64,000 nt of DNA from Bacteroidales bacterium (lineage in GTDB: Bacteria > Bacteroidota > Bacteroidia > Bacteroidales > UBA932), in the NCBI GenBank assembly GCA_017454905.1, contig JAFTCB010000054.1, positions 1 through 64,000 on the forward strand. The letters are read 5' to 3'. This document shows positions 1 through 64,000 of the stretch, piece after piece; position 1 is the stretch's first letter, and every line of letters begins with the position of its first letter. The position numbers were made by a program, and so were the translations under genes. The notes beneath the pieces are model-generated. The model worked only from the letters and a program-made list of their open reading frames with translations. It did no database searches and was not told the origin of the DNA.

Positions 1-23
1 AGGATTTTTTATCGATTACTTGC

Positions 24-31
24 TATCTTTG
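24..31 (+). promoter_or_regulatory. Bacteroidota-type -7 box (TATCTTTG) for nusB
   Basis: TATCTTTG matches the Bacteroidota -7 consensus TAnnTTTG. It lies 21 bases before the chosen nusB ATG at 53, which implies a short leader. No clear TTTG -33 element is visible because the window begins just upstream. Confidence 0.6.
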
Positions 32-52
32 CAGACAAATTTGTTTGAAAGT

Positions 53-976
53 ATGCTCAACCGAAGAATTCTCCGTATCAAGGCCTTCAAGACCATCTAC
101 TGCTACGCGGAAAACCACGGTATGACTCTCAAGGAGGCGGAGGGCCTGCTCGAGGTCTCGTGTGAGTCCACCCGGGACCTGTACCTGTTCCTGCTGGCGA
201 TTGTGAATCCGTTGACGGAAGAAGCAAAATCCCGCATCGAAACCGCCCGCGCCAAGTTCAACCCGACTGAAGAAGAACTCCATCCCAACCTCAAGTTCGT
301 GGAAAACCGGATCGCCCCCATCCTGCGGGAAGATCCTGATTTCTCCAAGCTGGTATCGCGTAAAAAACTTTACTGGGACCAGTACGACATGCTCCTGCGC
401 CGTCTCTACGAGCGGATCCGTTCCCGGAAATATTTCAAGGATTACCTGGCGAGCGGGGAGAATTCCCTCGAGGAGGATGCCAGGCTGTGGGCACGCATCT
501 TCGAGCGGGAATTCTTGGAGAACGAAGACCTGGCCGGTATCCTGGAGGACCTGTCCATCCATTGGAACGATGACCTGGATTTCGCGCTTGGCTGGTGCGC
601 CCGCTCCGTCCGTGCCCTCGGGCAGGGGGAGACCTGGCGGATGCCGCCGCTCTACCAGAGCGAGCTCCCCGGCAACGAAGGTTTCGACAGCGACCGGCGT
701 TTCGTCTTCGGCCTGCTACGCGGGGCTTTTGTCAACTATGACAAATTCAGCGGCCAGGTGGCTGACCTGACCCCGAAGTGGACCCTGGACCGCCTGTGCA
801 CCACCGACCTGGCCCTGATCGCCTGCGGCATGGCAGAGGCGCAGATGTCCCCGGAAGTGTCTCCCCGGATCATCATCAACGAATACGTGGAGATATCGAA
901 GTATTACAGCACGCCGGAAAGCAGCGGCTTCGTCAACGGCCTGCTGGACAAACTGATTAACCAACACATCGATTAG
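53..976 (+). CDS. nusB: Transcription antitermination factor NusB, extended Bacteroidota form
   Basis: The 307-residue protein ends in a NusB-like helical domain (roughly residues 190-305, with ALIACGMAEA and INEYVEISKYY as recognisable blocks). Before it lies an extra N-terminal helical region, usual in Bacteroidota; most bacterial NusB proteins are only about 140 residues. NusB binds boxA RNA with S10 and supports antitermination on rRNA operons. I chose the ATG at 53 because the longer frame would begin with a TTG upstream of the -7 box at 24-31. yajC follows two bases after the stop, so the two are probably cotranscribed. Confidence 0.88.
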   Translation: MLNRRILRIKAFKTIYCYAENHGMTLKEAEGLLEVSCESTRDLYLFLLAIVNPLTEEAKSRIETARAKFNPTEEELHPNLKFVENRIAPILREDPDFSKLVSRKKLYWDQYDMLLRRLYERIRSRKYFKDYLASGENSLEEDARLWARIFEREFLENEDLAGILEDLSIHWNDDLDFALGWCARSVRALGQGETWRMPPLYQSELPGNEGFDSDRRFVFGLLRGAFVNYDKFSGQVADLTPKWTLDRLCTTDLALIACGMAEAQMSPEVSPRIIINEYVEISKYYSTPESSGFVNGLLDKLINQHID

Positions 977-978
977 AT

Positions 979-1317
979 ATGACTACTATGCTTTTACAGG
1001 CAGCGGGTGCTGCCGGACAAGGTGCTGCCGGCGGCAGCAGCTGGAGTTTCCTTCTGATGCTTGCCCTGATGTTCCTGGTGATGTGGCTCTTCATGATCCG
1101 TCCCCAGCGTCAGCAGCAGAAGAAACTCGAAGAGATGCGCAACGCGCTCAAGAAGGGCGACAAGGTCGTCACCGCCGGAGGTATCTACGGCGTTGTCGCC
1201 GATGTCGACGAGCGCACCGTCCTGATCAAGGTGGACGGCGAGATCAAGCTCCGCGTGGACAAGTCCTCCATCCAGAAGGACATGTCCGATGCGCCTGCGC
1301 AGCCTGAGAAAAAATAA
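979..1317 (+). CDS. yajC: Preprotein translocase subunit YajC
   Basis: This 112-residue protein has the classic YajC layout. A single transmembrane helix (about residues 22-40) is followed by IRPQRQQQKK and a small soluble domain containing GDKVVTAGGIYG. YajC is an inner-membrane partner of SecDF-YidC and helps protein export. The gene lies between nusB and a YbbR-like gene, an order common in Bacteroidota. The next gene starts directly after its TAA. Confidence 0.93.
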   Translation: MTTMLLQAAGAAGQGAAGGSSWSFLLMLALMFLVMWLFMIRPQRQQQKKLEEMRNALKKGDKVVTAGGIYGVVADVDERTVLIKVDGEIKLRVDKSSIQKDMSDAPAQPEKK

Positions 1318-2247
1318 GTGAAAAACTGGGTACAGTTCCTCCTCTGTGTCCTGCTCTCCGCCGGCGTCTGGCTCACGCTCAACCTTTCGCAAGACTATGT
1401 CTCGATTGTCAGCGTTCCGGTCGTAGCCGTCAGCAATATCGAGGGCAGGGCCGGCGTGTCCACGTCCGAAGCCACTGCGACCGCCCAGGTCGCGGCGACG
1501 GGCTTCCAGCACCTGTTCCTGGGCCGCAAGCACAAGCGTCCCGTCATGGTGACCTTCAATGCTGCGGATTTCAGGTACGAGCAGGAGGACATGTATGCCA
1601 TTTCCAATGCAAGCCTGTACCGCTACGCCTCCCAGCTTTTCGGGGACGGCGTGACGGTGGACAGTTTCATCTCCGAAGACCTGATGTTCTCTTTCCCGGA
1701 GGAGACCTACCGCAAGGTGCCGGTCCGTCCGGTCCTGTCCATCACCTATGATCCCCAGTTCATGGCGCTGAAGCCCATGAGCCTGCAGCCGGACTCGGTG
1801 CTGGTCTACGGGGAGCCGTCCCGTCTGGAGAACGTCGAGTATGTGCTGACCCGGCCGCTGGAACTGACCGAACTGCGCAGCAGCGTGCATGGCAAGGTGC
1901 GTCTGGAAGTCCCTTCCGGCGTACGCCTGTCCCACGAGGAGAGCATCTATTCGATGGAGGTGACCCGCTATCTGGAGATCTGCTCGGAAGTCAAGATCGG
2001 CACGCGGAATGTCCCTTCCGGCGTGCACCTGGCGGTCCTGCCGTCCACGGCGACCGTGGTGTACCGCTGCGTGTTCCCGATGACCTCGGATCCCTCGGCC
2101 AATGCGCGCTTCTATATTGATTACCGGGATTTCACCGGTTCCCGGACAGGACGCTGCGTCGTCCGCAGCGAGGGGATTCCCTCGAATGTGATCGATTTCA
2201 ACGTCAGTCCGGAAGTGTTCGACTGTCTGGTCAGGGAGGCGGAGTGA
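1318..2247 (+). CDS. YbbR-like domain protein
   Basis: This is a 309-residue protein with one N-terminal membrane anchor (about residues 5-22), followed by repeated beta-rich extracytoplasmic segments. Phrases such as PVRPVLS and PDSVLVYGEPSRLENVEYVLT are typical of YbbR repeats. In Firmicutes the YbbR protein CdaR regulates a diadenylate cyclase; no cyclase gene is visible here, so that role is not assumed. The start is a GTG immediately following the yajC stop. The stop overlaps the coaE start (TGATG), pointing to translational coupling. Confidence 0.8.
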   Translation: MKNWVQFLLCVLLSAGVWLTLNLSQDYVSIVSVPVVAVSNIEGRAGVSTSEATATAQVAATGFQHLFLGRKHKRPVMVTFNAADFRYEQEDMYAISNASLYRYASQLFGDGVTVDSFISEDLMFSFPEETYRKVPVRPVLSITYDPQFMALKPMSLQPDSVLVYGEPSRLENVEYVLTRPLELTELRSSVHGKVRLEVPSGVRLSHEESIYSMEVTRYLEICSEVKIGTRNVPSGVHLAVLPSTATVVYRCVFPMTSDPSANARFYIDYRDFTGSRTGRCVVRSEGIPSNVIDFNVSPEVFDCLVREAE

Positions 2248-2777
2248 TGGCGAAGACAATCCTGGTCACCGGCCCCATCGGGAGTGGAAAATCCGTCGTC
2301 TGCCGCTATCTGGCATCGCTGGATTTCCCGGTGTACGAGTGCGATGCGCGCACCAAGATGCTCTATTCCCTGGTCCCCGGACTGAAATGCAGCATCGAGG
2401 AGCGGCTCTCCCTGCCCTGGTCGCAGATCGGGCAGGTCTTTTCCGAGCCGGACAAGCTCCGGACCCTCGAGGAGATGGTCTATCCCTATGTGGTCGAGGA
2501 CCTCAAGGCCTGGAAGGACGAACACGGGGACAAGGCCCCGCTGCTCTTTGTCGAATCGGCCATCGCCCTGGACAAACCGCAGTTCGACGGCCTCTACGAC
2601 GAGGTGCTGCTGGTCACGGCTCCGCTGGAAGTCCGTACCCGGCGCAATCCCAAGGTGGCGGAGCGGGACGCGCTCCAGACTTTCGATCCCGCCCGGATCC
2701 ACTACACCCTCCCGAACGAGGGTACCCAAGAAGAATTATACATTAAAATCCGACAATTGATATGCAAACTGATTTAG
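2247..2777 (+). CDS. coaE: Dephospho-CoA kinase
   Basis: CoaE phosphorylates dephospho-CoA at the ribose 3'-OH, the last step of coenzyme A synthesis. The 176-residue protein opens with a P-loop, GPIGSGKS (residues 9-16), and carries the aspartate of the acceptor region (YECDARTK). It is slightly shorter than typical family members (about 200). The ATG at 2247 overlaps the upstream stop by one base and is preferred to the GTG three bases earlier. Its 3' end overlaps the next gene by 16 bases. Confidence 0.88.
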   Translation: MAKTILVTGPIGSGKSVVCRYLASLDFPVYECDARTKMLYSLVPGLKCSIEERLSLPWSQIGQVFSEPDKLRTLEEMVYPYVVEDLKAWKDEHGDKAPLLFVESAIALDKPQFDGLYDEVLLVTAPLEVRTRRNPKVAERDALQTFDPARIHYTLPNEGTQEELYIKIRQLICKLI

Positions 2778-3190
2778 CACGGATCCTTTCCGTTTCCGGC
2801 CAGCACGGCCTGTTCCAATACATCGCCCAAGCCCGCAGCGGCGCCATCGGCGAAAGCCTCGCCACCAAGCAGCGCAAGGTCTTCCCTCCGACCAGCCGTA
2901 TCTCCACCCTGGCCGATATTGCCATCTACACGAGCGAAGGCGAAATGAAGCTGGACGAGGTGTTCCTGGCCCTCAAGGCCGTTCTCGGCGAGGACGCGGC
3001 GCCTTCCTCCAAGGCATCCGACAAGGAACTGACCGACCTTTTCCGGAAGGCCATTCCCAACTACGATGCCGACCGCTTCTACGTCTCCCACATGCGCAAG
3101 GTGGTGGACTGGTACGACCAGATCGCCAAATACGCCTCGTTCGATTTCGTCAAGGAAGAAGAGCAGCAGGGCGATGCGCAGGAGGCTTAG
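2762..3190 (+). CDS. DUF5606 domain protein
   Basis: This 142-residue protein matches the Bacteroidota DUF5606 family as I know it. It begins with the conserved LARILSVSGQHGLFQYIAQ block and contains the ISTLADIAIYT segment. Its molecular function is unknown. It overlaps coaE at its start and rimO at its end (about 17 bases), so it belongs to the same operon. The acidic, glutamine-rich tail is where the overlap with rimO lies. Confidence 0.75.
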   Translation: MQTDLARILSVSGQHGLFQYIAQARSGAIGESLATKQRKVFPPTSRISTLADIAIYTSEGEMKLDEVFLALKAVLGEDAAPSSKASDKELTDLFRKAIPNYDADRFYVSHMRKVVDWYDQIAKYASFDFVKEEEQQGDAQEA

Positions 3191-4502
3191 GGTCATCACC
3201 CTCGGCTGTTCGAAGAACACCGTCGATACCGAGCATCTGCTGGCGCAACTGCCGGCGGATGCTTTTACCATTGTAGATGCGGACGAGCCCGTCGACTGCC
3301 TGCTGCTCAACACCTGCGGCTTCATCGGCGATGCCAAGGAAGAGTCGGTGAACGCCATCCTGGAAGCCGTCGAGGCCAAGAAACGGGGTGAGGCAGGGGA
3401 GGTCATCGTGTTCGGCTGCCTGTCGCAGCGCTATGCGGCGGAACTGCCCGCGGAAATCCCGGAAGTGGATGCCTGGTTCGGTGCACGCGACCTGGCCCCC
3501 GTCTTGCGCCATCTGGGCGTGGAACCCGGCCCGCTGGTCTCCCGCCGCCTGACGGAGGCGAAAGGCTATGCCTACCTGAAGATTTCCGAAGGTTGCGACC
3601 GGCGCTGCTCGTACTGCGCCATCCCCTTCATCCGCGGCGCCCACCGCTCCGTCCCGATGGAGGACCTCGTGGCGGAGACGGAGGAGCTTGCCGCCCGGGG
3701 CGTGAAAGAACTGATCCTGATCGCCCAGGATACGACGTACTACGGCCTGGACCTGTACCACCGCCGCGCATTGGCCGAACTGCTGGACCGGCTATCGGCC
3801 GTACCGGGCATCGAATGGCTCCGGATCCATTATTCCTATCCCGCCGATTTCCCGGAGGATGTCCTCGACGCGATGGCGCACAATCCCAAGGTGTGCCGCT
3901 ACCTGGACATCCCGCTCCAGCACATCTCGGACCCGGTCCTGGACCGGATGCACCGCCATGTGGACGGCGCCTGGACGCGCGCGCTCATCGCGAAACTGCG
4001 TGCCGGGGTGTCGGGCGTCGCCCTGCGCACGACCATGATCGTCGGGCACCCGGGGGAGACGGAAGAAGCATTCGCGGAATTGCTGGACTTTGTCCGGGAG
4101 GCCCGCTTCGAGCGGCTCGGGGCGTTCATGTATTCCGAAGAAGAGGGGACCTTCGGTGCGGAGCATTTCGCCGATGACATCCCGGAGGAGGTCAAGCGCG
4201 AACGCCTGGACCGGCTGATGGAGCTGCAGCGGGAGATCTCCCTGTCCTGCAACCAGGCCCGCGTGGGCACGGAGGTCCGCGTGCTGGTGGACGGCTTCCT
4301 GCCGGCAGGTCCGTCATCTGCCGGCGCGGCCGGCGGATCCTCCCGCACGGCAATATGCCGCAGCGAATTCGAGAGCCCGGAAGTGGACGGGGAGATCCTC
4401 GTCCGCGGCGTGGCGGACACGGCCCGCGTCGGGGATTTCATCCGCGTGAAGATTGTCGCGGCGGAGGATTATGACCTGATCGCCGAGGCGGTCGGGTTCT
4501 GA
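3174..4502 (+). CDS. rimO: Ribosomal protein uS12 methylthiotransferase RimO
   Basis: RimO is a radical-SAM enzyme that adds a methylthio group to an aspartate of ribosomal protein S12. The 442-residue protein has the N-terminal cysteine motif LGCSKN (Cys12), LLNTCGF and FGCLSQ. The radical-SAM cluster motif is CDRRCSYC, the diagnostic LIAQDTTYYG follows, and the protein ends in a TRAM domain. The start at 3174 puts LGCSKN at the usual distance from the N terminus and overlaps the upstream gene. The TRAM domain carries an unusual Gly/Ala/Ser-rich insertion (about residues 376-392) encoded by a palindromic element (see the repeat at 4313). Confidence 0.93.
   Translation: MRRRLRVITLGCSKNTVDTEHLLAQLPADAFTIVDADEPVDCLLLNTCGFIGDAKEESVNAILEAVEAKKRGEAGEVIVFGCLSQRYAAELPAEIPEVDAWFGARDLAPVLRHLGVEPGPLVSRRLTEAKGYAYLKISEGCDRRCSYCAIPFIRGAHRSVPMEDLVAETEELAARGVKELILIAQDTTYYGLDLYHRRALAELLDRLSAVPGIEWLRIHYSYPADFPEDVLDAMAHNPKVCRYLDIPLQHISDPVLDRMHRHVDGAWTRALIAKLRAGVSGVALRTTMIVGHPGETEEAFAELLDFVREARFERLGAFMYSEEEGTFGAEHFADDIPEEVKRERLDRLMELQREISLSCNQARVGTEVRVLVDGFLPAGPSSAGAAGGSSRTAICRSEFESPEVDGEILVRGVADTARVGDFIRVKIVAAEDYDLIAEAVGF
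4313..4343 (+). repeat. In-frame REP-like palindrome inside rimO
   Basis: The segment reads GTCAT, then a stem GCCGG, a five-base loop, CCGGC and GGATCCTCC. This is the same architecture as the elements at 29938, 34217 and 44194. It encodes part of a Gly/Ala/Ser-rich stretch in the TRAM domain where RimO proteins normally have a short loop. The perfect 12-base palindrome CCTGCCGGCAGG lies just before it. Confidence 0.55.
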
Positions 4503-4535
4503 TAAGCGGCTCATGCAAATACAGTTGTTTTTACT

Positions 4536-4543
4536 TATATTTG
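4536..4543 (+). promoter_or_regulatory. -7 box (TATATTTG) for glsA-glsB
   Basis: TATATTTG fits the Bacteroidota -7 consensus and stands in the 63-base gap between rimO and glsA, 22 bases before the glsA ATG. No convincing -33 TTTG is seen at the expected distance. Confidence 0.55.
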
Positions 4544-4565
4544 TGAGTCACTAAAACCTTTCCGT

Positions 4566-5381
4566 ATGACCGAGGAGCAGATCCAAGACCGCCTGATCGA
4601 TCTGGACGGCATTGTCGCCGCCAAGTTCAAAGGCAAGAAGATCCCCCGGTGGGTGATGGGCTTTTTCAAGCGTTTCATCCACCAGGACTGGATGAACAGT
4701 ATGCTGCGGCGCGGCTACGACGGGGCTGAGTTCTGCGACGACCTGCTGGAGCAGATGGATGTCAAGATCGAAGTGGAGGGGCTGGAGAACGTCCCTGCCG
4801 ACGGCACACGCTATACTTTCGCCTCCAACCATCCCCTCGGGGCGGTGGACGGTATTGCCCTCTGTTCGCTGATCACGCGCCATTTCGGCCCGATGAAGAT
4901 GCTGGTCAACGATTTCCTGCTCTACATCAAGCCCCTGGCGCCGCTCTGCGTACCGATCAACAAGGTGGGCGGCCAGGCGCGCAACCTCCCGCAGATGATC
5001 GATGAGGCCTATGGCTCCGACAACCATCTGCTGATGTTCCCGGCGGGCAGCTGCTCGCGCAAGGTGGACGGCAAGATCCAGGACCTGCCCTGGACCAAGA
5101 CCTTCATTACCAAGAGCGTGGAAACCGGCCGCGCGGTCGTTCCGGTGCATTTCATCGGACGCAACCCCGGACGTTTCTACCGTGCAGACTGGTTCTTCCG
5201 CAAGTTCTTGAAGGTCAAGTTCAACATCCCGATGCTCTTCCTGCCTGACGCGTTCTATCACGCGCAGCACAAGACCTTCAGGATCATCCTCGGCAAGCCC
5301 ATTCCTTGCGAGGCTTTCGACAAATCCCGGAAACCGGCGGAGTGGGCGGCCCGGGTCCGTGAACAAGTATACCAATTGTAA
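4566..5381 (+). CDS. glsA: Lysophospholipid-type O-acyltransferase, probable GlsA of glycine lipid synthesis
   Basis: This 271-residue protein belongs to the PlsC/LPLAT superfamily. It has SNHPLGAVDG (His89, Asp95) as the catalytic motif and FPAGSCSRKVDG as the substrate-site block. In Bacteroides thetaiotaomicron the paired glsB and glsA genes make glycine lipids, GlsA adding the O-linked acyl chain. The gene is followed eight bases later by a GNAT/OlsB-like N-acyltransferase, which matches that pair. The assignment rests on family and context; a general 1-acylglycerol-phosphate acyltransferase is the main alternative. Confidence 0.75.
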   Translation: MTEEQIQDRLIDLDGIVAAKFKGKKIPRWVMGFFKRFIHQDWMNSMLRRGYDGAEFCDDLLEQMDVKIEVEGLENVPADGTRYTFASNHPLGAVDGIALCSLITRHFGPMKMLVNDFLLYIKPLAPLCVPINKVGGQARNLPQMIDEAYGSDNHLLMFPAGSCSRKVDGKIQDLPWTKTFITKSVETGRAVVPVHFIGRNPGRFYRADWFFRKFLKVKFNIPMLFLPDAFYHAQHKTFRIILGKPIPCEAFDKSRKPAEWAARVREQVYQL

Positions 5382-5388
5382 TCGTTAT

Positions 5389-6528
5389 ATGGAGAAGAAA
5401 GTCATCGACCCCGTCAGCGTGGATCTGATCAAGGCCGAACTCACCCCCGACAAGAAATTGTGCGACACCAACAAGGCCGGCAACGAACTGTATGTTTTCG
5501 ACTGGCGCGATGCGCCCAATACCCTGCGTGAAGTGGGCCGTCTGCGTGAAATCGCGTTCCGCGACGGCGGAGGCGGTACGGGTGAGGAAGTGGACCTGGA
5601 TGATTTCGACTTCGATCCCGAGCATCCCTACAAGCAGATCGTGGTCTGGGACCCGGATGCAAACGCCATTCTCGGCGGTTATCGTTTCATCCTGGGCCCC
5701 GACGTGCAGATACAGGAAGACGGGCAGCCGCACATCACTTCCGCCCACATGTTCCATTATTCGGAACAGTTCATCCGCGACTATTTGCCGCATACGATGG
5801 AACTGGGCCGTTCCTTCGTGGCTCCGGAATACCAGAGCTCCAAGGCGGGAGCGAAGGCCATTTTTGCGCTGGACAACCTCTGGGACGGCATCGTGGCCGT
5901 AATCCTGCAGCACCCCGGCATCATCTATTTCCTGGGCAAGATGACGATCTATCCCGATTATGACAGGTCCGCCCGCGAACTGATCCAGCATTTCCTGTGG
6001 AAGCATTTCCCGGACCCGGACGTGCTCGCGCGCCCCAAGCATCCGGTGGAGGTCGAGACGGATCCGCGCCTGCTGGACCTGATCCTGCGTGATGATGAAT
6101 ACAAGCAGGACTACCGCAACCTCAAGGACGCCATCCGCCGGCTCGGGCTCAACATCCCGCCGCTGGTGAATTCCTACATGAATATCTCTCCGACGATGAA
6201 GATGCTCGGTACGGGCGTCAATGATGAATTCTTCAACTGTTTCGATACGGGGATCATGGTCTGCTACGACGAGATCTATGCCGAAAAGCAGGAGCGGCAC
6301 CGCGAGCCGTATTTCCGCCATCTGGCCAAGAAGATCCGCATCCGTTTCCCGGGCTTGCGGGCGGAGCCGGAGGAGGTGGCGCAGCGTTATGCCACCAAGA
6401 ACCAGGGCGACCGCATGCGCCGTTTCAGCGAGTTCCTGAACCGTCAGAAGGATACGGTGATGGCAGCGGAGAAGAATCTGCGCAAGAAGGTGCTGCGCAA
6501 GAAGAAAAAAGAAAAGGTGGAGCCGTAA
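5389..6528 (+). CDS. glsB: GNAT/OlsB-like N-acyltransferase, probable GlsB of glycine lipid synthesis
   Basis: The 379-residue protein contains an OlsB/hemolysin-like acyltransferase core (about residues 40-200) with LREIAFRDGG, LGGYRFI and MELGRSFVAPEYQ. A long C-terminal region ends in a Lys/Arg-rich tail. By analogy with Bacteroides GlsB it would attach a 3-hydroxy fatty acid to the amino group of glycine, GlsA then adding the second chain. The start ATG at 5389 follows the glsA stop; a longer frame from a GTG inside glsA looks spurious. The last codons and stop overlap the 3' end of the RNase P RNA on the other strand. Confidence 0.75.
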   Translation: MEKKVIDPVSVDLIKAELTPDKKLCDTNKAGNELYVFDWRDAPNTLREVGRLREIAFRDGGGGTGEEVDLDDFDFDPEHPYKQIVVWDPDANAILGGYRFILGPDVQIQEDGQPHITSAHMFHYSEQFIRDYLPHTMELGRSFVAPEYQSSKAGAKAIFALDNLWDGIVAVILQHPGIIYFLGKMTIYPDYDRSARELIQHFLWKHFPDPDVLARPKHPVEVETDPRLLDLILRDDEYKQDYRNLKDAIRRLGLNIPPLVNSYMNISPTMKMLGTGVNDEFFNCFDTGIMVCYDEIYAEKQERHREPYFRHLAKKIRIRFPGLRAEPEEVAQRYATKNQGDRMRRFSEFLNRQKDTVMAAEKNLRKKVLRKKKKEKVEP

Positions 6529-6839
6529 GCCGGTTTCTGTTCACGGATTTTCTGCCATTTATCTTCGCAACCTACCCCCTGGCATCGGACGGGCCGTCCT
6601 CATCTGCCAGTATATTTGGTCTTGCAGGTCCCGGTGTCGTACCCGCACGGCATCGCTGTCATGCGTCGTGGGCTCTTGCCCCGCGTTTTCACCCTTACCT
6701 GAACGCCTGCCTCGCGGCAGGGACAGGCGGTTGTTTTCTGTTACGACGGGCGTAAGGTTACCCCTACCTGCGCTTTCCGCAGCGGGATGCCCTGTCCTGT
6801 CCGGACTTTCCTCCCTTTCGGGCGGCAGATCGCTCCACC
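6516..6839 (-). ncRNA. rnpB: RNase P RNA (class A)
   Basis: Read on the minus strand, this region has the hallmark GAGGAAAGTCCGG of RNase P RNA near the 5' end, followed by AACAGAAAACAACCGCC, GTAAGGGTGAAA and GCAAGACCAAATA. It ends with the conserved ACAGAAACCGGCTTA. The ends were placed by P1 pairing: GGTGGAGC at the 5' end pairs perfectly with GCTCCACC at the 3' end. P2 is supported by ATCTGCC pairing with GGCAGAT. The molecule (about 324 nt) is the catalytic RNA that matures tRNA 5' ends. Its P1 3' strand is also coding sequence of glsB. Confidence 0.93.
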
Positions 6840-6960
6840 TTATTTACTGGGGGCTAAGCCGCCCCCAAACCCCTTGCACCCCTCAAGTCCCTTTCCGACT
6901 TTGCTTGTGCAAAGTCCCGGGACCGGGGTGGCCGGCTGATGCCGGCTGCTTGTTTTATTT
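6840..6960 (-). other. Hairpin-rich leader between the rnpB promoter and the RNase P RNA
   Basis: About 120 bases lie between the only recognisable -7 box and the P1 helix of rnpB. They contain three perfect inverted repeats: 6849-6866 (GGGGGC, loop, GCCCCC), 6897-6916 (GACTTTGC, TTGT, GCAAAGTC) and 6931-6946 (GCCGGC, TGAT, GCCGGC). No gene is supported here. It could be a processed 5' leader, a separate small RNA, or inserted repeats. The further stretch 6973-7067 holds nothing I recognise. Confidence 0.45.
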
Positions 6961-6964
6961 TCGG

Positions 6965-6972
6965 CAAAGGTA
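6965..6972 (-). promoter_or_regulatory. -7 box (TACCTTTG) upstream of rnpB
   Basis: On the minus strand TACCTTTG fits the Bacteroidota -7 consensus. It is the only such box between rnpB and the divergent boundary, about 125 bases before the mature RNA. The -33 region is not clear. Confidence 0.5.
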
Positions 6973-7067
6973 ATCTTTTTTTGCATAAAAGAGAAACGCA
7001 GCGCCTGACGACGCTTTCGCTTCGCTCTCCTGTGGTTGCCGTGCCACGGAGGTGGTTCAGTGCCCCC

Positions 7068-9956
7068 TTATTCGACCGTCAGCGGCGACAAGGTCACAGG
7101 ACCGAGGAGGCCGGAGGGGCGGATGTCCCAGCGGGCGGCGGTGAAGTTGCCCTGCACGTCGCGGCTGACGGGCAGGCGCGGCTGGATGTTGGCGTTGTAG
7201 AAGATCTTCCAGGGCTTGCCCTTGCGGTCCATGTCGATGATGCGGTTGGTCATCAGGTTGGAGACCTTGACCACGAGCTCGCCGCCGCGCTGCGCCTGCT
7301 CCTGCGTGAGGCGGACTGTCCAGGGCGCCTCGAACAGGGTGCCGAGGCAGCGGCCTTCCAGCCAGACGCTGGCGCTTTCCCGGACGTCTCCCAGATCGAG
7401 TTCCCAGGCGTCAGCCGTGCCTTCGACGGGGGAGAGGCGGTATTTGTATTCCGCCGTGCCGGCGAAAACCTCATAGTCCCGGCCGTAGAGGGTCCAGGAG
7501 CCGAGTTGGGAAACGGTACGCGTCGCGGGCAGGACAGCGCCGCCTTCGGTGAAGCGGACGGTCCAGTCTCCGGCCAGCTTGCGGGCTTCGCCGCTGCGCC
7601 GGTAGATCGGGAATGCCGGGCCTTCCCAGACGCCGGAGAAGGTCTCCAGCAGCAGGGACTGGTCGGGTTCGAGGCGGAGCCGCACCTCGGCCTTGCCATC
7701 CGCACCGGTGCGGACGGAGCCGAAGCCGTAGCGGCCGTCCATCGGATCATAGACGCCGATGCTGCCGCAGACGGCATCCACCGGGATCCATTCCTCGATG
7801 GCCTTTTCCGTAGGATTCTTGACAAAATAGTAGCGGCCGCCGTCTTCCTTGACGCGGCTGATGCACTGCAGGCCGAGGTCGTACATCCGCTCGCGGCTGA
7901 TGCCGGCCCCTGCAAGCAGTTTGTCCAGGTCGGAGGAAATGCAGATCCGGCCCTTGCCCACGCGGGCGGTGCGGATGCCGTCCTGCTCGGTGAAGCGCAG
8001 CACCTTGCGGATCCGCTCCATCTTGGCGCGGTTCTCTTCGAGATTGCCCAGGCCGGGCACATCCTGGGGAAGTTCGTTCTCGACGAGGATGGTGGCGCCC
8101 TGGCGGGCCAGTTCGATCAGGCGCTCGAAGGTGGTGAGGTACATCTTCCCGCATTCCGGGACGATGAGCGTCTTGTAGCGGCTGCCCCCGAGGGTCACGA
8201 GCTCGCCGCGCTCGGCGCGGATGTTCTCCAGGACCATCTTGTCGGTGATGTAATCCCAGGTGTAACCTTTCCCGTAGAGGTATTCGGCGGATTTTCCGAT
8301 GGCGCTCTGCGCGGGCGTGTTCTGGTTCATGTGGAAAAGCAGCGGCTCGCGTCCCCGCTCGGAGAGCAGGTCGGTGGCGTCGAAGAACAGCAGGATGTCG
8401 CTGTCCGGATGGCCTGCCTGCAGGAAACTCTGGCAGCGGGTCACATAGGCGTTGAAGGCGCCGAAATCCTTCCAGAACGGATTGGTCGGCTGGAAATGCA
8501 CGGCGGCATAGAACATCCAGCCCGGCCAGGGGGCGTCGTCCGGGGAGAGGCAGGTGCCGTGGTAGAAGATGTGGTTGACGCCGGCCAGGAGGTAGGTGTC
8601 CACGGAGGTCTTGACATCGCCGAGCGTCGAATGGAAATGCTCGTTCAGCCAGGTGCAGGCTTCGGCGGAGGTGAGCGGCTTGTCGGTCACATGGGCCGCC
8701 GACGAGGCGGTCTTCATGCCGATGATGCTGCGCCCTTCGGTCTCCGGCACATCGCTCACGCCGTAGAGGTCCATGATGTTGGCGGGGGAGCCATGGGCCT
8801 GGTTGCGGATGCCTTTCCCCTGTCTGGCGGCCCAGGCCTGCCACATGGCGGAATACTTCTCGCGCAGCAGTTCGCTGATGGTCTCGCGGTAGTCGAAGAC
8901 CACGCGGTCCTGGACTTCCTTGTCGCCCGCGACGCCGAGCAGCTCGGCCATGTGCGGCTTGAGGTCATAGCCCCGGCGGTGCTGGAATTCTTCGAAGAAC
9001 TCCGGCGTCCAGTCGGAGTTGCCGCGCGCGTCGTCCACCTCGTAGGAGTCGTTGAAATAATAGCGGATCTTGCTGACGTCGTAGCCCTTGAAGGCTTCGT
9101 CGAATTTCTGCAGATAGCGTTCGATGGCTTCTCCTGAGAAATGGTCGATCACATCGCCTTCGCCGCCCGGCCCGGCGCGCTCCACGAGCTTGCCGTGCCA
9201 GCCCAGAAACAGGGCGCAGACCGTCCATCCGTCCCCGGGAGCCGTCCAGTCGAGCGTGCCGTCGGGCTGCACCTTGCCGGTCAGTTCCTCGAAGGCGCCG
9301 TCGGGGCCGTGTGCCGTCACGGCGATCAGCGGGAGATCCTGCGGATAGCGGACCTGTTCATAGGCATGCTGCTGGAGCAGGTCGTTCTCTGCGATGGGGT
9401 ATTGCATGTCCTCGATGCGGTCGGGGAGGCCGATGGTCCGGACCATCGCTTCCTCGGTGTAGGCGATCCTGTCGGGCACCCGTCCGCCGGCCTGGACTTT
9501 CCAGGTCTTGGAAGCCAGATAGCGGCAGGCGTAGTCGGGCGTGACCCAGGGACCGCCGAAAGGCCAGCCGGAGGCATTGGCCAGGTCGATGCCGAGATCG
9601 TGGCGGCCGGCTTCTTCCAGGGTATAGGTGAAGAGGTCCATCCACCCGGGAGTCAGATACTCCAGGTAGCGGTCCTCATAGCCTTTTGCACCATAGATGG
9701 TGGTGACTTCCATGCCGCCGAGTCCTGCAGCGGCATACTGGTCGAGCATGGTGTCGATGTCGGTCTTGCCGACGGCGCTGGCGGGCCACCACCAGCGGGT
9801 CCAGGGCTTGGTCTCCCGGGTGACTTCCGGCCAGCCGAGCTGTCCGGTCTCGGGCGCGGCGGGAGCGGGTCCTCCCGGCCGGCAGGAGAAAAGTACAAGT
9901 GCCAGTGCGCAGAGCGGCAGCGCCCGGCGGAGGAAAGAAAGGGTTGATCGGGTCAT
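7068..9956 (-). CDS. GH106 alpha-L-rhamnosidase-like lipoprotein
   Basis: This is a 962-residue protein with a signal peptide and lipobox (LFSC, Cys at about residue 25), so it is probably an outer-membrane or periplasmic lipoprotein. The N-terminal WTRWWWPASAVGKTDID, the GMEVTTIYGAKGYED block and the C-terminal jelly-roll segment (LDLGDVRESASVWLEGRCLG) fit GH106, which removes alpha-L-rhamnose from plant glycans such as rhamnogalacturonan. No SusC/SusD pair is nearby, so this is not an obvious polysaccharide-utilisation locus. Only a 22-base gap separates it from the upstream cyclase gene, so they may share a transcript. Confidence 0.78.
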   Translation of the reverse strand: MTRSTLSFLRRALPLCALALVLFSCRPGGPAPAAPETGQLGWPEVTRETKPWTRWWWPASAVGKTDIDTMLDQYAAAGLGGMEVTTIYGAKGYEDRYLEYLTPGWMDLFTYTLEEAGRHDLGIDLANASGWPFGGPWVTPDYACRYLASKTWKVQAGGRVPDRIAYTEEAMVRTIGLPDRIEDMQYPIAENDLLQQHAYEQVRYPQDLPLIAVTAHGPDGAFEELTGKVQPDGTLDWTAPGDGWTVCALFLGWHGKLVERAGPGGEGDVIDHFSGEAIERYLQKFDEAFKGYDVSKIRYYFNDSYEVDDARGNSDWTPEFFEEFQHRRGYDLKPHMAELLGVAGDKEVQDRVVFDYRETISELLREKYSAMWQAWAARQGKGIRNQAHGSPANIMDLYGVSDVPETEGRSIIGMKTASSAAHVTDKPLTSAEACTWLNEHFHSTLGDVKTSVDTYLLAGVNHIFYHGTCLSPDDAPWPGWMFYAAVHFQPTNPFWKDFGAFNAYVTRCQSFLQAGHPDSDILLFFDATDLLSERGREPLLFHMNQNTPAQSAIGKSAEYLYGKGYTWDYITDKMVLENIRAERGELVTLGGSRYKTLIVPECGKMYLTTFERLIELARQGATILVENELPQDVPGLGNLEENRAKMERIRKVLRFTEQDGIRTARVGKGRICISSDLDKLLAGAGISRERMYDLGLQCISRVKEDGGRYYFVKNPTEKAIEEWIPVDAVCGSIGVYDPMDGRYGFGSVRTGADGKAEVRLRLEPDQSLLLETFSGVWEGPAFPIYRRSGEARKLAGDWTVRFTEGGAVLPATRTVSQLGSWTLYGRDYEVFAGTAEYKYRLSPVEGTADAWELDLGDVRESASVWLEGRCLGTLFEAPWTVRLTQEQAQRGGELVVKVSNLMTNRIIDMDRKGKPWKIFYNANIQPRLPVSRDVQGNFTAARWDIRPSGLLGPVTLSPLTVE

Positions 9957-9978
9957 AGAACGGTTATGGTATTGGTTG

Positions 9979-10749
9979 TTATTTGGCGGGAACGAGCCTG
10001 ACCTCGTACAGGCGCGGCCAGTATTTGCCGGTCAGGTAGATCTTGCCGGTGTCGGGATCCCGGGCGATGCCGTTGAGCACGTCCGTGGAAGGGGATCGCA
10101 GTGTCCGGGGGAGCAGGCCGGTGCAGTCGATGCTGGCTTCCACCTGCCCGTCCGCCGGGTTGATGATGACGATCATGTCGGTCGTGTAGATGTTGGCCCA
10201 GACCTTGCCGTCGATATACTCCAGTTCGTTGAGGTTGCGCACGGGGCGGCCGTCCATCTTCACGTCCACGAAGCGCTCCTGCTTGAATTCCGGGGTCAGG
10301 AAGTACAGCCGGGCCGAGCCGTCCGAGGCGATCAGGGACTTGCCGTCGGTGGTCAGGCCCCAGCCCTCGCGGGGATAGGAATAGGTCTGCTTGTATTCCA
10401 GCGTCTTCGCGTCATAGACAAAGGCCACCTTGTTGAGCCAGGTCAGGATGAAGAGCTGTCCGTCCAGCATCACGGAGCCTTCCGCGAAGTACTTCCGCTG
10501 GAAGTCCATCTTGCTGAGCACCTTGCCGGTCTGCAGATCCACTTCGCGGAAGGAAGACTCGCCGAACTGGCCGGTGCTCTCATAGAAGCGGCCTCCGTGG
10601 AAGAAGAGTCCCTGGGTATAGGCGCCCGTATCGTGGGTGTATTCTTTGACGACTTCGACTTTATACTGCTTGACGCGGGCGGAGCAGCCGGTGAACGGCA
10701 GCGCCAGCAGCAGCGCCAGGGCGGCGGAAAGGATGCAGGAAGATTTCAT
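9979..10749 (-). CDS. Glutaminyl-peptide cyclotransferase (plant/bacterial propeller type)
   Basis: This 256-residue lipoprotein (lipobox FTGC) has the five-bladed propeller signatures of the glutaminyl cyclase family Glu_cyclase_2. They include HDTGAYTQGLFFHGGRFYESTGQFG, given here in part as AYTQGLFF, then GWGLTTDGKSLIASDGS, LNELEYIDGKVWANIY and DVLNGIA. The enzyme turns N-terminal glutamine of exported proteins into pyroglutamate. Placement after a signal peptidase II-type signal fits a periplasmic role. The start at 10749 (MKSS) is preferred to a longer frame, since a -7 box (TATATTTG) lies at 10775-10782 on the same strand. Confidence 0.82.
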   Translation of the reverse strand: MKSSCILSAALALLLALPFTGCSARVKQYKVEVVKEYTHDTGAYTQGLFFHGGRFYESTGQFGESSFREVDLQTGKVLSKMDFQRKYFAEGSVMLDGQLFILTWLNKVAFVYDAKTLEYKQTYSYPREGWGLTTDGKSLIASDGSARLYFLTPEFKQERFVDVKMDGRPVRNLNELEYIDGKVWANIYTTDMIVIINPADGQVEASIDCTGLLPRTLRSPSTDVLNGIARDPDTGKIYLTGKYWPRLYEVRLVPAK

Positions 10750-10774
10750 CCGGAAAAATGCTTGGTTCTTTTTG

Positions 10775-10782
10775 CAAATATA
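10775..10782 (-). promoter_or_regulatory. -7 box (TATATTTG) for the glutaminyl cyclase gene
   Basis: TATATTTG on the minus strand lies 25 bases before the cyclase start codon. It supports the shorter start and a transcript covering the cyclase and perhaps the GH106 gene. Confidence 0.55.
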
Positions 10783-10813
10783 GTGGTTTTCCGGCAGATT
10801 CGGATAAGACGAC

Positions 10814-10840
10814 AAAAGGTCGCTGTCGCAGCGACCTTTT
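10814..10840. terminator. Bidirectional intrinsic terminator-like hairpin
   Basis: A perfect 12-base inverted repeat (AAAAGGTCGCTG, loop TCG, CAGCGACCTTTT) stands between the cyclase promoter and the small transcript read from 10939-10946. The A/T ends allow termination in either direction. Confidence 0.65.
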
Positions 10841-10878
10841 ACGGTTAGTTAGTAGTGTATTACCTTATAGAAGGTTAA

Positions 10879-10929
10879 TTATTGTTGGTTAGAAGTCTCC
10901 GGCACAGAACCGGAGTAGAGTTGTTTCAT
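10879..10929 (-). CDS. Candidate 16-residue small ORF / leader peptide
   Basis: Ten bases after a minus-strand -7 box (TATCTTTG, 10939-10946) is an ATG opening a 16-codon frame, MKQLYSGSVPETSNQQ, ending in TAA. A hairpin (CTCCGG, seven-base loop, CCGGAG; 10897-10915) lies inside it, and a strong terminator-like hairpin follows at 10814-10840. The unit therefore looks like a self-contained transcript of about 120 bases. Whether the peptide is made, or the RNA itself acts, cannot be decided from the sequence. It is not a family I recognise. Confidence 0.35.
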   Translation of the reverse strand: MKQLYSGSVPETSNQQ

Positions 10930-10938
10930 TTCCGACGA

Positions 10939-10946
10939 CAAAGATA
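10939..10946 (-). promoter_or_regulatory. -7 box (TATCTTTG) for the small transcript
   Basis: This perfect minus-strand TATCTTTG lies between the end of trmD and the tiny ORF. An AT-rich tract of about 60 bases lies just upstream of it. Confidence 0.55.
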
Positions 10947-11013
10947 CGCACAAATTTTAAATCCGCAATATTTTTTCAAAAAAATTTCGAAAAAATTTCC
11001 TAAGTTTTTAAAA

Positions 11014-11691
11014 TTATTTAGTAATTAGCTCCGGGCGGAGCCGTTTCGTGCGCTCCAGCGCCTGTTCGTCCTGCCATTCCGCGATGAGCCGGGGATTGCC
11101 GCTGAGCAGCACCTCGGGCACTTTCCAGCCGTTGAACTCGGCTGGGCGCGTGTACACGGGCGGCGACAGGAGCCCGTCCTGGAAACTGTCCGAAAGGGCG
11201 GAGGTCTCGTCGGTCAGCGCGCCCGGGATCAGCCGGACGATCGAGTCGGCCAGCAGGGCGGCCGGGATCTCCCCGCCGCTGACGACATAGTCCCCGACCG
11301 AGATCTCCCGCGTGACGAGGTGTTCGCGGATCCGGTGGTCAATCCCCTTGTAGTGTCCGCAGAGGAGGATGAGATTCTCCTTGAGGGACAGCTCGTTGGA
11401 AATGGCCTGGTTGAGGCGCTCCCCGTCCGGGGAAAGGTAGATGATCTCGTCGTAGCTGCGTTCGGCGGAAAGCTCCCGGATCATTTCATAGACCGGTTCG
11501 ATGCGCATGACCATCCCGGCATCTCCGCCATAGCTGTAATCATCGACGTTCTTGCGCGGGCCGATGCCGTATTTCCGCAGGTTGTGTACCCGGATGTCCA
11601 CCAGGCCTTTCTTGATGGCGCGGCCGACGATGGAGCAGGAGAGCGGGCTCTCGAGCAGCTCGGGCACGACGGTGAGTATATCGATTCTCAT
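11014..11691 (-). CDS. trmD: tRNA (guanine-N1)-methyltransferase TrmD
   Basis: TrmD methylates G37 next to the anticodon, which prevents frameshifting. The 225-residue protein has the family blocks [12 protein letters not shown] at the N terminus, [26 protein letters not shown] (the trefoil-knot SAM site) and [11 protein letters not shown]. Length matches the family (about 225-250). It stands alone here rather than next to rpsP, rimM or rplS. A -7 box on the same strand (TAATTTTG, 11711-11718) lies 20 bases before the start. Confidence 0.95.
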
Positions 11692-11710
11692 AATGTTAAG
11701 ATTTGTCCTG

Positions 11711-11718
11711 CAAAATTA
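11711..11718 (-). promoter_or_regulatory. -7 box (TAATTTTG) for trmD
   Basis: The box lies on the minus strand in the 86-base divergent gap between trmD and the DUF349 gene. It is back to back with the plus-strand box at 11739-11746. Confidence 0.5.
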
Positions 11719-11738
11719 CCCTTTTTATTTTATTTTAG

Positions 11739-11746
11739 TATATTTG
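11739..11746 (+). promoter_or_regulatory. -7 box (TATATTTG) for the DUF349-yidC operon
   Basis: TATATTTG stands 32 bases before the DUF349 ATG in the divergent gap. It probably drives the run of genes up to about 18835. Confidence 0.55.
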
Positions 11747-11777
11747 TAAGTTATAACAATTTTAGAACTCTGATATT

Positions 11778-13664
11778 ATGAGCGAAAACATCAATCCTGA
11801 AGAGATCCAGAAGGTCCTTTCAGATGTAGAAGGCCAGGTGGACACCGTTTCCGGAAAGGCCGAAGAGACCGTCGAAACTGCGGCAGCCCCTGCCGTGGAG
11901 GCGGCTCCTGCCGCAGAGGCTCCTGTTGAAGAAGTATCCGAACCCGCAGCTGTCGCTTCCGGGCCTGCAGCCGAGGCTGCACCCGCGGAGGAGCCGGCCA
12001 AGGCGGATAGTTTTGCCGACAAGACACTCGCGGAGCTTTCCGATTTGTTCGTGCAACTCAAGGACAGCGCGGAGCGCATGAGCCGTTCCAAGGAAGCCGA
12101 AGCGATCAAGTCGGCTTTCTACAAATTGCTCGGCCGCCTCAAAGGCGAGAGCGGCGTGTCCGAGACGGAAGAGTCCAGCCAGAACAATCCTTTCGAAGCC
12201 GTGGAGCAGAATTTCAAGGCCCTGTACGCCGATTACAAGAAAGAGCGTGCGGAGTTCAACAAGCAGCAGGACGCGCAGCGTGAGGAGAATCTGGCGAAAA
12301 AGCAGGCCATCATCGAAGAGCTCAAGGCGATCGTCGAAGGACAGGATGATGTCAGCGCCCAGTTCCCCGCATTCCGCGAACTCCAGAACCGCTGGCGTGA
12401 GGCGGGCCCCGTGCCGGCCACGGCCTTCCGGGACATCAACGACACCTACCAGTTCTATGTCGAGAAGTTTTACGACATGGTCAAGATCGGCCGCGACCTG
12501 CGCGACCTTGACTTCCGCAAGAACCTCGAGGCCAAGGAAGCCTTCTGCGAGGCGGCCGAGAAGCTCGCCGGGAACGAGAACGTGGTGAGCGCTTTCCACG
12601 AGCTGCAAAAGCTCCACGAGCAGTGGAAGGAGTACGGTCCCGTGGCCCGGGAGAAGCGCGAGGATATCTGGAACCGTTTCAAGGCGGCCACCGCCGTGAT
12701 CAACAAGAAATACCAGGCCCACTTCGAGGGACTGAAGGAGCAGCAGGCCGACAACCTGGCGAAGAAGACCGCCCTATGCGAGCGCACCGAAGAGATCGCC
12801 GCCCGTGAGATCACTTCCTCCGGTGAGTGGAACGCCCTCTCCAAGGAGATCGAGGAGATCCAGGCCGCCTGGCGCCGCATCGGCTACGCCACCAAGAAGG
12901 ACAACCAGAAGATCTACGACCGCTTCCGTGCCGCCTGCGATGCCTTCTATTCCCGCAAGCGCGACTTCTACTCCGGCATCAAGGACAACATGAACGAGAA
13001 CCTGGAGAAGAAGCTCGCCCTCATTGAGCAGGCCGAGCAGCTCAAGACCAGCACCGAGTGGAAGAAGGCCACCGACCAGTTCATCGCCTTGCAGAAGCAG
13101 TGGAAGGAGATCGGTCCCGTGCCGCGCAAGAAGTCCGAGGCCCTGTGGAAGCGTTTCCGGGGTGCCTGCGATGAGTTCTTTGCCGCCCGTGACTCCCATT
13201 CCGGCGGGGAGAACGACTTCTACGGCAATCTGCGCGCCAAGCGCAAAGTGATCGAGGATGTCCAGAACTACGTCCCCGGGGAAGACGCCTCCGCCAACGA
13301 AGAGGCGATGCGCGGCTTTGCCGACCGCTGGCAGGCGATCGGACATGTCCCCTTCAAGGAGAAAGACAACGTGGCCCGCGCCTATCATGATGCCATGGAG
13401 GAGAAATTCCCCGGCTTCGCGGCCCAGCGTGGCGGCCAGATCCGTTCCGGCCGTGCGCCCCGCAGCCCCAAGGATGCCCTGATCGAGAAATACAACAAGC
13501 TCCAGCAGAACATCACTACCTACGAGAACAATATCGGATTCTTCTCCGCATCCAAGAACAGCGAACCGCTGATCCGCCAGATGGAGGAGAGGATTGAGCA
13601 AGCCAAGGCCGAGTTGAAGGAGTTGGAGGTGCAGATCAGAAAGGCCGAGGAGGGCGAAGCGTAA
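11778..13664 (+). CDS. DUF349 repeat protein
   Basis: This 628-residue protein starts with an acidic, Ala/Pro-rich low-complexity region (about residues 1-75). It continues with several tandem DUF349 helical repeats, recognisable by recurring W-K/R-x-x-G-PVP(R/A) blocks such as NRWREAGPVPA, EQWKEYGPVA and KQWKEIGPVPRKK. The C-terminal part is predicted coiled coil (LQQNITTYENNIGFF to the end). DUF349 proteins are common in Bacteroidota; their function is unknown. The gene heads an operon, and its TAA overlaps the yidC ATG. Confidence 0.8.
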   Translation: MSENINPEEIQKVLSDVEGQVDTVSGKAEETVETAAAPAVEAAPAAEAPVEEVSEPAAVASGPAAEAAPAEEPAKADSFADKTLAELSDLFVQLKDSAERMSRSKEAEAIKSAFYKLLGRLKGESGVSETEESSQNNPFEAVEQNFKALYADYKKERAEFNKQQDAQREENLAKKQAIIEELKAIVEGQDDVSAQFPAFRELQNRWREAGPVPATAFRDINDTYQFYVEKFYDMVKIGRDLRDLDFRKNLEAKEAFCEAAEKLAGNENVVSAFHELQKLHEQWKEYGPVAREKREDIWNRFKAATAVINKKYQAHFEGLKEQQADNLAKKTALCERTEEIAAREITSSGEWNALSKEIEEIQAAWRRIGYATKKDNQKIYDRFRAACDAFYSRKRDFYSGIKDNMNENLEKKLALIEQAEQLKTSTEWKKATDQFIALQKQWKEIGPVPRKKSEALWKRFRGACDEFFAARDSHSGGENDFYGNLRAKRKVIEDVQNYVPGEDASANEEAMRGFADRWQAIGHVPFKEKDNVARAYHDAMEEKFPGFAAQRGGQIRSGRAPRSPKDALIEKYNKLQQNITTYENNIGFFSASKNSEPLIRQMEERIEQAKAELKELEVQIRKAEEGEA

Positions 13665-15523
13665 TGGATAAGAACTCAATCATCGGCTTCATCCTCATCG
13701 CCGCCATCTTCATCGGCTTCTCGGTCTTCCAGTCCGGCCAGATGCGCAAGCAAGCGGAACTGCAGGCACAATTGGATTCCGTGGCCCGGGTGGAATCCCT
13801 CGAGCGTGATCTGGCGGAGGCGGAACGCCTGGCATCCCTGCCGGATTCCCTCGCCGGACTGCCCGCCGTGGCCCAGGCGATCTACAAGGATTCTTCCCTG
13901 GAGGCGGCCTCCCACGCGGAAGCGCAGCTGGTCACCCTGGAGAACGAAAAGATCAAAGTAGAGTTCACCACCAAGGGGGCGCAGCCCTGGACCGTACAGG
14001 TCAAAGACTACAAGAACTACGACAGCACCGACCTGTATCTCTTCAAGCCCGGCGCCGCGGAGTATTCCCTCAGCGTCTATGCGGGCGAGGCCATCCGCAC
14101 CCAGGATTTCATCTTCCAGGTGGCGGAGCAGACCGACAGCACCGTGGTGATGCGCCTGCCCTTCACCGGCGGCGGATACATCGAGCAGAAGTACACCCTG
14201 CACGCCGGCAGCTACGAGGTGAGCAACCTGCTGTCCTTCGTGGACATGCAGGCGGTCCTCCCGCGCAACGTCAGCATGTTCGACCTGGATTTCAACGTAG
14301 TCATGCCCCGGATGGAGAAAGGCTACAAGAACGAATCCCAGTACTCCAAGCTGAACTATTATTTCGAAGGTGACAAGAAGCCCGTCGAGTTCGGCCGCGG
14401 CCGCAACGGTTCCCGCCGGGTGGATTCGAAACTGAGCTGGATGGCGTTCCAGCAGCAGTTCTTCTCCGTCATCCTGCGCGCCCCGAAGCAGTTCGCCTCC
14501 GGTGAGCTTGCCGTCAGTTTCTTCCCGGAAAACGATCCGGAACGCAACCTGATGGCCTGCAGCGCCCGGATGCGCGCCGACCTGCCCTCCGGCGGGAACG
14601 GCAGCATCCCGTTCGAATTCTACTTCGGTCCCAACCACTACCAGACCCTCAAGGGCATCGGGCAGAAGTACGAGAAAATCATCCCGCTGGGCGGCTGGCT
14701 CGTCGGATGGTTCACCAAGTACGCCATCATCCCGATGTTCAACTTCTTCCACCGCTTCATCGACAGCTTCGGCCTGATCATCCTCCTGATGACCCTGGTC
14801 ATCAAGCTGGTGGTGTTCCCGCTGACCTACAAGTCCTTCTCCTCCTCGGCCAAGATGAGCGCCCTGAAGCCGGAGCTGGACAAGATCAACGAGAAATACC
14901 CCCACCAGGACAACCAGCAGGAGATGCTCAAGAAGCAGCAGGCGACGATGGACCTGTACAAGCGGGCGGGTGTGAGCCCGATGGGCGGCTGCCTGCCGAC
15001 CCTGCTCACCTTCCCGATCCTGTGGGCCATGTTCCGCTTCTTCCCGGCCTCCATCGAGCTGCGCCAGCAGCCGTTCCTGTGGTGCCACGACCTGTCGGCC
15101 TACGACTCCATCGTGGACTTCGGCACGCGCATCCCGATCTTCGGTGACCACATCTCCCTGTTTGCCCTGCTGATGGCGGTCACGATGTGGCTCTACTCCA
15201 AGATGACCATGGCCAGCCAGCCGACGGCCAATGACCCCAACGCCGCTTCGATGCGCTTCATGAGCGTGTGGATGATGCCGATCATGATGTTCTTCATCTG
15301 CAACAGCCTCTCCGCCGCCCTGAGCTACTACTACCTGCTCTCGCAGCTGATCTCCATCGTGCAGACCTGGGCAATCCGCAAGTCCATCAACAAGGACGAG
15401 ATCCTGGCGAAGGTACGCGCTTCGGCCGGCAAGCCGCTGCCCAAGAGCAAGTGGCAGCAGCGCCTTGAAGAGGCGCAGCGTATGCAGGAGCAGCAGATGC
15501 GGCAGCAGCAGAAGCGTAAATAA
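13664..15523 (+). CDS. yidC: Membrane protein insertase YidC
   Basis: YidC folds and inserts inner-membrane proteins alone or with SecYEG. The 619-residue protein has an N-terminal helix (about residues 4-22) and a large periplasmic beta-super-sandwich domain. The conserved C-terminal Oxa1/YidC domain (about residues 355-590) contains LVFPLTYKSFSSSAKM, QQATMDLYKRAGVSPMGGCLP and the last helices. A Gln/Arg-rich basic tail follows, as often seen for ribosome binding. It overlaps both neighbours by one base, so the three genes are likely coupled. Confidence 0.95.
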   Translation: MDKNSIIGFILIAAIFIGFSVFQSGQMRKQAELQAQLDSVARVESLERDLAEAERLASLPDSLAGLPAVAQAIYKDSSLEAASHAEAQLVTLENEKIKVEFTTKGAQPWTVQVKDYKNYDSTDLYLFKPGAAEYSLSVYAGEAIRTQDFIFQVAEQTDSTVVMRLPFTGGGYIEQKYTLHAGSYEVSNLLSFVDMQAVLPRNVSMFDLDFNVVMPRMEKGYKNESQYSKLNYYFEGDKKPVEFGRGRNGSRRVDSKLSWMAFQQQFFSVILRAPKQFASGELAVSFFPENDPERNLMACSARMRADLPSGGNGSIPFEFYFGPNHYQTLKGIGQKYEKIIPLGGWLVGWFTKYAIIPMFNFFHRFIDSFGLIILLMTLVIKLVVFPLTYKSFSSSAKMSALKPELDKINEKYPHQDNQQEMLKKQQATMDLYKRAGVSPMGGCLPTLLTFPILWAMFRFFPASIELRQQPFLWCHDLSAYDSIVDFGTRIPIFGDHISLFALLMAVTMWLYSKMTMASQPTANDPNAASMRFMSVWMMPIMMFFICNSLSAALSYYYLLSQLISIVQTWAIRKSINKDEILAKVRASAGKPLPKSKWQQRLEEAQRMQEQQMRQQQKRK

Positions 15524-16182
15524 TGATACAGGAGAATATCATAGCGATCAAAAAGGAACTGCCACCGGAAGTGAAGCTGGTGGCAGTTTCCAAATTCCAC
15601 CCGGCCGAAGCGATCCGGGAGGCGTATGCCGCCGGCCAGCGCAGCTTCGGCGAGAACCGTCCCCAGGAGTTTGCCAAGAAAGTCGAGGCCCTGGCGGACC
15701 TTGACCTGGACTGGCACTTCATCGGCCATCTGCAGACCAACAAGCTCAAACTGGTCCTGCCGTACGCCCAGCTCGTGCAGTCCGTGGACAGCCTGCACCT
15801 GCTGGACGCCATTCAGGACTGGGGCAAGGCCAACGACAAGCTGATCCGTGTCCTGCTGGAACTGCACATCGGCGCCGAACAGACCAAGACCGGCTTCAAG
15901 GAAGAGGAGGTCCTCGACCTGCTCTTCCGGGCGGACAAATACAAGAACATCCGTTTCTGCGGCCTGATGGGCATGGCCACGCACACCGACAGCGAAGAGG
16001 ACATCCGGGCCGACTTCGCGCGCATCGCCGATTTCCGCGCCTACCTGCGGGACCTCTTCCCGGAACTCACGGACTTCACGGAACTTTCCATCGGCATGTC
16101 CGGCGACTGGAAGATTGCCCTCGACTACGGCGCCACCATCGTCCGCATCGGCACGGCCATCTTCGGAGAAAGACAATATTGA
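15523..16182 (+). CDS. YggS/PLPBP-family pyridoxal phosphate homeostasis protein
   Basis: This 219-residue protein is a monomeric TIM-barrel PLP carrier. It has KLVAVSKFHP (PLP lysine), RSFGENRPQE, WHFIGHLQTNK, MGMATHTD and the phosphate-binding ELSIGMSGDWKIALDYGATIVRIGTAIFG, cited here only as ELSIGMSGD and VRIGTAIFG. The family keeps free PLP levels in balance and has no known catalytic activity. Length fits (about 220-235). Its ATG overlaps the yidC stop. Confidence 0.9.
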   Translation: MIQENIIAIKKELPPEVKLVAVSKFHPAEAIREAYAAGQRSFGENRPQEFAKKVEALADLDLDWHFIGHLQTNKLKLVLPYAQLVQSVDSLHLLDAIQDWGKANDKLIRVLLELHIGAEQTKTGFKEEEVLDLLFRADKYKNIRFCGLMGMATHTDSEEDIRADFARIADFRAYLRDLFPELTDFTELSIGMSGDWKIALDYGATIVRIGTAIFGERQY

Positions 16183-16184
16183 AT

Positions 16185-17012
16185 ATGAGGATACTGATTA
16201 CGAACGATGACGGCATCCACGCGAAGGGGCTGCAGGCCCTGGTCCGCGTGATGAAGCAATACGGCGACCTGACGATCGTGGCGCCGAAACACGCCCAGAG
16301 CGGGATGTCCATGGCCGTGACGATGGGCTACAAGCCCATCGTGGTCAAGCATCTGGCCGAACGGATCCCCGGCGAAGACTGGTGGTATCTCGATGGCACT
16401 CCTGCCAGCTGCATCAAATACGGCATCGACAATGTCCTCTTCCCGGAGCGCCCCGACCTCGTGGTCAGCGGCGTCAACCACGGCAGCAACGCCGCCACCG
16501 CCTCCATCTACTCCGGCACCATCGGCGCCGCGATGGAAGGCGCCGTGAACGGGATTCCCGCCATCGGCGTGAGCCTGGATACCTTCAGTCCGGACGCCGA
16601 CTTCTCCTGCGTCGAGGTCCTGCTGCCCAAGATCCTGGACAAGCTGCTCCCGCAGCTGAACCACCGCTACGGCCTCTTCTACAACATCAATTTCCCCGAC
16701 CGTCCCGCGGACCGCATCCACGGCATCCGCGTCGGCCGGATGGGCTATGCCCACTGGGAGCGCGAATACCAGGACTACGGTGCCTTCCTCGAAGAGCGGG
16801 GCCATGTCCCCACCGAGGAGGACTGCCGCTATGTCGCCCACGTCAAGCCCGAAGAGCATCTGTATGTGATGGCGGGGGACTTCACGGATAACGGCGGGAA
16901 TCCCGCTGATGCCGACCACATCCTGCTCCAGCAGGGCTATGTGGTCATCACGCCGCAAAATATAGACAACACCGACCACGCGGAACGCGAACGCCTATGC
17001 GCTATTATCTGA
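16185..17012 (+). CDS. surE: 5'/3'-nucleotidase SurE
   Basis: SurE is a divalent-metal-dependent nucleotidase linked to stationary-phase survival. The 275-residue protein begins with RILITNDDGIHAKGL, in which the two Asp residues bind metal. It also has VVAPKHAQSGMS in the form IVAPKHAQSGMSMA, GTPASCIKYG and the GVNHGSNAA block. The ATG at 16185 follows the upstream TGA and is preferred to an overlapping TTG. The 3' end overlaps lpxB by 16 bases; the surE-lpxB order is common in Bacteroidota. Confidence 0.92.
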   Translation: MRILITNDDGIHAKGLQALVRVMKQYGDLTIVAPKHAQSGMSMAVTMGYKPIVVKHLAERIPGEDWWYLDGTPASCIKYGIDNVLFPERPDLVVSGVNHGSNAATASIYSGTIGAAMEGAVNGIPAIGVSLDTFSPDADFSCVEVLLPKILDKLLPQLNHRYGLFYNINFPDRPADRIHGIRVGRMGYAHWEREYQDYGAFLEERGHVPTEEDCRYVAHVKPEEHLYVMAGDFTDNGGNPADADHILLQQGYVVITPQNIDNTDHAERERLCAII

Positions 17013-18121
17013 TAGCCGGAGAAGCCTCCGGCGACCTGCACGGCAGCAACCTGGTCAAGGGCCTGCTCGCCGAGGACCCCGCAGCAAAGATCCGCTGCCG
17101 GGGCGGCGAGTTGATGCAGGCGGCGGGGGCGGAACTGGTCTGGCACTACCGGGAAGGCGCCGTGATGGGCCTGACGGACGTGCTCGCAAGCGCGGGCAAA
17201 CTGCTCCGGAACCTGCGCGCCTGCAAGGCCGACATCGCCGCCTGGCAGCCGGATGTGGTGATCCTGATCGACTATCCCGGCTTCAACATGAAGATCGCGA
17301 AATGGTGCCACGCGCGCGGCATCCGCGTCTTTTATTATATCGCCCCCAAGACCTGGGCCTCGCGCGCGGGGCGCAACCGCAAGCTGAAGGCCTGGGTGGA
17401 CCGGCTCTTCATCGTCTTCCCCTTCGAGATCCCGTATTTCACGGAGCGGGGGATTCCCTTTGACTATCAGGGAAATCCGCTGCTGGACGCGGTGGATGCC
17501 CATACCTTCCGGCGGCCGGTCGAAGGGCGCTACGTGGCCCTGCTCGCAGGCTCGCGAAAAGGGGAGATCTCCCGCATGATGCCCGTGTGCATGGCGGTGG
17601 CGGACCGCCTGGCGGCGCTGCCCGGCTGGGAAGGCGTACGCTTCGTCGTGGCCGGGGCTCCGGCCCGCTCCGAGGCCGATTATGCCCCGTATATCGCCGG
17701 GCGGGCGAACGTGGACCTGCTTTTCGGGCGGACCTATGACGTGCTGAAATACGCCGATGCGGCGGTCATCAACTCCGGCACCGCTTCACTGGAAGCGGCG
17801 CTCATCGGAGTGCCGCAGGTGGTCTGCTGGAGCACCTCGCCTTTCTCCGCCTGGGTGGCGCGCCACATCCTGCATGTGATGGACCACGTCAAATACATCT
17901 CCCTGGGCAACCTTTGCCTGGACCGGCTGGCCTTCCGCGAGCTGATCCAGGAAGATTTCACGGCGGAGGCCGTGACGGAGGAAGTACGCCGCCTGGTGGA
18001 GGACACCCCTTACCGGGAGCGGATGCTCGCGGACTACGCCGACATCCGGCAGTCACTGGGCGGCAGCGGGGCTTCCCGCGCCGTCGCCCGGGCCATGATA
18101 GAACGAATCAATCAAAAGTAA
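16997..18121 (+). CDS. lpxB: Lipid-A-disaccharide synthase
   Basis: LpxB condenses UDP-2,3-diacylglucosamine with lipid X to form the lipid A disaccharide, a peripheral inner-membrane step. The 374-residue protein begins YYLIAGEASGDLHGSNL, and has the GGELMQAAG and VVILIDYPGFNMKIA blocks, YYIAPKTWAS and the C-terminal INSGTASLEAAL nucleotide-binding motif. This shows that the organism makes lipid A. The gene is six bases from the next reading frame. Confidence 0.94.
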   Translation: MRYYLIAGEASGDLHGSNLVKGLLAEDPAAKIRCRGGELMQAAGAELVWHYREGAVMGLTDVLASAGKLLRNLRACKADIAAWQPDVVILIDYPGFNMKIAKWCHARGIRVFYYIAPKTWASRAGRNRKLKAWVDRLFIVFPFEIPYFTERGIPFDYQGNPLLDAVDAHTFRRPVEGRYVALLAGSRKGEISRMMPVCMAVADRLAALPGWEGVRFVVAGAPARSEADYAPYIAGRANVDLLFGRTYDVLKYADAAVINSGTASLEAALIGVPQVVCWSTSPFSAWVARHILHVMDHVKYISLGNLCLDRLAFRELIQEDFTAEAVTEEVRRLVEDTPYRERMLADYADIRQSLGGSGASRAVARAMIERINQK

Positions 18122-18127
18122 GTCAAT

Positions 18128-18835
18128 ATGGTAGCACTTGTCACCGGCGCTTCGCGCGGCATCGGAAAAGTCATTGCAACGGAACTCGCTTCGCTCGGCT
18201 ACGACCTGGCCCTCGTGGCCCGGGACGGCACCGCCCTTGCGGAGGTGATCGCCTCGCTCCCGGAGGCCTGCGGAAGCGCCGTCGCCATCCCGGCGGACCT
18301 CGCGCAGGAGGATTCCTACGAGAGCGTCGTGGAGGAGTGCGTCGCGCAGCTGGGCGGACTGGACGTGCTCGTCAACTGTGCCGGGCTCTCGCAGGCCGGC
18401 CCCTTCGAGGAGGTCAGCCCGGAGGAGTGGGACCGCATCTTTGCGGTCAATGCCAAGGCACCTTTCTTCCTCTGCCGGGCCGCGCTGCCGTATCTCAAGA
18501 AATCCGAAAAACCGATCGTCATCAACATCGCTTCGGTGGTGGGTTTCAAGGGTTACATCCACCAGAGCGTCTATGCTTCCTCCAAGCACGCCCTGACGGG
18601 CTTCACCAAGGTCTTCGCCAAGGAAGTCCAGCCCTTCGGCATCCGGGTGCACCTGATCAGCCCCGGCGGCGTGGCCACGGAAATGGTCACGAAGATGCGT
18701 CCCGACATCAAGCCGGACGAACTCATCCAGCCCGAGGAGATCGCGGAGATCGTCCGCTTCCTCGTCACGAAGAAAGGGCAGGGGACCATCGACCAGTTCT
18801 ACATCCGCCGCTACACGGGCCTGGCGTTTGACTGA
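18128..18835 (+). CDS. Short-chain dehydrogenase/reductase
   Basis: This 235-residue classical SDR has a Rossmann NAD(P) motif TGASRGIG (residues 6-13), NCAG, a catalytic serine in NIASVVG and the YASSK catalytic pair. The substrate is not clear: the C terminus (TIDQFYIRRYTGLAFD) differs from FabG. It may act on a lipid or sugar, but nothing here decides it. It ends the operon that began with the DUF349 gene. Confidence 0.82.
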   Translation: MVALVTGASRGIGKVIATELASLGYDLALVARDGTALAEVIASLPEACGSAVAIPADLAQEDSYESVVEECVAQLGGLDVLVNCAGLSQAGPFEEVSPEEWDRIFAVNAKAPFFLCRAALPYLKKSEKPIVINIASVVGFKGYIHQSVYASSKHALTGFTKVFAKEVQPFGIRVHLISPGGVATEMVTKMRPDIKPDELIQPEEIAEIVRFLVTKKGQGTIDQFYIRRYTGLAFD

Positions 18836-18866
18836 TTTGGATTAAACTAAATTTTTCTTATCTTTG
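18836..18866 (+). promoter_or_regulatory. Complete promoter: TTTG, 19 bases, TATCTTTG
   Basis: TTTG at 18836-18839 and TATCTTTG at 18859-18866 have the canonical Bacteroidota spacing. The promoter overlaps the stop region of the SDR gene and lies about 200 bases before the first propeller lipoprotein, so its transcript would include the repeated leader at 18989-19126. The stretch 18867-18988 holds no gene I can see. Confidence 0.7.
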
Positions 18867-18988
18867 TTGGACAGGAATTTCCGGTGGTGAAGTTCCTGCC
18901 CTTCCTGTTTGGTATTCGTGCCTTTCCGGAGCGGACGCTGATGGTCTGGGACCTGGAATGAACAGAACCGTGCCGGGAAAGACCTATT

Positions 18989-19126
18989 GCTGATTATCAG
19001 GCAGTTATGAATTAACCCTCGGAGTTTTTGCCGAAGGATAAAATGTAAATCATTGATTATCAATATGACGATGAAAAAGAACATGATTCTCGCGGCGCTG
19101 CTTGCACTCGCCGCCTGCGGCCCGAA
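18989..19126 (+). repeat. Leader/signal-sequence repeat, copy 1 (138 bases)
   Basis: This segment is identical to 20159-20296 except for one base (A at 18996, G at 20166). It covers an untranslated leader and the first 18 or so codons (signal peptide and lipobox) of a propeller lipoprotein. Inside are the palindrome CTGATTATCAG, a weak hairpin around CCTCGG/CCGAAGG, two start-stop mini-frames (ATGAATTAA and ATGTAA) and ATTGATTATCAAT directly before the ATG at 19065. Confidence 0.9.
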
Positions 19127-20135
19127 GGGAGGGCCGGATGTGATCCGCTGGGGCGATTTGCATCAGGTGGCGGTTCCGGAGTCCGGGCTGCCTTGCTTCT
19201 CTTCGGTTGAGCAGATCCTGCTGGATCCGGAGCCGAACGAGTATGCGATGGCCTACCCCGAAAAGGTGGTCCTGTCCGGGGAAAAGATCTATCTGATGGG
19301 TGGCAACGGGCCGAATTCCAATGCTGTCGTGGAATACGGCCATGACGGGATGCCGGTGCGCCCGATCGGCAAGCGCGGCCGCGGCCCGGGCGAATATCCC
19401 CGGGTCACGGATTTCTCCGTGGACGGATCCGGCGATTGTTGGCTGCTGGATGGGGGCACCATGACGGTGTATCACTACAATGCGGACGGTGCTCTGGTGA
19501 ACAAGTTGAGGCAGCCGGGATTGGAGAAAGAGAATCCGGTTGTGGAGGAAGCCGTCCTGTTTGAGAACCTGGCCAATCTCCCTTCCGGAGAACTGCTGGT
19601 CGGGACCGCCCTGTGGGACGAATCCGCGTGGAAGGATTTCCGGACCGTCATCTGCGATACGCTGATCCATGTCCGCAAGGGTCAGGTGGAAGATCCTCAC
19701 ACGCTGGATGACAACTTCGCCTTTGACAGCAAAGGAATCTGTGCCACAGGATCTGGATTCCAGTACCTGGTCCCGATGGAGGACAAGGTGCATATCTTCG
19801 ACCACTCCGGAGAATACCTGCGCTCGGTCATATTCGATTTCGGAGCCAAAGCCGTCTCTGACGAATTCCGGAAGCAGGTCGAGCCGCACTTTGATGAGCT
19901 GAAAGACCATACGTTCCTCTCCAGTGCGGCCTATGTAGATGAGCAATGGGCCATGGGTGCGCTCCAGGCCAGTACGACCGAGGGGTACACGACGTTCATT
20001 GCCGACCTTCACCAGGGGAAGTGGTATTCAGTCTTCACTTCCCTGGGATACTTCTACGGCGTCTGGGACGGCCGTGCCGTCTGGCTCCGCGACACCGACG
20101 CGGGCTGGGTCCTGACACTCGGCACATTGAAATGA
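19071..20135 (+). CDS. 6-bladed beta-propeller lipoprotein, paralog 1
   Basis: This is a 354-residue lipoprotein (signal MKKNMILAALLALAACG, lipobox LAAC). It carries the motif GRGPGEYPRVTDF, typical of the BF3164-like / 6-bladed beta-propeller family of Bacteroidota, whose function is not known. Propeller-blade spacing is visible as repeated DxxG and FD(H/S)SG turns (for example IFDHSGEYLRSV). The start at 19071 is chosen for the MKK signal peptide; the in-frame ATG at 19065 is equally possible. Its leader and signal sequence are shared with the next gene while the mature parts have diverged. Confidence 0.78.
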   Translation: MKKNMILAALLALAACGPKGGPDVIRWGDLHQVAVPESGLPCFSSVEQILLDPEPNEYAMAYPEKVVLSGEKIYLMGGNGPNSNAVVEYGHDGMPVRPIGKRGRGPGEYPRVTDFSVDGSGDCWLLDGGTMTVYHYNADGALVNKLRQPGLEKENPVVEEAVLFENLANLPSGELLVGTALWDESAWKDFRTVICDTLIHVRKGQVEDPHTLDDNFAFDSKGICATGSGFQYLVPMEDKVHIFDHSGEYLRSVIFDFGAKAVSDEFRKQVEPHFDELKDHTFLSSAAYVDEQWAMGALQASTTEGYTTFIADLHQGKWYSVFTSLGYFYGVWDGRAVWLRDTDAGWVLTLGTLK

Positions 20136-20158
20136 TCCCAAGTCGAAAAGGAGCGATG

Positions 20159-20296
20159 GCTGATTGTCAGGCAGTTATGAATTAACCCTCGGAGTTTTTG
20201 CCGAAGGATAAAATGTAAATCATTGATTATCAATATGACGATGAAAAAGAACATGATTCTCGCGGCGCTGCTTGCACTCGCCGCCTGCGGCCCGAA
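20159..20296 (+). repeat. Leader/signal-sequence repeat, copy 2
   Basis: This is the second near-identical copy of the 138-base unit, offset 1170 bases from copy 1. Identity ends abruptly just after the lipobox codons (CGPK), where the two proteins become unrelated in detail. Confidence 0.9.
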
Positions 20297-21362
20297 AAAC
20301 GCGAAAGAATGGACGGTCCGGACAGACGAGGCAGCTCCGGCTGATATTGAGACGGTCGCTGTTTCCTGGGAAATCCTTCCGATCGATGAACGCGAGATGC
20401 CGATTCCGACGCCGTTCAGTGCGAAATGTTATGGCTCGAAAACCTTTCTCCAGGCAGGGCATTATCCATCCGGGGTCAAAGTATATATGCTGGAGGAGGG
20501 ACGTGTGGCCGGTGTGCTGGACGCGCAGGGCCGTGGTCCCGGCGAGTACCAGGACCTGTCCGGTTTTGCTTATTGTCCCGAGACATCCGAGCTCTTGATC
20601 AATGACCGTATCCTCAAGGGTTTCAGACATTTCCGTGTGCCGGAAATGACTTGGGAGTCGGATGAACCGCTGGGCAGGTATCTGCTCAATTTCGAGGTTC
20701 TGGATGCGACGCACAGCGTCTTTTGTTACGAACCCGAGGGGGAAACTCCCGGCAGGCTGGTGATCTGGGACCATGCCCGGGGGGAGGCCGTTTCTTCGAT
20801 GGAGGTGTCGATGCTGGAGGGCTCGTTGATGGAAGAAATGCACCAGACCCGGACTGCAAGGGGAGCGGTCCTGTTCAGCATCCCGGGCCGGACGACGACA
20901 CTGTGGCGTGCGGATGTGTCCGGATTCTCGCCCGTGGCGGAGGTGGCATTGTTGCCCGATGCATTCGGCCCGGAGGTATGGGAAGAACAAAACCGGGAAC
21001 GCCTGGTTCAGAGGTTTTCCGAAGTGATGGAAAAAGATCCGCGCATAGCGATCGGTGCGGATTTCCCCGTCCTCTCCGGGAAATCGATGGCGTTCTGGTA
21101 TCACGCCGGCTATGCGTCAGACCCGATGTGGCGACTGGCTATCTCCCGTCCTGACGGCGTGCGGACGGTCTCTAAACTGACCGTTGAGGGCTATCCCGAT
21201 CCGCTTCAGGTGATCGGCTCGGACGGGGATCGGTGGATTTCTGTCCTGGAACTCGAACTGCTGGAGGACGTTCCCGCCCCGAAAGGCCGTCTGTACACCC
21301 GGCTGCAGGAGCTCAAGGCGCAGGGCTGCGAGACCGTACTGCTGTTCTTTTCGGTGTTGTAG
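20241..21362 (+). CDS. 6-bladed beta-propeller lipoprotein, paralog 2
   Basis: This 373-residue lipoprotein has the same first 19 residues as the upstream paralog. The mature part differs but again carries the family motif GRGPGEYQDLSGF and has blade-like repeats. The frame starts 105 bases after the previous stop, inside repeat copy 2. No enzyme motif is seen. The two paralogs and the related gene at 24474 suggest a small local expansion of this surface or periplasmic lipoprotein family. Confidence 0.76.
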   Translation: MKKNMILAALLALAACGPKNAKEWTVRTDEAAPADIETVAVSWEILPIDEREMPIPTPFSAKCYGSKTFLQAGHYPSGVKVYMLEEGRVAGVLDAQGRGPGEYQDLSGFAYCPETSELLINDRILKGFRHFRVPEMTWESDEPLGRYLLNFEVLDATHSVFCYEPEGETPGRLVIWDHARGEAVSSMEVSMLEGSLMEEMHQTRTARGAVLFSIPGRTTTLWRADVSGFSPVAEVALLPDAFGPEVWEEQNRERLVQRFSEVMEKDPRIAIGADFPVLSGKSMAFWYHAGYASDPMWRLAISRPDGVRTVSKLTVEGYPDPLQVIGSDGDRWISVLELELLEDVPAPKGRLYTRLQELKAQGCETVLLFFSVL

Positions 21363-21378
21363 TTGTCAAGAAGCTTTG

Positions 21379-21442
21379 GCTGATTATCAGGCAGTTATGA
21401 ATTAACCCGCGGAGTTTTCGCCGAAGGATAAAATGTAAATCA
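21379..21442 (+). repeat. Leader repeat, partial copy 3 (64 bases)
   Basis: This matches the first 64 bases of copies 1 and 2 with two mismatches (CTC to CGC, and a T to C in the T-run). It stops before the start codon and signal-peptide part. No propeller gene follows; the M56 gene does. One mismatch falls in the small hairpin, suggesting this copy is decaying. Confidence 0.82.
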
Positions 21443-21490
21443 GGATGTGATCAGCTTGAAAAATAACGCCGGGCATAACTAATTATTTCT

Positions 21491-21498
21491 TATCTTTG
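21491..21498 (+). promoter_or_regulatory. -7 box (TATCTTTG) almost touching the M56 start codon
   Basis: TATCTTTG ends five bases before the ATG at 21504. If used, the transcript would be leaderless or nearly so. Confidence 0.5.
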
Positions 21499-21503
21499 TC
21501 CTG

Positions 21504-22754
21504 ATGGAACTCCTGCTCTACATACTCAAGGTGGCGGTGCTGCTGGCGCTGACCCGGACCGGCTACCGGCTGCTGCTCGCGCGCGAGACCTTCCACCGCT
21601 TCAACCGCTGCCTGCTCACGGGCGCGGCGGTGCTCTGCTGGGTGCTGCCTGCGTGCGTGCTGACGCTGCACCGCACGGTGGGTGTGGAGCGGGCGGCGGA
21701 GGCAGCGTTGACTCTCCCGGATCAGGCACGGGCGCCGTTGGAGGCCCTTCCGGCGGCGGATCCCGTCTGGCCCCGGATCGTGCTGGCGCTGTATGCCGCC
21801 GGGGCCGCGGTCGTGCTGCTTCGCTGGCTGGTCGGTGCCGTGCAGATGCTCCGGATCCTGCATGACGGCGAGCAGGTCCGCCTGCCGGACGGCGCCCGCG
21901 TGGTGGTCTCCGACCGCATCCGGGAGCCCATGAGCTGGCTGCACCGGGTCGTGCTGCCGCGCGCGGACTGGGAGCGGGGCTGCCCCGAAATCATCGCCCA
22001 CGAGCGGGCGCACATCCGCGGGGGACACGCGGAGGAGGATTTCCTGCTGGAAATGCTCACGGCCGCGCAGTGGTTCAATCCCTGGATGTGGGCCCTGCGC
22101 CGCGACCTGCGCACCCTTCACGAATACGAAGCCGACGCTGCCGTGCTGGCGGAAGGCTACGCGCGCAGCGCCTACCAGCTGTCGCTGATCGGCCGCGCAG
22201 CTGCGGCGCGGGGCCTGCAGGTCGGTGTCCCCTATGGCGGCGAACCGCTCCGGCAACGCATCGGGATGATGCTGCGCGGCCGCTCGGCGGGTATCCGGGC
22301 GCTCCGGGGGCTGTATTTGCTGCCGCTGGTGGCCTGCGCCCTGCTGGCGAACGCGCGCACACAGACGGATTTCTACTACACCGCCCCGGCGGCTTCAACC
22401 GCTGCTGCCGAAACCGAAGCCGCGCCGGCGGTGCCCTGTACCGAGCTGGACGTCCTCCCGAAGTGCGAATACTATTCTGCGGGCAACCTGACCGCCGTGG
22501 CGAAAGAGATGGTCCTGCGCTCTTATGCGATGCACGAACTGGATGACCTGGAGGGGTTGGTGCCGGTGCAGGTGATCATTTCCGCCTCCGGCCAGATCAC
22601 TTCGCTGCAGATTCTGACGGACCGCCTGCGCGAGGATCAGGCTGCGGCCATCCATAAACTGGTCATCGGCTATGGCCGCTGGACGCCGGCCACCAAAGAC
22701 GGCCGTACCGTGGCTGCTGAACTGATCCTCCCTTTGGATTTCGGCTGGAGGTAG
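21504..22754 (+). CDS. BlaR1/MecR1-like M56 metallopeptidase with TonB-like C-terminal domain
   Basis: This 416-residue protein has N-terminal membrane helices, LLLARETFHRFNR and the zinc motif HERAH (residues 166-170) followed by a helix with HEYEADAAVL. A further membrane segment comes next, and a C-terminal TonB/energy-transducer-like domain (about residues 325-416, with VPVQVIISASGQITSLQIL). M56 proteins sense a signal and cleave a partner BlaI-type repressor. Such a repressor is encoded two genes downstream (24025). The TonB-like end is common in Bacteroidota M56 proteins. What it senses is unknown. Confidence 0.82.
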   Translation: MELLLYILKVAVLLALTRTGYRLLLARETFHRFNRCLLTGAAVLCWVLPACVLTLHRTVGVERAAEAALTLPDQARAPLEALPAADPVWPRIVLALYAAGAAVVLLRWLVGAVQMLRILHDGEQVRLPDGARVVVSDRIREPMSWLHRVVLPRADWERGCPEIIAHERAHIRGGHAEEDFLLEMLTAAQWFNPWMWALRRDLRTLHEYEADAAVLAEGYARSAYQLSLIGRAAAARGLQVGVPYGGEPLRQRIGMMLRGRSAGIRALRGLYLLPLVACALLANARTQTDFYYTAPAASTAAAETEAAPAVPCTELDVLPKCEYYSAGNLTAVAKEMVLRSYAMHELDDLEGLVPVQVIISASGQITSLQILTDRLREDQAAAIHKLVIGYGRWTPATKDGRTVAAELILPLDFGWR

Positions 22755-22757
22755 GGG

Positions 22758-24014
22758 ATGATGGGACGCGGGCTTCGGATCTCCTTGATTCTCTGCATCC
22801 TGGCGGCAGGCTGCCGGCCCGGGCTGCCCGCTGTCGTGGACTTTCCGCACTACGCTTTCCGCAATTCCACCACGCTGGAACTGATGCGCGTCGAGCGCAC
22901 GGACACGGCGACCGTCTTCTCAATGCGCGCCTACTACATTCCGGGCTGGTGGTTTACCATCGACACCACGACCTGCCTGTATGCCGACGGCAGGCGCTAC
23001 CCGCTCCACGCCGCCTCCGGGATCGTCCCCGGGACGCACGAATACATCCGCGAAGCGCAGCTTCCCGGAGAAGGCTGGCGGGATTTCAAGCTTTATTTCG
23101 ACCCGTTGTCCCGCGCGGCGGAGCACTGTGATCTCATCGAAGGGGAGTCCACCGGCGGCTTCCATTTCTACGGCATCGACCTGACCGGGCGGCCGATCCG
23201 GCTCGCGGCCGGATTCCCGGACGGAGTGACGGTGTCAGCCCGCTTGCCGGAAGCCTGCCGGGAGCCGGGCTTTACGACGGTCCGGATCCATATCCCGGTC
23301 ACGCAGCAGGTCCTTCCGATTCTTTGCATTGCCCGGACAGAGGGCCGGCGTCCCGGGATGACCGGCTACGCCTCTGCGCGCTTCGATGACGACGGCATAG
23401 CGGTTTTCCGGTTCCGCCAACGCCAGACGGCACGGACACACATCGTGCTGGGCGACAACGCCGTGTCGGCCTCCATCTGGACCCTGCCCGGCGAGACGGC
23501 GGAGCTCTACTGGGTCCCGGACCGCCGGGAACTTACCGTGAGCCGCTTTTCCCTGCGGGAAGACCTGGCCCCCGTGCTGCGTTACGAGGGCGCGTATGCA
23601 GCCATCAATGAAGAATATGGGCACCTGCCGCACTACCGGCTGCATCCGGAGGGGCCGGACTTTGCGCCCGGGGTGCAAACCGGGGCGGAATATGCCGCCT
23701 GCGTGCGCCGGCGCTATGCGGAAGAACGCGCCCGGCTGGACGCTGACGCTTCGCTGACGCCCCTGCAGCGCGACCTGGCGGAAGTACAGCTCAAAGGTGA
23801 CGCCCTGCGGGCAATGTGTACGGCGGACGAGAGCCAGCGCCTGCAATACGCCCTGGAGCACGGCACCGATGCGGGCTACCGCCCGCTGGCACTGGCGGAT
23901 GCGGACTTTGCCTGGCTCACGGTGCTGGACCTCACTGACAGCCGCCTCCTTTTCAGCGACGCGGCCGAATACCTCTACCACCCCGCCGTCTGGCGGCTGA
24001 CCGATAACAAATAA
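22758..24014 (+). CDS. Lipoprotein of unknown function between M56 and BlaI genes
   Basis: This 418-residue protein has a signal peptide and lipobox (LAAGC). The N-terminal half is beta-rich (FPHYAFRNSTTLELMRVERTD), resembling the leading domain of some Bacteroidota thioredoxin-like lipoproteins. The C-terminal half is helical and Arg/Glu-rich. No CxxC thioredoxin motif is present, so it may be a truncated or divergent relative, or a different family. It sits between the sensor and the repressor, so it may be part of the response. An ATG three bases later is an alternative start. Confidence 0.6.
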   Translation: MMGRGLRISLILCILAAGCRPGLPAVVDFPHYAFRNSTTLELMRVERTDTATVFSMRAYYIPGWWFTIDTTTCLYADGRRYPLHAASGIVPGTHEYIREAQLPGEGWRDFKLYFDPLSRAAEHCDLIEGESTGGFHFYGIDLTGRPIRLAAGFPDGVTVSARLPEACREPGFTTVRIHIPVTQQVLPILCIARTEGRRPGMTGYASARFDDDGIAVFRFRQRQTARTHIVLGDNAVSASIWTLPGETAELYWVPDRRELTVSRFSLREDLAPVLRYEGAYAAINEEYGHLPHYRLHPEGPDFAPGVQTGAEYAACVRRRYAEERARLDADASLTPLQRDLAEVQLKGDALRAMCTADESQRLQYALEHGTDAGYRPLALADADFAWLTVLDLTDSRLLFSDAAEYLYHPAVWRLTDNK

Positions 24015-24024
24015 AACCTGCGAT

Positions 24025-24393
24025 ATGCGAAGACTCACCAACAAAGAACTCGACATCATGACGATCTTCTGGCACCATCCCGGCGCCCGCTTCGTCAAGG
24101 AAATCCACGATTTTTGCAGCGACCCCAAGCCGCACATCAACACCGTCTCCACCCAGGTGCGTACCCTGGAGAAGGACGGTTTCCTCGCGCACAAGACCGT
24201 CGGGGGCAGTTTCCAGTACTACCCCCTGCTCACCGAGGAGCAGTACCGCAAGGAGTTCCTGACCGGCTTCGTGAAGAACTTCTTCGGCAACTCCTACCGC
24301 GACGTCGTGTCCTCCTTCGTGCACGACGAAAAGATCTCTGTGGACGAGCTGGAAGACCTGATCCGTCAGGTCCGGGCTGCGCAGGGAGAGTAG
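24025..24393 (+). CDS. BlaI/MecI/CopY-family transcriptional repressor
   Basis: The 122-residue protein has the winged-helix layout of the family. It opens with RLTNKELDIMTIFWHHPGA, continues with HINTVSTQVRTLEKDGFLAHK as recognition region (cited in part as NTVSTQVRTLEKDGFL), and ends in a helical dimerisation and cleavage region. It pairs with the M56 protein at 21504. A 32-base perfect palindrome follows its stop (24401-24432) and overlaps the -7 box of the next operon, a plausible operator. Confidence 0.85.
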   Translation: MRRLTNKELDIMTIFWHHPGARFVKEIHDFCSDPKPHINTVSTQVRTLEKDGFLAHKTVGGSFQYYPLLTEEQYRKEFLTGFVKNFFGNSYRDVVSSFVHDEKISVDELEDLIRQVRAAQGE

Positions 24394-24400
24394 ATTGTTA

Positions 24401-24432
24401 ACTATTTTTTTCGTTTAAACGAAAAAAATAGT
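24401..24432. promoter_or_regulatory. 32-base perfect palindrome, operator and/or terminator
   Basis: The two 16-base arms (ACTATTTTTTTCGTTT and its exact complement) meet without a loop at GTTTAAAC. The last base is also the first base of the -7 box TATATTTG. It may be the operator of a dimeric repressor such as the neighbouring BlaI-type protein, an A/T-flanked terminator for the upstream operon, or both. Confidence 0.7.
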
Positions 24433-24439
24433 ATATTTG
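24432..24439 (+). promoter_or_regulatory. -7 box (TATATTTG) of the efflux operon
   Basis: TATATTTG begins in the palindrome and lies 34 bases before the ATG at 24474. The expected -33 region would lie inside the palindrome. Confidence 0.6.
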
Positions 24440-24473
24440 GACCGTGGGGCACCCAAGGCCCTGCGCTGTCAGT

Positions 24474-25580
24474 ATGAAACAATGGCTTCAATCACTTGCG
24501 CTCTCTGTCCTCTGCCTCGCCGCTGCGGCGTGCAGGCCGCAGGGACAGGACGGGACCGTCACGGTGCCCGACAACATTTCTTCTAAATCGCTGCTGCCCC
24601 TGATCCGTTCGGTGGAGGTGATTCCGCTCGAGACGCGGGAGGATGACCTGCTGGGCACGGTCAGCCTGTATCCCGCCTCGGATGGCTACATCGCCGTGGA
24701 TGCGCGCAACCTCAAGATCCGTCACTATACCCGGGACGGCCGCTTTCTCAATGCCGTCGGCCATGGCGGCCGCGGTCCGCAGGAGTATCCGATGGTTACG
24801 GACGTGCAGGTGCAGGACGGACGGGTGAACGTTTTCTCCCTCGGGGCGGGCAAGGAGACCTTTTTCGGCGAAGACGGCTCGTTCCTGGGGGGCCGGGACC
24901 TTTCCGATGTGACCCATTGTTGGAAAGTTCCTGAAGGGCTGCTGGCCTATCAGGGATATGCTTACAGGGGCAAGTCCCTGGTATCCCTGGTCCGGGAGGA
25001 CGGCTCCGAAGAGGAGTTGCTGCCCAAACCGGCGGACGGACTGCTCTCGATGATGGACGCCAAGGTTTTCTCTTCCCGGGGAGCGGATGCGTTCATCGTC
25101 CCGGAGTGGTCGCAGGCCGTGTACCGCTACAGCGGCGGTGCCGTGGAGTCCTGGCTGGAGCTGGATTTCGGCAAATATGGCCTGGGGGCGGATTTCTATC
25201 AGTCGGAGGACATGATGTCGGCCTTCATGTCCCGGATGCAGACGGGGATGGCTTTCGTAAGCCGCTACTTCGAGCGTGACCGGATGCGGCTGGTACACTG
25301 CATCCTGAACCGGGTCGATCTTTCGACGGGGGAGGGCGAGACAATCAACAATTACGGCCTCTTCCGGGACGGCCGCTGGACCTGGTTCCGCCTCTTCGAT
25401 GAGGATCCTGTCCACGCGTCCGTCCAATATCTGGAGGACGGTGCCTTGGTGTACTGCCTCAGCCCGCTGGACCTGCAGCAACTGGATCCCGCCCTGCGGA
25501 AGCTGATCCCCGACCCGTCCGTGCTGGACGGAATTTCGGAGGATGACAACTCCGTGGTGCTGAAACTGCACCTGAAATGA
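24474..25580 (+). CDS. 6-bladed beta-propeller lipoprotein heading the efflux operon
   Basis: This 368-residue lipoprotein (lipobox AAAC) has the family motif HGGRGPQEYPMVTDV. It is related to the two propellers at 19071 and 20241, without sharing their leader. The ATG at 24474 is preferred to an upstream in-frame start because it gives a proper signal peptide. The TGA overlaps the ATG of the tolC-like gene (ATGA), so the lipoprotein appears to be made together with an RND pump, an unusual pairing whose meaning is unknown. Confidence 0.76.
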   Translation: MKQWLQSLALSVLCLAAAACRPQGQDGTVTVPDNISSKSLLPLIRSVEVIPLETREDDLLGTVSLYPASDGYIAVDARNLKIRHYTRDGRFLNAVGHGGRGPQEYPMVTDVQVQDGRVNVFSLGAGKETFFGEDGSFLGGRDLSDVTHCWKVPEGLLAYQGYAYRGKSLVSLVREDGSEEELLPKPADGLLSMMDAKVFSSRGADAFIVPEWSQAVYRYSGGAVESWLELDFGKYGLGADFYQSEDMMSAFMSRMQTGMAFVSRYFERDRMRLVHCILNRVDLSTGEGETINNYGLFRDGRWTWFRLFDEDPVHASVQYLEDGALVYCLSPLDLQQLDPALRKLIPDPSVLDGISEDDNSVVLKLHLK

Positions 25581-27040
25581 GAAAGCTGTGGGGCATTACG
25601 GTCCTGATGGGGTTGTGCTCGGGGGCGGCGGCGCAGCCGATGACCCTCTCCGAGGTCATCGGCGCGGCCCGGACGCAGTCCGTGCCGGCGCTGCAGGCGC
25701 GCGCCGCCTTCGTCTCCGATTACTGGGCCTGGCGCGCTTACCAGGCAAGCCGCCTGCCCTCGCTCTCGCTCTATGGCACGCTGGGATCGTTTGACCGCTC
25801 GCTGCGCCTGCTGCAGGACCCCAAGACCGGGGAGCTGCTCTATACCTCCAACTACAACATGGAGAACAGCATCGGCCTGCGCGCCCGCCAGAACATCCCC
25901 TTCACCGGCGGCACCCTCTCGCTCTACACCGATCTCACGCGTATCGACCAGTTCCGCTCCGGCGGTCTGACCTGGTACGCCCAGCCGGTGACGCTCTCCT
26001 ACAGTCAGCCGCTTTTTTCCTACAACCAGTTCAAGTGGGACAAACTTATCTCCCCGAAAGAATATGAGAGAGCCCGCCGCACCTATCTGGAGTCTATGGA
26101 AGACGTGACCTTGCGGGCCGTGGAGTGCTACTTCGGTGTGATGGAGGCACAGAAACTCCACGATGTAGCCCGCACCAATTACGACAACACTTCCCGGATG
26201 CTCGGCATCGCCCGGGAGCGCCTCGCGCTGGGAAGCATCACCCGCGATGAATACCTCCAACTGGAATTGCGGATGCTGTCGGACAGCCTCGCCATCAACG
26301 AAAACTACGTGGCGCTCCGTCAGGCCCGCATGCAACTCAACTCCCTGCTGGGCCTGGACGAGACCCGCGAAGTGCAGACCATCCTGGAGGAGGACCTCCC
26401 GGCCGTGCTGATGGACTATGACCTGGTGCTGCGCAAGGCTTCGGAGAATTCGTCTTTCAACTACACCAACGCCATCAACCTGCTTAACGCCGAGTCGGCC
26501 ATCGACCAGGCGAAGGCCGCCCGCGGCATCACCATGCAGTTGAATGCCCGCTTCGGCCTGTCGAAGACGGCGCCGGAGCTGCAGGGCGTCTATCGCGACC
26601 TGCTCAACCAGGAGGTGGTGGGCCTGACCTTTTCTGTCCCGATTCTGGACTGGGGCGAGGGCCGGGGCCGCGTCAAGAAGGCGGAGGCTGCCGCCGAGGT
26701 GGTGAAAGCCCAGGTGGAGCAAGCCGAGAATGACAAGCGCATCAGCCTCTACACCGCCGTGGGCCAGTTCAACAACCAGCGGCAGCTGTGCGATGTGTCC
26801 CGTCGCGCCTCCGCCATTGCCCAGGAGCGCTATGCGCTGGTGATGGAGCGCTTCCGCTCCGGCAAGGCCTCCGTCACGGACCTCAATACGGCCCGCACGG
26901 AGAGCGACAACGCGGTGCAGAAGTATGTCAAGGACCTGTCCAGCTTCTGGACCTTCTATTACACCCTGCGCAAGCTCACACTCTATGATTTCCTCGCGGG
27001 GGACGACCTGACCGTAGATTACGAAGAAATGGTACAATGA
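25577..27040 (+). CDS. TolC-family outer-membrane efflux channel protein
   Basis: This 487-residue protein has a signal peptide (MRKLWGITVLMGLCSGAAAQ) and two similar halves of long helices and short strands, as in TolC: MTLSEVIGAARTQS at the start and the GEGRGRVKKAEAAAEVVKAQVEQA region in the second half. It forms the exit duct for the RND pump encoded by the next three genes. The gene overlaps the upstream one by four bases and is one base from the adaptor gene. Confidence 0.88.
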   Translation: MRKLWGITVLMGLCSGAAAQPMTLSEVIGAARTQSVPALQARAAFVSDYWAWRAYQASRLPSLSLYGTLGSFDRSLRLLQDPKTGELLYTSNYNMENSIGLRARQNIPFTGGTLSLYTDLTRIDQFRSGGLTWYAQPVTLSYSQPLFSYNQFKWDKLISPKEYERARRTYLESMEDVTLRAVECYFGVMEAQKLHDVARTNYDNTSRMLGIARERLALGSITRDEYLQLELRMLSDSLAINENYVALRQARMQLNSLLGLDETREVQTILEEDLPAVLMDYDLVLRKASENSSFNYTNAINLLNAESAIDQAKAARGITMQLNARFGLSKTAPELQGVYRDLLNQEVVGLTFSVPILDWGEGRGRVKKAEAAAEVVKAQVEQAENDKRISLYTAVGQFNNQRQLCDVSRRASAIAQERYALVMERFRSGKASVTDLNTARTESDNAVQKYVKDLSSFWTFYYTLRKLTLYDFLAGDDLTVDYEEMVQ

Positions 27041-27041
27041 C

Positions 27042-28121
27042 ATGGATACAAGCAAGATAATGGGGATCCTGGCGCTCTTCGCCCTTTGCCTGTCGGCCTG
27101 CAAGGGCCCGCAGGCGGAGGACCCGGAAGACGCTTCGAAACTCGTCTATACCCCTGAAGTCAACGAGGTGGAGGTGGTGACCCTGAAACGGCAGACCTTC
27201 CCGATGCAGCTGGTCGCCAACGGCAAGCTCGCGGCAGCGCAGAAGAGCACCTTGTATTTCAGCGAGAGCGGACAGATCGTGGAGCTCCCGGTACAGAACG
27301 GCTCGTCCGTGGCCCGGGGTGCCGTGCTGGCGCGCCTGGACGATGCAGAGCAGCGCACGGCGCTTGAGTCCGCCCGGATCGAACTGGAGCGCACGCGCCT
27401 GGAGTATCTGGACGTACTGGCGGGCCTGGGCTGGGCGGTTGCCGATTCGGCTTCCGTGCCTGCCGACGTGCGCGACCTGGCGGGCATCCGTTCCGGCTAT
27501 AGCGCTGCCCGCAACGCTTACGCCAAGGCGCAGCGCTCCCTCGCCGGGACGGTGCTGCGCGCCCCGTTCGGGGGCAAGGTCGCCGACCTCAAGCTGAACA
27601 AATGGGACCGGACCGGGTCCGAGCCCTTCTGCACGCTGATTGCGGACGGGGCCTTCGACGTGAGTTTTTCCGCCCTGGAGTCGGAATATGGTTTTCTGGA
27701 GCGGGGACAGACGGTACATGTCGTCCCCTTCGGCGGGGAGCGCAGCTTCTCCGGCCGGATCAAGAGCATCAACCCGACGATTGACAAAAACGGACAGATC
27801 ACCGTCATGGCCTCGATCCCCGGAGGCAAGGGCCTGCTGGACGGGATGAACGTGCGGGTGACGGTGGACAGGGACGCCCCCCGCCAGCTGGTGGTGCCCA
27901 AGAGTGCGGTGGTGATCCGCGACGGGCTGGAGGTCCTCTTCCGGCACCGCGGCGGGAAGGCCGAATGGGTCTATGTCCACACCCTGCTTGCCAACAGCGA
28001 CAGCTACGCCGTCACGGCCAACACCGACCGCGGGGCCGTCCTGGATGAAGGAGACGAAGTCATCGTCTCGGGCAACCTCAATCTTGCCGACGGCTCCCGG
28101 GTTGTCGTAAAGCAACCCTAG
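27042..28121 (+). CDS. RND efflux periplasmic adaptor (membrane fusion) lipoprotein
   Basis: This 359-residue lipoprotein (lipobox LSAC) has the HlyD/MFP arrangement. It has a lipoyl half-motif (GQIVELPVQNGSSVARGAVLARLDD), a helical hairpin with about 60 residues, a second half-motif (LRAPFGGKVADLKLN) and beta-barrel and membrane-proximal domains. The long quoted block is cited by its parts VELPVQNGSSVARG and LARLDD. It links TolC with the RND permeases in the periplasm. It lies four bases before the first permease gene. Confidence 0.88.
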   Translation: MDTSKIMGILALFALCLSACKGPQAEDPEDASKLVYTPEVNEVEVVTLKRQTFPMQLVANGKLAAAQKSTLYFSESGQIVELPVQNGSSVARGAVLARLDDAEQRTALESARIELERTRLEYLDVLAGLGWAVADSASVPADVRDLAGIRSGYSAARNAYAKAQRSLAGTVLRAPFGGKVADLKLNKWDRTGSEPFCTLIADGAFDVSFSALESEYGFLERGQTVHVVPFGGERSFSGRIKSINPTIDKNGQITVMASIPGGKGLLDGMNVRVTVDRDAPRQLVVPKSAVVIRDGLEVLFRHRGGKAEWVYVHTLLANSDSYAVTANTDRGAVLDEGDEVIVSGNLNLADGSRVVVKQP

Positions 28122-28125
28122 ACTT

Positions 28126-31100
28126 ATGCTGAACCGGCTCCTGGACCGCCCCGTTTCCGTCACGATGATCTTGCTGGTGCTCGTCGTGCTGGGCTGCGTG
28201 GGTATCGGGCGGCTGCCCGTGTCGCTGATTCCCGACGTGGACATTCCTTATGTGACGGTGCAGGTCTCGGCTCCCGACCTGTCGGCGCGCGAACTGGACG
28301 ATGCCGTGGTGAAGCCCCTGCGTCAGAGCCTCGTGCAGATCGCCCGCCTCAAGGATATCCGCAGCGAGGCGCGGGACGGCAGCGCGACCATGACGCTCTC
28401 TTTCGAGGAAGGGCGTGACATCGACTATTTCTATATCGAGGTCAATGAGAAAATCGATCGCGCAATGGGCTCCCTGCCGCGCATCGACCGGCCCAAGGTG
28501 TTCAAGGCCAGCGCCACGGATATCCCGGCCTTCTACGTCAACATGACGCTGAAGGACCCCGGAGGGGATTTTCTCCGGATGAGCGAATTCGCCCGCGACG
28601 TGATCGCCAAGCGCATCGAGCAGCTGCCCGAGGTGGCGATGGTGGATCTGAGCGGCGGAGCGGAGCGGGAGATCCTCGTGATCCCGGATCCCGAGGCGCT
28701 TGCGCGGCTGGGTCTGTCGGCGGGGCAGTTCGAACAATACGTCTCTTCGGCCAACGTGACCCTGTCCAACCTTACCATCCGCGACGGTGAGTACCACTAC
28801 AACGTCAAGTTCCGCTCTTTCGCGGCCTCCCGCGAAGATATCGCTGATGTGTGGTTCCGGGCGGGAGAGCGCATCCTGCAGGTGAAGGACGTGGCGCGCG
28901 TGGAGGAACGCGAGGCGGCCCGCACGGGCCTATCGCGCAGCGATGGACGGGATGCCGTCACGCTGGCCGTGATCAAGCAGAGCGAGGCGCGGATGGCTGC
29001 GCTCAAAAAAGGCATCGCGGAGCAGCTGGAGCACTTCCGGGCGGACTATCCCCAGATGGAATTCGCCGTGTCCCGCGACCAGACGCAGCTGCTGGACTAT
29101 TCGATCCGCAATCTGCTGATCAATATCCTGCTGGCGATCCTGCTGGACATCGTGGTGATTTTCTTTTTCATGAAGGACCTGCGCTCTCCGCTGCTGGTCT
29201 CGCTCACGATTCCGGTCTCGCTCGTCATCTCGTTCTTTGTTTTCTATGCCATCGGCCTGTCCATCAATATTATCTCCCTGTCCGGCCTGCTGCTGGGCGT
29301 GGGCATGATGGTGGACAATACCATCGTGCTGACGGACAACATCACGGCACGTTGGCAGCGGGGAGAGTCCCTCCGGGATGCCGTCGTGGAGGGGACGAAG
29401 GAGGTCCGCGGGGCGATGCTCAGCTCGGTGCTGACGACCTGCGCGGTGTTCATCCCGCTGATCTTCCTCAACGGCCTGGCGGGAGAACTCTTCTACGACC
29501 AGGCCATGGCTGTGACCACGGTGCTGCTGGTCTCTTACGGCGTGACGGTACTCGTGCTGCCGGTGTACTACTGGGCGCTGTACAAGCGGCTTCCTGCTTT
29601 CCGGCCGAATGCCTTCCTGTCCCGTCTGCGCTTCGACGGCGCCCTGCGGCTCTACGACCGCGCGGTGGGCTGGCACCTCGGCCACCGGTGGATTGTCTGG
29701 GTGCTGCCGCTCTGCTGCGCGGCGCTCGCGGCCGTGTGCCTGTGGGGGATGCGCAAGGAGAAGCTGCCGCCAATCACCTACACCGACGCCATCCTGCATA
29801 TCGACTGGAACGAGCACATCACGCTGGATCAGAACCGCTTGCGGGTCATGGCGCTGGAGGAGGCCTCCTCGTCCCTCGCCGAATCCTCGTCATTCGCCGA
29901 ATCCTCGTCATTCGCCGAATCCTCGTCATTCGCCGAATCCTCGTCATTCGCCGGCTTGACCGGCGAATCTCCCCGCACCACCGCCCTGGTGGGCGTCCCG
30001 CAGTTCGTCCTGGGCCACAGCGAAGACCAGTCGATGAGCGAAGCCTCGCTCTATGTCAGCTGCTCCGACGCCCGCGAACTGGCGGTGCTGCAGGAACGGC
30101 TGTCCGCGCTGGTGCGGAGCCGCTGGCCTGCGGCCATCCAGGCCTGGGGAAACAGCGGCAACATCTTCGAGATGGTGTTCGCGGAGCGGGAGCCGCAGCT
30201 GCTTGCGCGCCTGCGTCCTGCCGGAGGCGAGGGCCTGACGGTAGCCGGGGTGAACGAGGCCCTGGATGCCGTGCGCGCCGCCTTGCCCGGGGTGCAGATC
30301 GACGGGATCCCCCTCAAGCAGGATGTCCTCTATGTGTCCGATCCCGAGCGGATGGCGCTCTATGGGGTCCGTTTCTCCGACCTGACGGAGGTGCTGCGCA
30401 ACGCGCTCAACGGCAACCGTCTCTTCGAAATCGTACAGGGTGCCCGGTCGGTGCCCGTCGTGCTGGGTACGGATGCGGAAGAACTCTCGCAACTGCTCGC
30501 CCGTGCCACCGTATCCGTGACGCAGGACGACGGCTCGAAGGCGGAGATTCCGGCCTCTTCGCTGATGCGGCAGACATTCGAACAGGATTTCAAGGCGCTG
30601 GTCTCCGGCGACGACGGCAACTATTATCCGCTTGCGCTGGACCTCCCGGCGCGCCGCGTTCCGGCGGCGATGACGGCCATCCGCCAGGCGGTCCGCCCGG
30701 CCGGTTTCGACGCCGCCTTCACGGGCGCGTGGTTCACCAATCGGGAGATGATCCGGCAAATGCTGCTGGTGCTTCTGGTGGCCCTGGCGCTGCTTTTCCT
30801 CATCCTCGCCTCGCAGTTCGAGTCGCTCCTGCAGCCCTTCATCATCCTCTCCGAGGTGGTGATCGACATCGCCGTGTCGCTTGCGGCGCTGTGGCTGCTG
30901 GGCGTGAGCATCAACATGATGTCGCTGATCGGCCTGGTGGTGATTACCGGCATCGTGATCAATGACTCCATCCTCAAGATCGACACCATCAACCGTCTGG
31001 TACGCTCCGGAATGGAGGTGGAGGCAGCCGTGCATGAAGCGGGCCATCGCCGGCTCAAAGCCATCCTGATGACCTCCCTGACCACCGTCCTCGCCGTGGC

Positions 31101-31245
31101 GCCCTTCCTTTCGCGGGGCAACATGGGCGCGGACCTGCAGTATCCGATGGCGCTCGTGATCATCGTGGGCATGACGGCCGGTACGCTCGTGAGCCTCTTC
31201 TATGTGCCCACGGTCTATGCGGCCCTTCATAGGCACAGGCGCTGA
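28126..31245 (+). CDS. RND efflux permease, first of a tandem pair
   Basis: This 1039-residue inner-membrane transporter begins with RPVSVTMILLVLVVLGCVGI. It has the TM4 motif GVGMMVDNTIVLTDN (proton-relay Asp, second Asp replaced by Asn, as in many family members) and IGLVVITGIVINDSILKID near the end. It exports small molecules using the proton gradient. At residues 581-616 it carries a Ser/Phe/Ala/Glu repeat (SSSFAE units) encoded by an 18-base DNA repeat and a palindrome, at the start of a porter subdomain, just before ALVGVPQFVLG. The insertion is absent from family members I know. Confidence 0.9.
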   Translation: MLNRLLDRPVSVTMILLVLVVLGCVGIGRLPVSLIPDVDIPYVTVQVSAPDLSARELDDAVVKPLRQSLVQIARLKDIRSEARDGSATMTLSFEEGRDIDYFYIEVNEKIDRAMGSLPRIDRPKVFKASATDIPAFYVNMTLKDPGGDFLRMSEFARDVIAKRIEQLPEVAMVDLSGGAEREILVIPDPEALARLGLSAGQFEQYVSSANVTLSNLTIRDGEYHYNVKFRSFAASREDIADVWFRAGERILQVKDVARVEEREAARTGLSRSDGRDAVTLAVIKQSEARMAALKKGIAEQLEHFRADYPQMEFAVSRDQTQLLDYSIRNLLINILLAILLDIVVIFFFMKDLRSPLLVSLTIPVSLVISFFVFYAIGLSINIISLSGLLLGVGMMVDNTIVLTDNITARWQRGESLRDAVVEGTKEVRGAMLSSVLTTCAVFIPLIFLNGLAGELFYDQAMAVTTVLLVSYGVTVLVLPVYYWALYKRLPAFRPNAFLSRLRFDGALRLYDRAVGWHLGHRWIVWVLPLCCAALAAVCLWGMRKEKLPPITYTDAILHIDWNEHITLDQNRLRVMALEEASSSLAESSSFAESSSFAESSSFAESSSFAGLTGESPRTTALVGVPQFVLGHSEDQSMSEASLYVSCSDARELAVLQERLSALVRSRWPAAIQAWGNSGNIFEMVFAEREPQLLARLRPAGGEGLTVAGVNEALDAVRAALPGVQIDGIPLKQDVLYVSDPERMALYGVRFSDLTEVLRNALNGNRLFEIVQGARSVPVVLGTDAEELSQLLARATVSVTQDDGSKAEIPASSLMRQTFEQDFKALVSGDDGNYYPLALDLPARRVPAAMTAIRQAVRPAGFDAAFTGAWFTNREMIRQMLLVLLVALALLFLILASQFESLLQPFIILSEVVIDIAVSLAALWLLGVSINMMSLIGLVVITGIVINDSILKIDTINRLVRSGMEVEAAVHEAGHRRLKAILMTSLTTVLAVAPFLSRGNMGADLQYPMALVIIVGMTAGTLVSLFYVPTVYAALHRHRR
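29866..29972 (+). repeat. In-frame array: four 18-base units plus one full palindrome, inside RND permease 1
   Basis: One diverged unit (29866-29883) and three identical units TCCTCGTCATTCGCCGAA (29884-29937) are followed by a full element (29938-29972). The palindrome of the full element is ATTCGCCGG, CTTGA, CCGGCGAAT (29946-29968). Each 18-base unit equals the full element with its loop and second stem removed. The length is a multiple of three, so the frame stays open. Confidence 0.92.
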
Positions 31246-34200
31246 TGGCCGGGCGGGGGAAGGGCATATCGTCGTTCTCGGTCCTGCTGCTGATGGCGGT
31301 GGCGGCCGTCGTGGGCATCGCCTGCTTCCCGCGGCTGAAGGTGCAGTACAACCCCACCGCCGTTTCCAGGAACATCACCGTCTCCTACAGTTATCCCGGC
31401 GCTTCAGCGCGCATCGTGGAAGCGGAGGTGACCTCCAGGCTGGAAGGGGTGCTCTCGACCATCCGCGCCGTGGAGGCCACCAGCAGCGTTTCGCGGGAAG
31501 GCGGCGGCTCCGTGACCGTGCGTGCCGCCCGCCGCTCCGATCTGGAGGCCGTGCGCTTCGAGGTGGCCTCGCAGATCCGCAATCTCTGGCCCAGGCTCCC
31601 GGAGGGCTGTTCCTACCCGTCCATTTCGCTCAATGCGCGCGGCGAGAAGACGCAGACGGCCATCACCTACAGCATCCGCAGCGCCCTGCCTTCGCAGGAA
31701 ATCGCCGACTTCGTCGAAGGCGAACTGCTCTATCCGCTCTCTACGGTGGAGGGGGTCAGCAGCGTGGACTTCTATGGGCAGACACCTTTCGAATGGGTGA
31801 TTACCTTCGATGCGGACCGGGCGGCGGCGTCCGGGATCACGGCGGCGGAGCTCCGGCGGGCGATATCGGACGCATACGCGGAGGAAATCGCCGGCGTGAC
31901 GCAGCTTGGCGGGGAAGCTTTCGGGGTGCGGCTGCGAAACCGACGGGCACCGGACTTCGGCTCCATCCCCGTGAAACGGGTGGGGGACCGGGTGGTCCAC
32001 CTGGGCGAGCTGGCCACTTTCCGCTACCAGGAGGCACTGCCGAATTCCTACTACCGCGTCAACGGGCTCAATGTCCTGACGGTGGCCGTAGAAGTGAGCG
32101 CGGACGCCAACCTCCTCGGCGTGGTGCAGGCCGTCAAAGACCGCATGGCGCAGCTGCAGGCCGGTTTCCCGGACGAGATCGGCGTGTCGGTGGGCTACGA
32201 CTACTCGGAGTACATCGCAGACGAACTGGACAAGATCTATTTCCGCACGGCGCTCTGCCTGCTGATCCTGCTGCTGTTCGTCTTCGTGACGGCGCGCTCG
32301 TGGCGCTACATGCTGGTGATTGCCATCACGCTGGCGGTCAATCTGCTGATCAGCGTGGCGCTGTACTATTTCCTGGGGCTCCAGATCCACATCTACACCC
32401 TCGCAGGCGTGACGGTTTCGCTGGGCATCATCATCGACAACAGCATCGTGATGATCGACCATTACGTCCGCTGCGGCGACCGCAAGATCTTCCCCTCGCT
32501 GCTCTGTGCCGTGATGACCACGGTGGCGGCCCTGCTGGTGATCCTGCTGATGCCCGAGCAGGAGAAGGCCAACCTGACGGATTTTACCTGGGTGATCGTG
32601 ATCAATCTCAGCGTGTCGCTGGGGGTGGCGTACCTGTTCGTGCCGGCGCTGCTGGATTATTTCCCGGTCCCGGCCGGGGGCGCGGCAGGACAGCGTCCCG
32701 CGCGTGTGCGCCGCCGCGCCCGCCTGCGTGCCGCCTACGGCCGCTACATCGGCTGGGGGGTACGCCACCGCTGGGTCTATTGGGTGCTGCTGGTGGTCCT
32801 GTTCGGCATCCCGACCTGCCTGCTTCCCGCGAAGTTCGGGGACGAGCGGGAAGCGCCGCTGAGACGCTATGAGGTGGTACTCAACCGGATCGTGGGCTGG
32901 CGGCCCTATGCCGACAACAAGGCAGCCGTCGACAAGGTCCTGAGCTCGACTTTCGGTCTCTTCCACAAGGCGATGTCCCGTTCGGACTTCTACCGGGAGC
33001 CGGCCCGGCCGCAGCTGACGATTCGCGCCGGGATGCCCGAGGGCTGCACCGTGCAGCAACTCGACGAGGTGATGCGCAGCATGGAGAATTATCTCTCGCA
33101 CTACGACGAGATCGATGTGTTCGAGACCCGCATCACGGCCTACAACAACGGCACCATCACGGTCTGGTTCAAGCCGGAGCATGAAGGGACCTGGCTGCCG
33201 TCCCGCATCAAGGGCGAGGTCATCTCGATGGCCACGAACTTCGGCGGGGCCAACTGGAGCGTATCCGGCATCGATGACAGCTTCTTCAACAACAATATCG
33301 TCACGGACTCCCGCTCGCACAGCATCACCCTGACGGGCTATAATTTCGACGAACTGAACGCCTACGGCGAACAGCTGATCACGCATCTGCGGGGAAACCG
33401 CCGCGTTTCGGATCCGGAGATCTGGGGCAGCGGCTGGAGCGACCGGCCCCGCACGGAGTTCAACCTGCGCTATGATTTCGAGGCGCTCAGCGCCCGGGGA
33501 ATCAGTCCGTATGCCTATTATGCGGCGCTCCAGTCACCGCTTTACGACGCTTCGCTGATGCGGCTCCCGCAGGACGGGCGCTATGTCGGCGTACGGCTCG
33601 TTTCCTCGGCCAGGGACGAACTGGACCTCTGGCACATTGACCATTCGGCCGTGGCCGTGTCGGGGGAGCAGAAGATGAAACTCTCCGAGGTGGGCAGCAT
33701 CTCCAAGGACCGCACGGGCCTGCCGATCCAGAAGGAGAACCAGGCCTACACGGTCACGGTGCGTTTCAATTTCATCGGCTCCTACCAGCTGGCAAGCAAG
33801 GTGATCGAAGAGGCGGTGGACTGGATGAATCTCGAAGTCCTGCCCATCGGTTTCCGCGCCGGCAGCGACCGCAGCGGCTGGTACTACAATGCCCGGCAGA
33901 ACTACGCCTGGCTGATCCTGCTGGTGATCGCCATCATCTTCGTGATCTGCGCCGTGCATTTCAACTCCCTGCGGCTGCCGCTCGCCATCATCCTGATGAT
34001 CCCGCTGTCGTTCGTGGGGCTGTTCCTCGCTTTCGGCCTCAGCGATTTTACCTTTGACAAAGGCGGCTTTGCGGCTTTCGTGATGCTCTGCGGCATCACG
34101 GTCAATGCCGGGATCTACCTGGTGTCGGAATGGCTTTCCTGCCGCTACGGGAGATGGCCGGTCGCAGCCGGCCATGACCTCTCCTGTCACCCCGACTTCT

Positions 34201-34457
34201 CCTGTCACCCCGACTTCTCCTGTCATCCCCGGCCTGACCGGGGATCCCTCCGTGCGTACCTCCGCGCCTTCAGCCACAAACTGCGTCCCGTCTCCCTGAC
34301 CATCCTCTCCACGGTCCTGGGCCTCGTCCCCTTCTTCTTCGACGGTCCGTCCGAAGTGTTCTGGTTCGCCTTCGCCGTCGGCACCATCGCCGGGCTGCTC
34401 TTCTCCGTGCTCGCCCTGCTTCTCTACCTGCCGGTCTTCGCCCTGAGGCGGAAATGA
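31245..34457 (+). CDS. RND efflux permease, second of a tandem pair
   Basis: This 1070-residue RND transporter starts on the last base of the previous stop (TGATG). It has TVSLGIIIDNSIVMIDHYVR in TM4, the GANWSVSGIDDSFFNN porter block and VMLCGITVNAGIYLV near the end. The two permeases are clearly different proteins, as in heteromeric pumps such as MdtBC, though each could also work alone. Residues about 969-1002 (WPVAAGHDLSCHPDFSCHPD and on) interrupt the cytoplasmic loop before the last helices and are encoded by palindromic repeats. Confidence 0.88.
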   Translation: MAGRGKGISSFSVLLLMAVAAVVGIACFPRLKVQYNPTAVSRNITVSYSYPGASARIVEAEVTSRLEGVLSTIRAVEATSSVSREGGGSVTVRAARRSDLEAVRFEVASQIRNLWPRLPEGCSYPSISLNARGEKTQTAITYSIRSALPSQEIADFVEGELLYPLSTVEGVSSVDFYGQTPFEWVITFDADRAAASGITAAELRRAISDAYAEEIAGVTQLGGEAFGVRLRNRRAPDFGSIPVKRVGDRVVHLGELATFRYQEALPNSYYRVNGLNVLTVAVEVSADANLLGVVQAVKDRMAQLQAGFPDEIGVSVGYDYSEYIADELDKIYFRTALCLLILLLFVFVTARSWRYMLVIAITLAVNLLISVALYYFLGLQIHIYTLAGVTVSLGIIIDNSIVMIDHYVRCGDRKIFPSLLCAVMTTVAALLVILLMPEQEKANLTDFTWVIVINLSVSLGVAYLFVPALLDYFPVPAGGAAGQRPARVRRRARLRAAYGRYIGWGVRHRWVYWVLLVVLFGIPTCLLPAKFGDEREAPLRRYEVVLNRIVGWRPYADNKAAVDKVLSSTFGLFHKAMSRSDFYREPARPQLTIRAGMPEGCTVQQLDEVMRSMENYLSHYDEIDVFETRITAYNNGTITVWFKPEHEGTWLPSRIKGEVISMATNFGGANWSVSGIDDSFFNNNIVTDSRSHSITLTGYNFDELNAYGEQLITHLRGNRRVSDPEIWGSGWSDRPRTEFNLRYDFEALSARGISPYAYYAALQSPLYDASLMRLPQDGRYVGVRLVSSARDELDLWHIDHSAVAVSGEQKMKLSEVGSISKDRTGLPIQKENQAYTVTVRFNFIGSYQLASKVIEEAVDWMNLEVLPIGFRAGSDRSGWYYNARQNYAWLILLVIAIIFVICAVHFNSLRLPLAIILMIPLSFVGLFLAFGLSDFTFDKGGFAAFVMLCGITVNAGIYLVSEWLSCRYGRWPVAAGHDLSCHPDFSCHPDFSCHPRPDRGSLRAYLRAFSHKLRPVSLTILSTVLGLVPFFFDGPSEVFWFAFAVGTIAGLLFSVLALLLYLPVFALRRK
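34151..34251 (+). repeat. In-frame repeat array inside RND permease 2
   Basis: The array consists of a reversed palindromic element (34151-34178, ATGGCCGG, loop, CCGGCCAT, GAC), two identical truncated units CTCCTGTCACCCCGACTT (34181-34198, 34199-34216) and a full element (34217-34251, ATCCCCGG, CCTGA, CCGGGGAT). It encodes the SCHPDF repeat. The plan is the same as in permease 1, with different base composition in the stems. Confidence 0.92.
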
Positions 34458-34473
34458 TTTTTTTGCAAAGGGG

Positions 34474-34504
34474 TTGATTTTCACGCGGAAAAATGCTATC
34501 TTTG
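34474..34504 (+). promoter_or_regulatory. Promoter for gapA: TTG, 20 bases, TATCTTTG
   Basis: TTG at 34474-34476 and TATCTTTG at 34497-34504 match the Bacteroidota promoter. A leader of about 60 bases precedes gapA. Confidence 0.7.
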
Positions 34505-34547
34505 CGGCGCTTTTGAGGTTAGAAGCTTTAAGCAATTGATTTATTAA

Positions 34548-35567
<1,020 letters not shown>

Positions 35568-35592
35568 TCCGGAATCCACAGACATTTTTCAG

Positions 35593-35623
35593 AAGGATGG
35601 CAGGAATCTGCCATCCTTTTTTT
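35593..35623 (+). terminator. Intrinsic terminator after gapA
   Basis: An 11-base perfect stem (AAGGATGGCAG, loop GAAT, CTGCCATCCTT) is followed by a run of T. The T-run merges into the -7 box of the next gene. Confidence 0.85.
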
Positions 35624-35630
35624 ATATTTG
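35623..35630 (+). promoter_or_regulatory. -7 box (TATATTTG) for the C1 peptidase gene
   Basis: TATATTTG starts at the last T of the gapA terminator and lies 28 bases before the peptidase ATG. Its -33 region would overlap the terminator stem. Confidence 0.55.
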
Positions 35631-35658
35631 TATCTGAAAACCAATTTAAGTCGAAACA

Positions 35659-36861
35659 ATGAAGAAATTCTTCCTGTTCGCCGCCGCCCTGGTATGTATG
35701 GGCATGACGGCCGGAGCACAGCAGCGCGCTGCTGCACCTGCTTTCCCTGAGTACACCTTCACCACCGTGAAGGCCGCTCCGATCACTTCCATCAAGAACC
35801 AGGCGAGCAGCGGGACCTGCTGGTCCTTCTCTGCCATCAGTTTCCTGGAGTCCGAGGCCATCCGGCTCGGCAACATCAAGGACGAGGCGAAGTATCCCGA
35901 TTTCTCTGAATTCTACGTGGTCTCCAATTCCTATAAGGAGCGTGCCGAGAAATACATCCGCCTGGACGGCAAGCTCGGCTTCAGCGCCGGCTCCGGCTGC
36001 GGCGACGTGATCGAGGTCGTCCGCGACCACGGCATCGTCACCAACGAGGCCATGACGGGCATGAACTACGGCACCCCGCTCCCGCAGCAGTCCGAGCTCG
36101 ACGCCGTGCTGCTCGGCTATGTGCAGGCCGTCTCCAAGAGCCGCACCCTCACGACCGCCTGGAAGCGCGGCTTCAACGCCGTCGTGGACGAGTACCTGGG
36201 CAAGGCTCCCGAGACCTTCACGGTGGACGGCAAGACCTACACTCCGGCTTCCTACCGTGATGCGATGAAGATCAACCCCGACGACTACATCGAACTGACC
36301 TCCTTCACGCACCATCCGTTCTATACCTGGTTCGCCCTGGAAGTCTGCGACAACTGGCGCGGTTCCCGCTCCTACAACGTCCCGATCGACGAACTGATGG
36401 CCGTCCTGGACAATGCCCTGGAGAACGGCTACACCGCCTGCTGGGGTGCCGACGTGAGCCACACCGGCTTCACCCGCGACGGCCTGGCCATCCTGATCGA
36501 CACCAAGGCCACCGCTGCCGCAGCCGCCGGCTCCGACCAGGAGCACTGGGTGGGTCCCGCCGAGCCCGGCAAGCCCGCACCGCTGACCAAGATCATCGAG
36601 GCCGTCCCCACGCAGGAGTCCCGCCAGACCGAGTTCGACAACAAGACCATGACCGACGACCACGGCATGCACATCTTTGGCATCGCCAAGGACCAGGACG
36701 GCAAGAAGTACTACATGGTCAAGAACTCCTGGGGTGAGACCGGCAAGTACAAGGGCATCTGGTACGCCACCGAGGCTTTCGTGAAGGCCCAGACCCTGGA
36801 CATTACCATCCACAAGTCCGCCCTGACTCCGGACCTGAAGAAGAAACTCGGCGTCAAATAA
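35659..36861 (+). CDS. Secreted C1-family cysteine peptidase (bleomycin hydrolase / PepC-like)
   Basis: This 400-residue protein has a signal peptide (MKKFFLFAAALVCMGMTAGA). The papain-fold catalytic residues are Cys54 in QASSGTCWSFS, the His in DDHGMHIFG and the Asn in KNSWGE. The overall arrangement fits peptidase family C1B (aminopeptidase C), but the signal peptide sends it out of the cytoplasm, as for several Bacteroidota homologues. It probably trims peptides in the periplasm. Its stop overlaps the pssA start by one base. Confidence 0.88.
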   Translation: MKKFFLFAAALVCMGMTAGAQQRAAAPAFPEYTFTTVKAAPITSIKNQASSGTCWSFSAISFLESEAIRLGNIKDEAKYPDFSEFYVVSNSYKERAEKYIRLDGKLGFSAGSGCGDVIEVVRDHGIVTNEAMTGMNYGTPLPQQSELDAVLLGYVQAVSKSRTLTTAWKRGFNAVVDEYLGKAPETFTVDGKTYTPASYRDAMKINPDDYIELTSFTHHPFYTWFALEVCDNWRGSRSYNVPIDELMAVLDNALENGYTACWGADVSHTGFTRDGLAILIDTKATAAAAAGSDQEHWVGPAEPGKPAPLTKIIEAVPTQESRQTEFDNKTMTDDHGMHIFGIAKDQDGKKYYMVKNSWGETGKYKGIWYATEAFVKAQTLDITIHKSALTPDLKKKLGVK

Positions 36862-37580
36862 TGACGCTTCGCAAGTACATACCCGATTTTATCACCTCGA
36901 TGAATCTCGTCTGCGGACTCATCGGGGTGATATTCGCGATACAGTCCCGGCTGGACCTCGCCTTCTACTGCATGCTGGCGGCTGCCGTGTTCGATTTCCT
37001 GGACGGCTTCGCCGCCAGGCTGCTGAACGCTTATTCCGACATGGGCAAGGAACTGGATTCGCTCTGCGACCTGGTCAGTTTCGGCGTGCTGCCGGGCCTG
37101 ATGCTCTGCCGCCTGATGCAGCTGTTCCGCTTCGGGGAGGACTGGCTCTGCTGGCTGCCCCTGGCCCTGGCGCTTTTCAGCGCGCTGCGCCTTGCAAAGT
37201 TCAACGTGGACCCGCGGCAGTCGGAGGGCTTTCTCGGCCTGCCGACGCCTGCTGCCGCCCTGCTTTGCGGGGCCCTGTGCTGCTATTGCAGTTATTCCCC
37301 CGTGGAGTTCCTGTCCACCTGGGTGGCCGGACCCGTGTTCGTCCCGGTGCTGGCCTTCTGCCTCTGCGCCTTGCTGGTGAGCGAGATCCCGATGTTCTCG
37401 TTCAAGTTCCACAAGGGGGACGCCCGGGCGCTGACCATCAAGCGCCTGACGCTGGCCGTGTTCATGCTGGCTGCGCTGGTCTGGTGCCTGGCCGCCGGGC
37501 ACCACTGGTCCCTGGCCGTGCTGCTGGGCTTCGCTTTTTATATCCTGAACAACCTCGTCTACGCGTTTTTCCGCCTATGA
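36861..37580 (+). CDS. pssA: CDP-diacylglycerol-serine O-phosphatidyltransferase
   Basis: PssA makes phosphatidylserine from CDP-diacylglycerol and serine, the first step toward phosphatidylethanolamine. The 239-residue membrane protein has the complete CDP-alcohol phosphotransferase motif: Asp48-Gly49, Ala52-Arg53, Gly62, Asp66 and Asp70, and about seven hydrophobic helices. The N-terminal ITSMNLVCGLIGV is typical of PssA rather than PgsA. It overlaps neighbours on both sides (ATGA at the end). Confidence 0.88.
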   Translation: MTLRKYIPDFITSMNLVCGLIGVIFAIQSRLDLAFYCMLAAAVFDFLDGFAARLLNAYSDMGKELDSLCDLVSFGVLPGLMLCRLMQLFRFGEDWLCWLPLALALFSALRLAKFNVDPRQSEGFLGLPTPAAALLCGALCCYCSYSPVEFLSTWVAGPVFVPVLAFCLCALLVSEIPMFSFKFHKGDARALTIKRLTLAVFMLAALVWCLAAGHHWSLAVLLGFAFYILNNLVYAFFRL

Positions 37581-38689
37581 TCCCGATGTTTGTCCGCCGT
37601 GCGGTCCGTCCGCTGCTGCTCCTGACGCTCTTGCTTCCCGTCGCCTGCCGGCGGCAGGTCGTGGAGACGCGTCCCACCATCCCGCTGGTGCGGGAAATCC
37701 TGGCCGACCGCGATGATCCGCGGGCGCGGATGCTGCGGGGCCGCGGCCCCAGGCCGGCGGAAGACATTGCCATCATCGGCTCCGAGTTCGCCTGCGACCG
37801 CCTGGCGGAGCATCTGTCCTACCGGGACCAGAAGGACAATGTGGATGCGCAGGTGGAGTTTGACGGTTTGCCGGACTTTGCCGGCGAGACCTTTGTCTGC
37901 ATCGAGGATACCATCCCTTACCGGACCGTGCTCCGCCAGGGGGAGGAGGTGCTCCGCACGCAGACCGTCCGGCGGGTACTCGCCGCGCTGGACACGGTGG
38001 CCCATATCAGCCCCTACGACCAGGTGGGCCTGGCCACCAAGCTTCCGGCCAAGGCCGTCATCCTGGCCGACCCTTACCTGGCGGAATACGGCGGATTCGA
38101 CGTGGACACGCTCTTCCGCAGTACCGGATGCACCGTGCCGGTCTTCAGCTCCATCGACCTGATGCTGGACCGCGCCTTCGACGAAGGCGGACGGACGGAC
38201 CTGTCCGTCGGCATCCTCTGCGATCCCCAGTTCGACGCTACGGGCATCTACGAGCGGATTTTCGCCCGCAAGGCCGCGGAGCGCGGACTGAAGGGCGCGA
38301 GCTGCGTCGTCAAGAGTGTCGCGCAGCGCGACAGCGTCCTGTCCGTCTTTTTGCGGAAATATCTGGAAGACGGCAATACCAAGCCGTTGGATGTCATCGT
38401 GATCGACGACCTGTCGCTCCGGCCCGAGACGCTGAAGACGGAGCTGGCCGAGATCGTCTCCGTGATGAACGAGAGCTCGATCACCTACGGCCGCCTTTTC
38501 CCGCGGAACTTCTTCTTCGTCAATGTGTTTGATGAGGTGGCTTCCGCCTGCTACGGTTTCCTGCGGGAGAATAACATGTTTACCCACAATATTGCTAAAC
38601 CTCAGGTGTCGATCCTGCGTCCGGTCGCCCGACCCGGCGCCGACGACGGTTCGCTCATCCTGATCCCCGGTTCGTATGTTCAAAATTAG
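37577..38689 (+). CDS. Lipoprotein of unknown function
   Basis: This 370-residue protein has a signal peptide and lipobox-like VAC (MFVRRAVRPLLLLTLLLPVAC). The rest is a mixed alpha/beta sequence with repeated hydrophobic strands (SVGILCDPQF, LDVIVIDDLS), somewhat like a periplasmic-binding or Rossmann-type fold. I do not recognise the family. The start ATG overlaps the pssA stop, and its end overlaps the exonuclease gene by 14 bases, so it belongs to a tightly packed operon. Confidence 0.6.
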   Translation: MIPMFVRRAVRPLLLLTLLLPVACRRQVVETRPTIPLVREILADRDDPRARMLRGRGPRPAEDIAIIGSEFACDRLAEHLSYRDQKDNVDAQVEFDGLPDFAGETFVCIEDTIPYRTVLRQGEEVLRTQTVRRVLAALDTVAHISPYDQVGLATKLPAKAVILADPYLAEYGGFDVDTLFRSTGCTVPVFSSIDLMLDRAFDEGGRTDLSVGILCDPQFDATGIYERIFARKAAERGLKGASCVVKSVAQRDSVLSVFLRKYLEDGNTKPLDVIVIDDLSLRPETLKTELAEIVSVMNESSITYGRLFPRNFFFVNVFDEVASACYGFLRENNMFTHNIAKPQVSILRPVARPGADDGSLILIPGSYVQN

Positions 38690-39431
38690 CATCCTGCCTG
38701 AAGAGATAGAGAAAATGCCGCTGGGATCGTTCCCCGGCCAGATTTGTGTCATAGACAAGATGGGATTGGAGTTTGTCAGGGCGGTTGCTTACCTGCGAAC
38801 CCAGAAAATCATCGGATTCGATACGGAGACCCGGCCGGTCTTTTCGCCGGGCCAGCACCACAACCATGTGGCCCTGCTGCAGTTGTCCGGCCCGCGGAAG
38901 GCTTTCCTGTTCCGGGTAGGCCTGGTCGGGATGCCGAAACTGCTGTGCAATCTGATGGCCAATCCGCGCATCCTCAAGGTCGGCGCTGCCGTCCACGATG
39001 ATGTGCGCGGGTTGCAGTATTACCAGGAATTCAAGGCCCAGGGCTTCGTGGACCTCCAGAAGATCGCCTTCGAATGGGGCATCCGCGACAAGAGCGTGAA
39101 GAAGATGGCGGCCAACATCCTGGGCGTACGGATCTCCAAGTCGCAGCAGCTTTCCAACTGGGAGGCGGAAGAACTGTCGGCCGGGCAGCAGATGTATGCC
39201 GCGACGGATGCCTGGGTCTGCCGGGAGATGTATCTCAAACTGCTCCAGTGCGAGAAGCATCCGCTGACGCCGGAGCAGTTGAATCCGCCGCAGCCGCAGC
39301 CCCAGCCGGTGAAAGAGGCGGCTCCGGCCCCTGCCGTCGAGGAAGAAGTGAAACCGAAGCCGAAGCGGCGGCGCCGCCACCGCAAGCCGAAGGCCAAGAA
39401 GGTGCAGGAGGCACCCGCAGACAATGGTTAA
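38676..39431 (+). CDS. 3'-5' exonuclease domain protein (RNase D-like)
   Basis: The 251-residue protein has the DEDD exonuclease motifs. Exo I is IIGFDTETRP, exo II is the ILKVGAAVHDDVRGL block, and exo III is in YAATDAWVCREMY. The C terminus is Pro/Gln-rich then strongly basic (KPKPKRRRRHRK), probably nucleic-acid binding. It lacks the HRDC domains of full RNase D. In Bacteroidota it is typically found next to the following rRNA methyltransferase gene, suggesting an rRNA or tRNA processing role. It overlaps rlmI by eight bases. Confidence 0.82.
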   Translation: MFKISILPEEIEKMPLGSFPGQICVIDKMGLEFVRAVAYLRTQKIIGFDTETRPVFSPGQHHNHVALLQLSGPRKAFLFRVGLVGMPKLLCNLMANPRILKVGAAVHDDVRGLQYYQEFKAQGFVDLQKIAFEWGIRDKSVKKMAANILGVRISKSQQLSNWEAEELSAGQQMYAATDAWVCREMYLKLLQCEKHPLTPEQLNPPQPQPQPVKEAAPAPAVEEEVKPKPKRRRRHRKPKAKKVQEAPADNG

Positions 39432-40920
39432 GGTCTATCTGAAGCCGGGCCGCGACGAGTCGTTGCGCCGCTTCCATCCCTGGGTGTTCAGCGGGGCCGT
39501 GGCCCAGGTGCAGGGCTCTCCCGCCGAGGGCGACATCGTCGGAGTCTACAGCGCCGAGGGGCAGTATCTCGCCTCCGGCCACTGGCAGATCGGATCGATC
39601 GCCGTCCGCATCCTCTCCTTCGACGCCGACCCCACCGCCCCCGAATTCTGGGAAATCTCCATCCGCCGCGCCCTCGCCGTCCGCGAGGCGACGGGATTGT
39701 ACCAGGTCAGCGGAGTTTCAGAGCCGGTCGGCGAACTGTCTCTGAAAACGTCCGGCTGCGCCGGACCCCTCCCATCTGACGATGGGCCCCTCCCTCTTAC
39801 GATGCCGAGGGTGGCACGCTTTTCTGAGGCAGTTGCCGACCCGGCTGATTCTGAAACTCCGCTGACGACCTGTTTCCGCCTGGTCCACGGCGAAGGCGAC
39901 GGTCTCCCGGGACTGATCATCGACTGGTACGACGGCGTCTGCGTCATGCAGGCCCACTCCGTCGGCATGTTCCGCGCCAAGGCGCAGATCTGCGAAGCCC
40001 TCCGGGCCGTCTTCGGCGAACGCCTCAAGGCTGTCTACGACAAAAGTTCCGGCACGGCCCCCTTCAAAGCCGGCCTGGACCTGGTGGACGGCTACCTCTG
40101 GCGCGCCCCGGACTTCACCGCCTCCGAAACCGTCGTCTGTGAAAACGGCCGCAGGTTCCTGGTCAACTGGGAAGAAGGCCAGAAAACCGGCTTCTTCCTC
40201 GACCAGCGCGACAACCGCGCCCTCGTCGGCAAATACGCCGCCGGCCGCCGCGTGCTCAACCTCTTCTGCTACACCGGCGGCTTCAGCATCTACGCCCTCA
40301 CCTCCGGCGCCGTCTGCGTCGACTCCGTCGACTCCTCCGCCAAAGCCATGTCACTGGTAGAACGCAACATCCAGTTGAATTCCGGCGGAGCGGAGACGGC
40401 AGTCCCCTTGCAGGACCGTGCCACCCTCGGCACCGTAAGAGGGGGGACCGCAAGCGAAGCGCAGCGGTGGGGTCCGACGAAGGAGGACGTCCGGCAAGGA
40501 GAGCTGCCGCGCAGCGAAGAACGAGCGGAATTCAACGGCGGTGCGGCTGAATTCAACAACTACTGCGAAGACGCCATCGAATTCCTGCGGAAGACCCCGG
40601 AAGGCAAATACGACCTGATCATCGTCGACCCGCCGGCATTCGCCAAACACCGCGGCGCCCTGAAAAACGCCCTCCGCGCCTACCAGCGCCTCAACGCCGC
40701 CGCCATCGCCAAAGTGGCGCCCGGCGGCCTCGTATTCACCTTCAGCTGCTCCCAGGTCGTCGACAAGATCACCTTCGCCAACACGGTCTTCTCCGCCGCC
40801 GCCCAGACCGGCCGCGGCGTCCGGATCCTCGACCGCCTCTGCCAGGGCGCCGACCACCCGGTCAGCATCTACCACCCCGAAGGCGAATACCTCAAAGGCC
40901 TGCTGCTCTACGTCGAATAA
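39424..40920 (+). CDS. rlmI: 23S rRNA (cytosine-C5) methyltransferase, RlmI family, with two inserted segments
   Basis: This 498-residue protein has an N-terminal PUA domain (FHPWVFSGAV), the FRLVHGEGDGLPGLIIDWY block and the SAM site VLNLFCYTGGFSIYA. The catalytic region contains DLIIVDPPAFAKH and TFSCSQ. RlmI methylates C1962 in 23S rRNA. Family members are near 390-400 residues; here about 100 extra residues come from two in-frame inserts, residues about 95-148 and 317-378. The second splits the conserved ERNIQLN and EDAIEFL blocks. All motifs are intact, so the protein may still work. Confidence 0.88.
   Translation: MVKVYLKPGRDESLRRFHPWVFSGAVAQVQGSPAEGDIVGVYSAEGQYLASGHWQIGSIAVRILSFDADPTAPEFWEISIRRALAVREATGLYQVSGVSEPVGELSLKTSGCAGPLPSDDGPLPLTMPRVARFSEAVADPADSETPLTTCFRLVHGEGDGLPGLIIDWYDGVCVMQAHSVGMFRAKAQICEALRAVFGERLKAVYDKSSGTAPFKAGLDLVDGYLWRAPDFTASETVVCENGRRFLVNWEEGQKTGFFLDQRDNRALVGKYAAGRRVLNLFCYTGGFSIYALTSGAVCVDSVDSSAKAMSLVERNIQLNSGGAETAVPLQDRATLGTVRGGTASEAQRWGPTKEDVRQGELPRSEERAEFNGGAAEFNNYCEDAIEFLRKTPEGKYDLIIVDPPAFAKHRGALKNALRAYQRLNAAAIAKVAPGGLVFTFSCSQVVDKITFANTVFSAAAQTGRGVRILDRLCQGADHPVSIYHPEGEYLKGLLLYVE
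39706..39866. repeat. 161-base MITE-like element with 17-base terminal inverted repeats inside rlmI
   Basis: The ends are a perfect inverted repeat, GTCAGCGGAGTTTCAGA (39706-39722) and its complement (39850-39866). The inner arms continue the pairing with single-base gaps (GCCGG..TCGGC..AACTG). Between them are two hairpins (GTCCGGC, TGC, GCCGGAC; CCCATC, TGAC, GATGGG) and a 27-base core at 39792-39818. No transposase is encoded. Confidence 0.88.
40374..40557. repeat. Second inserted element inside rlmI, sharing the core
   Basis: The segment is bounded by GTTGAATTC (40374) and GAATTCAAC (40549), with a further GAATTCAAC at 40528. It contains a core (40417-40443) that matches the core of the first element in inverted orientation with one difference. 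The flanking codons for Asn, Gly, Gly and Ala are repeated on both sides, as after a target duplication. Confidence 0.75.
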
Positions 40921-40950
40921 CCGGGCCTCCGCCCGCCACCACGATACACC

Positions 40951-43900
40951 ATGAAAAGACCGCTGACCCACACTATGACGGCCTTGGGCCTGTCCGTCCT
41001 GATGATCCTGCCGCTCCTGCCGGGCTGCCGTCCGCAAAGCGGGAACGAAGAAACCACCCGCGGCATCGGGATCTACCCCGGCGACCCCGCCGAATACAGC
41101 GGCCCGGAACTCGTCCCGGGCGGAGAAACCTACCGCAACCTGGCCCTGCGCCGCATCGCCCGGCACTCCTCCAGCTACGACTACAACCTGACCGCCCAGC
41201 TGGCCACCGACGGCATCCCGGCGCGGCAGGCGCCGACCTGGCTGGAACTGCAGGCAAACGGGATCCCCGTCACGCGGCAGGACCGCGAAAAACTCTTCGA
41301 CAGCAACACCTGGACAACCCTCTCCCTGCCGGGCGGCGGACAGACGGAGATCCTCCTGCTGCTGCACGGAGGCAGCGTGACGGCGGACCGCCTGTCGCTC
41401 TCCGGCACGGCCCGGGGCGTCGCAGGCCCTGCCTCCCTGACGGTGGAGATTTCCCCGGACGGGGAACGATGGACGGAGGCCGGCGTGCTGGCGGAGCGGG
41501 ATTTCCCCGGAGGGAACCTGCCTCGCCGCTACCACGGCGACCGCAGCCGCAATTTCTACTGGATGGTCGACCTGCCTGCGGAGCCCTTTGCCGCCGCCCG
41601 GCTGACGCTGGCGGCCCCGGGCGTCGGGCAATGGGAGCTCCAGCAGTGGGACTTTTCCCGGGCAGGGGAGCCCGTGGACATCCTCCCGTCCGCGCGCTTC
41701 TGCAGCGCCTGGATGGCCGCAGGCACGGAGGATGAATGGCTCAGCGTGGATCTGGGCGCGGCCGCCCGTTTCGACAAGCTCGTGCTCTCCTGGGTCGAGC
41801 GCCCGGAAGGCGGCGTCGTGGAGACTTCTGCCGACGGCGTGCGCTGGATGCAGATCGCGGAACTGCCGCAGGTAGGCCCGCTCATCGAGGAGATTCCCGT
41901 TCACGGAAGGGGACGCTATGTCCGCCTGGCGGGGCTGGAGACTTCTCCCGGCAGCCGGATCGTCCTCGGTGAGATGGAGGTCTGGGGCCGCGGGGGCGTC
42001 GTGCCGCAGCCGCGGGAGATCCCCGGTCAGGCCGGGGATGACCAGTGTTTGGCTGGGGATGCGGGCGTGGATGGCTTGACCGGAGGTCCCGGCCGCCTGG
42101 ACCTGCGCGGCGGAGCCTGGCGGCTGCAGCGTGCCAGCGAGGTTTCCGAGCCGGGCACGGCCCTGTCCGTCCCGGGCTACCCGGCCGATGGTTGGCTGCC
42201 CGCGACAGTGCCCGGCACCGTACTGACTTCTTACTTCAACGCCGGCGCCGTCCCGGACCAGCGTTACGATGACGACCAGCTGCAGATCTCCGAATCCTTC
42301 TTCCTGGAGGATTTCTGGTACCGCGACGAATTCGACCTTCCGGCCGGCTGGGATGGCCGGGAACTCCTGTTGCATTTCGACGGCATCAACTGGAAGGCGG
42401 AGGTGTTCGTGAACGGCACCCGGGCCGGACAGATTGACGGCGCCTTCACCCGGGCGGCCTTCGACGTGGGCGGGCTCGTCCATCCCGGTCGCAACGCGCT
42501 GGCTGTCAGGATCCTGAAGAATGCCCATCCGGGCATCGTCAAGGAGCAGGACCGCCGTTCGGCGGATCTCAACGGCGGCGTGCTGGGCGCCGACAACCCC
42601 ACCATGCACGCGACCATCGGCTGGGACTGGATCCCGACCGTCCGCGGGCGCAACATCGGCATCTGGAACGATGTCTGGCTGTCCGCGCACCGCGCGGCCG
42701 TGACCATCGACGATGTGTTCGTGGATACGGACCTGCCGCTGCCGTCCGTGGATTATGCGATGCTGAAGCCCGTCGTGACGCTGACCAATCATGGCGCACA
42801 GCCGTGTGAGGCGGGGATTTCCCTGCGATTCGGGGACCTGCTGATTTCGGGGGAAGCCGCCCTGGCCGCGGGGGAGACCCGCGATGTGCCCCTGCCGGAA
42901 ACCTGCCTGGAGCATCCGCAGCTCTGGTGGCCGGCCGGCTACGGGGAGCCGCATCTCTATGCGGTGCAGACGGACGTCAGCGTGGACGGGGTGCTTTCCG
43001 ATACGCGCGCGCAGTTCTCCGGAGTCCGGGAAATGTCCTACCGCGAGGATAGCGGGGTGCTGGACTTCTACGTGAACGGACGGCGCCTGATCGGCAACGG
43101 CGGCAACTGGGGCTACCCGGAAGTCAACCTGAATTACCGCGCCCGCGAATACGACATCGCCGTGGCCTACCACGCGGACATGCATTTCACGATGATCCGC
43201 AACTGGGTGGGAATGACCGGCGACGATGAGTTCTGGGAGGCCTGCGACCGCCACGGCGTGATGGTCTGGCAGGACTTCTGGCTGGCCAACCCGGCCGACG
43301 GCCCCGAGCCGGCCGACGAGGCGATGTTCCTGGCCAACGCGGAGGATTTCCTCCGCAAGATCCGCCACCATCCCTGCCTGGCGCTGTATTGCGGGCGCAA
43401 CGAGGGCAATCCGCCGGCGTCCCTGGATGCGGGGCTGGCGGAGCTGGTGTCGCGGCTCCATCCGGGCCTGCACTACATCCCGCATTCCGCGGACGGTCCT
43501 GTCAGCGGCGGGGGCCCCTACCGGGCGCTGCCTCCGGCGGAGTATTTCGCGCTGGAGCGCGGGGCGGACCGCTTCCACAGCGAACGTGGCATGCCCAACG
43601 TCCCGACCGTGGAGAGCCTGGAGCGGATGCTTTCTCCCGCGCATCGCTGGCCGCAGGATGCGGTCTGGGGGATGCATGATTACTGCCTGGAGAGTGCGCA
43701 GAGCGCGGCGACCTTCAATGCGATGGTGGCGAAGGCCTTCGGGGAGCCTGCTTCGCTGGAGCAGTTTGCCGCTTGGGCGCAGTGGATCGATTACGAGGGC
43801 TACCGCGCCATCTTCGAGTCCCGCAGCGCGCAGCGTAAGGGGATCCAACTGTGGATGAGCCATTCCTGCTGGCCGTCGATGGTCTGGCAGACGTATGATT

Positions 43901-44604
43901 ATTATTTCGCGCCGACGGCGGCGTATTTCGGGGCCAAGAAGGGGAGTGCGCCCGTACGCATCCAGTGGAATCCGGTCCGGGAACAGGTCGAGGTGGTCAA
44001 CAACAATGCCGGCGACCTGCGGGGACTCACGGTGCAGGTCGTTGTCGTGACACCGGACGGTACGGTCCTCTCCGGGCAGACCGCCGCGCTGGACGCTCCG
44101 GAGGACACCACGACGCCGGTGCCCGTTGAGATCCCCGGTCAGGCCGGGGATGACGGTGGCGTCATTCCCGATCTGACCGGGGATGACGGTGGCGTCATTC
44201 CCGACGCGATCGGGAATCTCCTCCTCCTGCGCCTCCGCCTGATCCAGGACGATCGCGAACTCGCCGACAACTTCTATGTCCTCAACCCCGCCGATCCCGG
44301 CAACCTGCAGACCCTCCGGGACATGCCTTCCGCCCGCGTGGAGCTGCGATACGATTTCCGGCTGGAAGCCGGGCAGTGGCGGACGGTCGCCATCCTGGAG
44401 AACCGTTCATCCGTGCCTGCCCTGATGCTGCGGCTCAACCTTGTCGGGGCGCGGGACGGAGAGCAGATCCTGCCGGTCTTCTACGAAGACAACTGGATCT
44501 CCCTGCTCCCGGGCGAGTGCAAGGAACTGACCGTGCGCTGCGCCGCCTCTGACACCCGCGGCGGTCGCCCCGCCCTGCGGCTCAGCGGCTTCAACTTGCG
44601 GTAA
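40951..44604 (+). CDS. GH2-family exo-glycosidase (beta-mannosidase / exo-glucosaminidase-like) lipoprotein with F5/8C-like domain
   Basis: This 1217-residue lipoprotein (lipobox LPGC) has an N-terminal F5/8-type C-like region (about residues 60-350). A GH2 sugar-binding domain (YRDEFDLPAGWDGRELLLHF), an immunoglobulin-like domain and a TIM barrel follow. The barrel has NWVGMTGDDEFWEACDRHG, the acid/base Glu818 in CGRNEG and the nucleophile Glu878 in HSERGMP. The pattern fits mannosylglycoprotein endo-beta-mannosidase or exo-beta-glucosaminidase types; the substrate is not certain. Two insertions (residues about 356-385 and 1060-1090) come from palindromic repeats and sit between domains. The gene starts 30 bases after rlmI. 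Confidence 0.82.
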   Translation: MKRPLTHTMTALGLSVLMILPLLPGCRPQSGNEETTRGIGIYPGDPAEYSGPELVPGGETYRNLALRRIARHSSSYDYNLTAQLATDGIPARQAPTWLELQANGIPVTRQDREKLFDSNTWTTLSLPGGGQTEILLLLHGGSVTADRLSLSGTARGVAGPASLTVEISPDGERWTEAGVLAERDFPGGNLPRRYHGDRSRNFYWMVDLPAEPFAAARLTLAAPGVGQWELQQWDFSRAGEPVDILPSARFCSAWMAAGTEDEWLSVDLGAAARFDKLVLSWVERPEGGVVETSADGVRWMQIAELPQVGPLIEEIPVHGRGRYVRLAGLETSPGSRIVLGEMEVWGRGGVVPQPREIPGQAGDDQCLAGDAGVDGLTGGPGRLDLRGGAWRLQRASEVSEPGTALSVPGYPADGWLPATVPGTVLTSYFNAGAVPDQRYDDDQLQISESFFLEDFWYRDEFDLPAGWDGRELLLHFDGINWKAEVFVNGTRAGQIDGAFTRAAFDVGGLVHPGRNALAVRILKNAHPGIVKEQDRRSADLNGGVLGADNPTMHATIGWDWIPTVRGRNIGIWNDVWLSAHRAAVTIDDVFVDTDLPLPSVDYAMLKPVVTLTNHGAQPCEAGISLRFGDLLISGEAALAAGETRDVPLPETCLEHPQLWWPAGYGEPHLYAVQTDVSVDGVLSDTRAQFSGVREMSYREDSGVLDFYVNGRRLIGNGGNWGYPEVNLNYRAREYDIAVAYHADMHFTMIRNWVGMTGDDEFWEACDRHGVMVWQDFWLANPADGPEPADEAMFLANAEDFLRKIRHHPCLALYCGRNEGNPPASLDAGLAELVSRLHPGLHYIPHSADGPVSGGGPYRALPPAEYFALERGADRFHSERGMPNVPTVESLERMLSPAHRWPQDAVWGMHDYCLESAQSAATFNAMVAKAFGEPASLEQFAAWAQWIDYEGYRAIFESRSAQRKGIQLWMSHSCWPSMVWQTYDYYFAPTAAYFGAKKGSAPVRIQWNPVREQVEVVNNNAGDLRGLTVQVVVVTPDGTVLSGQTAALDAPEDTTTPVPVEIPGQAGDDGGVIPDLTGDDGGVIPDAIGNLLLLRLRLIQDDRELADNFYVLNPADPGNLQTLRDMPSARVELRYDFRLEAGQWRTVAILENRSSVPALMLRLNLVGARDGEQILPVFYEDNWISLLPGECKELTVRCAASDTRGGRPALRLSGFNLR
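42016..42096 (+). repeat. In-frame palindrome plus degenerate copies in the GH2 gene, first site
   Basis: A full element in reverse orientation lies at 42016-42042 (GAG, ATCCCCGG, TCAGG, CCGGGGAT, GAC). It is followed by weaker, partly matching pieces (GGCTGGGGATG, GGATGGCTTGACCGG) up to about 42096. The encoded peptide EIPGQAGDD recurs at the second site. Confidence 0.82.
44128..44220 (+). repeat. Three palindromes in a 33-base tandem in the GH2 gene, second site
   Basis: Elements at 44128-44154, 44161-44187 and 44194-44220 are separated by identical GGTGGC spacers. The first equals the element at 42016; the last ends in AATCTC like the element in RND permease 1. The 33-base period (11 codons) keeps the frame and encodes repeats of the GDDGGVIPD type. 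Confidence 0.92.
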
Positions 44605-44670
44605 AGGCCGCCCAGCTGCTTTTATGCCGCTGCTACCGTGGCGCGGAAGTACTTGATTATTAGTATTGAA

Positions 44671-44715
44671 TGAAATCTCGGGTGCCATTTTGAGGTGCCC
44701 GAGATTTCAGTTTTT
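44671..44715 (+). terminator. Intrinsic terminator after the GH2 gene
   Basis: A 12-base perfect stem (TGAAATCTCGGG and CCCGAGATTTCA) with a 15-base loop is followed by GTTTTTG. It ends the long operon and separates it from the AT-richer island. No gene is supported in 44605-44845. Confidence 0.8.
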
Positions 44716-44793
44716 GTTGACCACCAGCGGCTTGCATGTCACGACTGTTGTCGGCCTCGTGAGAGCGCATTGTCCTGGAATAAAGCAGGGGAG

Positions 44794-44825
44794 TTTGCTT
44801 ATTCGGGGGGAATTGCGTATTTTTC
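44794..44825 (+). promoter_or_regulatory. Promoter: TTTG, 20 bases, TATTTTTC, with unusual conserved spacer
   Basis: TTTG at 44794-44797 is followed after 20 bases by TATTTTTC. The 20-base spacer matches the spacer of the promoter at 63279-63310 at 16 positions, including GGGGGAATTG. It lies just before the TPR regulator gene. Confidence 0.6.
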
Positions 44826-44845
44826 AGTGTAAAAGAAGGATGCTC

Positions 44846-46534
44846 ATGAAGCGGCTCATATTTGTTTTATTATTAACAATATCTGTGTTGTTTCCGGGTT
44901 GCCGGCCCCAATCGGTGAATCCTCGTCGCGTAGCCGCCGTGCTGGACGATGTCGAGACCTACATCAACGAGCGGCCGGATAGCGCCCTGGCCGTGTTGCG
45001 GGCCCTGGACAGCACGGCCGTCCGGGGTCGGGCCTTGCGTGCCCGAGTCTCTCTGCTTCATTCGATGGCGCTCGACAAGAACTATATCGACCTCAAGACC
45101 GACAGCATCCTGGCACCGGCCGTGTCCTGGTACAGCCGGCATGGCTCGCCGGACGAAAAACTGAAAACCCGCTATTATCTGGGGCGCTTGCAGTACAATG
45201 CCGGGAACTACCAAGAGGCTATCGTGACTTACACGGAAGCGTTGGAAATGACAGCAAAGGCGAAGGACCTGAAGTATGTCGGTTTTGTCAATCAGGCAAT
45301 AGCTGATACTTATGCGTCAACGTATCAATATGGCGATGCTACACAGTTTTTATCAAAAGCGTATGAAGTCTTTCTTCAAATTCCAGATTCAATTTTGGCG
45401 AAGAAAACACTATATAAGAAGGCGCTTAACTATTCGAATCAAAAAGAATGGAAGGAAGCTGAGAGACTCTTCTCCTCTCTCCTTTCTTTCCCTAGCGGAA
45501 TAGAATCTCTTGTTCCCAAAATAAAGGCAAATTATGCTCTTTCTTTAGTTCAAAAAGATTCACATAAAAGTAAAGAAGTAGTTGAATTGTTCCAAGAGGT
45601 ATTACAAGAAGTTGGGTCGTTACCTTCCCCAAATCACTGGGCAGCCTTTGCTTACTGCTTGTCAAGAGAGAATGAGGCTTCGAAATCCAAGGCCTTATTT
45701 GACCAATTGAAAGCCATGTTCCCTGAGGATAAGCGTATTGCTTATTGGCTCAGTTGCGCCGAACATGAAAAAGGAGATTCAGGCAAAGCATATGATTTGT
45801 TCCATTCCGCTATGAATTATCAAGACTCTATTTTGAGGGTTCAACTTGAGCATTCCACGATGCTTGCCCAAAAAGAATACTTTGAGAATAAAGCCCTGTT
45901 GGAGCAAGAGCAAGCGAATAGAAGGATGTATTTATTGTGGATCGTGATCATTTCATTCGTATCCATAACCGCTGTTGCCTTTTTCATCATCAGGGACCTG
46001 ATGAGAAAAGCCAGGAACGAGCGTCTCCGTCTGTTGCAGACAATCGAAACGGTCAGGCAGAAAGCCGCGCACATGAAAAGTGTTTCCCAAGATCAGGAAA
46101 ATGCGAATCAACGCTGGCAGCGGCAGTACACGCTGCTATTCCAAGACTATTTCAATACATTGGGCCAGATCTGTGCAGACTATGAGGAGGGGTCTCTTGC
46201 ATATAACAGGTCATCAGATCGCGCAATCATACGCCGCCTGGACCGGATAGTAGCGGACTTCAGCGGGAATACAGGAAATCACGAAGCTTTTGAACAGATG
46301 CTGAATCATCATTTGGACAACATCATGTCGGACTTCAGACACGATTATCCCAATATGCAGGCCCAAAGGTACCAGTTGATCAGTTATATATTTGCCGGAA
46401 TCGACATGCCCACGGCGAGCGTATTGCTGGGTGTAGATGTGGATGCGCTATACGCTCGAAAGTACAGGATAAAGAGTTATATCTCGGGTTCATCGGTCCC
46501 GGGAAAGGAACGGTATCTTCAATTCTTTAATTGA
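44846..46534 (+). CDS. TPR lipoprotein/membrane regulator of the Bacteroidota TPR-HTH type
   Basis: This 562-residue protein has a signal-like N terminus with PGC, tetratricopeptide-like helices (about residues 30-380), and a membrane helix (about 395-415, LLWIVIISFVSITAVAFFII). A coiled coil and a C-terminal helical part follow, with YIFAGIDMPTASVLLGVDVDALYARKYRIK cited as MPTASVLLGVDVDALYARK, which resembles the HTH end of such regulators. It may sense envelope conditions and control nearby secreted proteins. RBS-like AGAAGGA favours the ATG at 44846 over that at 44840. Base composition becomes AT-rich after about 45290, inside the gene. Confidence 0.68.
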   Translation: MKRLIFVLLLTISVLFPGCRPQSVNPRRVAAVLDDVETYINERPDSALAVLRALDSTAVRGRALRARVSLLHSMALDKNYIDLKTDSILAPAVSWYSRHGSPDEKLKTRYYLGRLQYNAGNYQEAIVTYTEALEMTAKAKDLKYVGFVNQAIADTYASTYQYGDATQFLSKAYEVFLQIPDSILAKKTLYKKALNYSNQKEWKEAERLFSSLLSFPSGIESLVPKIKANYALSLVQKDSHKSKEVVELFQEVLQEVGSLPSPNHWAAFAYCLSRENEASKSKALFDQLKAMFPEDKRIAYWLSCAEHEKGDSGKAYDLFHSAMNYQDSILRVQLEHSTMLAQKEYFENKALLEQEQANRRMYLLWIVIISFVSITAVAFFIIRDLMRKARNERLRLLQTIETVRQKAAHMKSVSQDQENANQRWQRQYTLLFQDYFNTLGQICADYEEGSLAYNRSSDRAIIRRLDRIVADFSGNTGNHEAFEQMLNHHLDNIMSDFRHDYPNMQAQRYQLISYIFAGIDMPTASVLLGVDVDALYARKYRIKSYISGSSVPGKERYLQFFN

Positions 46535-46673
46535 ATTTGCCGGAAAGAGGGATGACCGTCAGATTTATTTTTGTTGAGTTGTAGAGAAGCGGCTATCAAT
46601 AGCCTGATAATCAAAATATTATATTTATTCCATTTACGCGGCCTCCGTCAGATAGAATGTGCTTTCTTCATGG

Positions 46674-46681
46674 TACCTTTG
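46674..46681 (+). promoter_or_regulatory. -7 box (TACCTTTG) for the DUF3244 gene
   Basis: TACCTTTG lies 23 bases before the ATG at 46704. The gap 46535-46673 holds an AT-rich sequence and a short inverted repeat (GGCTAT, CA, ATAGCC). Confidence 0.55.
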
Positions 46682-46703
46682 CGAAATAATAATCGTTTAG
46701 ACC

Positions 46704-47078
46704 ATGAGAAAAACAATCAGAACTTTAATTGTGGGTTTAGCCCTACTTTTCCCTCCTTTCATTAATGCCTTGGGAGGAGACAACGATTACATCATCTTGA
46801 ATTGTCAAGAAACAGTCGAAGAAGTCGTACACCGTTCTCCTATTCAAATTCCTTTGAGCTGCTTGCTCTTGACGGATTCTATTGTCGTCACGTTTATCTA
46901 TGATTTAGGTACTATATTCATCGAACTTGAGAATCAATCTCTCGGAGAGTATAATCAATCTTGTGTCAATGCTCTTGCCGGTCCAATGATTCTCCCGATT
47001 TCCGGGACTCCCGGTCATTGGTTAATCCGTTTTACGCTCCCTTCCGGCGTTCAGTATTATGGTGAATTCGATATCTAA
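46704..47078 (+). CDS. Small secreted DUF3244-type protein
   Basis: The 124-residue protein has a signal peptide (MRKTIRTLIVGLALLFPPFINA). A small beta-sandwich-like domain follows, with RSPIQIPLSCLLLTDSIVVTF, cited as SPIQIPLSCLLLTDSIVV, then LPISGTPGHWLIRFTL and a final YYGEFDI. This pattern matches DUF3244, common in Bacteroides and of unknown function. It lies 10 bases before a secreted metalloprotease, so the two may be made together. An inhibitor or chaperone role is only a hypothesis. Confidence 0.7.
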   Translation: MRKTIRTLIVGLALLFPPFINALGGDNDYIILNCQETVEEVVHRSPIQIPLSCLLLTDSIVVTFIYDLGTIFIELENQSLGEYNQSCVNALAGPMILPISGTPGHWLIRFTLPSGVQYYGEFDI

Positions 47079-47088
47079 TATTTGTCTT

Positions 47089-48714
47089 ATGAAATCTTAC
47101 AATTTTGTCCTTGTCTCACTATTAGTCTTTGCTATTTCTTGTAGTGATAATCTTTCACTTGTCAATGGTGACACTCCTCTGTGTGAGGAAGAAATGCTAT
47201 ATCAATTTGTTGAAGCACAAACTGTCCTGGGTGATAAAATAGAGATACCCTATACGGTGGATAATCTTCGGAAAGCATTGGAGTTGTTGCCGCCAGAAAC
47301 CAAGTCTGCAATTACTGAAGAAGATTTTTCTCCGACTCATTATTATGTCCGCTTTTCTCCTGAAAACATAATGGAACTTGATTTGCTCAAGAATCTGTCG
47401 CCGCGCATTATTCTGAGTGAAGTCCCGTTAGACCGGGAGGTGAAGACAGGGGGCATTTACTATCATGATCCCAGCCTTCCAGCAGAGAGGCCTACATATC
47501 AATATGCGACCATTTCGATTAAACGTTGGGAAGAACTGGACACTTTATCCGTAAAACATGAGATTCTATTAAAGGCCTTTATGCCTGATTATAATGATAT
47601 CCCAGATACAAAGTCAGAATCAAAAGGGTTTGAATTGCGCCCGGAATTGGAAGAATTGTTGAGAGCGGCATACAAGATGACCGGACATACGTATGAGGAA
47701 TCCGGAGCTACAAAAGGCAATCCGTGGTATCCTTCAGGTTATATCAAGTCTTATGATAATTTTGCCGGAATGGTACCCGTCCCCAATGTCCGTGTGAGAG
47801 TATCTCGTTTCCTCACGGTGCATGAGACATTAACGAATGATAACGGGTACTTTTATTTTGATTCTTTTAACAACTCGGTTACCTATAAAGTGATTTGGGA
47901 GTCCCCGGATTGGGATATCAGATATGGCTTAGTGGGTCAGGCGACATACGATGGACCCACGCTGAATGGCTCGCCGTGGAATCTGAATATTCCTGCGAAC
48001 CAAACAGGAAGCACTCATATGGCTGCAATGCATCGGGCCGCGAACAAAGTTTTCTGGGGGTTCAATAACGGAGTCAGCTGGCCGAATTACTCCCGAAAGA
48101 TGAAAATGTCATACATGGAAAGTACGCTCGAAAATGGAACCGTCGGCGGGAGTTTTACTCCCGTAACGGGAGGTGGTACTGCTCCGGATATTCAAATCGC
48201 CGGTTATGATGCCGTTGGGGCGCGGAATGTCTCTCGTGTTTTCAGCAGTACTTGTCATGAGTTAGGGCATGCGACTCATTACACAAATAGCAGTAGTTAT
48301 AATAGTTCGTCTGATGTGGTAAAGGAGAGTTGGGCTCGTTTTTACCAATACTACATTACATTAAAGGAGTATACAGATTTGGGATATGCTTCTTCTTTGT
48401 TCCATTACAATGTCGCCGGGTTGATGATTCCCGATTCAGACTATAATTTTCAGGTTCTGGCAACAGGTAGCAGCACACCGGTTTTTATTGATTTATATGA
48501 TGACTATAATCAATTCTCATATTATAACAATCCGGAGATTCCGAACGATGTGATTTCTGGTTTCCCTCCATCGGAGATTGAGAGTGTCGTCTTCAGTCAT
48601 TATTCCATGATGGGAATAGAATATGCACTTCGTGATTATGCTGAGGCGCATCCGGGTAATGTGTATAATATGACGACTCAAACAGTTTTTGATATATTCA
48701 AATTATATTATTAA
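47089..48714 (+). CDS. Secreted zinc metalloprotease-like lipoprotein (HExxH)
   Basis: This 541-residue lipoprotein (lipobox ISC, Cys18) has a carboxypeptidase-regulatory-like beta domain (about residues 215-300, PVPNVRVRVSRFLTVHETLT). A protease-like region with HELGH (residues 390-394) and a possible third ligand Glu413 in VVKESWARF follow. The zinc pattern resembles gluzincins, but I cannot name the family with certainty. The base composition is much lower in GC than the flanking genes. The ATG at 47089 gives a good signal peptide; the longer frame overlaps the DUF3244 gene. Confidence 0.65.
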   Translation: MKSYNFVLVSLLVFAISCSDNLSLVNGDTPLCEEEMLYQFVEAQTVLGDKIEIPYTVDNLRKALELLPPETKSAITEEDFSPTHYYVRFSPENIMELDLLKNLSPRIILSEVPLDREVKTGGIYYHDPSLPAERPTYQYATISIKRWEELDTLSVKHEILLKAFMPDYNDIPDTKSESKGFELRPELEELLRAAYKMTGHTYEESGATKGNPWYPSGYIKSYDNFAGMVPVPNVRVRVSRFLTVHETLTNDNGYFYFDSFNNSVTYKVIWESPDWDIRYGLVGQATYDGPTLNGSPWNLNIPANQTGSTHMAAMHRAANKVFWGFNNGVSWPNYSRKMKMSYMESTLENGTVGGSFTPVTGGGTAPDIQIAGYDAVGARNVSRVFSSTCHELGHATHYTNSSSYNSSSDVVKESWARFYQYYITLKEYTDLGYASSLFHYNVAGLMIPDSDYNFQVLATGSSTPVFIDLYDDYNQFSYYNNPEIPNDVISGFPPSEIESVVFSHYSMMGIEYALRDYAEAHPGNVYNMTTQTVFDIFKLYY

Positions 48715-48744
48715 TTTTACAAGAAATTATTGATATTAAGAAAG

Positions 48745-49263
48745 ATGAAATCGTTTAGCAGAATTCTTTTTTGTGCGGCCCTGGTGTTGTGTGCGGCGGC
48801 CTGGAGTGCGCAGGCGCAGCGGGTGACCGGGGCCGAGGACCTTACTTTCCGGAACGGAAAGTTGTATACCGGTGCCATGGCCCTGAACGGCCTGAATGCG
48901 GCCGACTATCTGTCTGCGCAGCAGGCGGACCGCTACCTGAAGGCGCGCCGGGCCGAGAATGCCGGAGCGGTGCTGGGCTGTGTCGGCGGTGTGGTAGCCG
49001 TCGCTTCCGGGATCAGCTGGGCCGTGTCGGCGTCTCAGTTCCATGGTTCTGGCTCCGATATCATGCCTGCAGGCATGACCGTGGGCCCGATGTGCTTGCT
49101 GGGCGGGACCGTGGTCGGCGTGGGCGGCCTGATCCTCTACCTGAGCGGACGCAACCGGGTCCGGCTGCTGGGCGAGTCTGTCCGCGCAGAAGGTGCGGTG
49201 TCGCAGGTTGAACTGAACGCGGGGGTGACGCCCGGCGGCTTCGGCCTCGCGCTGAATTTCTAG
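48745..49263 (+). CDS. Small exported membrane-associated protein, unknown function
   Basis: This 172-residue protein has a signal peptide (ending AWSAQAQ) and two Gly/Ala/Val-rich hydrophobic segments (AGAVLGCVGGVVAVASGISWAV, cited as VLGCVGGVVAVASGI; and LLGGTVVGVGGLILYLSG), perhaps a glycine-zipper hairpin. I do not recognise the family. GC content returns to the high level of the rest of the window. Its stop overlaps the ispG stop on the other strand (shared CTAG). Confidence 0.62.
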   Translation: MKSFSRILFCAALVLCAAAWSAQAQRVTGAEDLTFRNGKLYTGAMALNGLNAADYLSAQQADRYLKARRAENAGAVLGCVGGVVAVASGISWAVSASQFHGSGSDIMPAGMTVGPMCLLGGTVVGVGGLILYLSGRNRVRLLGESVRAEGAVSQVELNAGVTPGGFGLALNF

Positions 49264-50507
49264 TGCTGCTGTTCGGCCTCGATGAGTTCCAGCAGCCGGT
49301 CGATGGCTTCGGAGTCGGGGATGTGGCGCAGGACGGGTTCATTCCGCCGGTAGATGGTGACCTTGCCGCCGCCTTCGCCGACGTAGCCCCAGTCGGCGTC
49401 GGCCATCTCGCCGGGACCGTTGACGATGCAGCCCATCACGGCGATCACGAGGCCCTTGAGATGGGCGGTGCGGCGCTGGACTTCCTCGAAGGTCTCCTGG
49501 AGGTTGTACATGGTGCGGCCGCAGCCCGGGCAGGCGATGTATTCGGGCTTGTAGAAGCGGCGCCGCGCGGCCTGCATGATCTCGTCCCGGAGGTAATCGG
49601 ACAACCCGGCCTCCGCAGGGATCTCATCGATCTCCCGCTTCAGCAGCTTCGGGCCCCACTTGATCGCCGCATCTAGCATTGCCCCTTCGTCTGCCCGGGT
49701 GGACGAAGCGCCGCAGTTGGCAAGATACTGCGCTACCGGGATTTCATTCACAGGAGGTTCCGTGAGCGAAACCCGGATCGTGTCGCCGATACCCTCCTGC
49801 AGCAGGGAGGCGATGCCCACGCAGGACTTGATGCGTCCGCTGTCACCGCCGCCGGCTTCCGTGACGCCCAGGTGCAGCGGGAACACGACGCCGCGCTCCT
49901 GCATCCGCCGGGCCAGTTCGCGGTACGCCTCCACCATCACGACGGTATTGCTCGCTTTCAGCGAGACCACCACGTTGTAGAATTCCGCCTCGATGCACAT
50001 CTCCAGCCACTCCATCGCCGCCATCGCCATCGCGTGCGGCGTATTGCCGTAGCGGTCGGTGATGTAGCGCCCGAGGGAGCCGTGGTTGAGTCCCACGCGC
50101 ACGGCGGTGCCATGCTCCTTGCACACGCCGAGGAACCTGGCGAACTGCGCGCGCGCCTGCTCGTGGTCGGGATGGAAGTTGCCGGGATTGATGCGGACCT
50201 TCTCCACGACGGGGGCCACGGCGATCGCCGTCTCTGACGAGAAATGGATATCCGCGACCAGCGGTACGTCGCAGCCGGCGGCCCGTACGCGCGCCTTGAT
50301 CTGCTCGACGCAGGGCACGTCCTGGCGGCCGGGCACCGTGATGCGCACCATCTGCGCACCCGCGGCGGCGAGCTCCAGGGTCTGGGCCACGGTCGCTTCC
50401 ACGTCGGAAGTATGCGTGTTGCACATCGTCTGGACGACGATGGGATGTCCGCCGCCGATGACGAGATGCTCACCGACGCGGACGGGAAGGGTTTCAATGC
50501 GTGCCAT
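49260..50507 (-). CDS. ispG: 4-hydroxy-3-methylbut-2-enyl diphosphate synthase IspG, short form
   Basis: IspG is the [4Fe-4S] enzyme of the MEP isoprenoid pathway that converts MEcPP to HMBPP. The 415-residue protein has the TIM barrel with VGLNHGSLGRYITDRYGNTP and FPLHLGVTEAGGGDSGRIKS. The cluster domain has Cys326, Cys329, Cys360 and Glu367 (CPGCG, MGCIVNGPGE). The barrel motifs are of the plant/Chlamydia/Bacteroidota type II. The large middle A* domain expected there (about 200-250 residues) is missing, replaced by about 60 residues. The start overlaps the upstream gene by 14 bases. Confidence 0.9.
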   Translation of the reverse strand: MARIETLPVRVGEHLVIGGGHPIVVQTMCNTHTSDVEATVAQTLELAAAGAQMVRITVPGRQDVPCVEQIKARVRAAGCDVPLVADIHFSSETAIAVAPVVEKVRINPGNFHPDHEQARAQFARFLGVCKEHGTAVRVGLNHGSLGRYITDRYGNTPHAMAMAAMEWLEMCIEAEFYNVVVSLKASNTVVMVEAYRELARRMQERGVVFPLHLGVTEAGGGDSGRIKSCVGIASLLQEGIGDTIRVSLTEPPVNEIPVAQYLANCGASSTRADEGAMLDAAIKWGPKLLKREIDEIPAEAGLSDYLRDEIMQAARRRFYKPEYIACPGCGRTMYNLQETFEEVQRRTAHLKGLVIAVMGCIVNGPGEMADADWGYVGEGGGKVTIYRRNEPVLRHIPDSEAIDRLLELIEAEQQH

Positions 50508-51294
50508 AGACGATTTCCCGGGCCTGCCGGCGGAGTTCGCCGGTGGTCTTGCCCGAACGTTTGGTCAATTGGAAATAGACGCCCACCGAGGCGATGATGT
50601 CGATCGGATAGGCATAGCGGTAATAATAAGGACTGGCGTAATCCGGCTTGTAGAGCGAGGACCAGGACCAGCGCAGCAGGGCGTTGAAATGGATCTCGAT
50701 GGGATCGAACATCAGCGCGAAGCCCGCGCCGCCCTGCAGGCCGTAGTCGAAGCGGTTCTCGTAGGGGCGGAACGCGTTGGTATAAGCCGGGTCCAGGTGG
50801 GGGCCGCTGCGCGAAATGCTGTTGCGCCAGCCGCCATAGACGCCCACGTTGGCGAGGATCTTGCCGGGGTGGAAGTCCACATGGATCTGCGCCAGGGCCG
50901 GGATCTCGAACACCTCGATCTGGCCGTGCTCCGCATCATCCAGCGTCTGCGACCGGCCGGTCTCCGGGTCCTTCATGAAGCCGAAGCCCTCATAGCCGTG
51001 CGCAAAGCCCATCGTCAGGGCGAAATACGGCAGGATGTCGAACATCTTGCTGTGCTTGGTGAACATCACGGAGATGTAGTTCGGCGCAAACTGCCAGGCG
51101 CGGTTGTGCCGGGCGGGCGAAAAGTACATGTTGGACAAGGTCACGCCGTAGTTGACGCCGATCAGGATGTAATCATTGATCGGGCGCTCCTTGGGCGCCG
51201 TGAAGGTGGTGTCGAACTGGACCTCCTGGGCCCGGGCGCAGAAGGCGCCGGCCAGGCAGGCGGTCAGCAGCAGGAGGACAGGTAGCTTTCTCAT
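50494..51294 (-). CDS. Outer-membrane beta-barrel protein, unknown function
   Basis: This 266-residue protein has a signal peptide (ending CARAQ). Amphipathic beta strands rich in Tyr, Phe and Gly follow, with strand ends such as YYYRYAYPIDIIASVGVYFQL, cited as AYPIDIIASVGVYF. It fits a small outer-membrane barrel like the DUF6048-type proteins of Bacteroidota, though I cannot fix the family. It overlaps the lipoprotein gene upstream (ATGA) and ispG downstream. Confidence 0.65.
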   Translation of the reverse strand: MRKLPVLLLLTACLAGAFCARAQEVQFDTTFTAPKERPINDYILIGVNYGVTLSNMYFSPARHNRAWQFAPNYISVMFTKHSKMFDILPYFALTMGFAHGYEGFGFMKDPETGRSQTLDDAEHGQIEVFEIPALAQIHVDFHPGKILANVGVYGGWRNSISRSGPHLDPAYTNAFRPYENRFDYGLQGGAGFALMFDPIEIHFNALLRWSWSSLYKPDYASPYYYRYAYPIDIIASVGVYFQLTKRSGKTTGELRRQAREIVYGTH

Positions 51295-53096
51295 CTTGCG
51301 GCAGGCTGTTTGAAGAGTTCGCCGACATTGACCGGCTGGACAAGTTCGGTGCTGGGCGGGATGTTGAGGTAGGAATTGCCTCCCAGCTGGAGAAATACCA
51401 CGGTCTCGGGCTGGCGGTGCTCCAGGAGCGAACCGGTGTCCACGATGGAGTTGCGGTTGCCGTCGTCCGTGATGCGGATGCTGTAGCGGCCCTCCTTGAG
51501 GTAGGGGAAACGGACCGAGCCGTCGCTGTCGACGACATAGCTGCGGAGCACCCGGTCACGCTTTTCGCCCAGCAGTTCCACGATGATCTTGCGGTCCACG
51601 CCGCTCAGTTCGAGTTCCAGCACGCTCAGGGTTTCGTCCGTGGGAAGGCTGACCCGGACGACGGTGCTGTCGGACCAGAATCCGTTGATGTCGCGGAAGA
51701 TCCGGTAGGGGACCCGCATCGAGTACTGGAAGCCGGGCTGCAGTTTGTCCTTGGGACGCAGGATGTAGCGCCGCAGGTTGAGGCTGTCCTGCTCGACGGT
51801 GAACTCCGCCTTGGATTCGCGCTGGCGCGTGTTGATGGCGCGGAAGTCCAGCGAGTCGAACCAGGCGGTGATGATCGGGTTGCGGAACTCCAGTTCGAAG
51901 CCGTTCTGCTCCACGGTTTCGGGCTGCGCCTTGAGCGAATACACGCAGATGGTGTCTTCGTGCTGGAGGTTGCGCCGCGAGCTCTTCGAGAAAGTCCGCT
52001 TGTCGGCCGGCATGGGCAGCTTGACAATCTCCTGCGTCGGGGCAAGCCGGCCCAGGGAGTCTGTCTTGCGGTAGTTCACATAGATGCGCATCGTATCGGG
52101 GGCGGCGCGGCGGCTGTTGACCCAGAGCTCGAGACTGTCCTGCAGGATGTTGAACTGGCTGATGACCTGGTCGTCGCGGAAGCCCCGGATCCACAGCGAG
52201 TCGATCCAGGCGCCCGGCGCCTGGAAAGTCAGGTAGGCGGAGCGCTCCGCGGTGCGGACTTTCTTGACGATGTACTGCTTGCTGGGCTTCTCGCGGAAGA
52301 GCTTGAGTTCATACTCGCTCCGGCGGGCCTGGCAGCGCACGGTGTCGGTCATGTCGTATTTGAGCATTTCCGGCAGGGTGTCCGAGGACACCATCTTGGG
52401 CCGGATCAGCGAATCGATGAAGGCGACGGTCTCCGACTCCGGGTCGTAGATGTTGTCCGGATTGGCGTCGCGGATGGCATACAGGCGGTACAGGGTGTCC
52501 TGGATGTAGGGGAGGACGAAGTAGCCCCAGTCGTCGGTCTTGACGGCGGCGTAGGGGCGGTGCTTGAAGAGGGCAGAGTCCGAATGGTCTTTGTGCAGCA
52601 GGACCGTGGCGCCCTTGACGGGGGCCAGGGTGTTGCAGTCCAGGACCGTGCCCGTGATCAGCATCGAGTCGATCTGCGATCCGGTGGAGAAGACATAAGT
52701 GTAGCCCGGGAACATGTTGCCCTCGTTGGTGTCCGCGATGGCGTCGGTGAAACTCAGCGTGTAGGTGGTGTTGGGCTGCAGCGGCTCTTCGAAGGAGACG
52801 ATGAGGTTGTGCCCGCGGATGCGGGATTTGGGGATGCGGTTCTGGGGCGGCGACAGGAAGATGTTGGCCGGCGTCTTGATGGACACGTATTCGTTGAAGG
52901 TGAATACGAAAGACGCTCCCTGGAGCGGCACGCCGACCGCGCCCGGCAGCGGCTTGATGTCGATGATGTAGGGCGGGATGGTGTCTTTCTTGCCGCCGGA
53001 AGGGGCTTCCGTCGTGTTGGCGCAGGACGGGAAGAACAGCGGCAGCAGGCAGGCGGCAACGAGGGCGGCGAGGGGCAGGAATTTCGGGATCTTCAT
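51291..53096 (-). CDS. Ig-like domain lipoprotein
   Basis: This is a 601-residue lipoprotein (lipobox PSC). An N-terminal Big_5/SbsA-type Ig-like domain (PYIIDIKPLPGAVGVPLQGASF, cited as PYIIDIKPLPGAVGV, and PNTTYTLSFTDAIAD) comes first. A carboxypeptidase-regulatory-like domain (ITGTVLDCNTLAPVKGATVLL) and further beta domains follow. It is a common Bacteroidota cell-envelope protein type with unknown role. The ATG at 53096 gives the signal peptide MKIPKFLPLAALVAACLLP; a longer frame would overlap the rel gene. Confidence 0.72.
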   Translation of the reverse strand: MKIPKFLPLAALVAACLLPLFFPSCANTTEAPSGGKKDTIPPYIIDIKPLPGAVGVPLQGASFVFTFNEYVSIKTPANIFLSPPQNRIPKSRIRGHNLIVSFEEPLQPNTTYTLSFTDAIADTNEGNMFPGYTYVFSTGSQIDSMLITGTVLDCNTLAPVKGATVLLHKDHSDSALFKHRPYAAVKTDDWGYFVLPYIQDTLYRLYAIRDANPDNIYDPESETVAFIDSLIRPKMVSSDTLPEMLKYDMTDTVRCQARRSEYELKLFREKPSKQYIVKKVRTAERSAYLTFQAPGAWIDSLWIRGFRDDQVISQFNILQDSLELWVNSRRAAPDTMRIYVNYRKTDSLGRLAPTQEIVKLPMPADKRTFSKSSRRNLQHEDTICVYSLKAQPETVEQNGFELEFRNPIITAWFDSLDFRAINTRQRESKAEFTVEQDSLNLRRYILRPKDKLQPGFQYSMRVPYRIFRDINGFWSDSTVVRVSLPTDETLSVLELELSGVDRKIIVELLGEKRDRVLRSYVVDSDGSVRFPYLKEGRYSIRITDDGNRNSIVDTGSLLEHRQPETVVFLQLGGNSYLNIPPSTELVQPVNVGELFKQPAAR

Positions 53097-53100
53097 GGCG

Positions 53101-55281
53101 TCAGATGTCGGTTCGGACGACATCCGAGACGCCGTCGATCTTGGAGAGTCCTTCCACCATCCGCTCGAGATTCTTCTTGTCGCGGACGAGCAGTTCGATG
53201 AACCCCTCGAACAACTCGCCGTCCGTGGACAGCTGAAGCTTGCGCATGTTGATGCCGAGGGTCTGTGAGATGAAGCTGGAGATGTCGCTGAGCAGTCCCA
53301 CCCGGTCGATGCCCTTGAGCGAGATCCGGATCGGGTACTCCTTCTGGACCGCCACCCACTGGGGGACGACCATGCGGTTGCCGTATTTGCTGGCGAGGCT
53401 CTCCGCGATGGGGCAGGATTTCTTGTGGACGATGACCAGGTTCTCCGCCGTGGAGAATCCGATCACCGGATCGCCGGGGATGGGGTGGCAGCATTCCGCG
53501 ATCTTGTACTGGACGGCACTGTCCGCGCGGAGGATGTTCTTGCGCCGCTCACCCGTGGAGAGGTCCTTCTCGTCGATGATGGCCTTGAACTCTTCGGGAC
53601 CGAGCAGGCCGAGTCCGATGCGGAACCAGAGCTCCTCCGGATCGTGGAGCTGGCTGTAGTCCAGGAACTTGCGGATCAGTTCCCGGCTGCTCTTCAGGCC
53701 CATCAGCCGGATGCGCTCCCCGAAGATCCGCTCGCCGTCGGCGGCGATGGCGTCGAAGTCCTTGCGGAAATACTCGATGACGCGGTTGCGCGCGTAGCGG
53801 GTCTGCAGGAAGGAGACCCACTCCATCTTGGGGTGGGCGTTCTCCGCCGTGATGATTTCCACCTGGTCACCGGCCTTGAGTGCATGCGAGAGGGGGACCA
53901 GCCGCATGTTGACCTTGGCGGCGATGGCCCGGTTGCCGATCTCGGTGTGGATCAGGTAGGCGAAGTCCAGGGCGGTGGCGCCGTTCCGGATCGCGCGCTG
54001 CTCGCCCTTCGGGGTGAACACGACGATCTCGCTGCTGACCAGGTCCTTGTGGATGATGTCCAGCAGCTCCAGGGCGCTGACGTCGTTGCTCAGCAGGATT
54101 TCCTGCACTTCCGCGAGCCACTTGTCCATCTCGGAGTCGTTCTCGGAGATGTAGCCGTCGTTCTTGTAGGCCCAGTGGGCGGCGATGCCCTTCTCGGCGA
54201 TGTCGTCCATGCGCTTGGAGCGGATCTGCACCTCCACCCAGAAGCCCGCGTGGCTCATCAGGGTGCAGTGCAGGGCCTCGTAGCCGTTGCTCTTGGGCTG
54301 GGAGATCCAGTCCCGGCGGCGGGTCAGGTTCTCCCGGTAGAGGTGGGTGATCGTCGAGAAGATCAGGTAGGCCTGGCCGCGCTCGGTCTGGATGCTGTTG
54401 TCGCTCGGCTCGAAGATGATGCGGACGGCGTAGAGGTCGTAGATCTGCTCGAAGGGAACGTGCTTCGTGCGCATCTTGTACCAGATGGAGTAGGGGGTCT
54501 TGATCCGCTTCTTGATGGTGAAACGGTAGCCGGCGGCCTGCAGGGCATTCTCGATCGGGGCGATGAAACTGTCGATGTCCTTGTCGCGGTTGGCGACGTT
54601 GCCCTTGATGCGCTCGGTGATGCGCTGGTATTCTTCGGGCTCCTTGTAGCGCAGCCAGATGTTCTCCATCTCCGACTTGACGCTGTACAGGCCGAGGCGG
54701 TGGGCCAGCGGGATGAAGATGAACATCGTCTCGGAGAGGATCTTGTCCCGCTTGTGCTCGGGCATGAATTCGATGGTCCGGCAGTTGTGCAGCCGGTCCG
54801 CGAGCTTGATCAGCACCACGCGCACGTCGTCGTTGAGGGTGAGCAGGATGCGCTTGAAGTTCTCCGCCTGGAGGCTCTCCGTGCTGGCGGCTCCCTTCCG
54901 GTCCTCGTTGTCGAGGACGGTCTTGATCTTGGTGAGTCCGTCCACCAGGGAGGCGATCTTGTCGCCGAACAGGTTGCGGATGTCCTCCACGCTGTAGTTC
55001 GTGTCCTCCACGACATCGTGCAGGAGGGCGGCGCAGATGGACTTGCAGCCGAGCCCGATCTCGGTCACGACGATGTGGGCGACGGCCAGCGGGTGCAGCA
55101 TATAGGGCTCGCCGGAGCGGCGGCGGACGTTCTTGTGGGCCTGGTTGGCGAATTCGAAAGCCTTGCGGACGGTCTCCACTTCCGTCTCGTCCTTGCAGCG
55201 CGTCGCTGCGACTTCCATCAACGCGCGGTAGCTCTCGTCGATCAGGCGGTAATCATCGGGTGTGAACTGTGAGAAACTCAT
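53101..55281 (-). CDS. Bifunctional (p)ppGpp synthetase/hydrolase of the RelA/SpoT family
   Basis: This enzyme makes and degrades (p)ppGpp, the stringent-response alarmone. The 726-residue protein has an HD hydrolase domain (His63, His88-Asp89 in LLHDVVEDT) and a synthetase domain with SNGYEALHC and IRSKRMDDIAEKG. A TGS domain (VFTPKGEQRAIRNGATALDFAY, cited as VFTPKGEQRAIRNGA) and a C-terminal ACT domain (RVGLLSDISSFISQTLGIN) follow. Both catalytic halves look complete. The ATG at 55281 overlaps the upstream TAA by one base, so it is coupled to the yihY-like gene. Confidence 0.92.
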   Translation of the reverse strand: MSFSQFTPDDYRLIDESYRALMEVAATRCKDETEVETVRKAFEFANQAHKNVRRRSGEPYMLHPLAVAHIVVTEIGLGCKSICAALLHDVVEDTNYSVEDIRNLFGDKIASLVDGLTKIKTVLDNEDRKGAASTESLQAENFKRILLTLNDDVRVVLIKLADRLHNCRTIEFMPEHKRDKILSETMFIFIPLAHRLGLYSVKSEMENIWLRYKEPEEYQRITERIKGNVANRDKDIDSFIAPIENALQAAGYRFTIKKRIKTPYSIWYKMRTKHVPFEQIYDLYAVRIIFEPSDNSIQTERGQAYLIFSTITHLYRENLTRRRDWISQPKSNGYEALHCTLMSHAGFWVEVQIRSKRMDDIAEKGIAAHWAYKNDGYISENDSEMDKWLAEVQEILLSNDVSALELLDIIHKDLVSSEIVVFTPKGEQRAIRNGATALDFAYLIHTEIGNRAIAAKVNMRLVPLSHALKAGDQVEIITAENAHPKMEWVSFLQTRYARNRVIEYFRKDFDAIAADGERIFGERIRLMGLKSSRELIRKFLDYSQLHDPEELWFRIGLGLLGPEEFKAIIDEKDLSTGERRKNILRADSAVQYKIAECCHPIPGDPVIGFSTAENLVIVHKKSCPIAESLASKYGNRMVVPQWVAVQKEYPIRISLKGIDRVGLLSDISSFISQTLGINMRKLQLSTDGELFEGFIELLVRDKKNLERMVEGLSKIDGVSDVVRTDI

Positions 55282-56216
55282 TACTTGTTTTCGTTGTCCC
55301 AAGCGGAGACTTTATATTGGTCGACATTCTGGAAACTGTATGTGAGCTGCGCCCCGTAGATGATGATCTGCCAGCTGAAATTCAGGAAGACCAGGAAGAG
55401 GGGGATGGCGGCGAGGACTCCGTAGGCCTGGTTGAGCCGCCCCACGAACATCTGCGTGTGCATATAGAGATACTGGAAGAGGATGAAGATGACGCCGGCG
55501 ATCAGCGCCGAGCGGAAGGCGTAGCGGATCTCGACCTTCGTCGCCGGGATGTACTTGTACATGACGGTCAGCGTGCCCACGAGGATGAGGTAGAAGGCGA
55601 AGTAGCCGAGCAGTTTGAAGATGAAGCGCATGTCCTTGAGGTCCAGGCCGTAGAGGTTGGGCAGGTTGCTGGTGTAGACGATGCTCGAACCGAAGATGAT
55701 GACCAGGAAGGGCATGAGCAGCAGCACCAGGAAGTAGAATCCGAAGCGCTTGTAGATCTTGCGCGGGATCTTGAGGATGCCCCAGACGTTGTTGAACACC
55801 CGCTCCACCTGGAACATCATCCAGAGGATGGTCCACAGGAAGAAGATGGCGGAGACGAGGCCGAGCCCGCCGCCCTGGGCGGACTGCAGGATGCCGGCCG
55901 CCTTTTCCGACAGGAGTCCGGCCAGTTCGGGGTAGGTGGGGAGAACCATCTGCAGGAAGTCGGTGATCTTGTCGTCCAGCCCGAGACCGCCCGTGACCGC
56001 GAAGGCGAAGGCGATCAGCGGGACGAAGGCGAGGGTGATGAAGTAGGCGAGGGCGACGCACTGGAAGCCCATCCGGTTCTCCATGAAGGTGCTCAGGGTG
56101 ATGCGGATGATCTTGACGACGCGGACCAGTTCTGCGTAAGCGCGGGTGGAACCGCTCGTATCGAGGGTCCAGATCCGGTCGGAGAAAAGGTCCGTTATCT
56201 TCCTGCCCAGTTTCAT
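55281..56216 (-). CDS. YihY/BrkB-family inner-membrane protein
   Basis: This 311-residue protein with about six membrane helices belongs to the YihY/virulence factor BrkB family (once called RNase BN). Typical blocks are CVALAYFITLAFVPLIAFAFA, cited as VALAYFITLAFVPLIAF, and YGVLAAIPLFLVFLNFSWQII, cited as YGVLAAIPLFLVFLNF. Its function is poorly known, probably in the envelope. The gene lies six bases after ligA in the same operon. Confidence 0.85.
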   Translation of the reverse strand: MKLGRKITDLFSDRIWTLDTSGSTRAYAELVRVVKIIRITLSTFMENRMGFQCVALAYFITLAFVPLIAFAFAVTGGLGLDDKITDFLQMVLPTYPELAGLLSEKAAGILQSAQGGGLGLVSAIFFLWTILWMMFQVERVFNNVWGILKIPRKIYKRFGFYFLVLLLMPFLVIIFGSSIVYTSNLPNLYGLDLKDMRFIFKLLGYFAFYLILVGTLTVMYKYIPATKVEIRYAFRSALIAGVIFILFQYLYMHTQMFVGRLNQAYGVLAAIPLFLVFLNFSWQIIIYGAQLTYSFQNVDQYKVSAWDNENK

Positions 56217-56222
56217 CTTCCG

Positions 56223-58807
<2,585 letters not shown>

Positions 58808-58808
58808 A

Positions 58809-59549
58809 TTAACGTAACATTCTTTGTGATAGGTACTGTTCGAAGGTTGGTTTGTATGCGTCAGAGACGTGGATAAGCGCGTCTCCGATACTGATGTCGT
58901 AGGAACCGCCGATCGAATCGATCTTGTCCAGGGCGACGATATAGGAGCGGTGGACCCGCATGAAGATGCCGGCCGGCAGCAGCTCTTCCACCGCCTTCAT
59001 GGTGATGTGCGTGACCACCGGGCGCTTCTCCGAACACAGATACAGCAGGACATAGTCTTTCATGCCTTCGACATAGCGGATATCGGAGAAGAGCACCTTG
59101 CGCAGCTGTCCGTCGCTCTTGACGAAGACCGAGGTCTTGTCCTCCTGGGTCAGCGTCGCCTGCGGGGCGTCGGCTGCGGCTTCGACCATCTCGAACCAGC
59201 GCCGGGCCTTCTCCGCCGCTTCCAGGAACTTCTGGTAGCGGACCGGTTTCAGCAGGAAGTCCAGCGCGGACACTTCATAGCTGTCAAAAGCATATTGCTT
59301 GAAGGCGGTCGTGAAGATGATCCGCGTCTCGGGCGGCACCATCCGCGAGAGCTCCATGCCGTTGAGGTCGGGCATCTGGATATCCAGGAAAACGAGCTGT
59401 GGCTGTCGGTCCCGGATGGCCTCGAGGGCGGCTACGGGATCGGTGAAAGAGGCTTCCAGTTCGAGGAAGGCGGTCCGGGAGATGAAATTCTCCAGCATCT
59501 TGACGGCCAGCGGCTCGTCATCGACGACCATGCATTTCAACGCTTTCAT
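58809..59549 (-). CDS. LytTR-family response regulator
   Basis: This 246-residue protein has a receiver domain (phosphorylation site Asp56 in LVFLDIQMPDLNG) and a LytTR DNA-binding domain (about residues 140-240, with FVKSDGQLRKVLFSDIRYVEGMKDY, cited as KVLFSDIRYVEGMKDY, and FMRVHRSYIVAL). LytTR proteins bind direct repeats about 21 bases apart. It overlaps the sensor kinase gene by four bases. A matching pair of repeats lies at 63205-63239, before the outer-membrane barrel gene. Confidence 0.93.
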   Translation of the reverse strand: MKALKCMVVDDEPLAVKMLENFISRTAFLELEASFTDPVAALEAIRDRQPQLVFLDIQMPDLNGMELSRMVPPETRIIFTTAFKQYAFDSYEVSALDFLLKPVRYQKFLEAAEKARRWFEMVEAAADAPQATLTQEDKTSVFVKSDGQLRKVLFSDIRYVEGMKDYVLLYLCSEKRPVVTHITMKAVEELLPAGIFMRVHRSYIVALDKIDSIGGSYDISIGDALIHVSDAYKPTFEQYLSQRMLR

Positions 59550-60598
59550 CCGATCAGGTTTTTGAGGACCAGGCGAACGGCATAGACGCCGTCCGCGGCG
59601 GTCTGTTCATAAGAATAGTTCTCCGGGTAGATCAGCTCCAGGCGGCGCTTGAGATTCTCCACGCCGATGCCGGATCCGATGTGGTCCTCGCCCGTCTTTT
59701 CGAACAGGGAGTTCTCGCAACGGAAGACGAGATCCTTCCCCTCGGGGTGCAGGCTGATGTGTACGAACGAATCCATCCGGGCATTCACCCCGTGCTTGAA
59801 GGCGTTCTCGATCAGGGAGATGAACAGCAGCGGAGCGATTCTGACATCAGCCGGAGGAAGCTCCCAGGCGGTGGTGACCTCCGTCCGCTCATTGCAGCGG
59901 AGCTGCATCAGGTGGATATAGTTGTCCATGAACTCCACTTCGCCGCTGAGCGGCACCTTGTCCGCGTTGGTGTCGTAGAGCGCATAGCGGAGCGTGTCGC
60001 TGAGCTGGCCGATGCTTTCCTGCGCCTTGTCCGGATCGATCTGCGTCAGGGAGGAGATGTTGTTGAGCGTATTGAACAGGAAATGGGGATTGAGCTGGTT
60101 CTTGAGCCAGGTCAGCTCCGCCTCCGTGGTCTTGCGCCGTTCCTCCTGGAGCTGCAACTGCATGTCGTTGGAGCGGAGGATGGAGCGGACGCCGATCGCC
60201 AGGAACACGAACAGGGTCTGGAAGAAGGCCGAAGACAGGAAGGCGACCAGGCGGAACGCCCAGATGTCGCGGAGCTTCAGGGCATTCATGACCTGCTCGG
60301 GGATCTGCTCCTGCGGCACCAGGATGCGGAAATTCAGCAGCAGGATGATAAGCGCGTTGGCTGCGATGAACCAGGCCGTCTTCTTGCGGAACAGCAGGCG
60401 CGGCACCAGCAGGATGTAGTTGGCGGCATACACCACCAGCAGCGGCAGCATCATCATGACCGAACCGCGCAGGACCGGCGCTGCATGGTGGCTGTCCCCG
60501 GAGACCATCCAGTTGACGATGGCCGGGAGAACCATCACGCAGGCCCATACCAGGACCTGCGCAAGGTTGAGGATGAAATGGTTGCGCTTGCTCCCCAT
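59546..60598 (-). CDS. LytS-type sensor histidine kinase
   Basis: This 350-residue membrane protein has four predicted helices in its N-terminal part (up to about residue 140). A His_kinase domain with the phospho-acceptor His172 in NPHFLFNTLNN and a HATPase domain with ENAFKHG and GIGVENLKRRL follow. It should phosphorylate the adjacent LytTR regulator. A -7 box (TATCTTTG) stands 18 bases before its ATG. There is no large extracytoplasmic domain, so the signal is probably sensed within the membrane. Confidence 0.92.
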   Translation of the reverse strand: MGSKRNHFILNLAQVLVWACVMVLPAIVNWMVSGDSHHAAPVLRGSVMMMLPLLVVYAANYILLVPRLLFRKKTAWFIAANALIILLLNFRILVPQEQIPEQVMNALKLRDIWAFRLVAFLSSAFFQTLFVFLAIGVRSILRSNDMQLQLQEERRKTTEAELTWLKNQLNPHFLFNTLNNISSLTQIDPDKAQESIGQLSDTLRYALYDTNADKVPLSGEVEFMDNYIHLMQLRCNERTEVTTAWELPPADVRIAPLLFISLIENAFKHGVNARMDSFVHISLHPEGKDLVFRCENSLFEKTGEDHIGSGIGVENLKRRLELIYPENYSYEQTAADGVYAVRLVLKNLIG

Positions 60599-60615
60599 AG
60601 TGAATCCGTTTTACG

Positions 60616-60623
60616 CAAAGATA
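60616..60623 (-). promoter_or_regulatory. -7 box (TATCTTTG) for the LytS/LytTR operon
   Basis: This perfect minus-strand -7 consensus lies 18 bases before the kinase ATG. It stands in the short gap after the outer-membrane barrel gene, so the two units can be transcribed separately. Confidence 0.6.
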
Positions 60624-60634
60624 GCAATTCTTTC

Positions 60635-63145
60635 TTACATTCCGATGCCGGCGCCGCCGCCCATTCCTGCACCGCCGCCCATCAGGCTGGTGCCCAGGCT
60701 CTCGGTCGTGCTTTCGGCGTTGAGGACATCATCGTTGAGAATGGTCTTGCGGGTGCTCTTGACCCGGATGTTGCTCTGCTTGCCGAAGCTCCAGCTGATG
60801 CTGATGTTGAGGTTCTGCATCGGGATCACGTTGATGCTCTCGGAGCGGAAGTCCTTGCCGGAGGTGTAGCTGCGCATCTCAAGGCCCTTGCAGCCGGTCA
60901 GCGGCAGGGTGTAGTTGATGCTGATGCCGAGCTTGTCGTCGAAGAAGGTCTTGGTCAGGCCGACCATGCCCATGCTCATGCCGGTGCTCCAGCCCTGCAG
61001 GGAGTAGTTGCGCCCGGTGGCGATCAGGTTGGCGCTCAGGCGGAAGTCGGCGGGCAGGGTCTGCTGGAAGCCGAGCATCGCGTTGTAATTCAGGCCGCTG
61101 TTCGCCTGGTCCAGCACCGCGCTGCGGAAGTCGCTGTAGGTGAGGCCGCCGTTGAGGTAGATGCGGGTCTTGGGACCGGCGTTCCAGTTGATGAAGGCGT
61201 TGAGGCCGGTGCTCGAGGAGCGGACGATGTTGCCGTAGGTCGTGTTGAGCAGGTGGTCGGCGTCATAGAAGCTGTAGGAGGAGATGCCGTTCGCGACCAG
61301 GGACTCGCGCAGGGTCAGGTTGACCATCCATTTCGGCGTGTAGAGGTTGTAGACGAGGCTGATGTTGTGGCCGCGCTCGACCTGCAGGTCACCGTTTCCG
61401 TAAGTGAGGGCCGTCGGGTCGGAGGTGTCCACGTAGGGGTTAAGGTAGCTGATGCCCGGGCGGCTGATGCGCATGTTGTAGGAAAGGCCGATGTTCTGGG
61501 TCTGGCTGAGGTTCAGCTGGAGGCTGGCCGTCGGCACGAGGCTGCCGTACTGCGTGCTGAAGTTCTGGCCCTGGCCGGCGGCGTAGGTGACGTTCTGCCA
61601 GGTGTGCTCATAGCGGACGCCGCCGAGCAGGCTCACGGAGCCGAGAGAGACTTTATATTCCGCGTAAGCGGCGCCGATGCGGTTGTAGAAGTTGTAATCG
61701 AGGCTGCCGGCGGCATTGTAGGTCCAGTCCGTACCGTTCCAGAGGTAGAACTGCTGGAAGGAGCTGCTGTGGCGGTCGATGTACTTGGCGCCGGTGCTCA
61801 GGGTGCCGGACAGGCCGAGCGGGGTGGTGAAGTCGAGCTGGGCGGTGTGGTCGAAGGAGCCCTGGCGGCCGTCCGTCTTGCGGTCGGTGAGGTTGAACCC
61901 GCCCTGCAGTGTGCCGTTGAAAGTGTTGGTGCTCAGGGTCGTGGCCGGGCTGCCGGAGAACTGGTAGGACAGGGTGAGGCTGCGTCCCGGGGTCTCGCTC
62001 CAGAGGTGCTGGTAGTCGATGCTGGCGGTGATGTTGTTCGTGGTCATGCTGGTCAGGGTGGTTCCGTTGTAGCTGATGCCCGGGCCGTACAGACCGCTGA
62101 TCTGCGTGGAGGTCAGGCCGTCCATCGAGCTGCCCATGTGCATCAGGCCGACGGTCGCGGAGATGAGGTTCCGGCTGTCGATCTCGTAGCTGGCGCTCAG
62201 GTTGCCCATGCCCATCGGGAGGGTCATCGCGGACTCGCTGTGGGTCTTGGTAACGCTGCCGGCCGGGAGCATTTCCCGGGTGACGTCGGTGGTGGTGCCG
62301 GGCATCTTCATGTACATGCCGTTGCCGTTGAGGCTCCAGGTGAATTTGCCGCTCTGCTGGCTCAGGAACAGGCCGCCGCCACCGCCGCGGGTGCTGCCCA
62401 TCGCGCGGACCGTGCCGTAGAAGCCGTCGGCTGCGCTCTGGCCGCCCGTGGCCTCGCGGTTGGTCACCAGGTTGAGCACACCGCCCACGCCCTCAGCGTC
62501 ATAGCGGACGCCCGGATTGGTGATGACCTGGATGTCCTTGATGCTGCTCGCGGGCATCATCTTGAAGATCTGGGAAGGATTGCCCGAGAACATCTGGCTG
62601 GGCTTGCCGTCCACCGTGACCTGGAAGCTGGACGAGCCGTTGACGGTGATGTTGTCCTGGCCGTCCACCGTGACCATCGGGACCTTGCGGAGCATTTCCA
62701 GGACCGTGGCGGTCTTGGAATCCACGTCGTCCGCGACGTTGTAGGTCATGCGGTCCACGTCCATCTTGACGAGCGGGCGCTGGGCCGTGACCGAGGCGCT
62801 CTTCAGGGACTGGACGTCATCCTGGATGAGGATCTCGCCGAGTCCGTGGTCTTCTTCTCCGTTGAGGGAGAAGGTGATGCGGCGGTCGCGGCGGCCTACG
62901 CCGGTGAACAGCAGGGTGTACTCGCCCATGGACGGGAGGAGCTGGCAGAATTTGCCGTCCATGTCGGTGGTCGTGAAGGCGACGGGCTTTTCGGTATCCG
63001 GGGCCTTGAAGAACTGGATGACGGCTGCCGGTTCGCCCTGGCGGGTCAGGGAATCGAGGACGGCGCCACAGACGACGGTGCTCTGGGCTTTCAGGGCCGT
63101 AAGGCTGAGCGCGGCGAGGAACAGGGTTGCGAGAATTCGTTTCAT
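60635..63145 (-). CDS. Outer-membrane beta-barrel protein of the OMP_b-brl_3 type (TonB-receptor-like)
   Basis: This 836-residue protein has a signal peptide (ending LKAQ), a carboxypeptidase-regulatory-like domain (about 25-100) and a plug-like region (VLEMLRKVPMVTVDGQDNITVNGS, cited as VLEMLRKVPMVTVDG, and VRYDAEGVGGVLNLVTN). A large barrel of alternating strands follows. It resembles the OMP_b-brl_3 family in Bacteroidota. It ends in a Gly/Met-rich tail (MGGGAGMGGGAGIGM) instead of a terminal aromatic strand. AlgR-like repeats at 63205-63239 suggest control by the nearby LytTR regulator. Confidence 0.85.
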   Translation of the reverse strand: MKRILATLFLAALSLTALKAQSTVVCGAVLDSLTRQGEPAAVIQFFKAPDTEKPVAFTTTDMDGKFCQLLPSMGEYTLLFTGVGRRDRRITFSLNGEEDHGLGEILIQDDVQSLKSASVTAQRPLVKMDVDRMTYNVADDVDSKTATVLEMLRKVPMVTVDGQDNITVNGSSSFQVTVDGKPSQMFSGNPSQIFKMMPASSIKDIQVITNPGVRYDAEGVGGVLNLVTNREATGGQSAADGFYGTVRAMGSTRGGGGGLFLSQQSGKFTWSLNGNGMYMKMPGTTTDVTREMLPAGSVTKTHSESAMTLPMGMGNLSASYEIDSRNLISATVGLMHMGSSMDGLTSTQISGLYGPGISYNGTTLTSMTTNNITASIDYQHLWSETPGRSLTLSYQFSGSPATTLSTNTFNGTLQGGFNLTDRKTDGRQGSFDHTAQLDFTTPLGLSGTLSTGAKYIDRHSSSFQQFYLWNGTDWTYNAAGSLDYNFYNRIGAAYAEYKVSLGSVSLLGGVRYEHTWQNVTYAAGQGQNFSTQYGSLVPTASLQLNLSQTQNIGLSYNMRISRPGISYLNPYVDTSDPTALTYGNGDLQVERGHNISLVYNLYTPKWMVNLTLRESLVANGISSYSFYDADHLLNTTYGNIVRSSSTGLNAFINWNAGPKTRIYLNGGLTYSDFRSAVLDQANSGLNYNAMLGFQQTLPADFRLSANLIATGRNYSLQGWSTGMSMGMVGLTKTFFDDKLGISINYTLPLTGCKGLEMRSYTSGKDFRSESINVIPMQNLNISISWSFGKQSNIRVKSTRKTILNDDVLNAESTTESLGTSLMGGGAGMGGGAGIGM

Positions 63146-63170
63146 ATCTTGTGTTTTTTTGTTTCTGCTG

Positions 63171-63178
63171 CGAAAATA
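63171..63178 (-). promoter_or_regulatory. -7 box (TATTTTCG) for the outer-membrane barrel gene
   Basis: The minus-strand TATTTTCG is one base off the consensus, 26 bases before the ATG. No TTTG -33 is seen at the proper distance, which suits an activator-dependent promoter. Confidence 0.45.
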
Positions 63179-63204
63179 AATCAGGATCCCGCGCGTGTCA
63201 ACGA

Positions 63205-63239
63205 ACTTTCGACGAACGCCCCCGGACTTTCGACGAACG
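63205..63239. promoter_or_regulatory. 14-base direct repeats with 21-base period, LytTR/AlgR-like sites
   Basis: ACTTTCGACGAACG occurs at 63205-63218 and again at 63226-63239. Its complement contains CGTTCGTC, the core of the Pseudomonas AlgR (LytTR) consensus CCGTTCGTC. The spacing of 21 bases (two helical turns) is the usual LytTR arrangement. On the minus strand the pair lies 27-61 bases upstream of the -7 box of the barrel gene. Confidence 0.6.
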
Positions 63240-63278
63240 GCAGGGCCGGGCGCGGAAAACCGGGCAATGGGGATGCGG

Positions 63279-63310
63279 TTTGCTTTTCCCGGGGGAATTG
63301 TGTAAATTCG
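63279..63310 (+). promoter_or_regulatory. Promoter: TTTG, 20 bases, TAAATTCG, for the phosphofructokinase gene
   Basis: TTTG at 63279-63282 and TAAATTCG at 63303-63310 lie 41 bases before the ATG. The spacer resembles that at 44798-44817 (16 of 20 bases). Confidence 0.6.
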
Positions 63311-63351
63311 CGGGATTTCCTGAAAATCAAAACAGTTAGTTATAGTTACAC

Positions 63352-64000
63352 ATGAAAGATTCCATCATCATCCTTTGCGGCGGCGGCCCGGCTCCGGGCA
63401 TGAACACCGTCGTCTGCTCCGTGGCCAAGACCTTCCTGGCCGGCGGTTATCGTGTCATCGGCCTTCATGAAGGGTACAGCGGCCTGTTCAATCAGCACCC
63501 GCGTATCGAAGACCTTGATTTCTACAAGGCGGATGCCTACTTCAACCGCGGCGGCTCCTACCTGCAGATGAGCCGTTTCAAACCTACGAATGAGGATTTC
63601 GAGAAAAACTTCAATCTTTCCCTGTTCACCGACAACAACATCAAGCTCCTGGTGACCGTCGGCGGCGACGACACCGCTTCTACCGCCAACCGCATCGCGA
63701 AATTCCTGGCCGAGAAAAAATACCCCATCGCCAACATCCACGTCCCCAAGACAATCGATAACGACCTCCCGCTGCCGGACAACGCTCCGACCTTCGGATT
63801 CAACTCTGCCAAGGACGAAGGCGCCCACATCGCCCGCACCGTGTATGAGGATGCCCGTACCTCCGGCAACTGGCTGCTCATCAGCGCCATGGGCCGCAGC
63901 GCCGGCCACCTGGCCCTGGGTATCGGCGAAGCCACGCACGCCCCGATGACGATTATTCCCGAGATGTTCAACAAGACGGCCATCACCATCGACAAGATCA
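63352..64000 (+). CDS. PPi-dependent-type 6-phosphofructokinase, 5' part (runs off the window)
   Basis: The first 216 residues are visible and the frame is open at the window end. The protein has the N-terminal GGGPAPGMN, then VGGDDT (Asp106-Asp107), VPKTIDNDLP (Lys133) and AMGRSAGH. GGDD instead of GGDG and the Lys in PKTIDND are the marks of pyrophosphate-using enzymes, so the likely reaction is reversible phosphorylation of fructose 6-phosphate with PPi. The start ATG at 63352 is preceded by its own promoter. Confidence 0.85.
   Translation, partial: MKDSIIILCGGGPAPGMNTVVCSVAKTFLAGGYRVIGLHEGYSGLFNQHPRIEDLDFYKADAYFNRGGSYLQMSRFKPTNEDFEKNFNLSLFTDNNIKLLVTVGGDDTASTANRIAKFLAEKKYPIANIHVPKTIDNDLPLPDNAPTFGFNSAKDEGAHIARTVYEDARTSGNWLLISAMGRSAGHLALGIGEATHAPMTIIPEMFNKTAITIDKI

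Follow-up and report, generated by a model that had tools for sequence, protein, structure and literature searches.

CGTC-tagged REP-like palindromes with in-frame copies inside genes of a Bacteroidales genus

Palindromic elements inside protein-coding genes are best known from Rickettsia. A 64,000-nucleotide stretch of Bacteroidales DNA (the window; contig C31 of genome G000, which comprises 2.42 Mb in 62 contigs and is 82% complete) carries such palindromes in rimO, in two RND permease genes and in a glycoside hydrolase (GH2) gene, which raises the question of what kind of repeat they are and how they persist within proteins. Judged by RND permease 2, the named genomes closest to it are Bacteroidales metagenome-assembled genomes, several labelled as from the rumen or another ruminant stomach. 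Here, we report that the palindromes are a known kind of repeat, a CGTC REP, with unusual behaviour inside genes. Our main reading, to which we give a probability of about 0.8, is a CGTC-tagged REP family found mainly in this genus, whose in-gene copies are in-frame, linker-like inserts that then grow by half-copies.

The element family in the window and in the genome

A preliminary description had reported in-frame elements in rimO, in both RND permeases and at two sites of the GH2 gene. All were recovered, as eight covariance model matches within host genes that remain open (domains from Pfam). The features are listed below, where half-units are copies of the head and 5' arm lying upstream of an element.

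3174..4502, + strand: host gene rimO (UPF0004, Radical_SAM, TRAM_2)
4312..4342, + strand: element in rimO, TRAM domain (26.9 bits; 9-bp stem with one mismatch; loop CGCGG)
28126..31245, + strand: host gene RND permease 1 (ACR_tran)
29871..29941, + strand: four tandem 18-bp half-units GTCATTCGCCGAATCCTC, the first one variant, on the head side of the RND permease 1 element
29942..29972, + strand: full element in RND permease 1 (41.3 bits; 9-bp stem ATTCGCCGG/CCGGCGAAT)
31245..34457, + strand: host gene RND permease 2 (ACR_tran)
34150..34179, - strand: element with a 6-nt loop in RND permease 2, head-to-head partner of the element at 34221 (37 bits)
34186..34220, + strand: two 18-bp half-units GTCACCCCGACTTCTCCT in RND permease 2, read from the sequence and too diverged to enter the genome-wide half-unit and step counts
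34221..34249, + strand: full element in RND permease 2 (44.6 bits)
40951..44604 (gene caller's start, 40975), + strand: host gene GH2 with F5/F8 and Ig_GlcNase domains
42015..42043, - strand: full element in GH2, between the F5/F8 and GH2-N domains, read as REIPGQAGDD (45.9 bits)
44127..44155, - strand: full element in GH2, ahead of the Ig domain, read as EIPGQAGDD (48.2 bits)
44160..44186, + strand: partial element, middle of the three-element GH2 array (22.4 bits)
44193..44221, + strand: full element, third of the GH2 array (43.5 bits)

The partial element at 44160 and the RimO copy are the weakest of the eight. The consensus, YGTCATNCCCGGCYTGACCGGGNATCTCC, is a REP-like palindrome with a stem of 8 to 9 bp that begins with paired AT and a loop of 4 to 5 nt (a 6-nt variant also occurs). 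Among 26 tabulated copies, 25 have C or T before the tag and 25 contain GTC; the tail after the element is mostly TCTCC. The pattern GTCATYCCCGRNNNNNYCGGGRATC, with up to two mismatches, matched the genome 40 times (21 forward and 19 reverse, one site being counted on both strands) and its reversed control 0 times, an excess over chance that bears out the proposal of a dispersed repeat family. A covariance model (CM R1) built from 19 copies gave at least 89 matches at E<=10 and at least 64 at E<0.05, including the eight in the window; since 150 of 4,673 first-look candidates were scored, the true number may exceed 64. Within the 19 copies of the model, pairing is kept in 98% of stem cells, and 19 cells had changed on both sides; 0 of 500 shuffles reached so high a value. 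Similarity of the 3' flanks beyond the 29-mer was at chance, with the sole exception of one pair (C5:5283/C46:3314), and a longer mobile unit defined by shared flanks was rejected on this ground.

Within the window, all elements lie in coding sequence, as first described, and this does not extend to the genome. Out of 64 elements, 31 were intragenic, 27 were intergenic and 6 overlapped a gene end (genes called by a self-trained codon-usage method, which gave a coding density of 0.90 across 284 kb of this genome), so that an exclusively coding location was rejected. Only 10% of the sequence is non-coding, and intergenic copies are thus over-represented. The intragenic half is nonetheless large for a REP family, and a window with eight of eight copies in genes is not typical. 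In relatives, 82 of 151 elements were intragenic, as judged with a poorer gene caller. Pfam families were assigned for 18 of 20 scanned host proteins (21 hosts in all), including RimO, two RND pumps, a UvrA homologue, B12-dependent methionine synthase (MetH), a PriA-type protein, MacB/FtsX, RNase H, two MFS transporters, an M3 peptidase and two GH2 enzymes. Both MetH pairs and the first GH2 site (F5/F8 to GH2-N) lie between domains; the sites in RimO, MacB and a CN hydrolase are among those that lie within a domain match.

Orthologous sites, head-to-head pairs and Y1 genes

Host proteins were compared with orthologues at RimO, residues 605 of RND permease 1 (RND1-605) and 232 and 972 of RND permease 2 (RND2-232, RND2-972), two GH2 sites, two MetH linkers and the UvrA homologue, using one genome per species; the loops are too diverged to fix insertion ends. 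At every site, the extra residues were absent from some or most orthologues. RimO carries about 13 extra residues in its TRAM domain at the element, all of them absent from 27 of 29 aligned orthologues (the best 29 among the 54 other genomes of the genus that gave a match); L204 has 1 of them and L189 has 7, so the insert is not recent. The first GH2 site is filled in the window only and empty in the 15 relatives that cover it (18 aligned). At the second, the window has its three-element array, L038 has one shorter palindrome and L231 has some unrelated extra residues. The UvrA homologue has about 36 to 40 extra residues, corresponding to one element plus four half-units, that none of the 25 aligned loci has; several of these loci represent the two halves of a single gene. 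The inserts in RimO, GH2 and the UvrA-like protein are thus missing from most orthologues, in keeping with the first description, in which the elements add peptides to their host proteins.

Several loops are occupied in more than one species. Near residue 605, RND permease 1 holds a forward element in the window, L038 and L039 and a reverse element in L040 to L044, and the loop is empty in L045, L046, L064, L072 and L073. RND2-232 is filled forward in L039 and reverse in L040 and L043, and L044 has an apparent remnant with a 12-bp deletion. At RND2-972, L039 has a single element, L038 one half-unit plus a full element, and the window two half-units, a full element and a reverse partner; a different palindrome, CHPERSEGS, occurs there in L061 (seen in DNA) and L040 (seen in peptide). 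One MetH linker is occupied by a model match in G023 (L340) and, judged by peptide, is also filled in G025 (L345). In a separate, single case, about 6 nt beyond the 29-mer are common to the two L039 copies at RND1 and RND2-232.

Neighbouring elements are mostly paired head to head. Within 120 bp, the genome has 9 head-to-head, 2 head-to-tail and 1 tail-to-tail neighbours, and six relatives have 41, 15 and 4 (50, 17 and 5 in all). Opposite orientations at one loop could stem from an ancestral head-to-head pair that lost different partners in different lineages, and not from repeated insertion. The forward and reverse RND1 clades are sisters, split from the empty outgroup clade with support of 100, and such a history accounts for them as well as two insertions would; 50 of 72 close pairs read reverse then forward, and the window keeps pairs in RND permease 2 and GH2. 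However, at the RND1 loop, the stem and frame of L039 differ from those of L038, and occupancy of the MetH and RND2-232 linkers is scattered among lineages. We put pair loss at slightly below even odds.

A second possibility is that a resident RAYT-like Y1 transposase mobilises the elements, as a true REP-RAYT system whose gene does not adjoin its repeats. A RAYT-like Y1 gene, which the preliminary description advised looking for, is present in the genome, but the elements are not its ends. None of the three Y1 loci in this genome is bounded by elements (one clear element match), and an element lies about 70 bp beyond the 3' end of one Y1 gene. Among 40 Y1 neighbourhoods of relatives (34 from element-bearing genomes), 3 contained 5 model matches with no flanking pattern, a number near the 2 to 3 that a rough hand estimate from copy numbers gives for these 126 kb. 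One candidate with elements on both sides (L303, in G027) was rejected; its Y1 gene ends in other inverted repeats, and the elements lie outside these, at the 3' ends of neighbouring convergent genes.

Within the genus, elements occur (E<=0.001) in 33 of 49 genomes, this one included, and are patchy, at 1 to at least 94 copies; among 32 genomes from other families of this order, 3 have them (1, 1 and 39 copies). A Y1_Tnp match was found in 30 of 33 carriers versus 7 of 16 non-carriers of the genus (Fisher P = 0.0007), statistics of this kind ignoring phylogeny and completeness. The association was weak when carriers were defined by 10 copies (18 of 20 versus 19 of 29; P = 0.09), the rank correlation was rho 0.31 (P = 0.03), and outside the genus 2 of 3 carriers versus 22 of 29 non-carriers had Y1. 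Carriers without a Y1 match were G001, G013, G029 and G070, the last with 39 copies at 99% completeness. We regard mobilisation by a resident Y1 protein as a serious reading, but less likely than not.

Reading frame and half-units inside genes

The 29-nt consensus is open in four of six reading frames, and copies inside genes prefer some of these. When the count was restricted to 29-nt elements whose host genes score >=100 and >=0.25 per residue, 32 of 41 intragenic copies were in phase 2 (12 of 14 in this genome and 20 of 27 in relatives), which yields peptides resembling EIPGQAGND or VIPGLTGNL, and 9 were in the other open frames (P = 0.0004; 26 versus 9 and P = 0.006 when counted by gene); both tests assume that the two open frames of each orientation are equally likely. 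Without the gene-quality filter, phase 2 accounted for 18 of 20 copies in this genome and for 39 of 60 in relatives, a weaker preference (phase 2 versus other in relatives: antisense, 23 versus 16; sense, 16 versus 5).

Half-units accumulate on one side of the elements. With up to one mismatch, 22 lay on the head side of the 64 elements of this genome, with none downstream and none in mirror image; 148 elements of six relatives had 31, 1 and 0, and shuffled controls gave 0.1 to 0.2. The polarity persisted at up to two mismatches (upstream versus downstream: 31 versus 4 in this genome, 44 versus 8 in relatives; shuffled, 2 to 3) and at up to three (this genome: 45 versus 14; mirror image, 4; control, 6.6). 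In a head-to-head pair, the head sides face inward, which may explain why growth is one-sided. Array steps were mostly 18 to 24 bp, with a few of 27 to 40, and were multiples of three in 42 of 42 cases inside genes versus 8 of 20 outside (P = 6e-8); steps within one array are not independent, some of the relatives' genes counted score low, and there is some circularity, because an array that breaks the frame will tend to terminate the gene as called.

The compensating stems that had been taken as a sign of selection on the palindrome, not on the peptide, are real among different copies, which carry two-sided changes. Among orthologous in-gene copies, a small set, five stem substitutions were read (one each in L040, L044 and L039 and two in L038), all one-sided, three leaving a G-T pair and none compensated. 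That in-gene elements are selected as palindromes, as a functional RNA or DNA structure, is therefore improbable despite the two-sided changes across copies, given these one-sided substitutions, the L044 deletion remnant, the roughly half of copies that lie outside genes and a reading-frame bias that points to the peptide. The evidence favours selection for tolerable peptides.

Under the main reading, of a CGTC-tagged REP family with linker-like in-gene copies, elements would probably spread as head-to-head pairs, in the manner of REPINs, and may move as single-stranded hairpins on which proteins resembling Y1 (HUH) transposases might act in trans. Copies are spread across the whole genome; in-gene copies occupy variable loops and interdomain linkers in frame, mostly in frames that read as turn-rich linkers, and the peptides may be tolerated for being linker-like. 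After insertion, the head-proximal half may be duplicated in tandem, with slippage on the head side as the putative source of half-units, or one partner or the hairpin interior may be lost, so that linker lengths would keep changing. Tentatively, and we think it rather unlikely, the family may have turned into a generator of protein linkers, kept in genes by turn-rich frames in both orientations and growing on the head side by whole codons, with interdomain linkers of many housekeeping proteins in the genus changing in length and sequence largely in this way.

These data extend in-gene palindromic elements to a Bacteroidales genus associated with the gut, for which many species have been sequenced and copy numbers differ strongly, so that empty and filled sites can be compared in MetH, RimO, the UvrA homologue and RND pumps. 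How CGTC REPs change after insertion can be approached through the polar half-unit arrays.

Comparison with known repeat families

REPINs, inverted REP doublets that have been proposed as the replicative unit, occur outside genes and in the neighbourhood of RAYT genes (Bertels and Rainey 2011, PMC3116915, in excerpt). The elements share the inverted doublets with them; unlike the REPINs of that text, half of the copies here are in genes, with no linkage to RAYT seen. Unlike REPIN-RAYT systems, they have no GTAG tag, and the RAYT gene is not flanked by the same repeats. The tandem-repeat section of PMC3116915 concerns arrays of whole REPs.

The elements fit the CGTC-tagged REP superfamily and, judged by the published text, come nearest to CGTC-2. 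CGTC REPs have already been reported from the phylum Bacteroidetes and from inside genes, and have no known dedicated transposase and do not flank transposase genes (Di Nocera et al. 2013, PMC3733652, in excerpt). The novelty first suggested for Bacteroidales is accordingly narrowed: no description for this order was found in searches of open-licence PMC papers, but CGTC repeats of Bacteroidetes are in print. Likewise, no description of polar half-unit arrays or of the frame bias was found in searches of open-licence PMC papers or in the available parts of PMC3733652, PMC3116915 and PMC6006769.

As in the excerpted account of PMC3733652, the elements have a C/TGTC tag, AT first pairs, an 8-bp stem (9 bp in some) and a 5-nt loop, form predominantly head-to-head dimers, include intragenic units and show no association with transposase genes (here judged on Y1 genes). 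They differ from that account in their tail (mostly TCTCC, versus mostly, not always, CCA), in that about half of the copies are intragenic where those REPs are mostly intergenic, and in their polar half-unit arrays, of which its excerpts make no mention. The Rickettsia palindromic elements, named as a precedent from the start, proved apt: RPE-4 and RPE-6 are filed in CGTC-4 and CGTC-1, respectively (PMC3733652, in excerpt). The host here belongs to another phylum, and the likeness to RPE-4 and RPE-6 is one of description; shared with the Rickettsia elements is in-frame insertion into coding genes whose orthologues lack the insert.

Elements and other palindromes

In L039, a locus from a relative's genome, one and the same element was found at two non-homologous sites, near residue 605 of RND permease 1 and near residue 232 of RND permease 2. 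In both copies the last stem pair shows a common substitution, and past the 29-mer the two share ~6 nt of 3' flank; they look as if one had been copied from the other.

The RND permease 2 loop near residue 972 is occupied in two further relatives' loci (L061 and L040) by a second palindromic repeat, of type TGTCATCCTGAGCGAAGCGAAGGATCT, which is translated as CHPERSEGS. Sequence similar to this repeat adjoins elements near C41:58869 and C10:39463 of the window's own genome, where recurring intergenic terminator-like palindromes around CCTTCGGAG...CTCCGAAGG also lie next to elements:

C5:5283, terminator-like palindrome beside an element
C46:3314, terminator-like palindrome beside an element
C35:53068 (3' side), terminator-like palindrome beside an element

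Window stretch without called genes

Between 44666 and 48714 of the window, the self-trained, codon usage-based gene caller returned 0 genes, yet long ORFs are present, which suggests a different codon usage and possibly a foreign origin.

Y1 transposase-like gene in a relative

One such gene was located in L303, another relative's locus:

G027:C18, about 1190-2402, Y1 transposase-like gene with inverted repeats at both ends

It is flanked by two convergent genes and, with its bounding inverted repeats (CGCGTGGAGGTAA / TTACCTCCACGCG), resembles a TIRYT unit.
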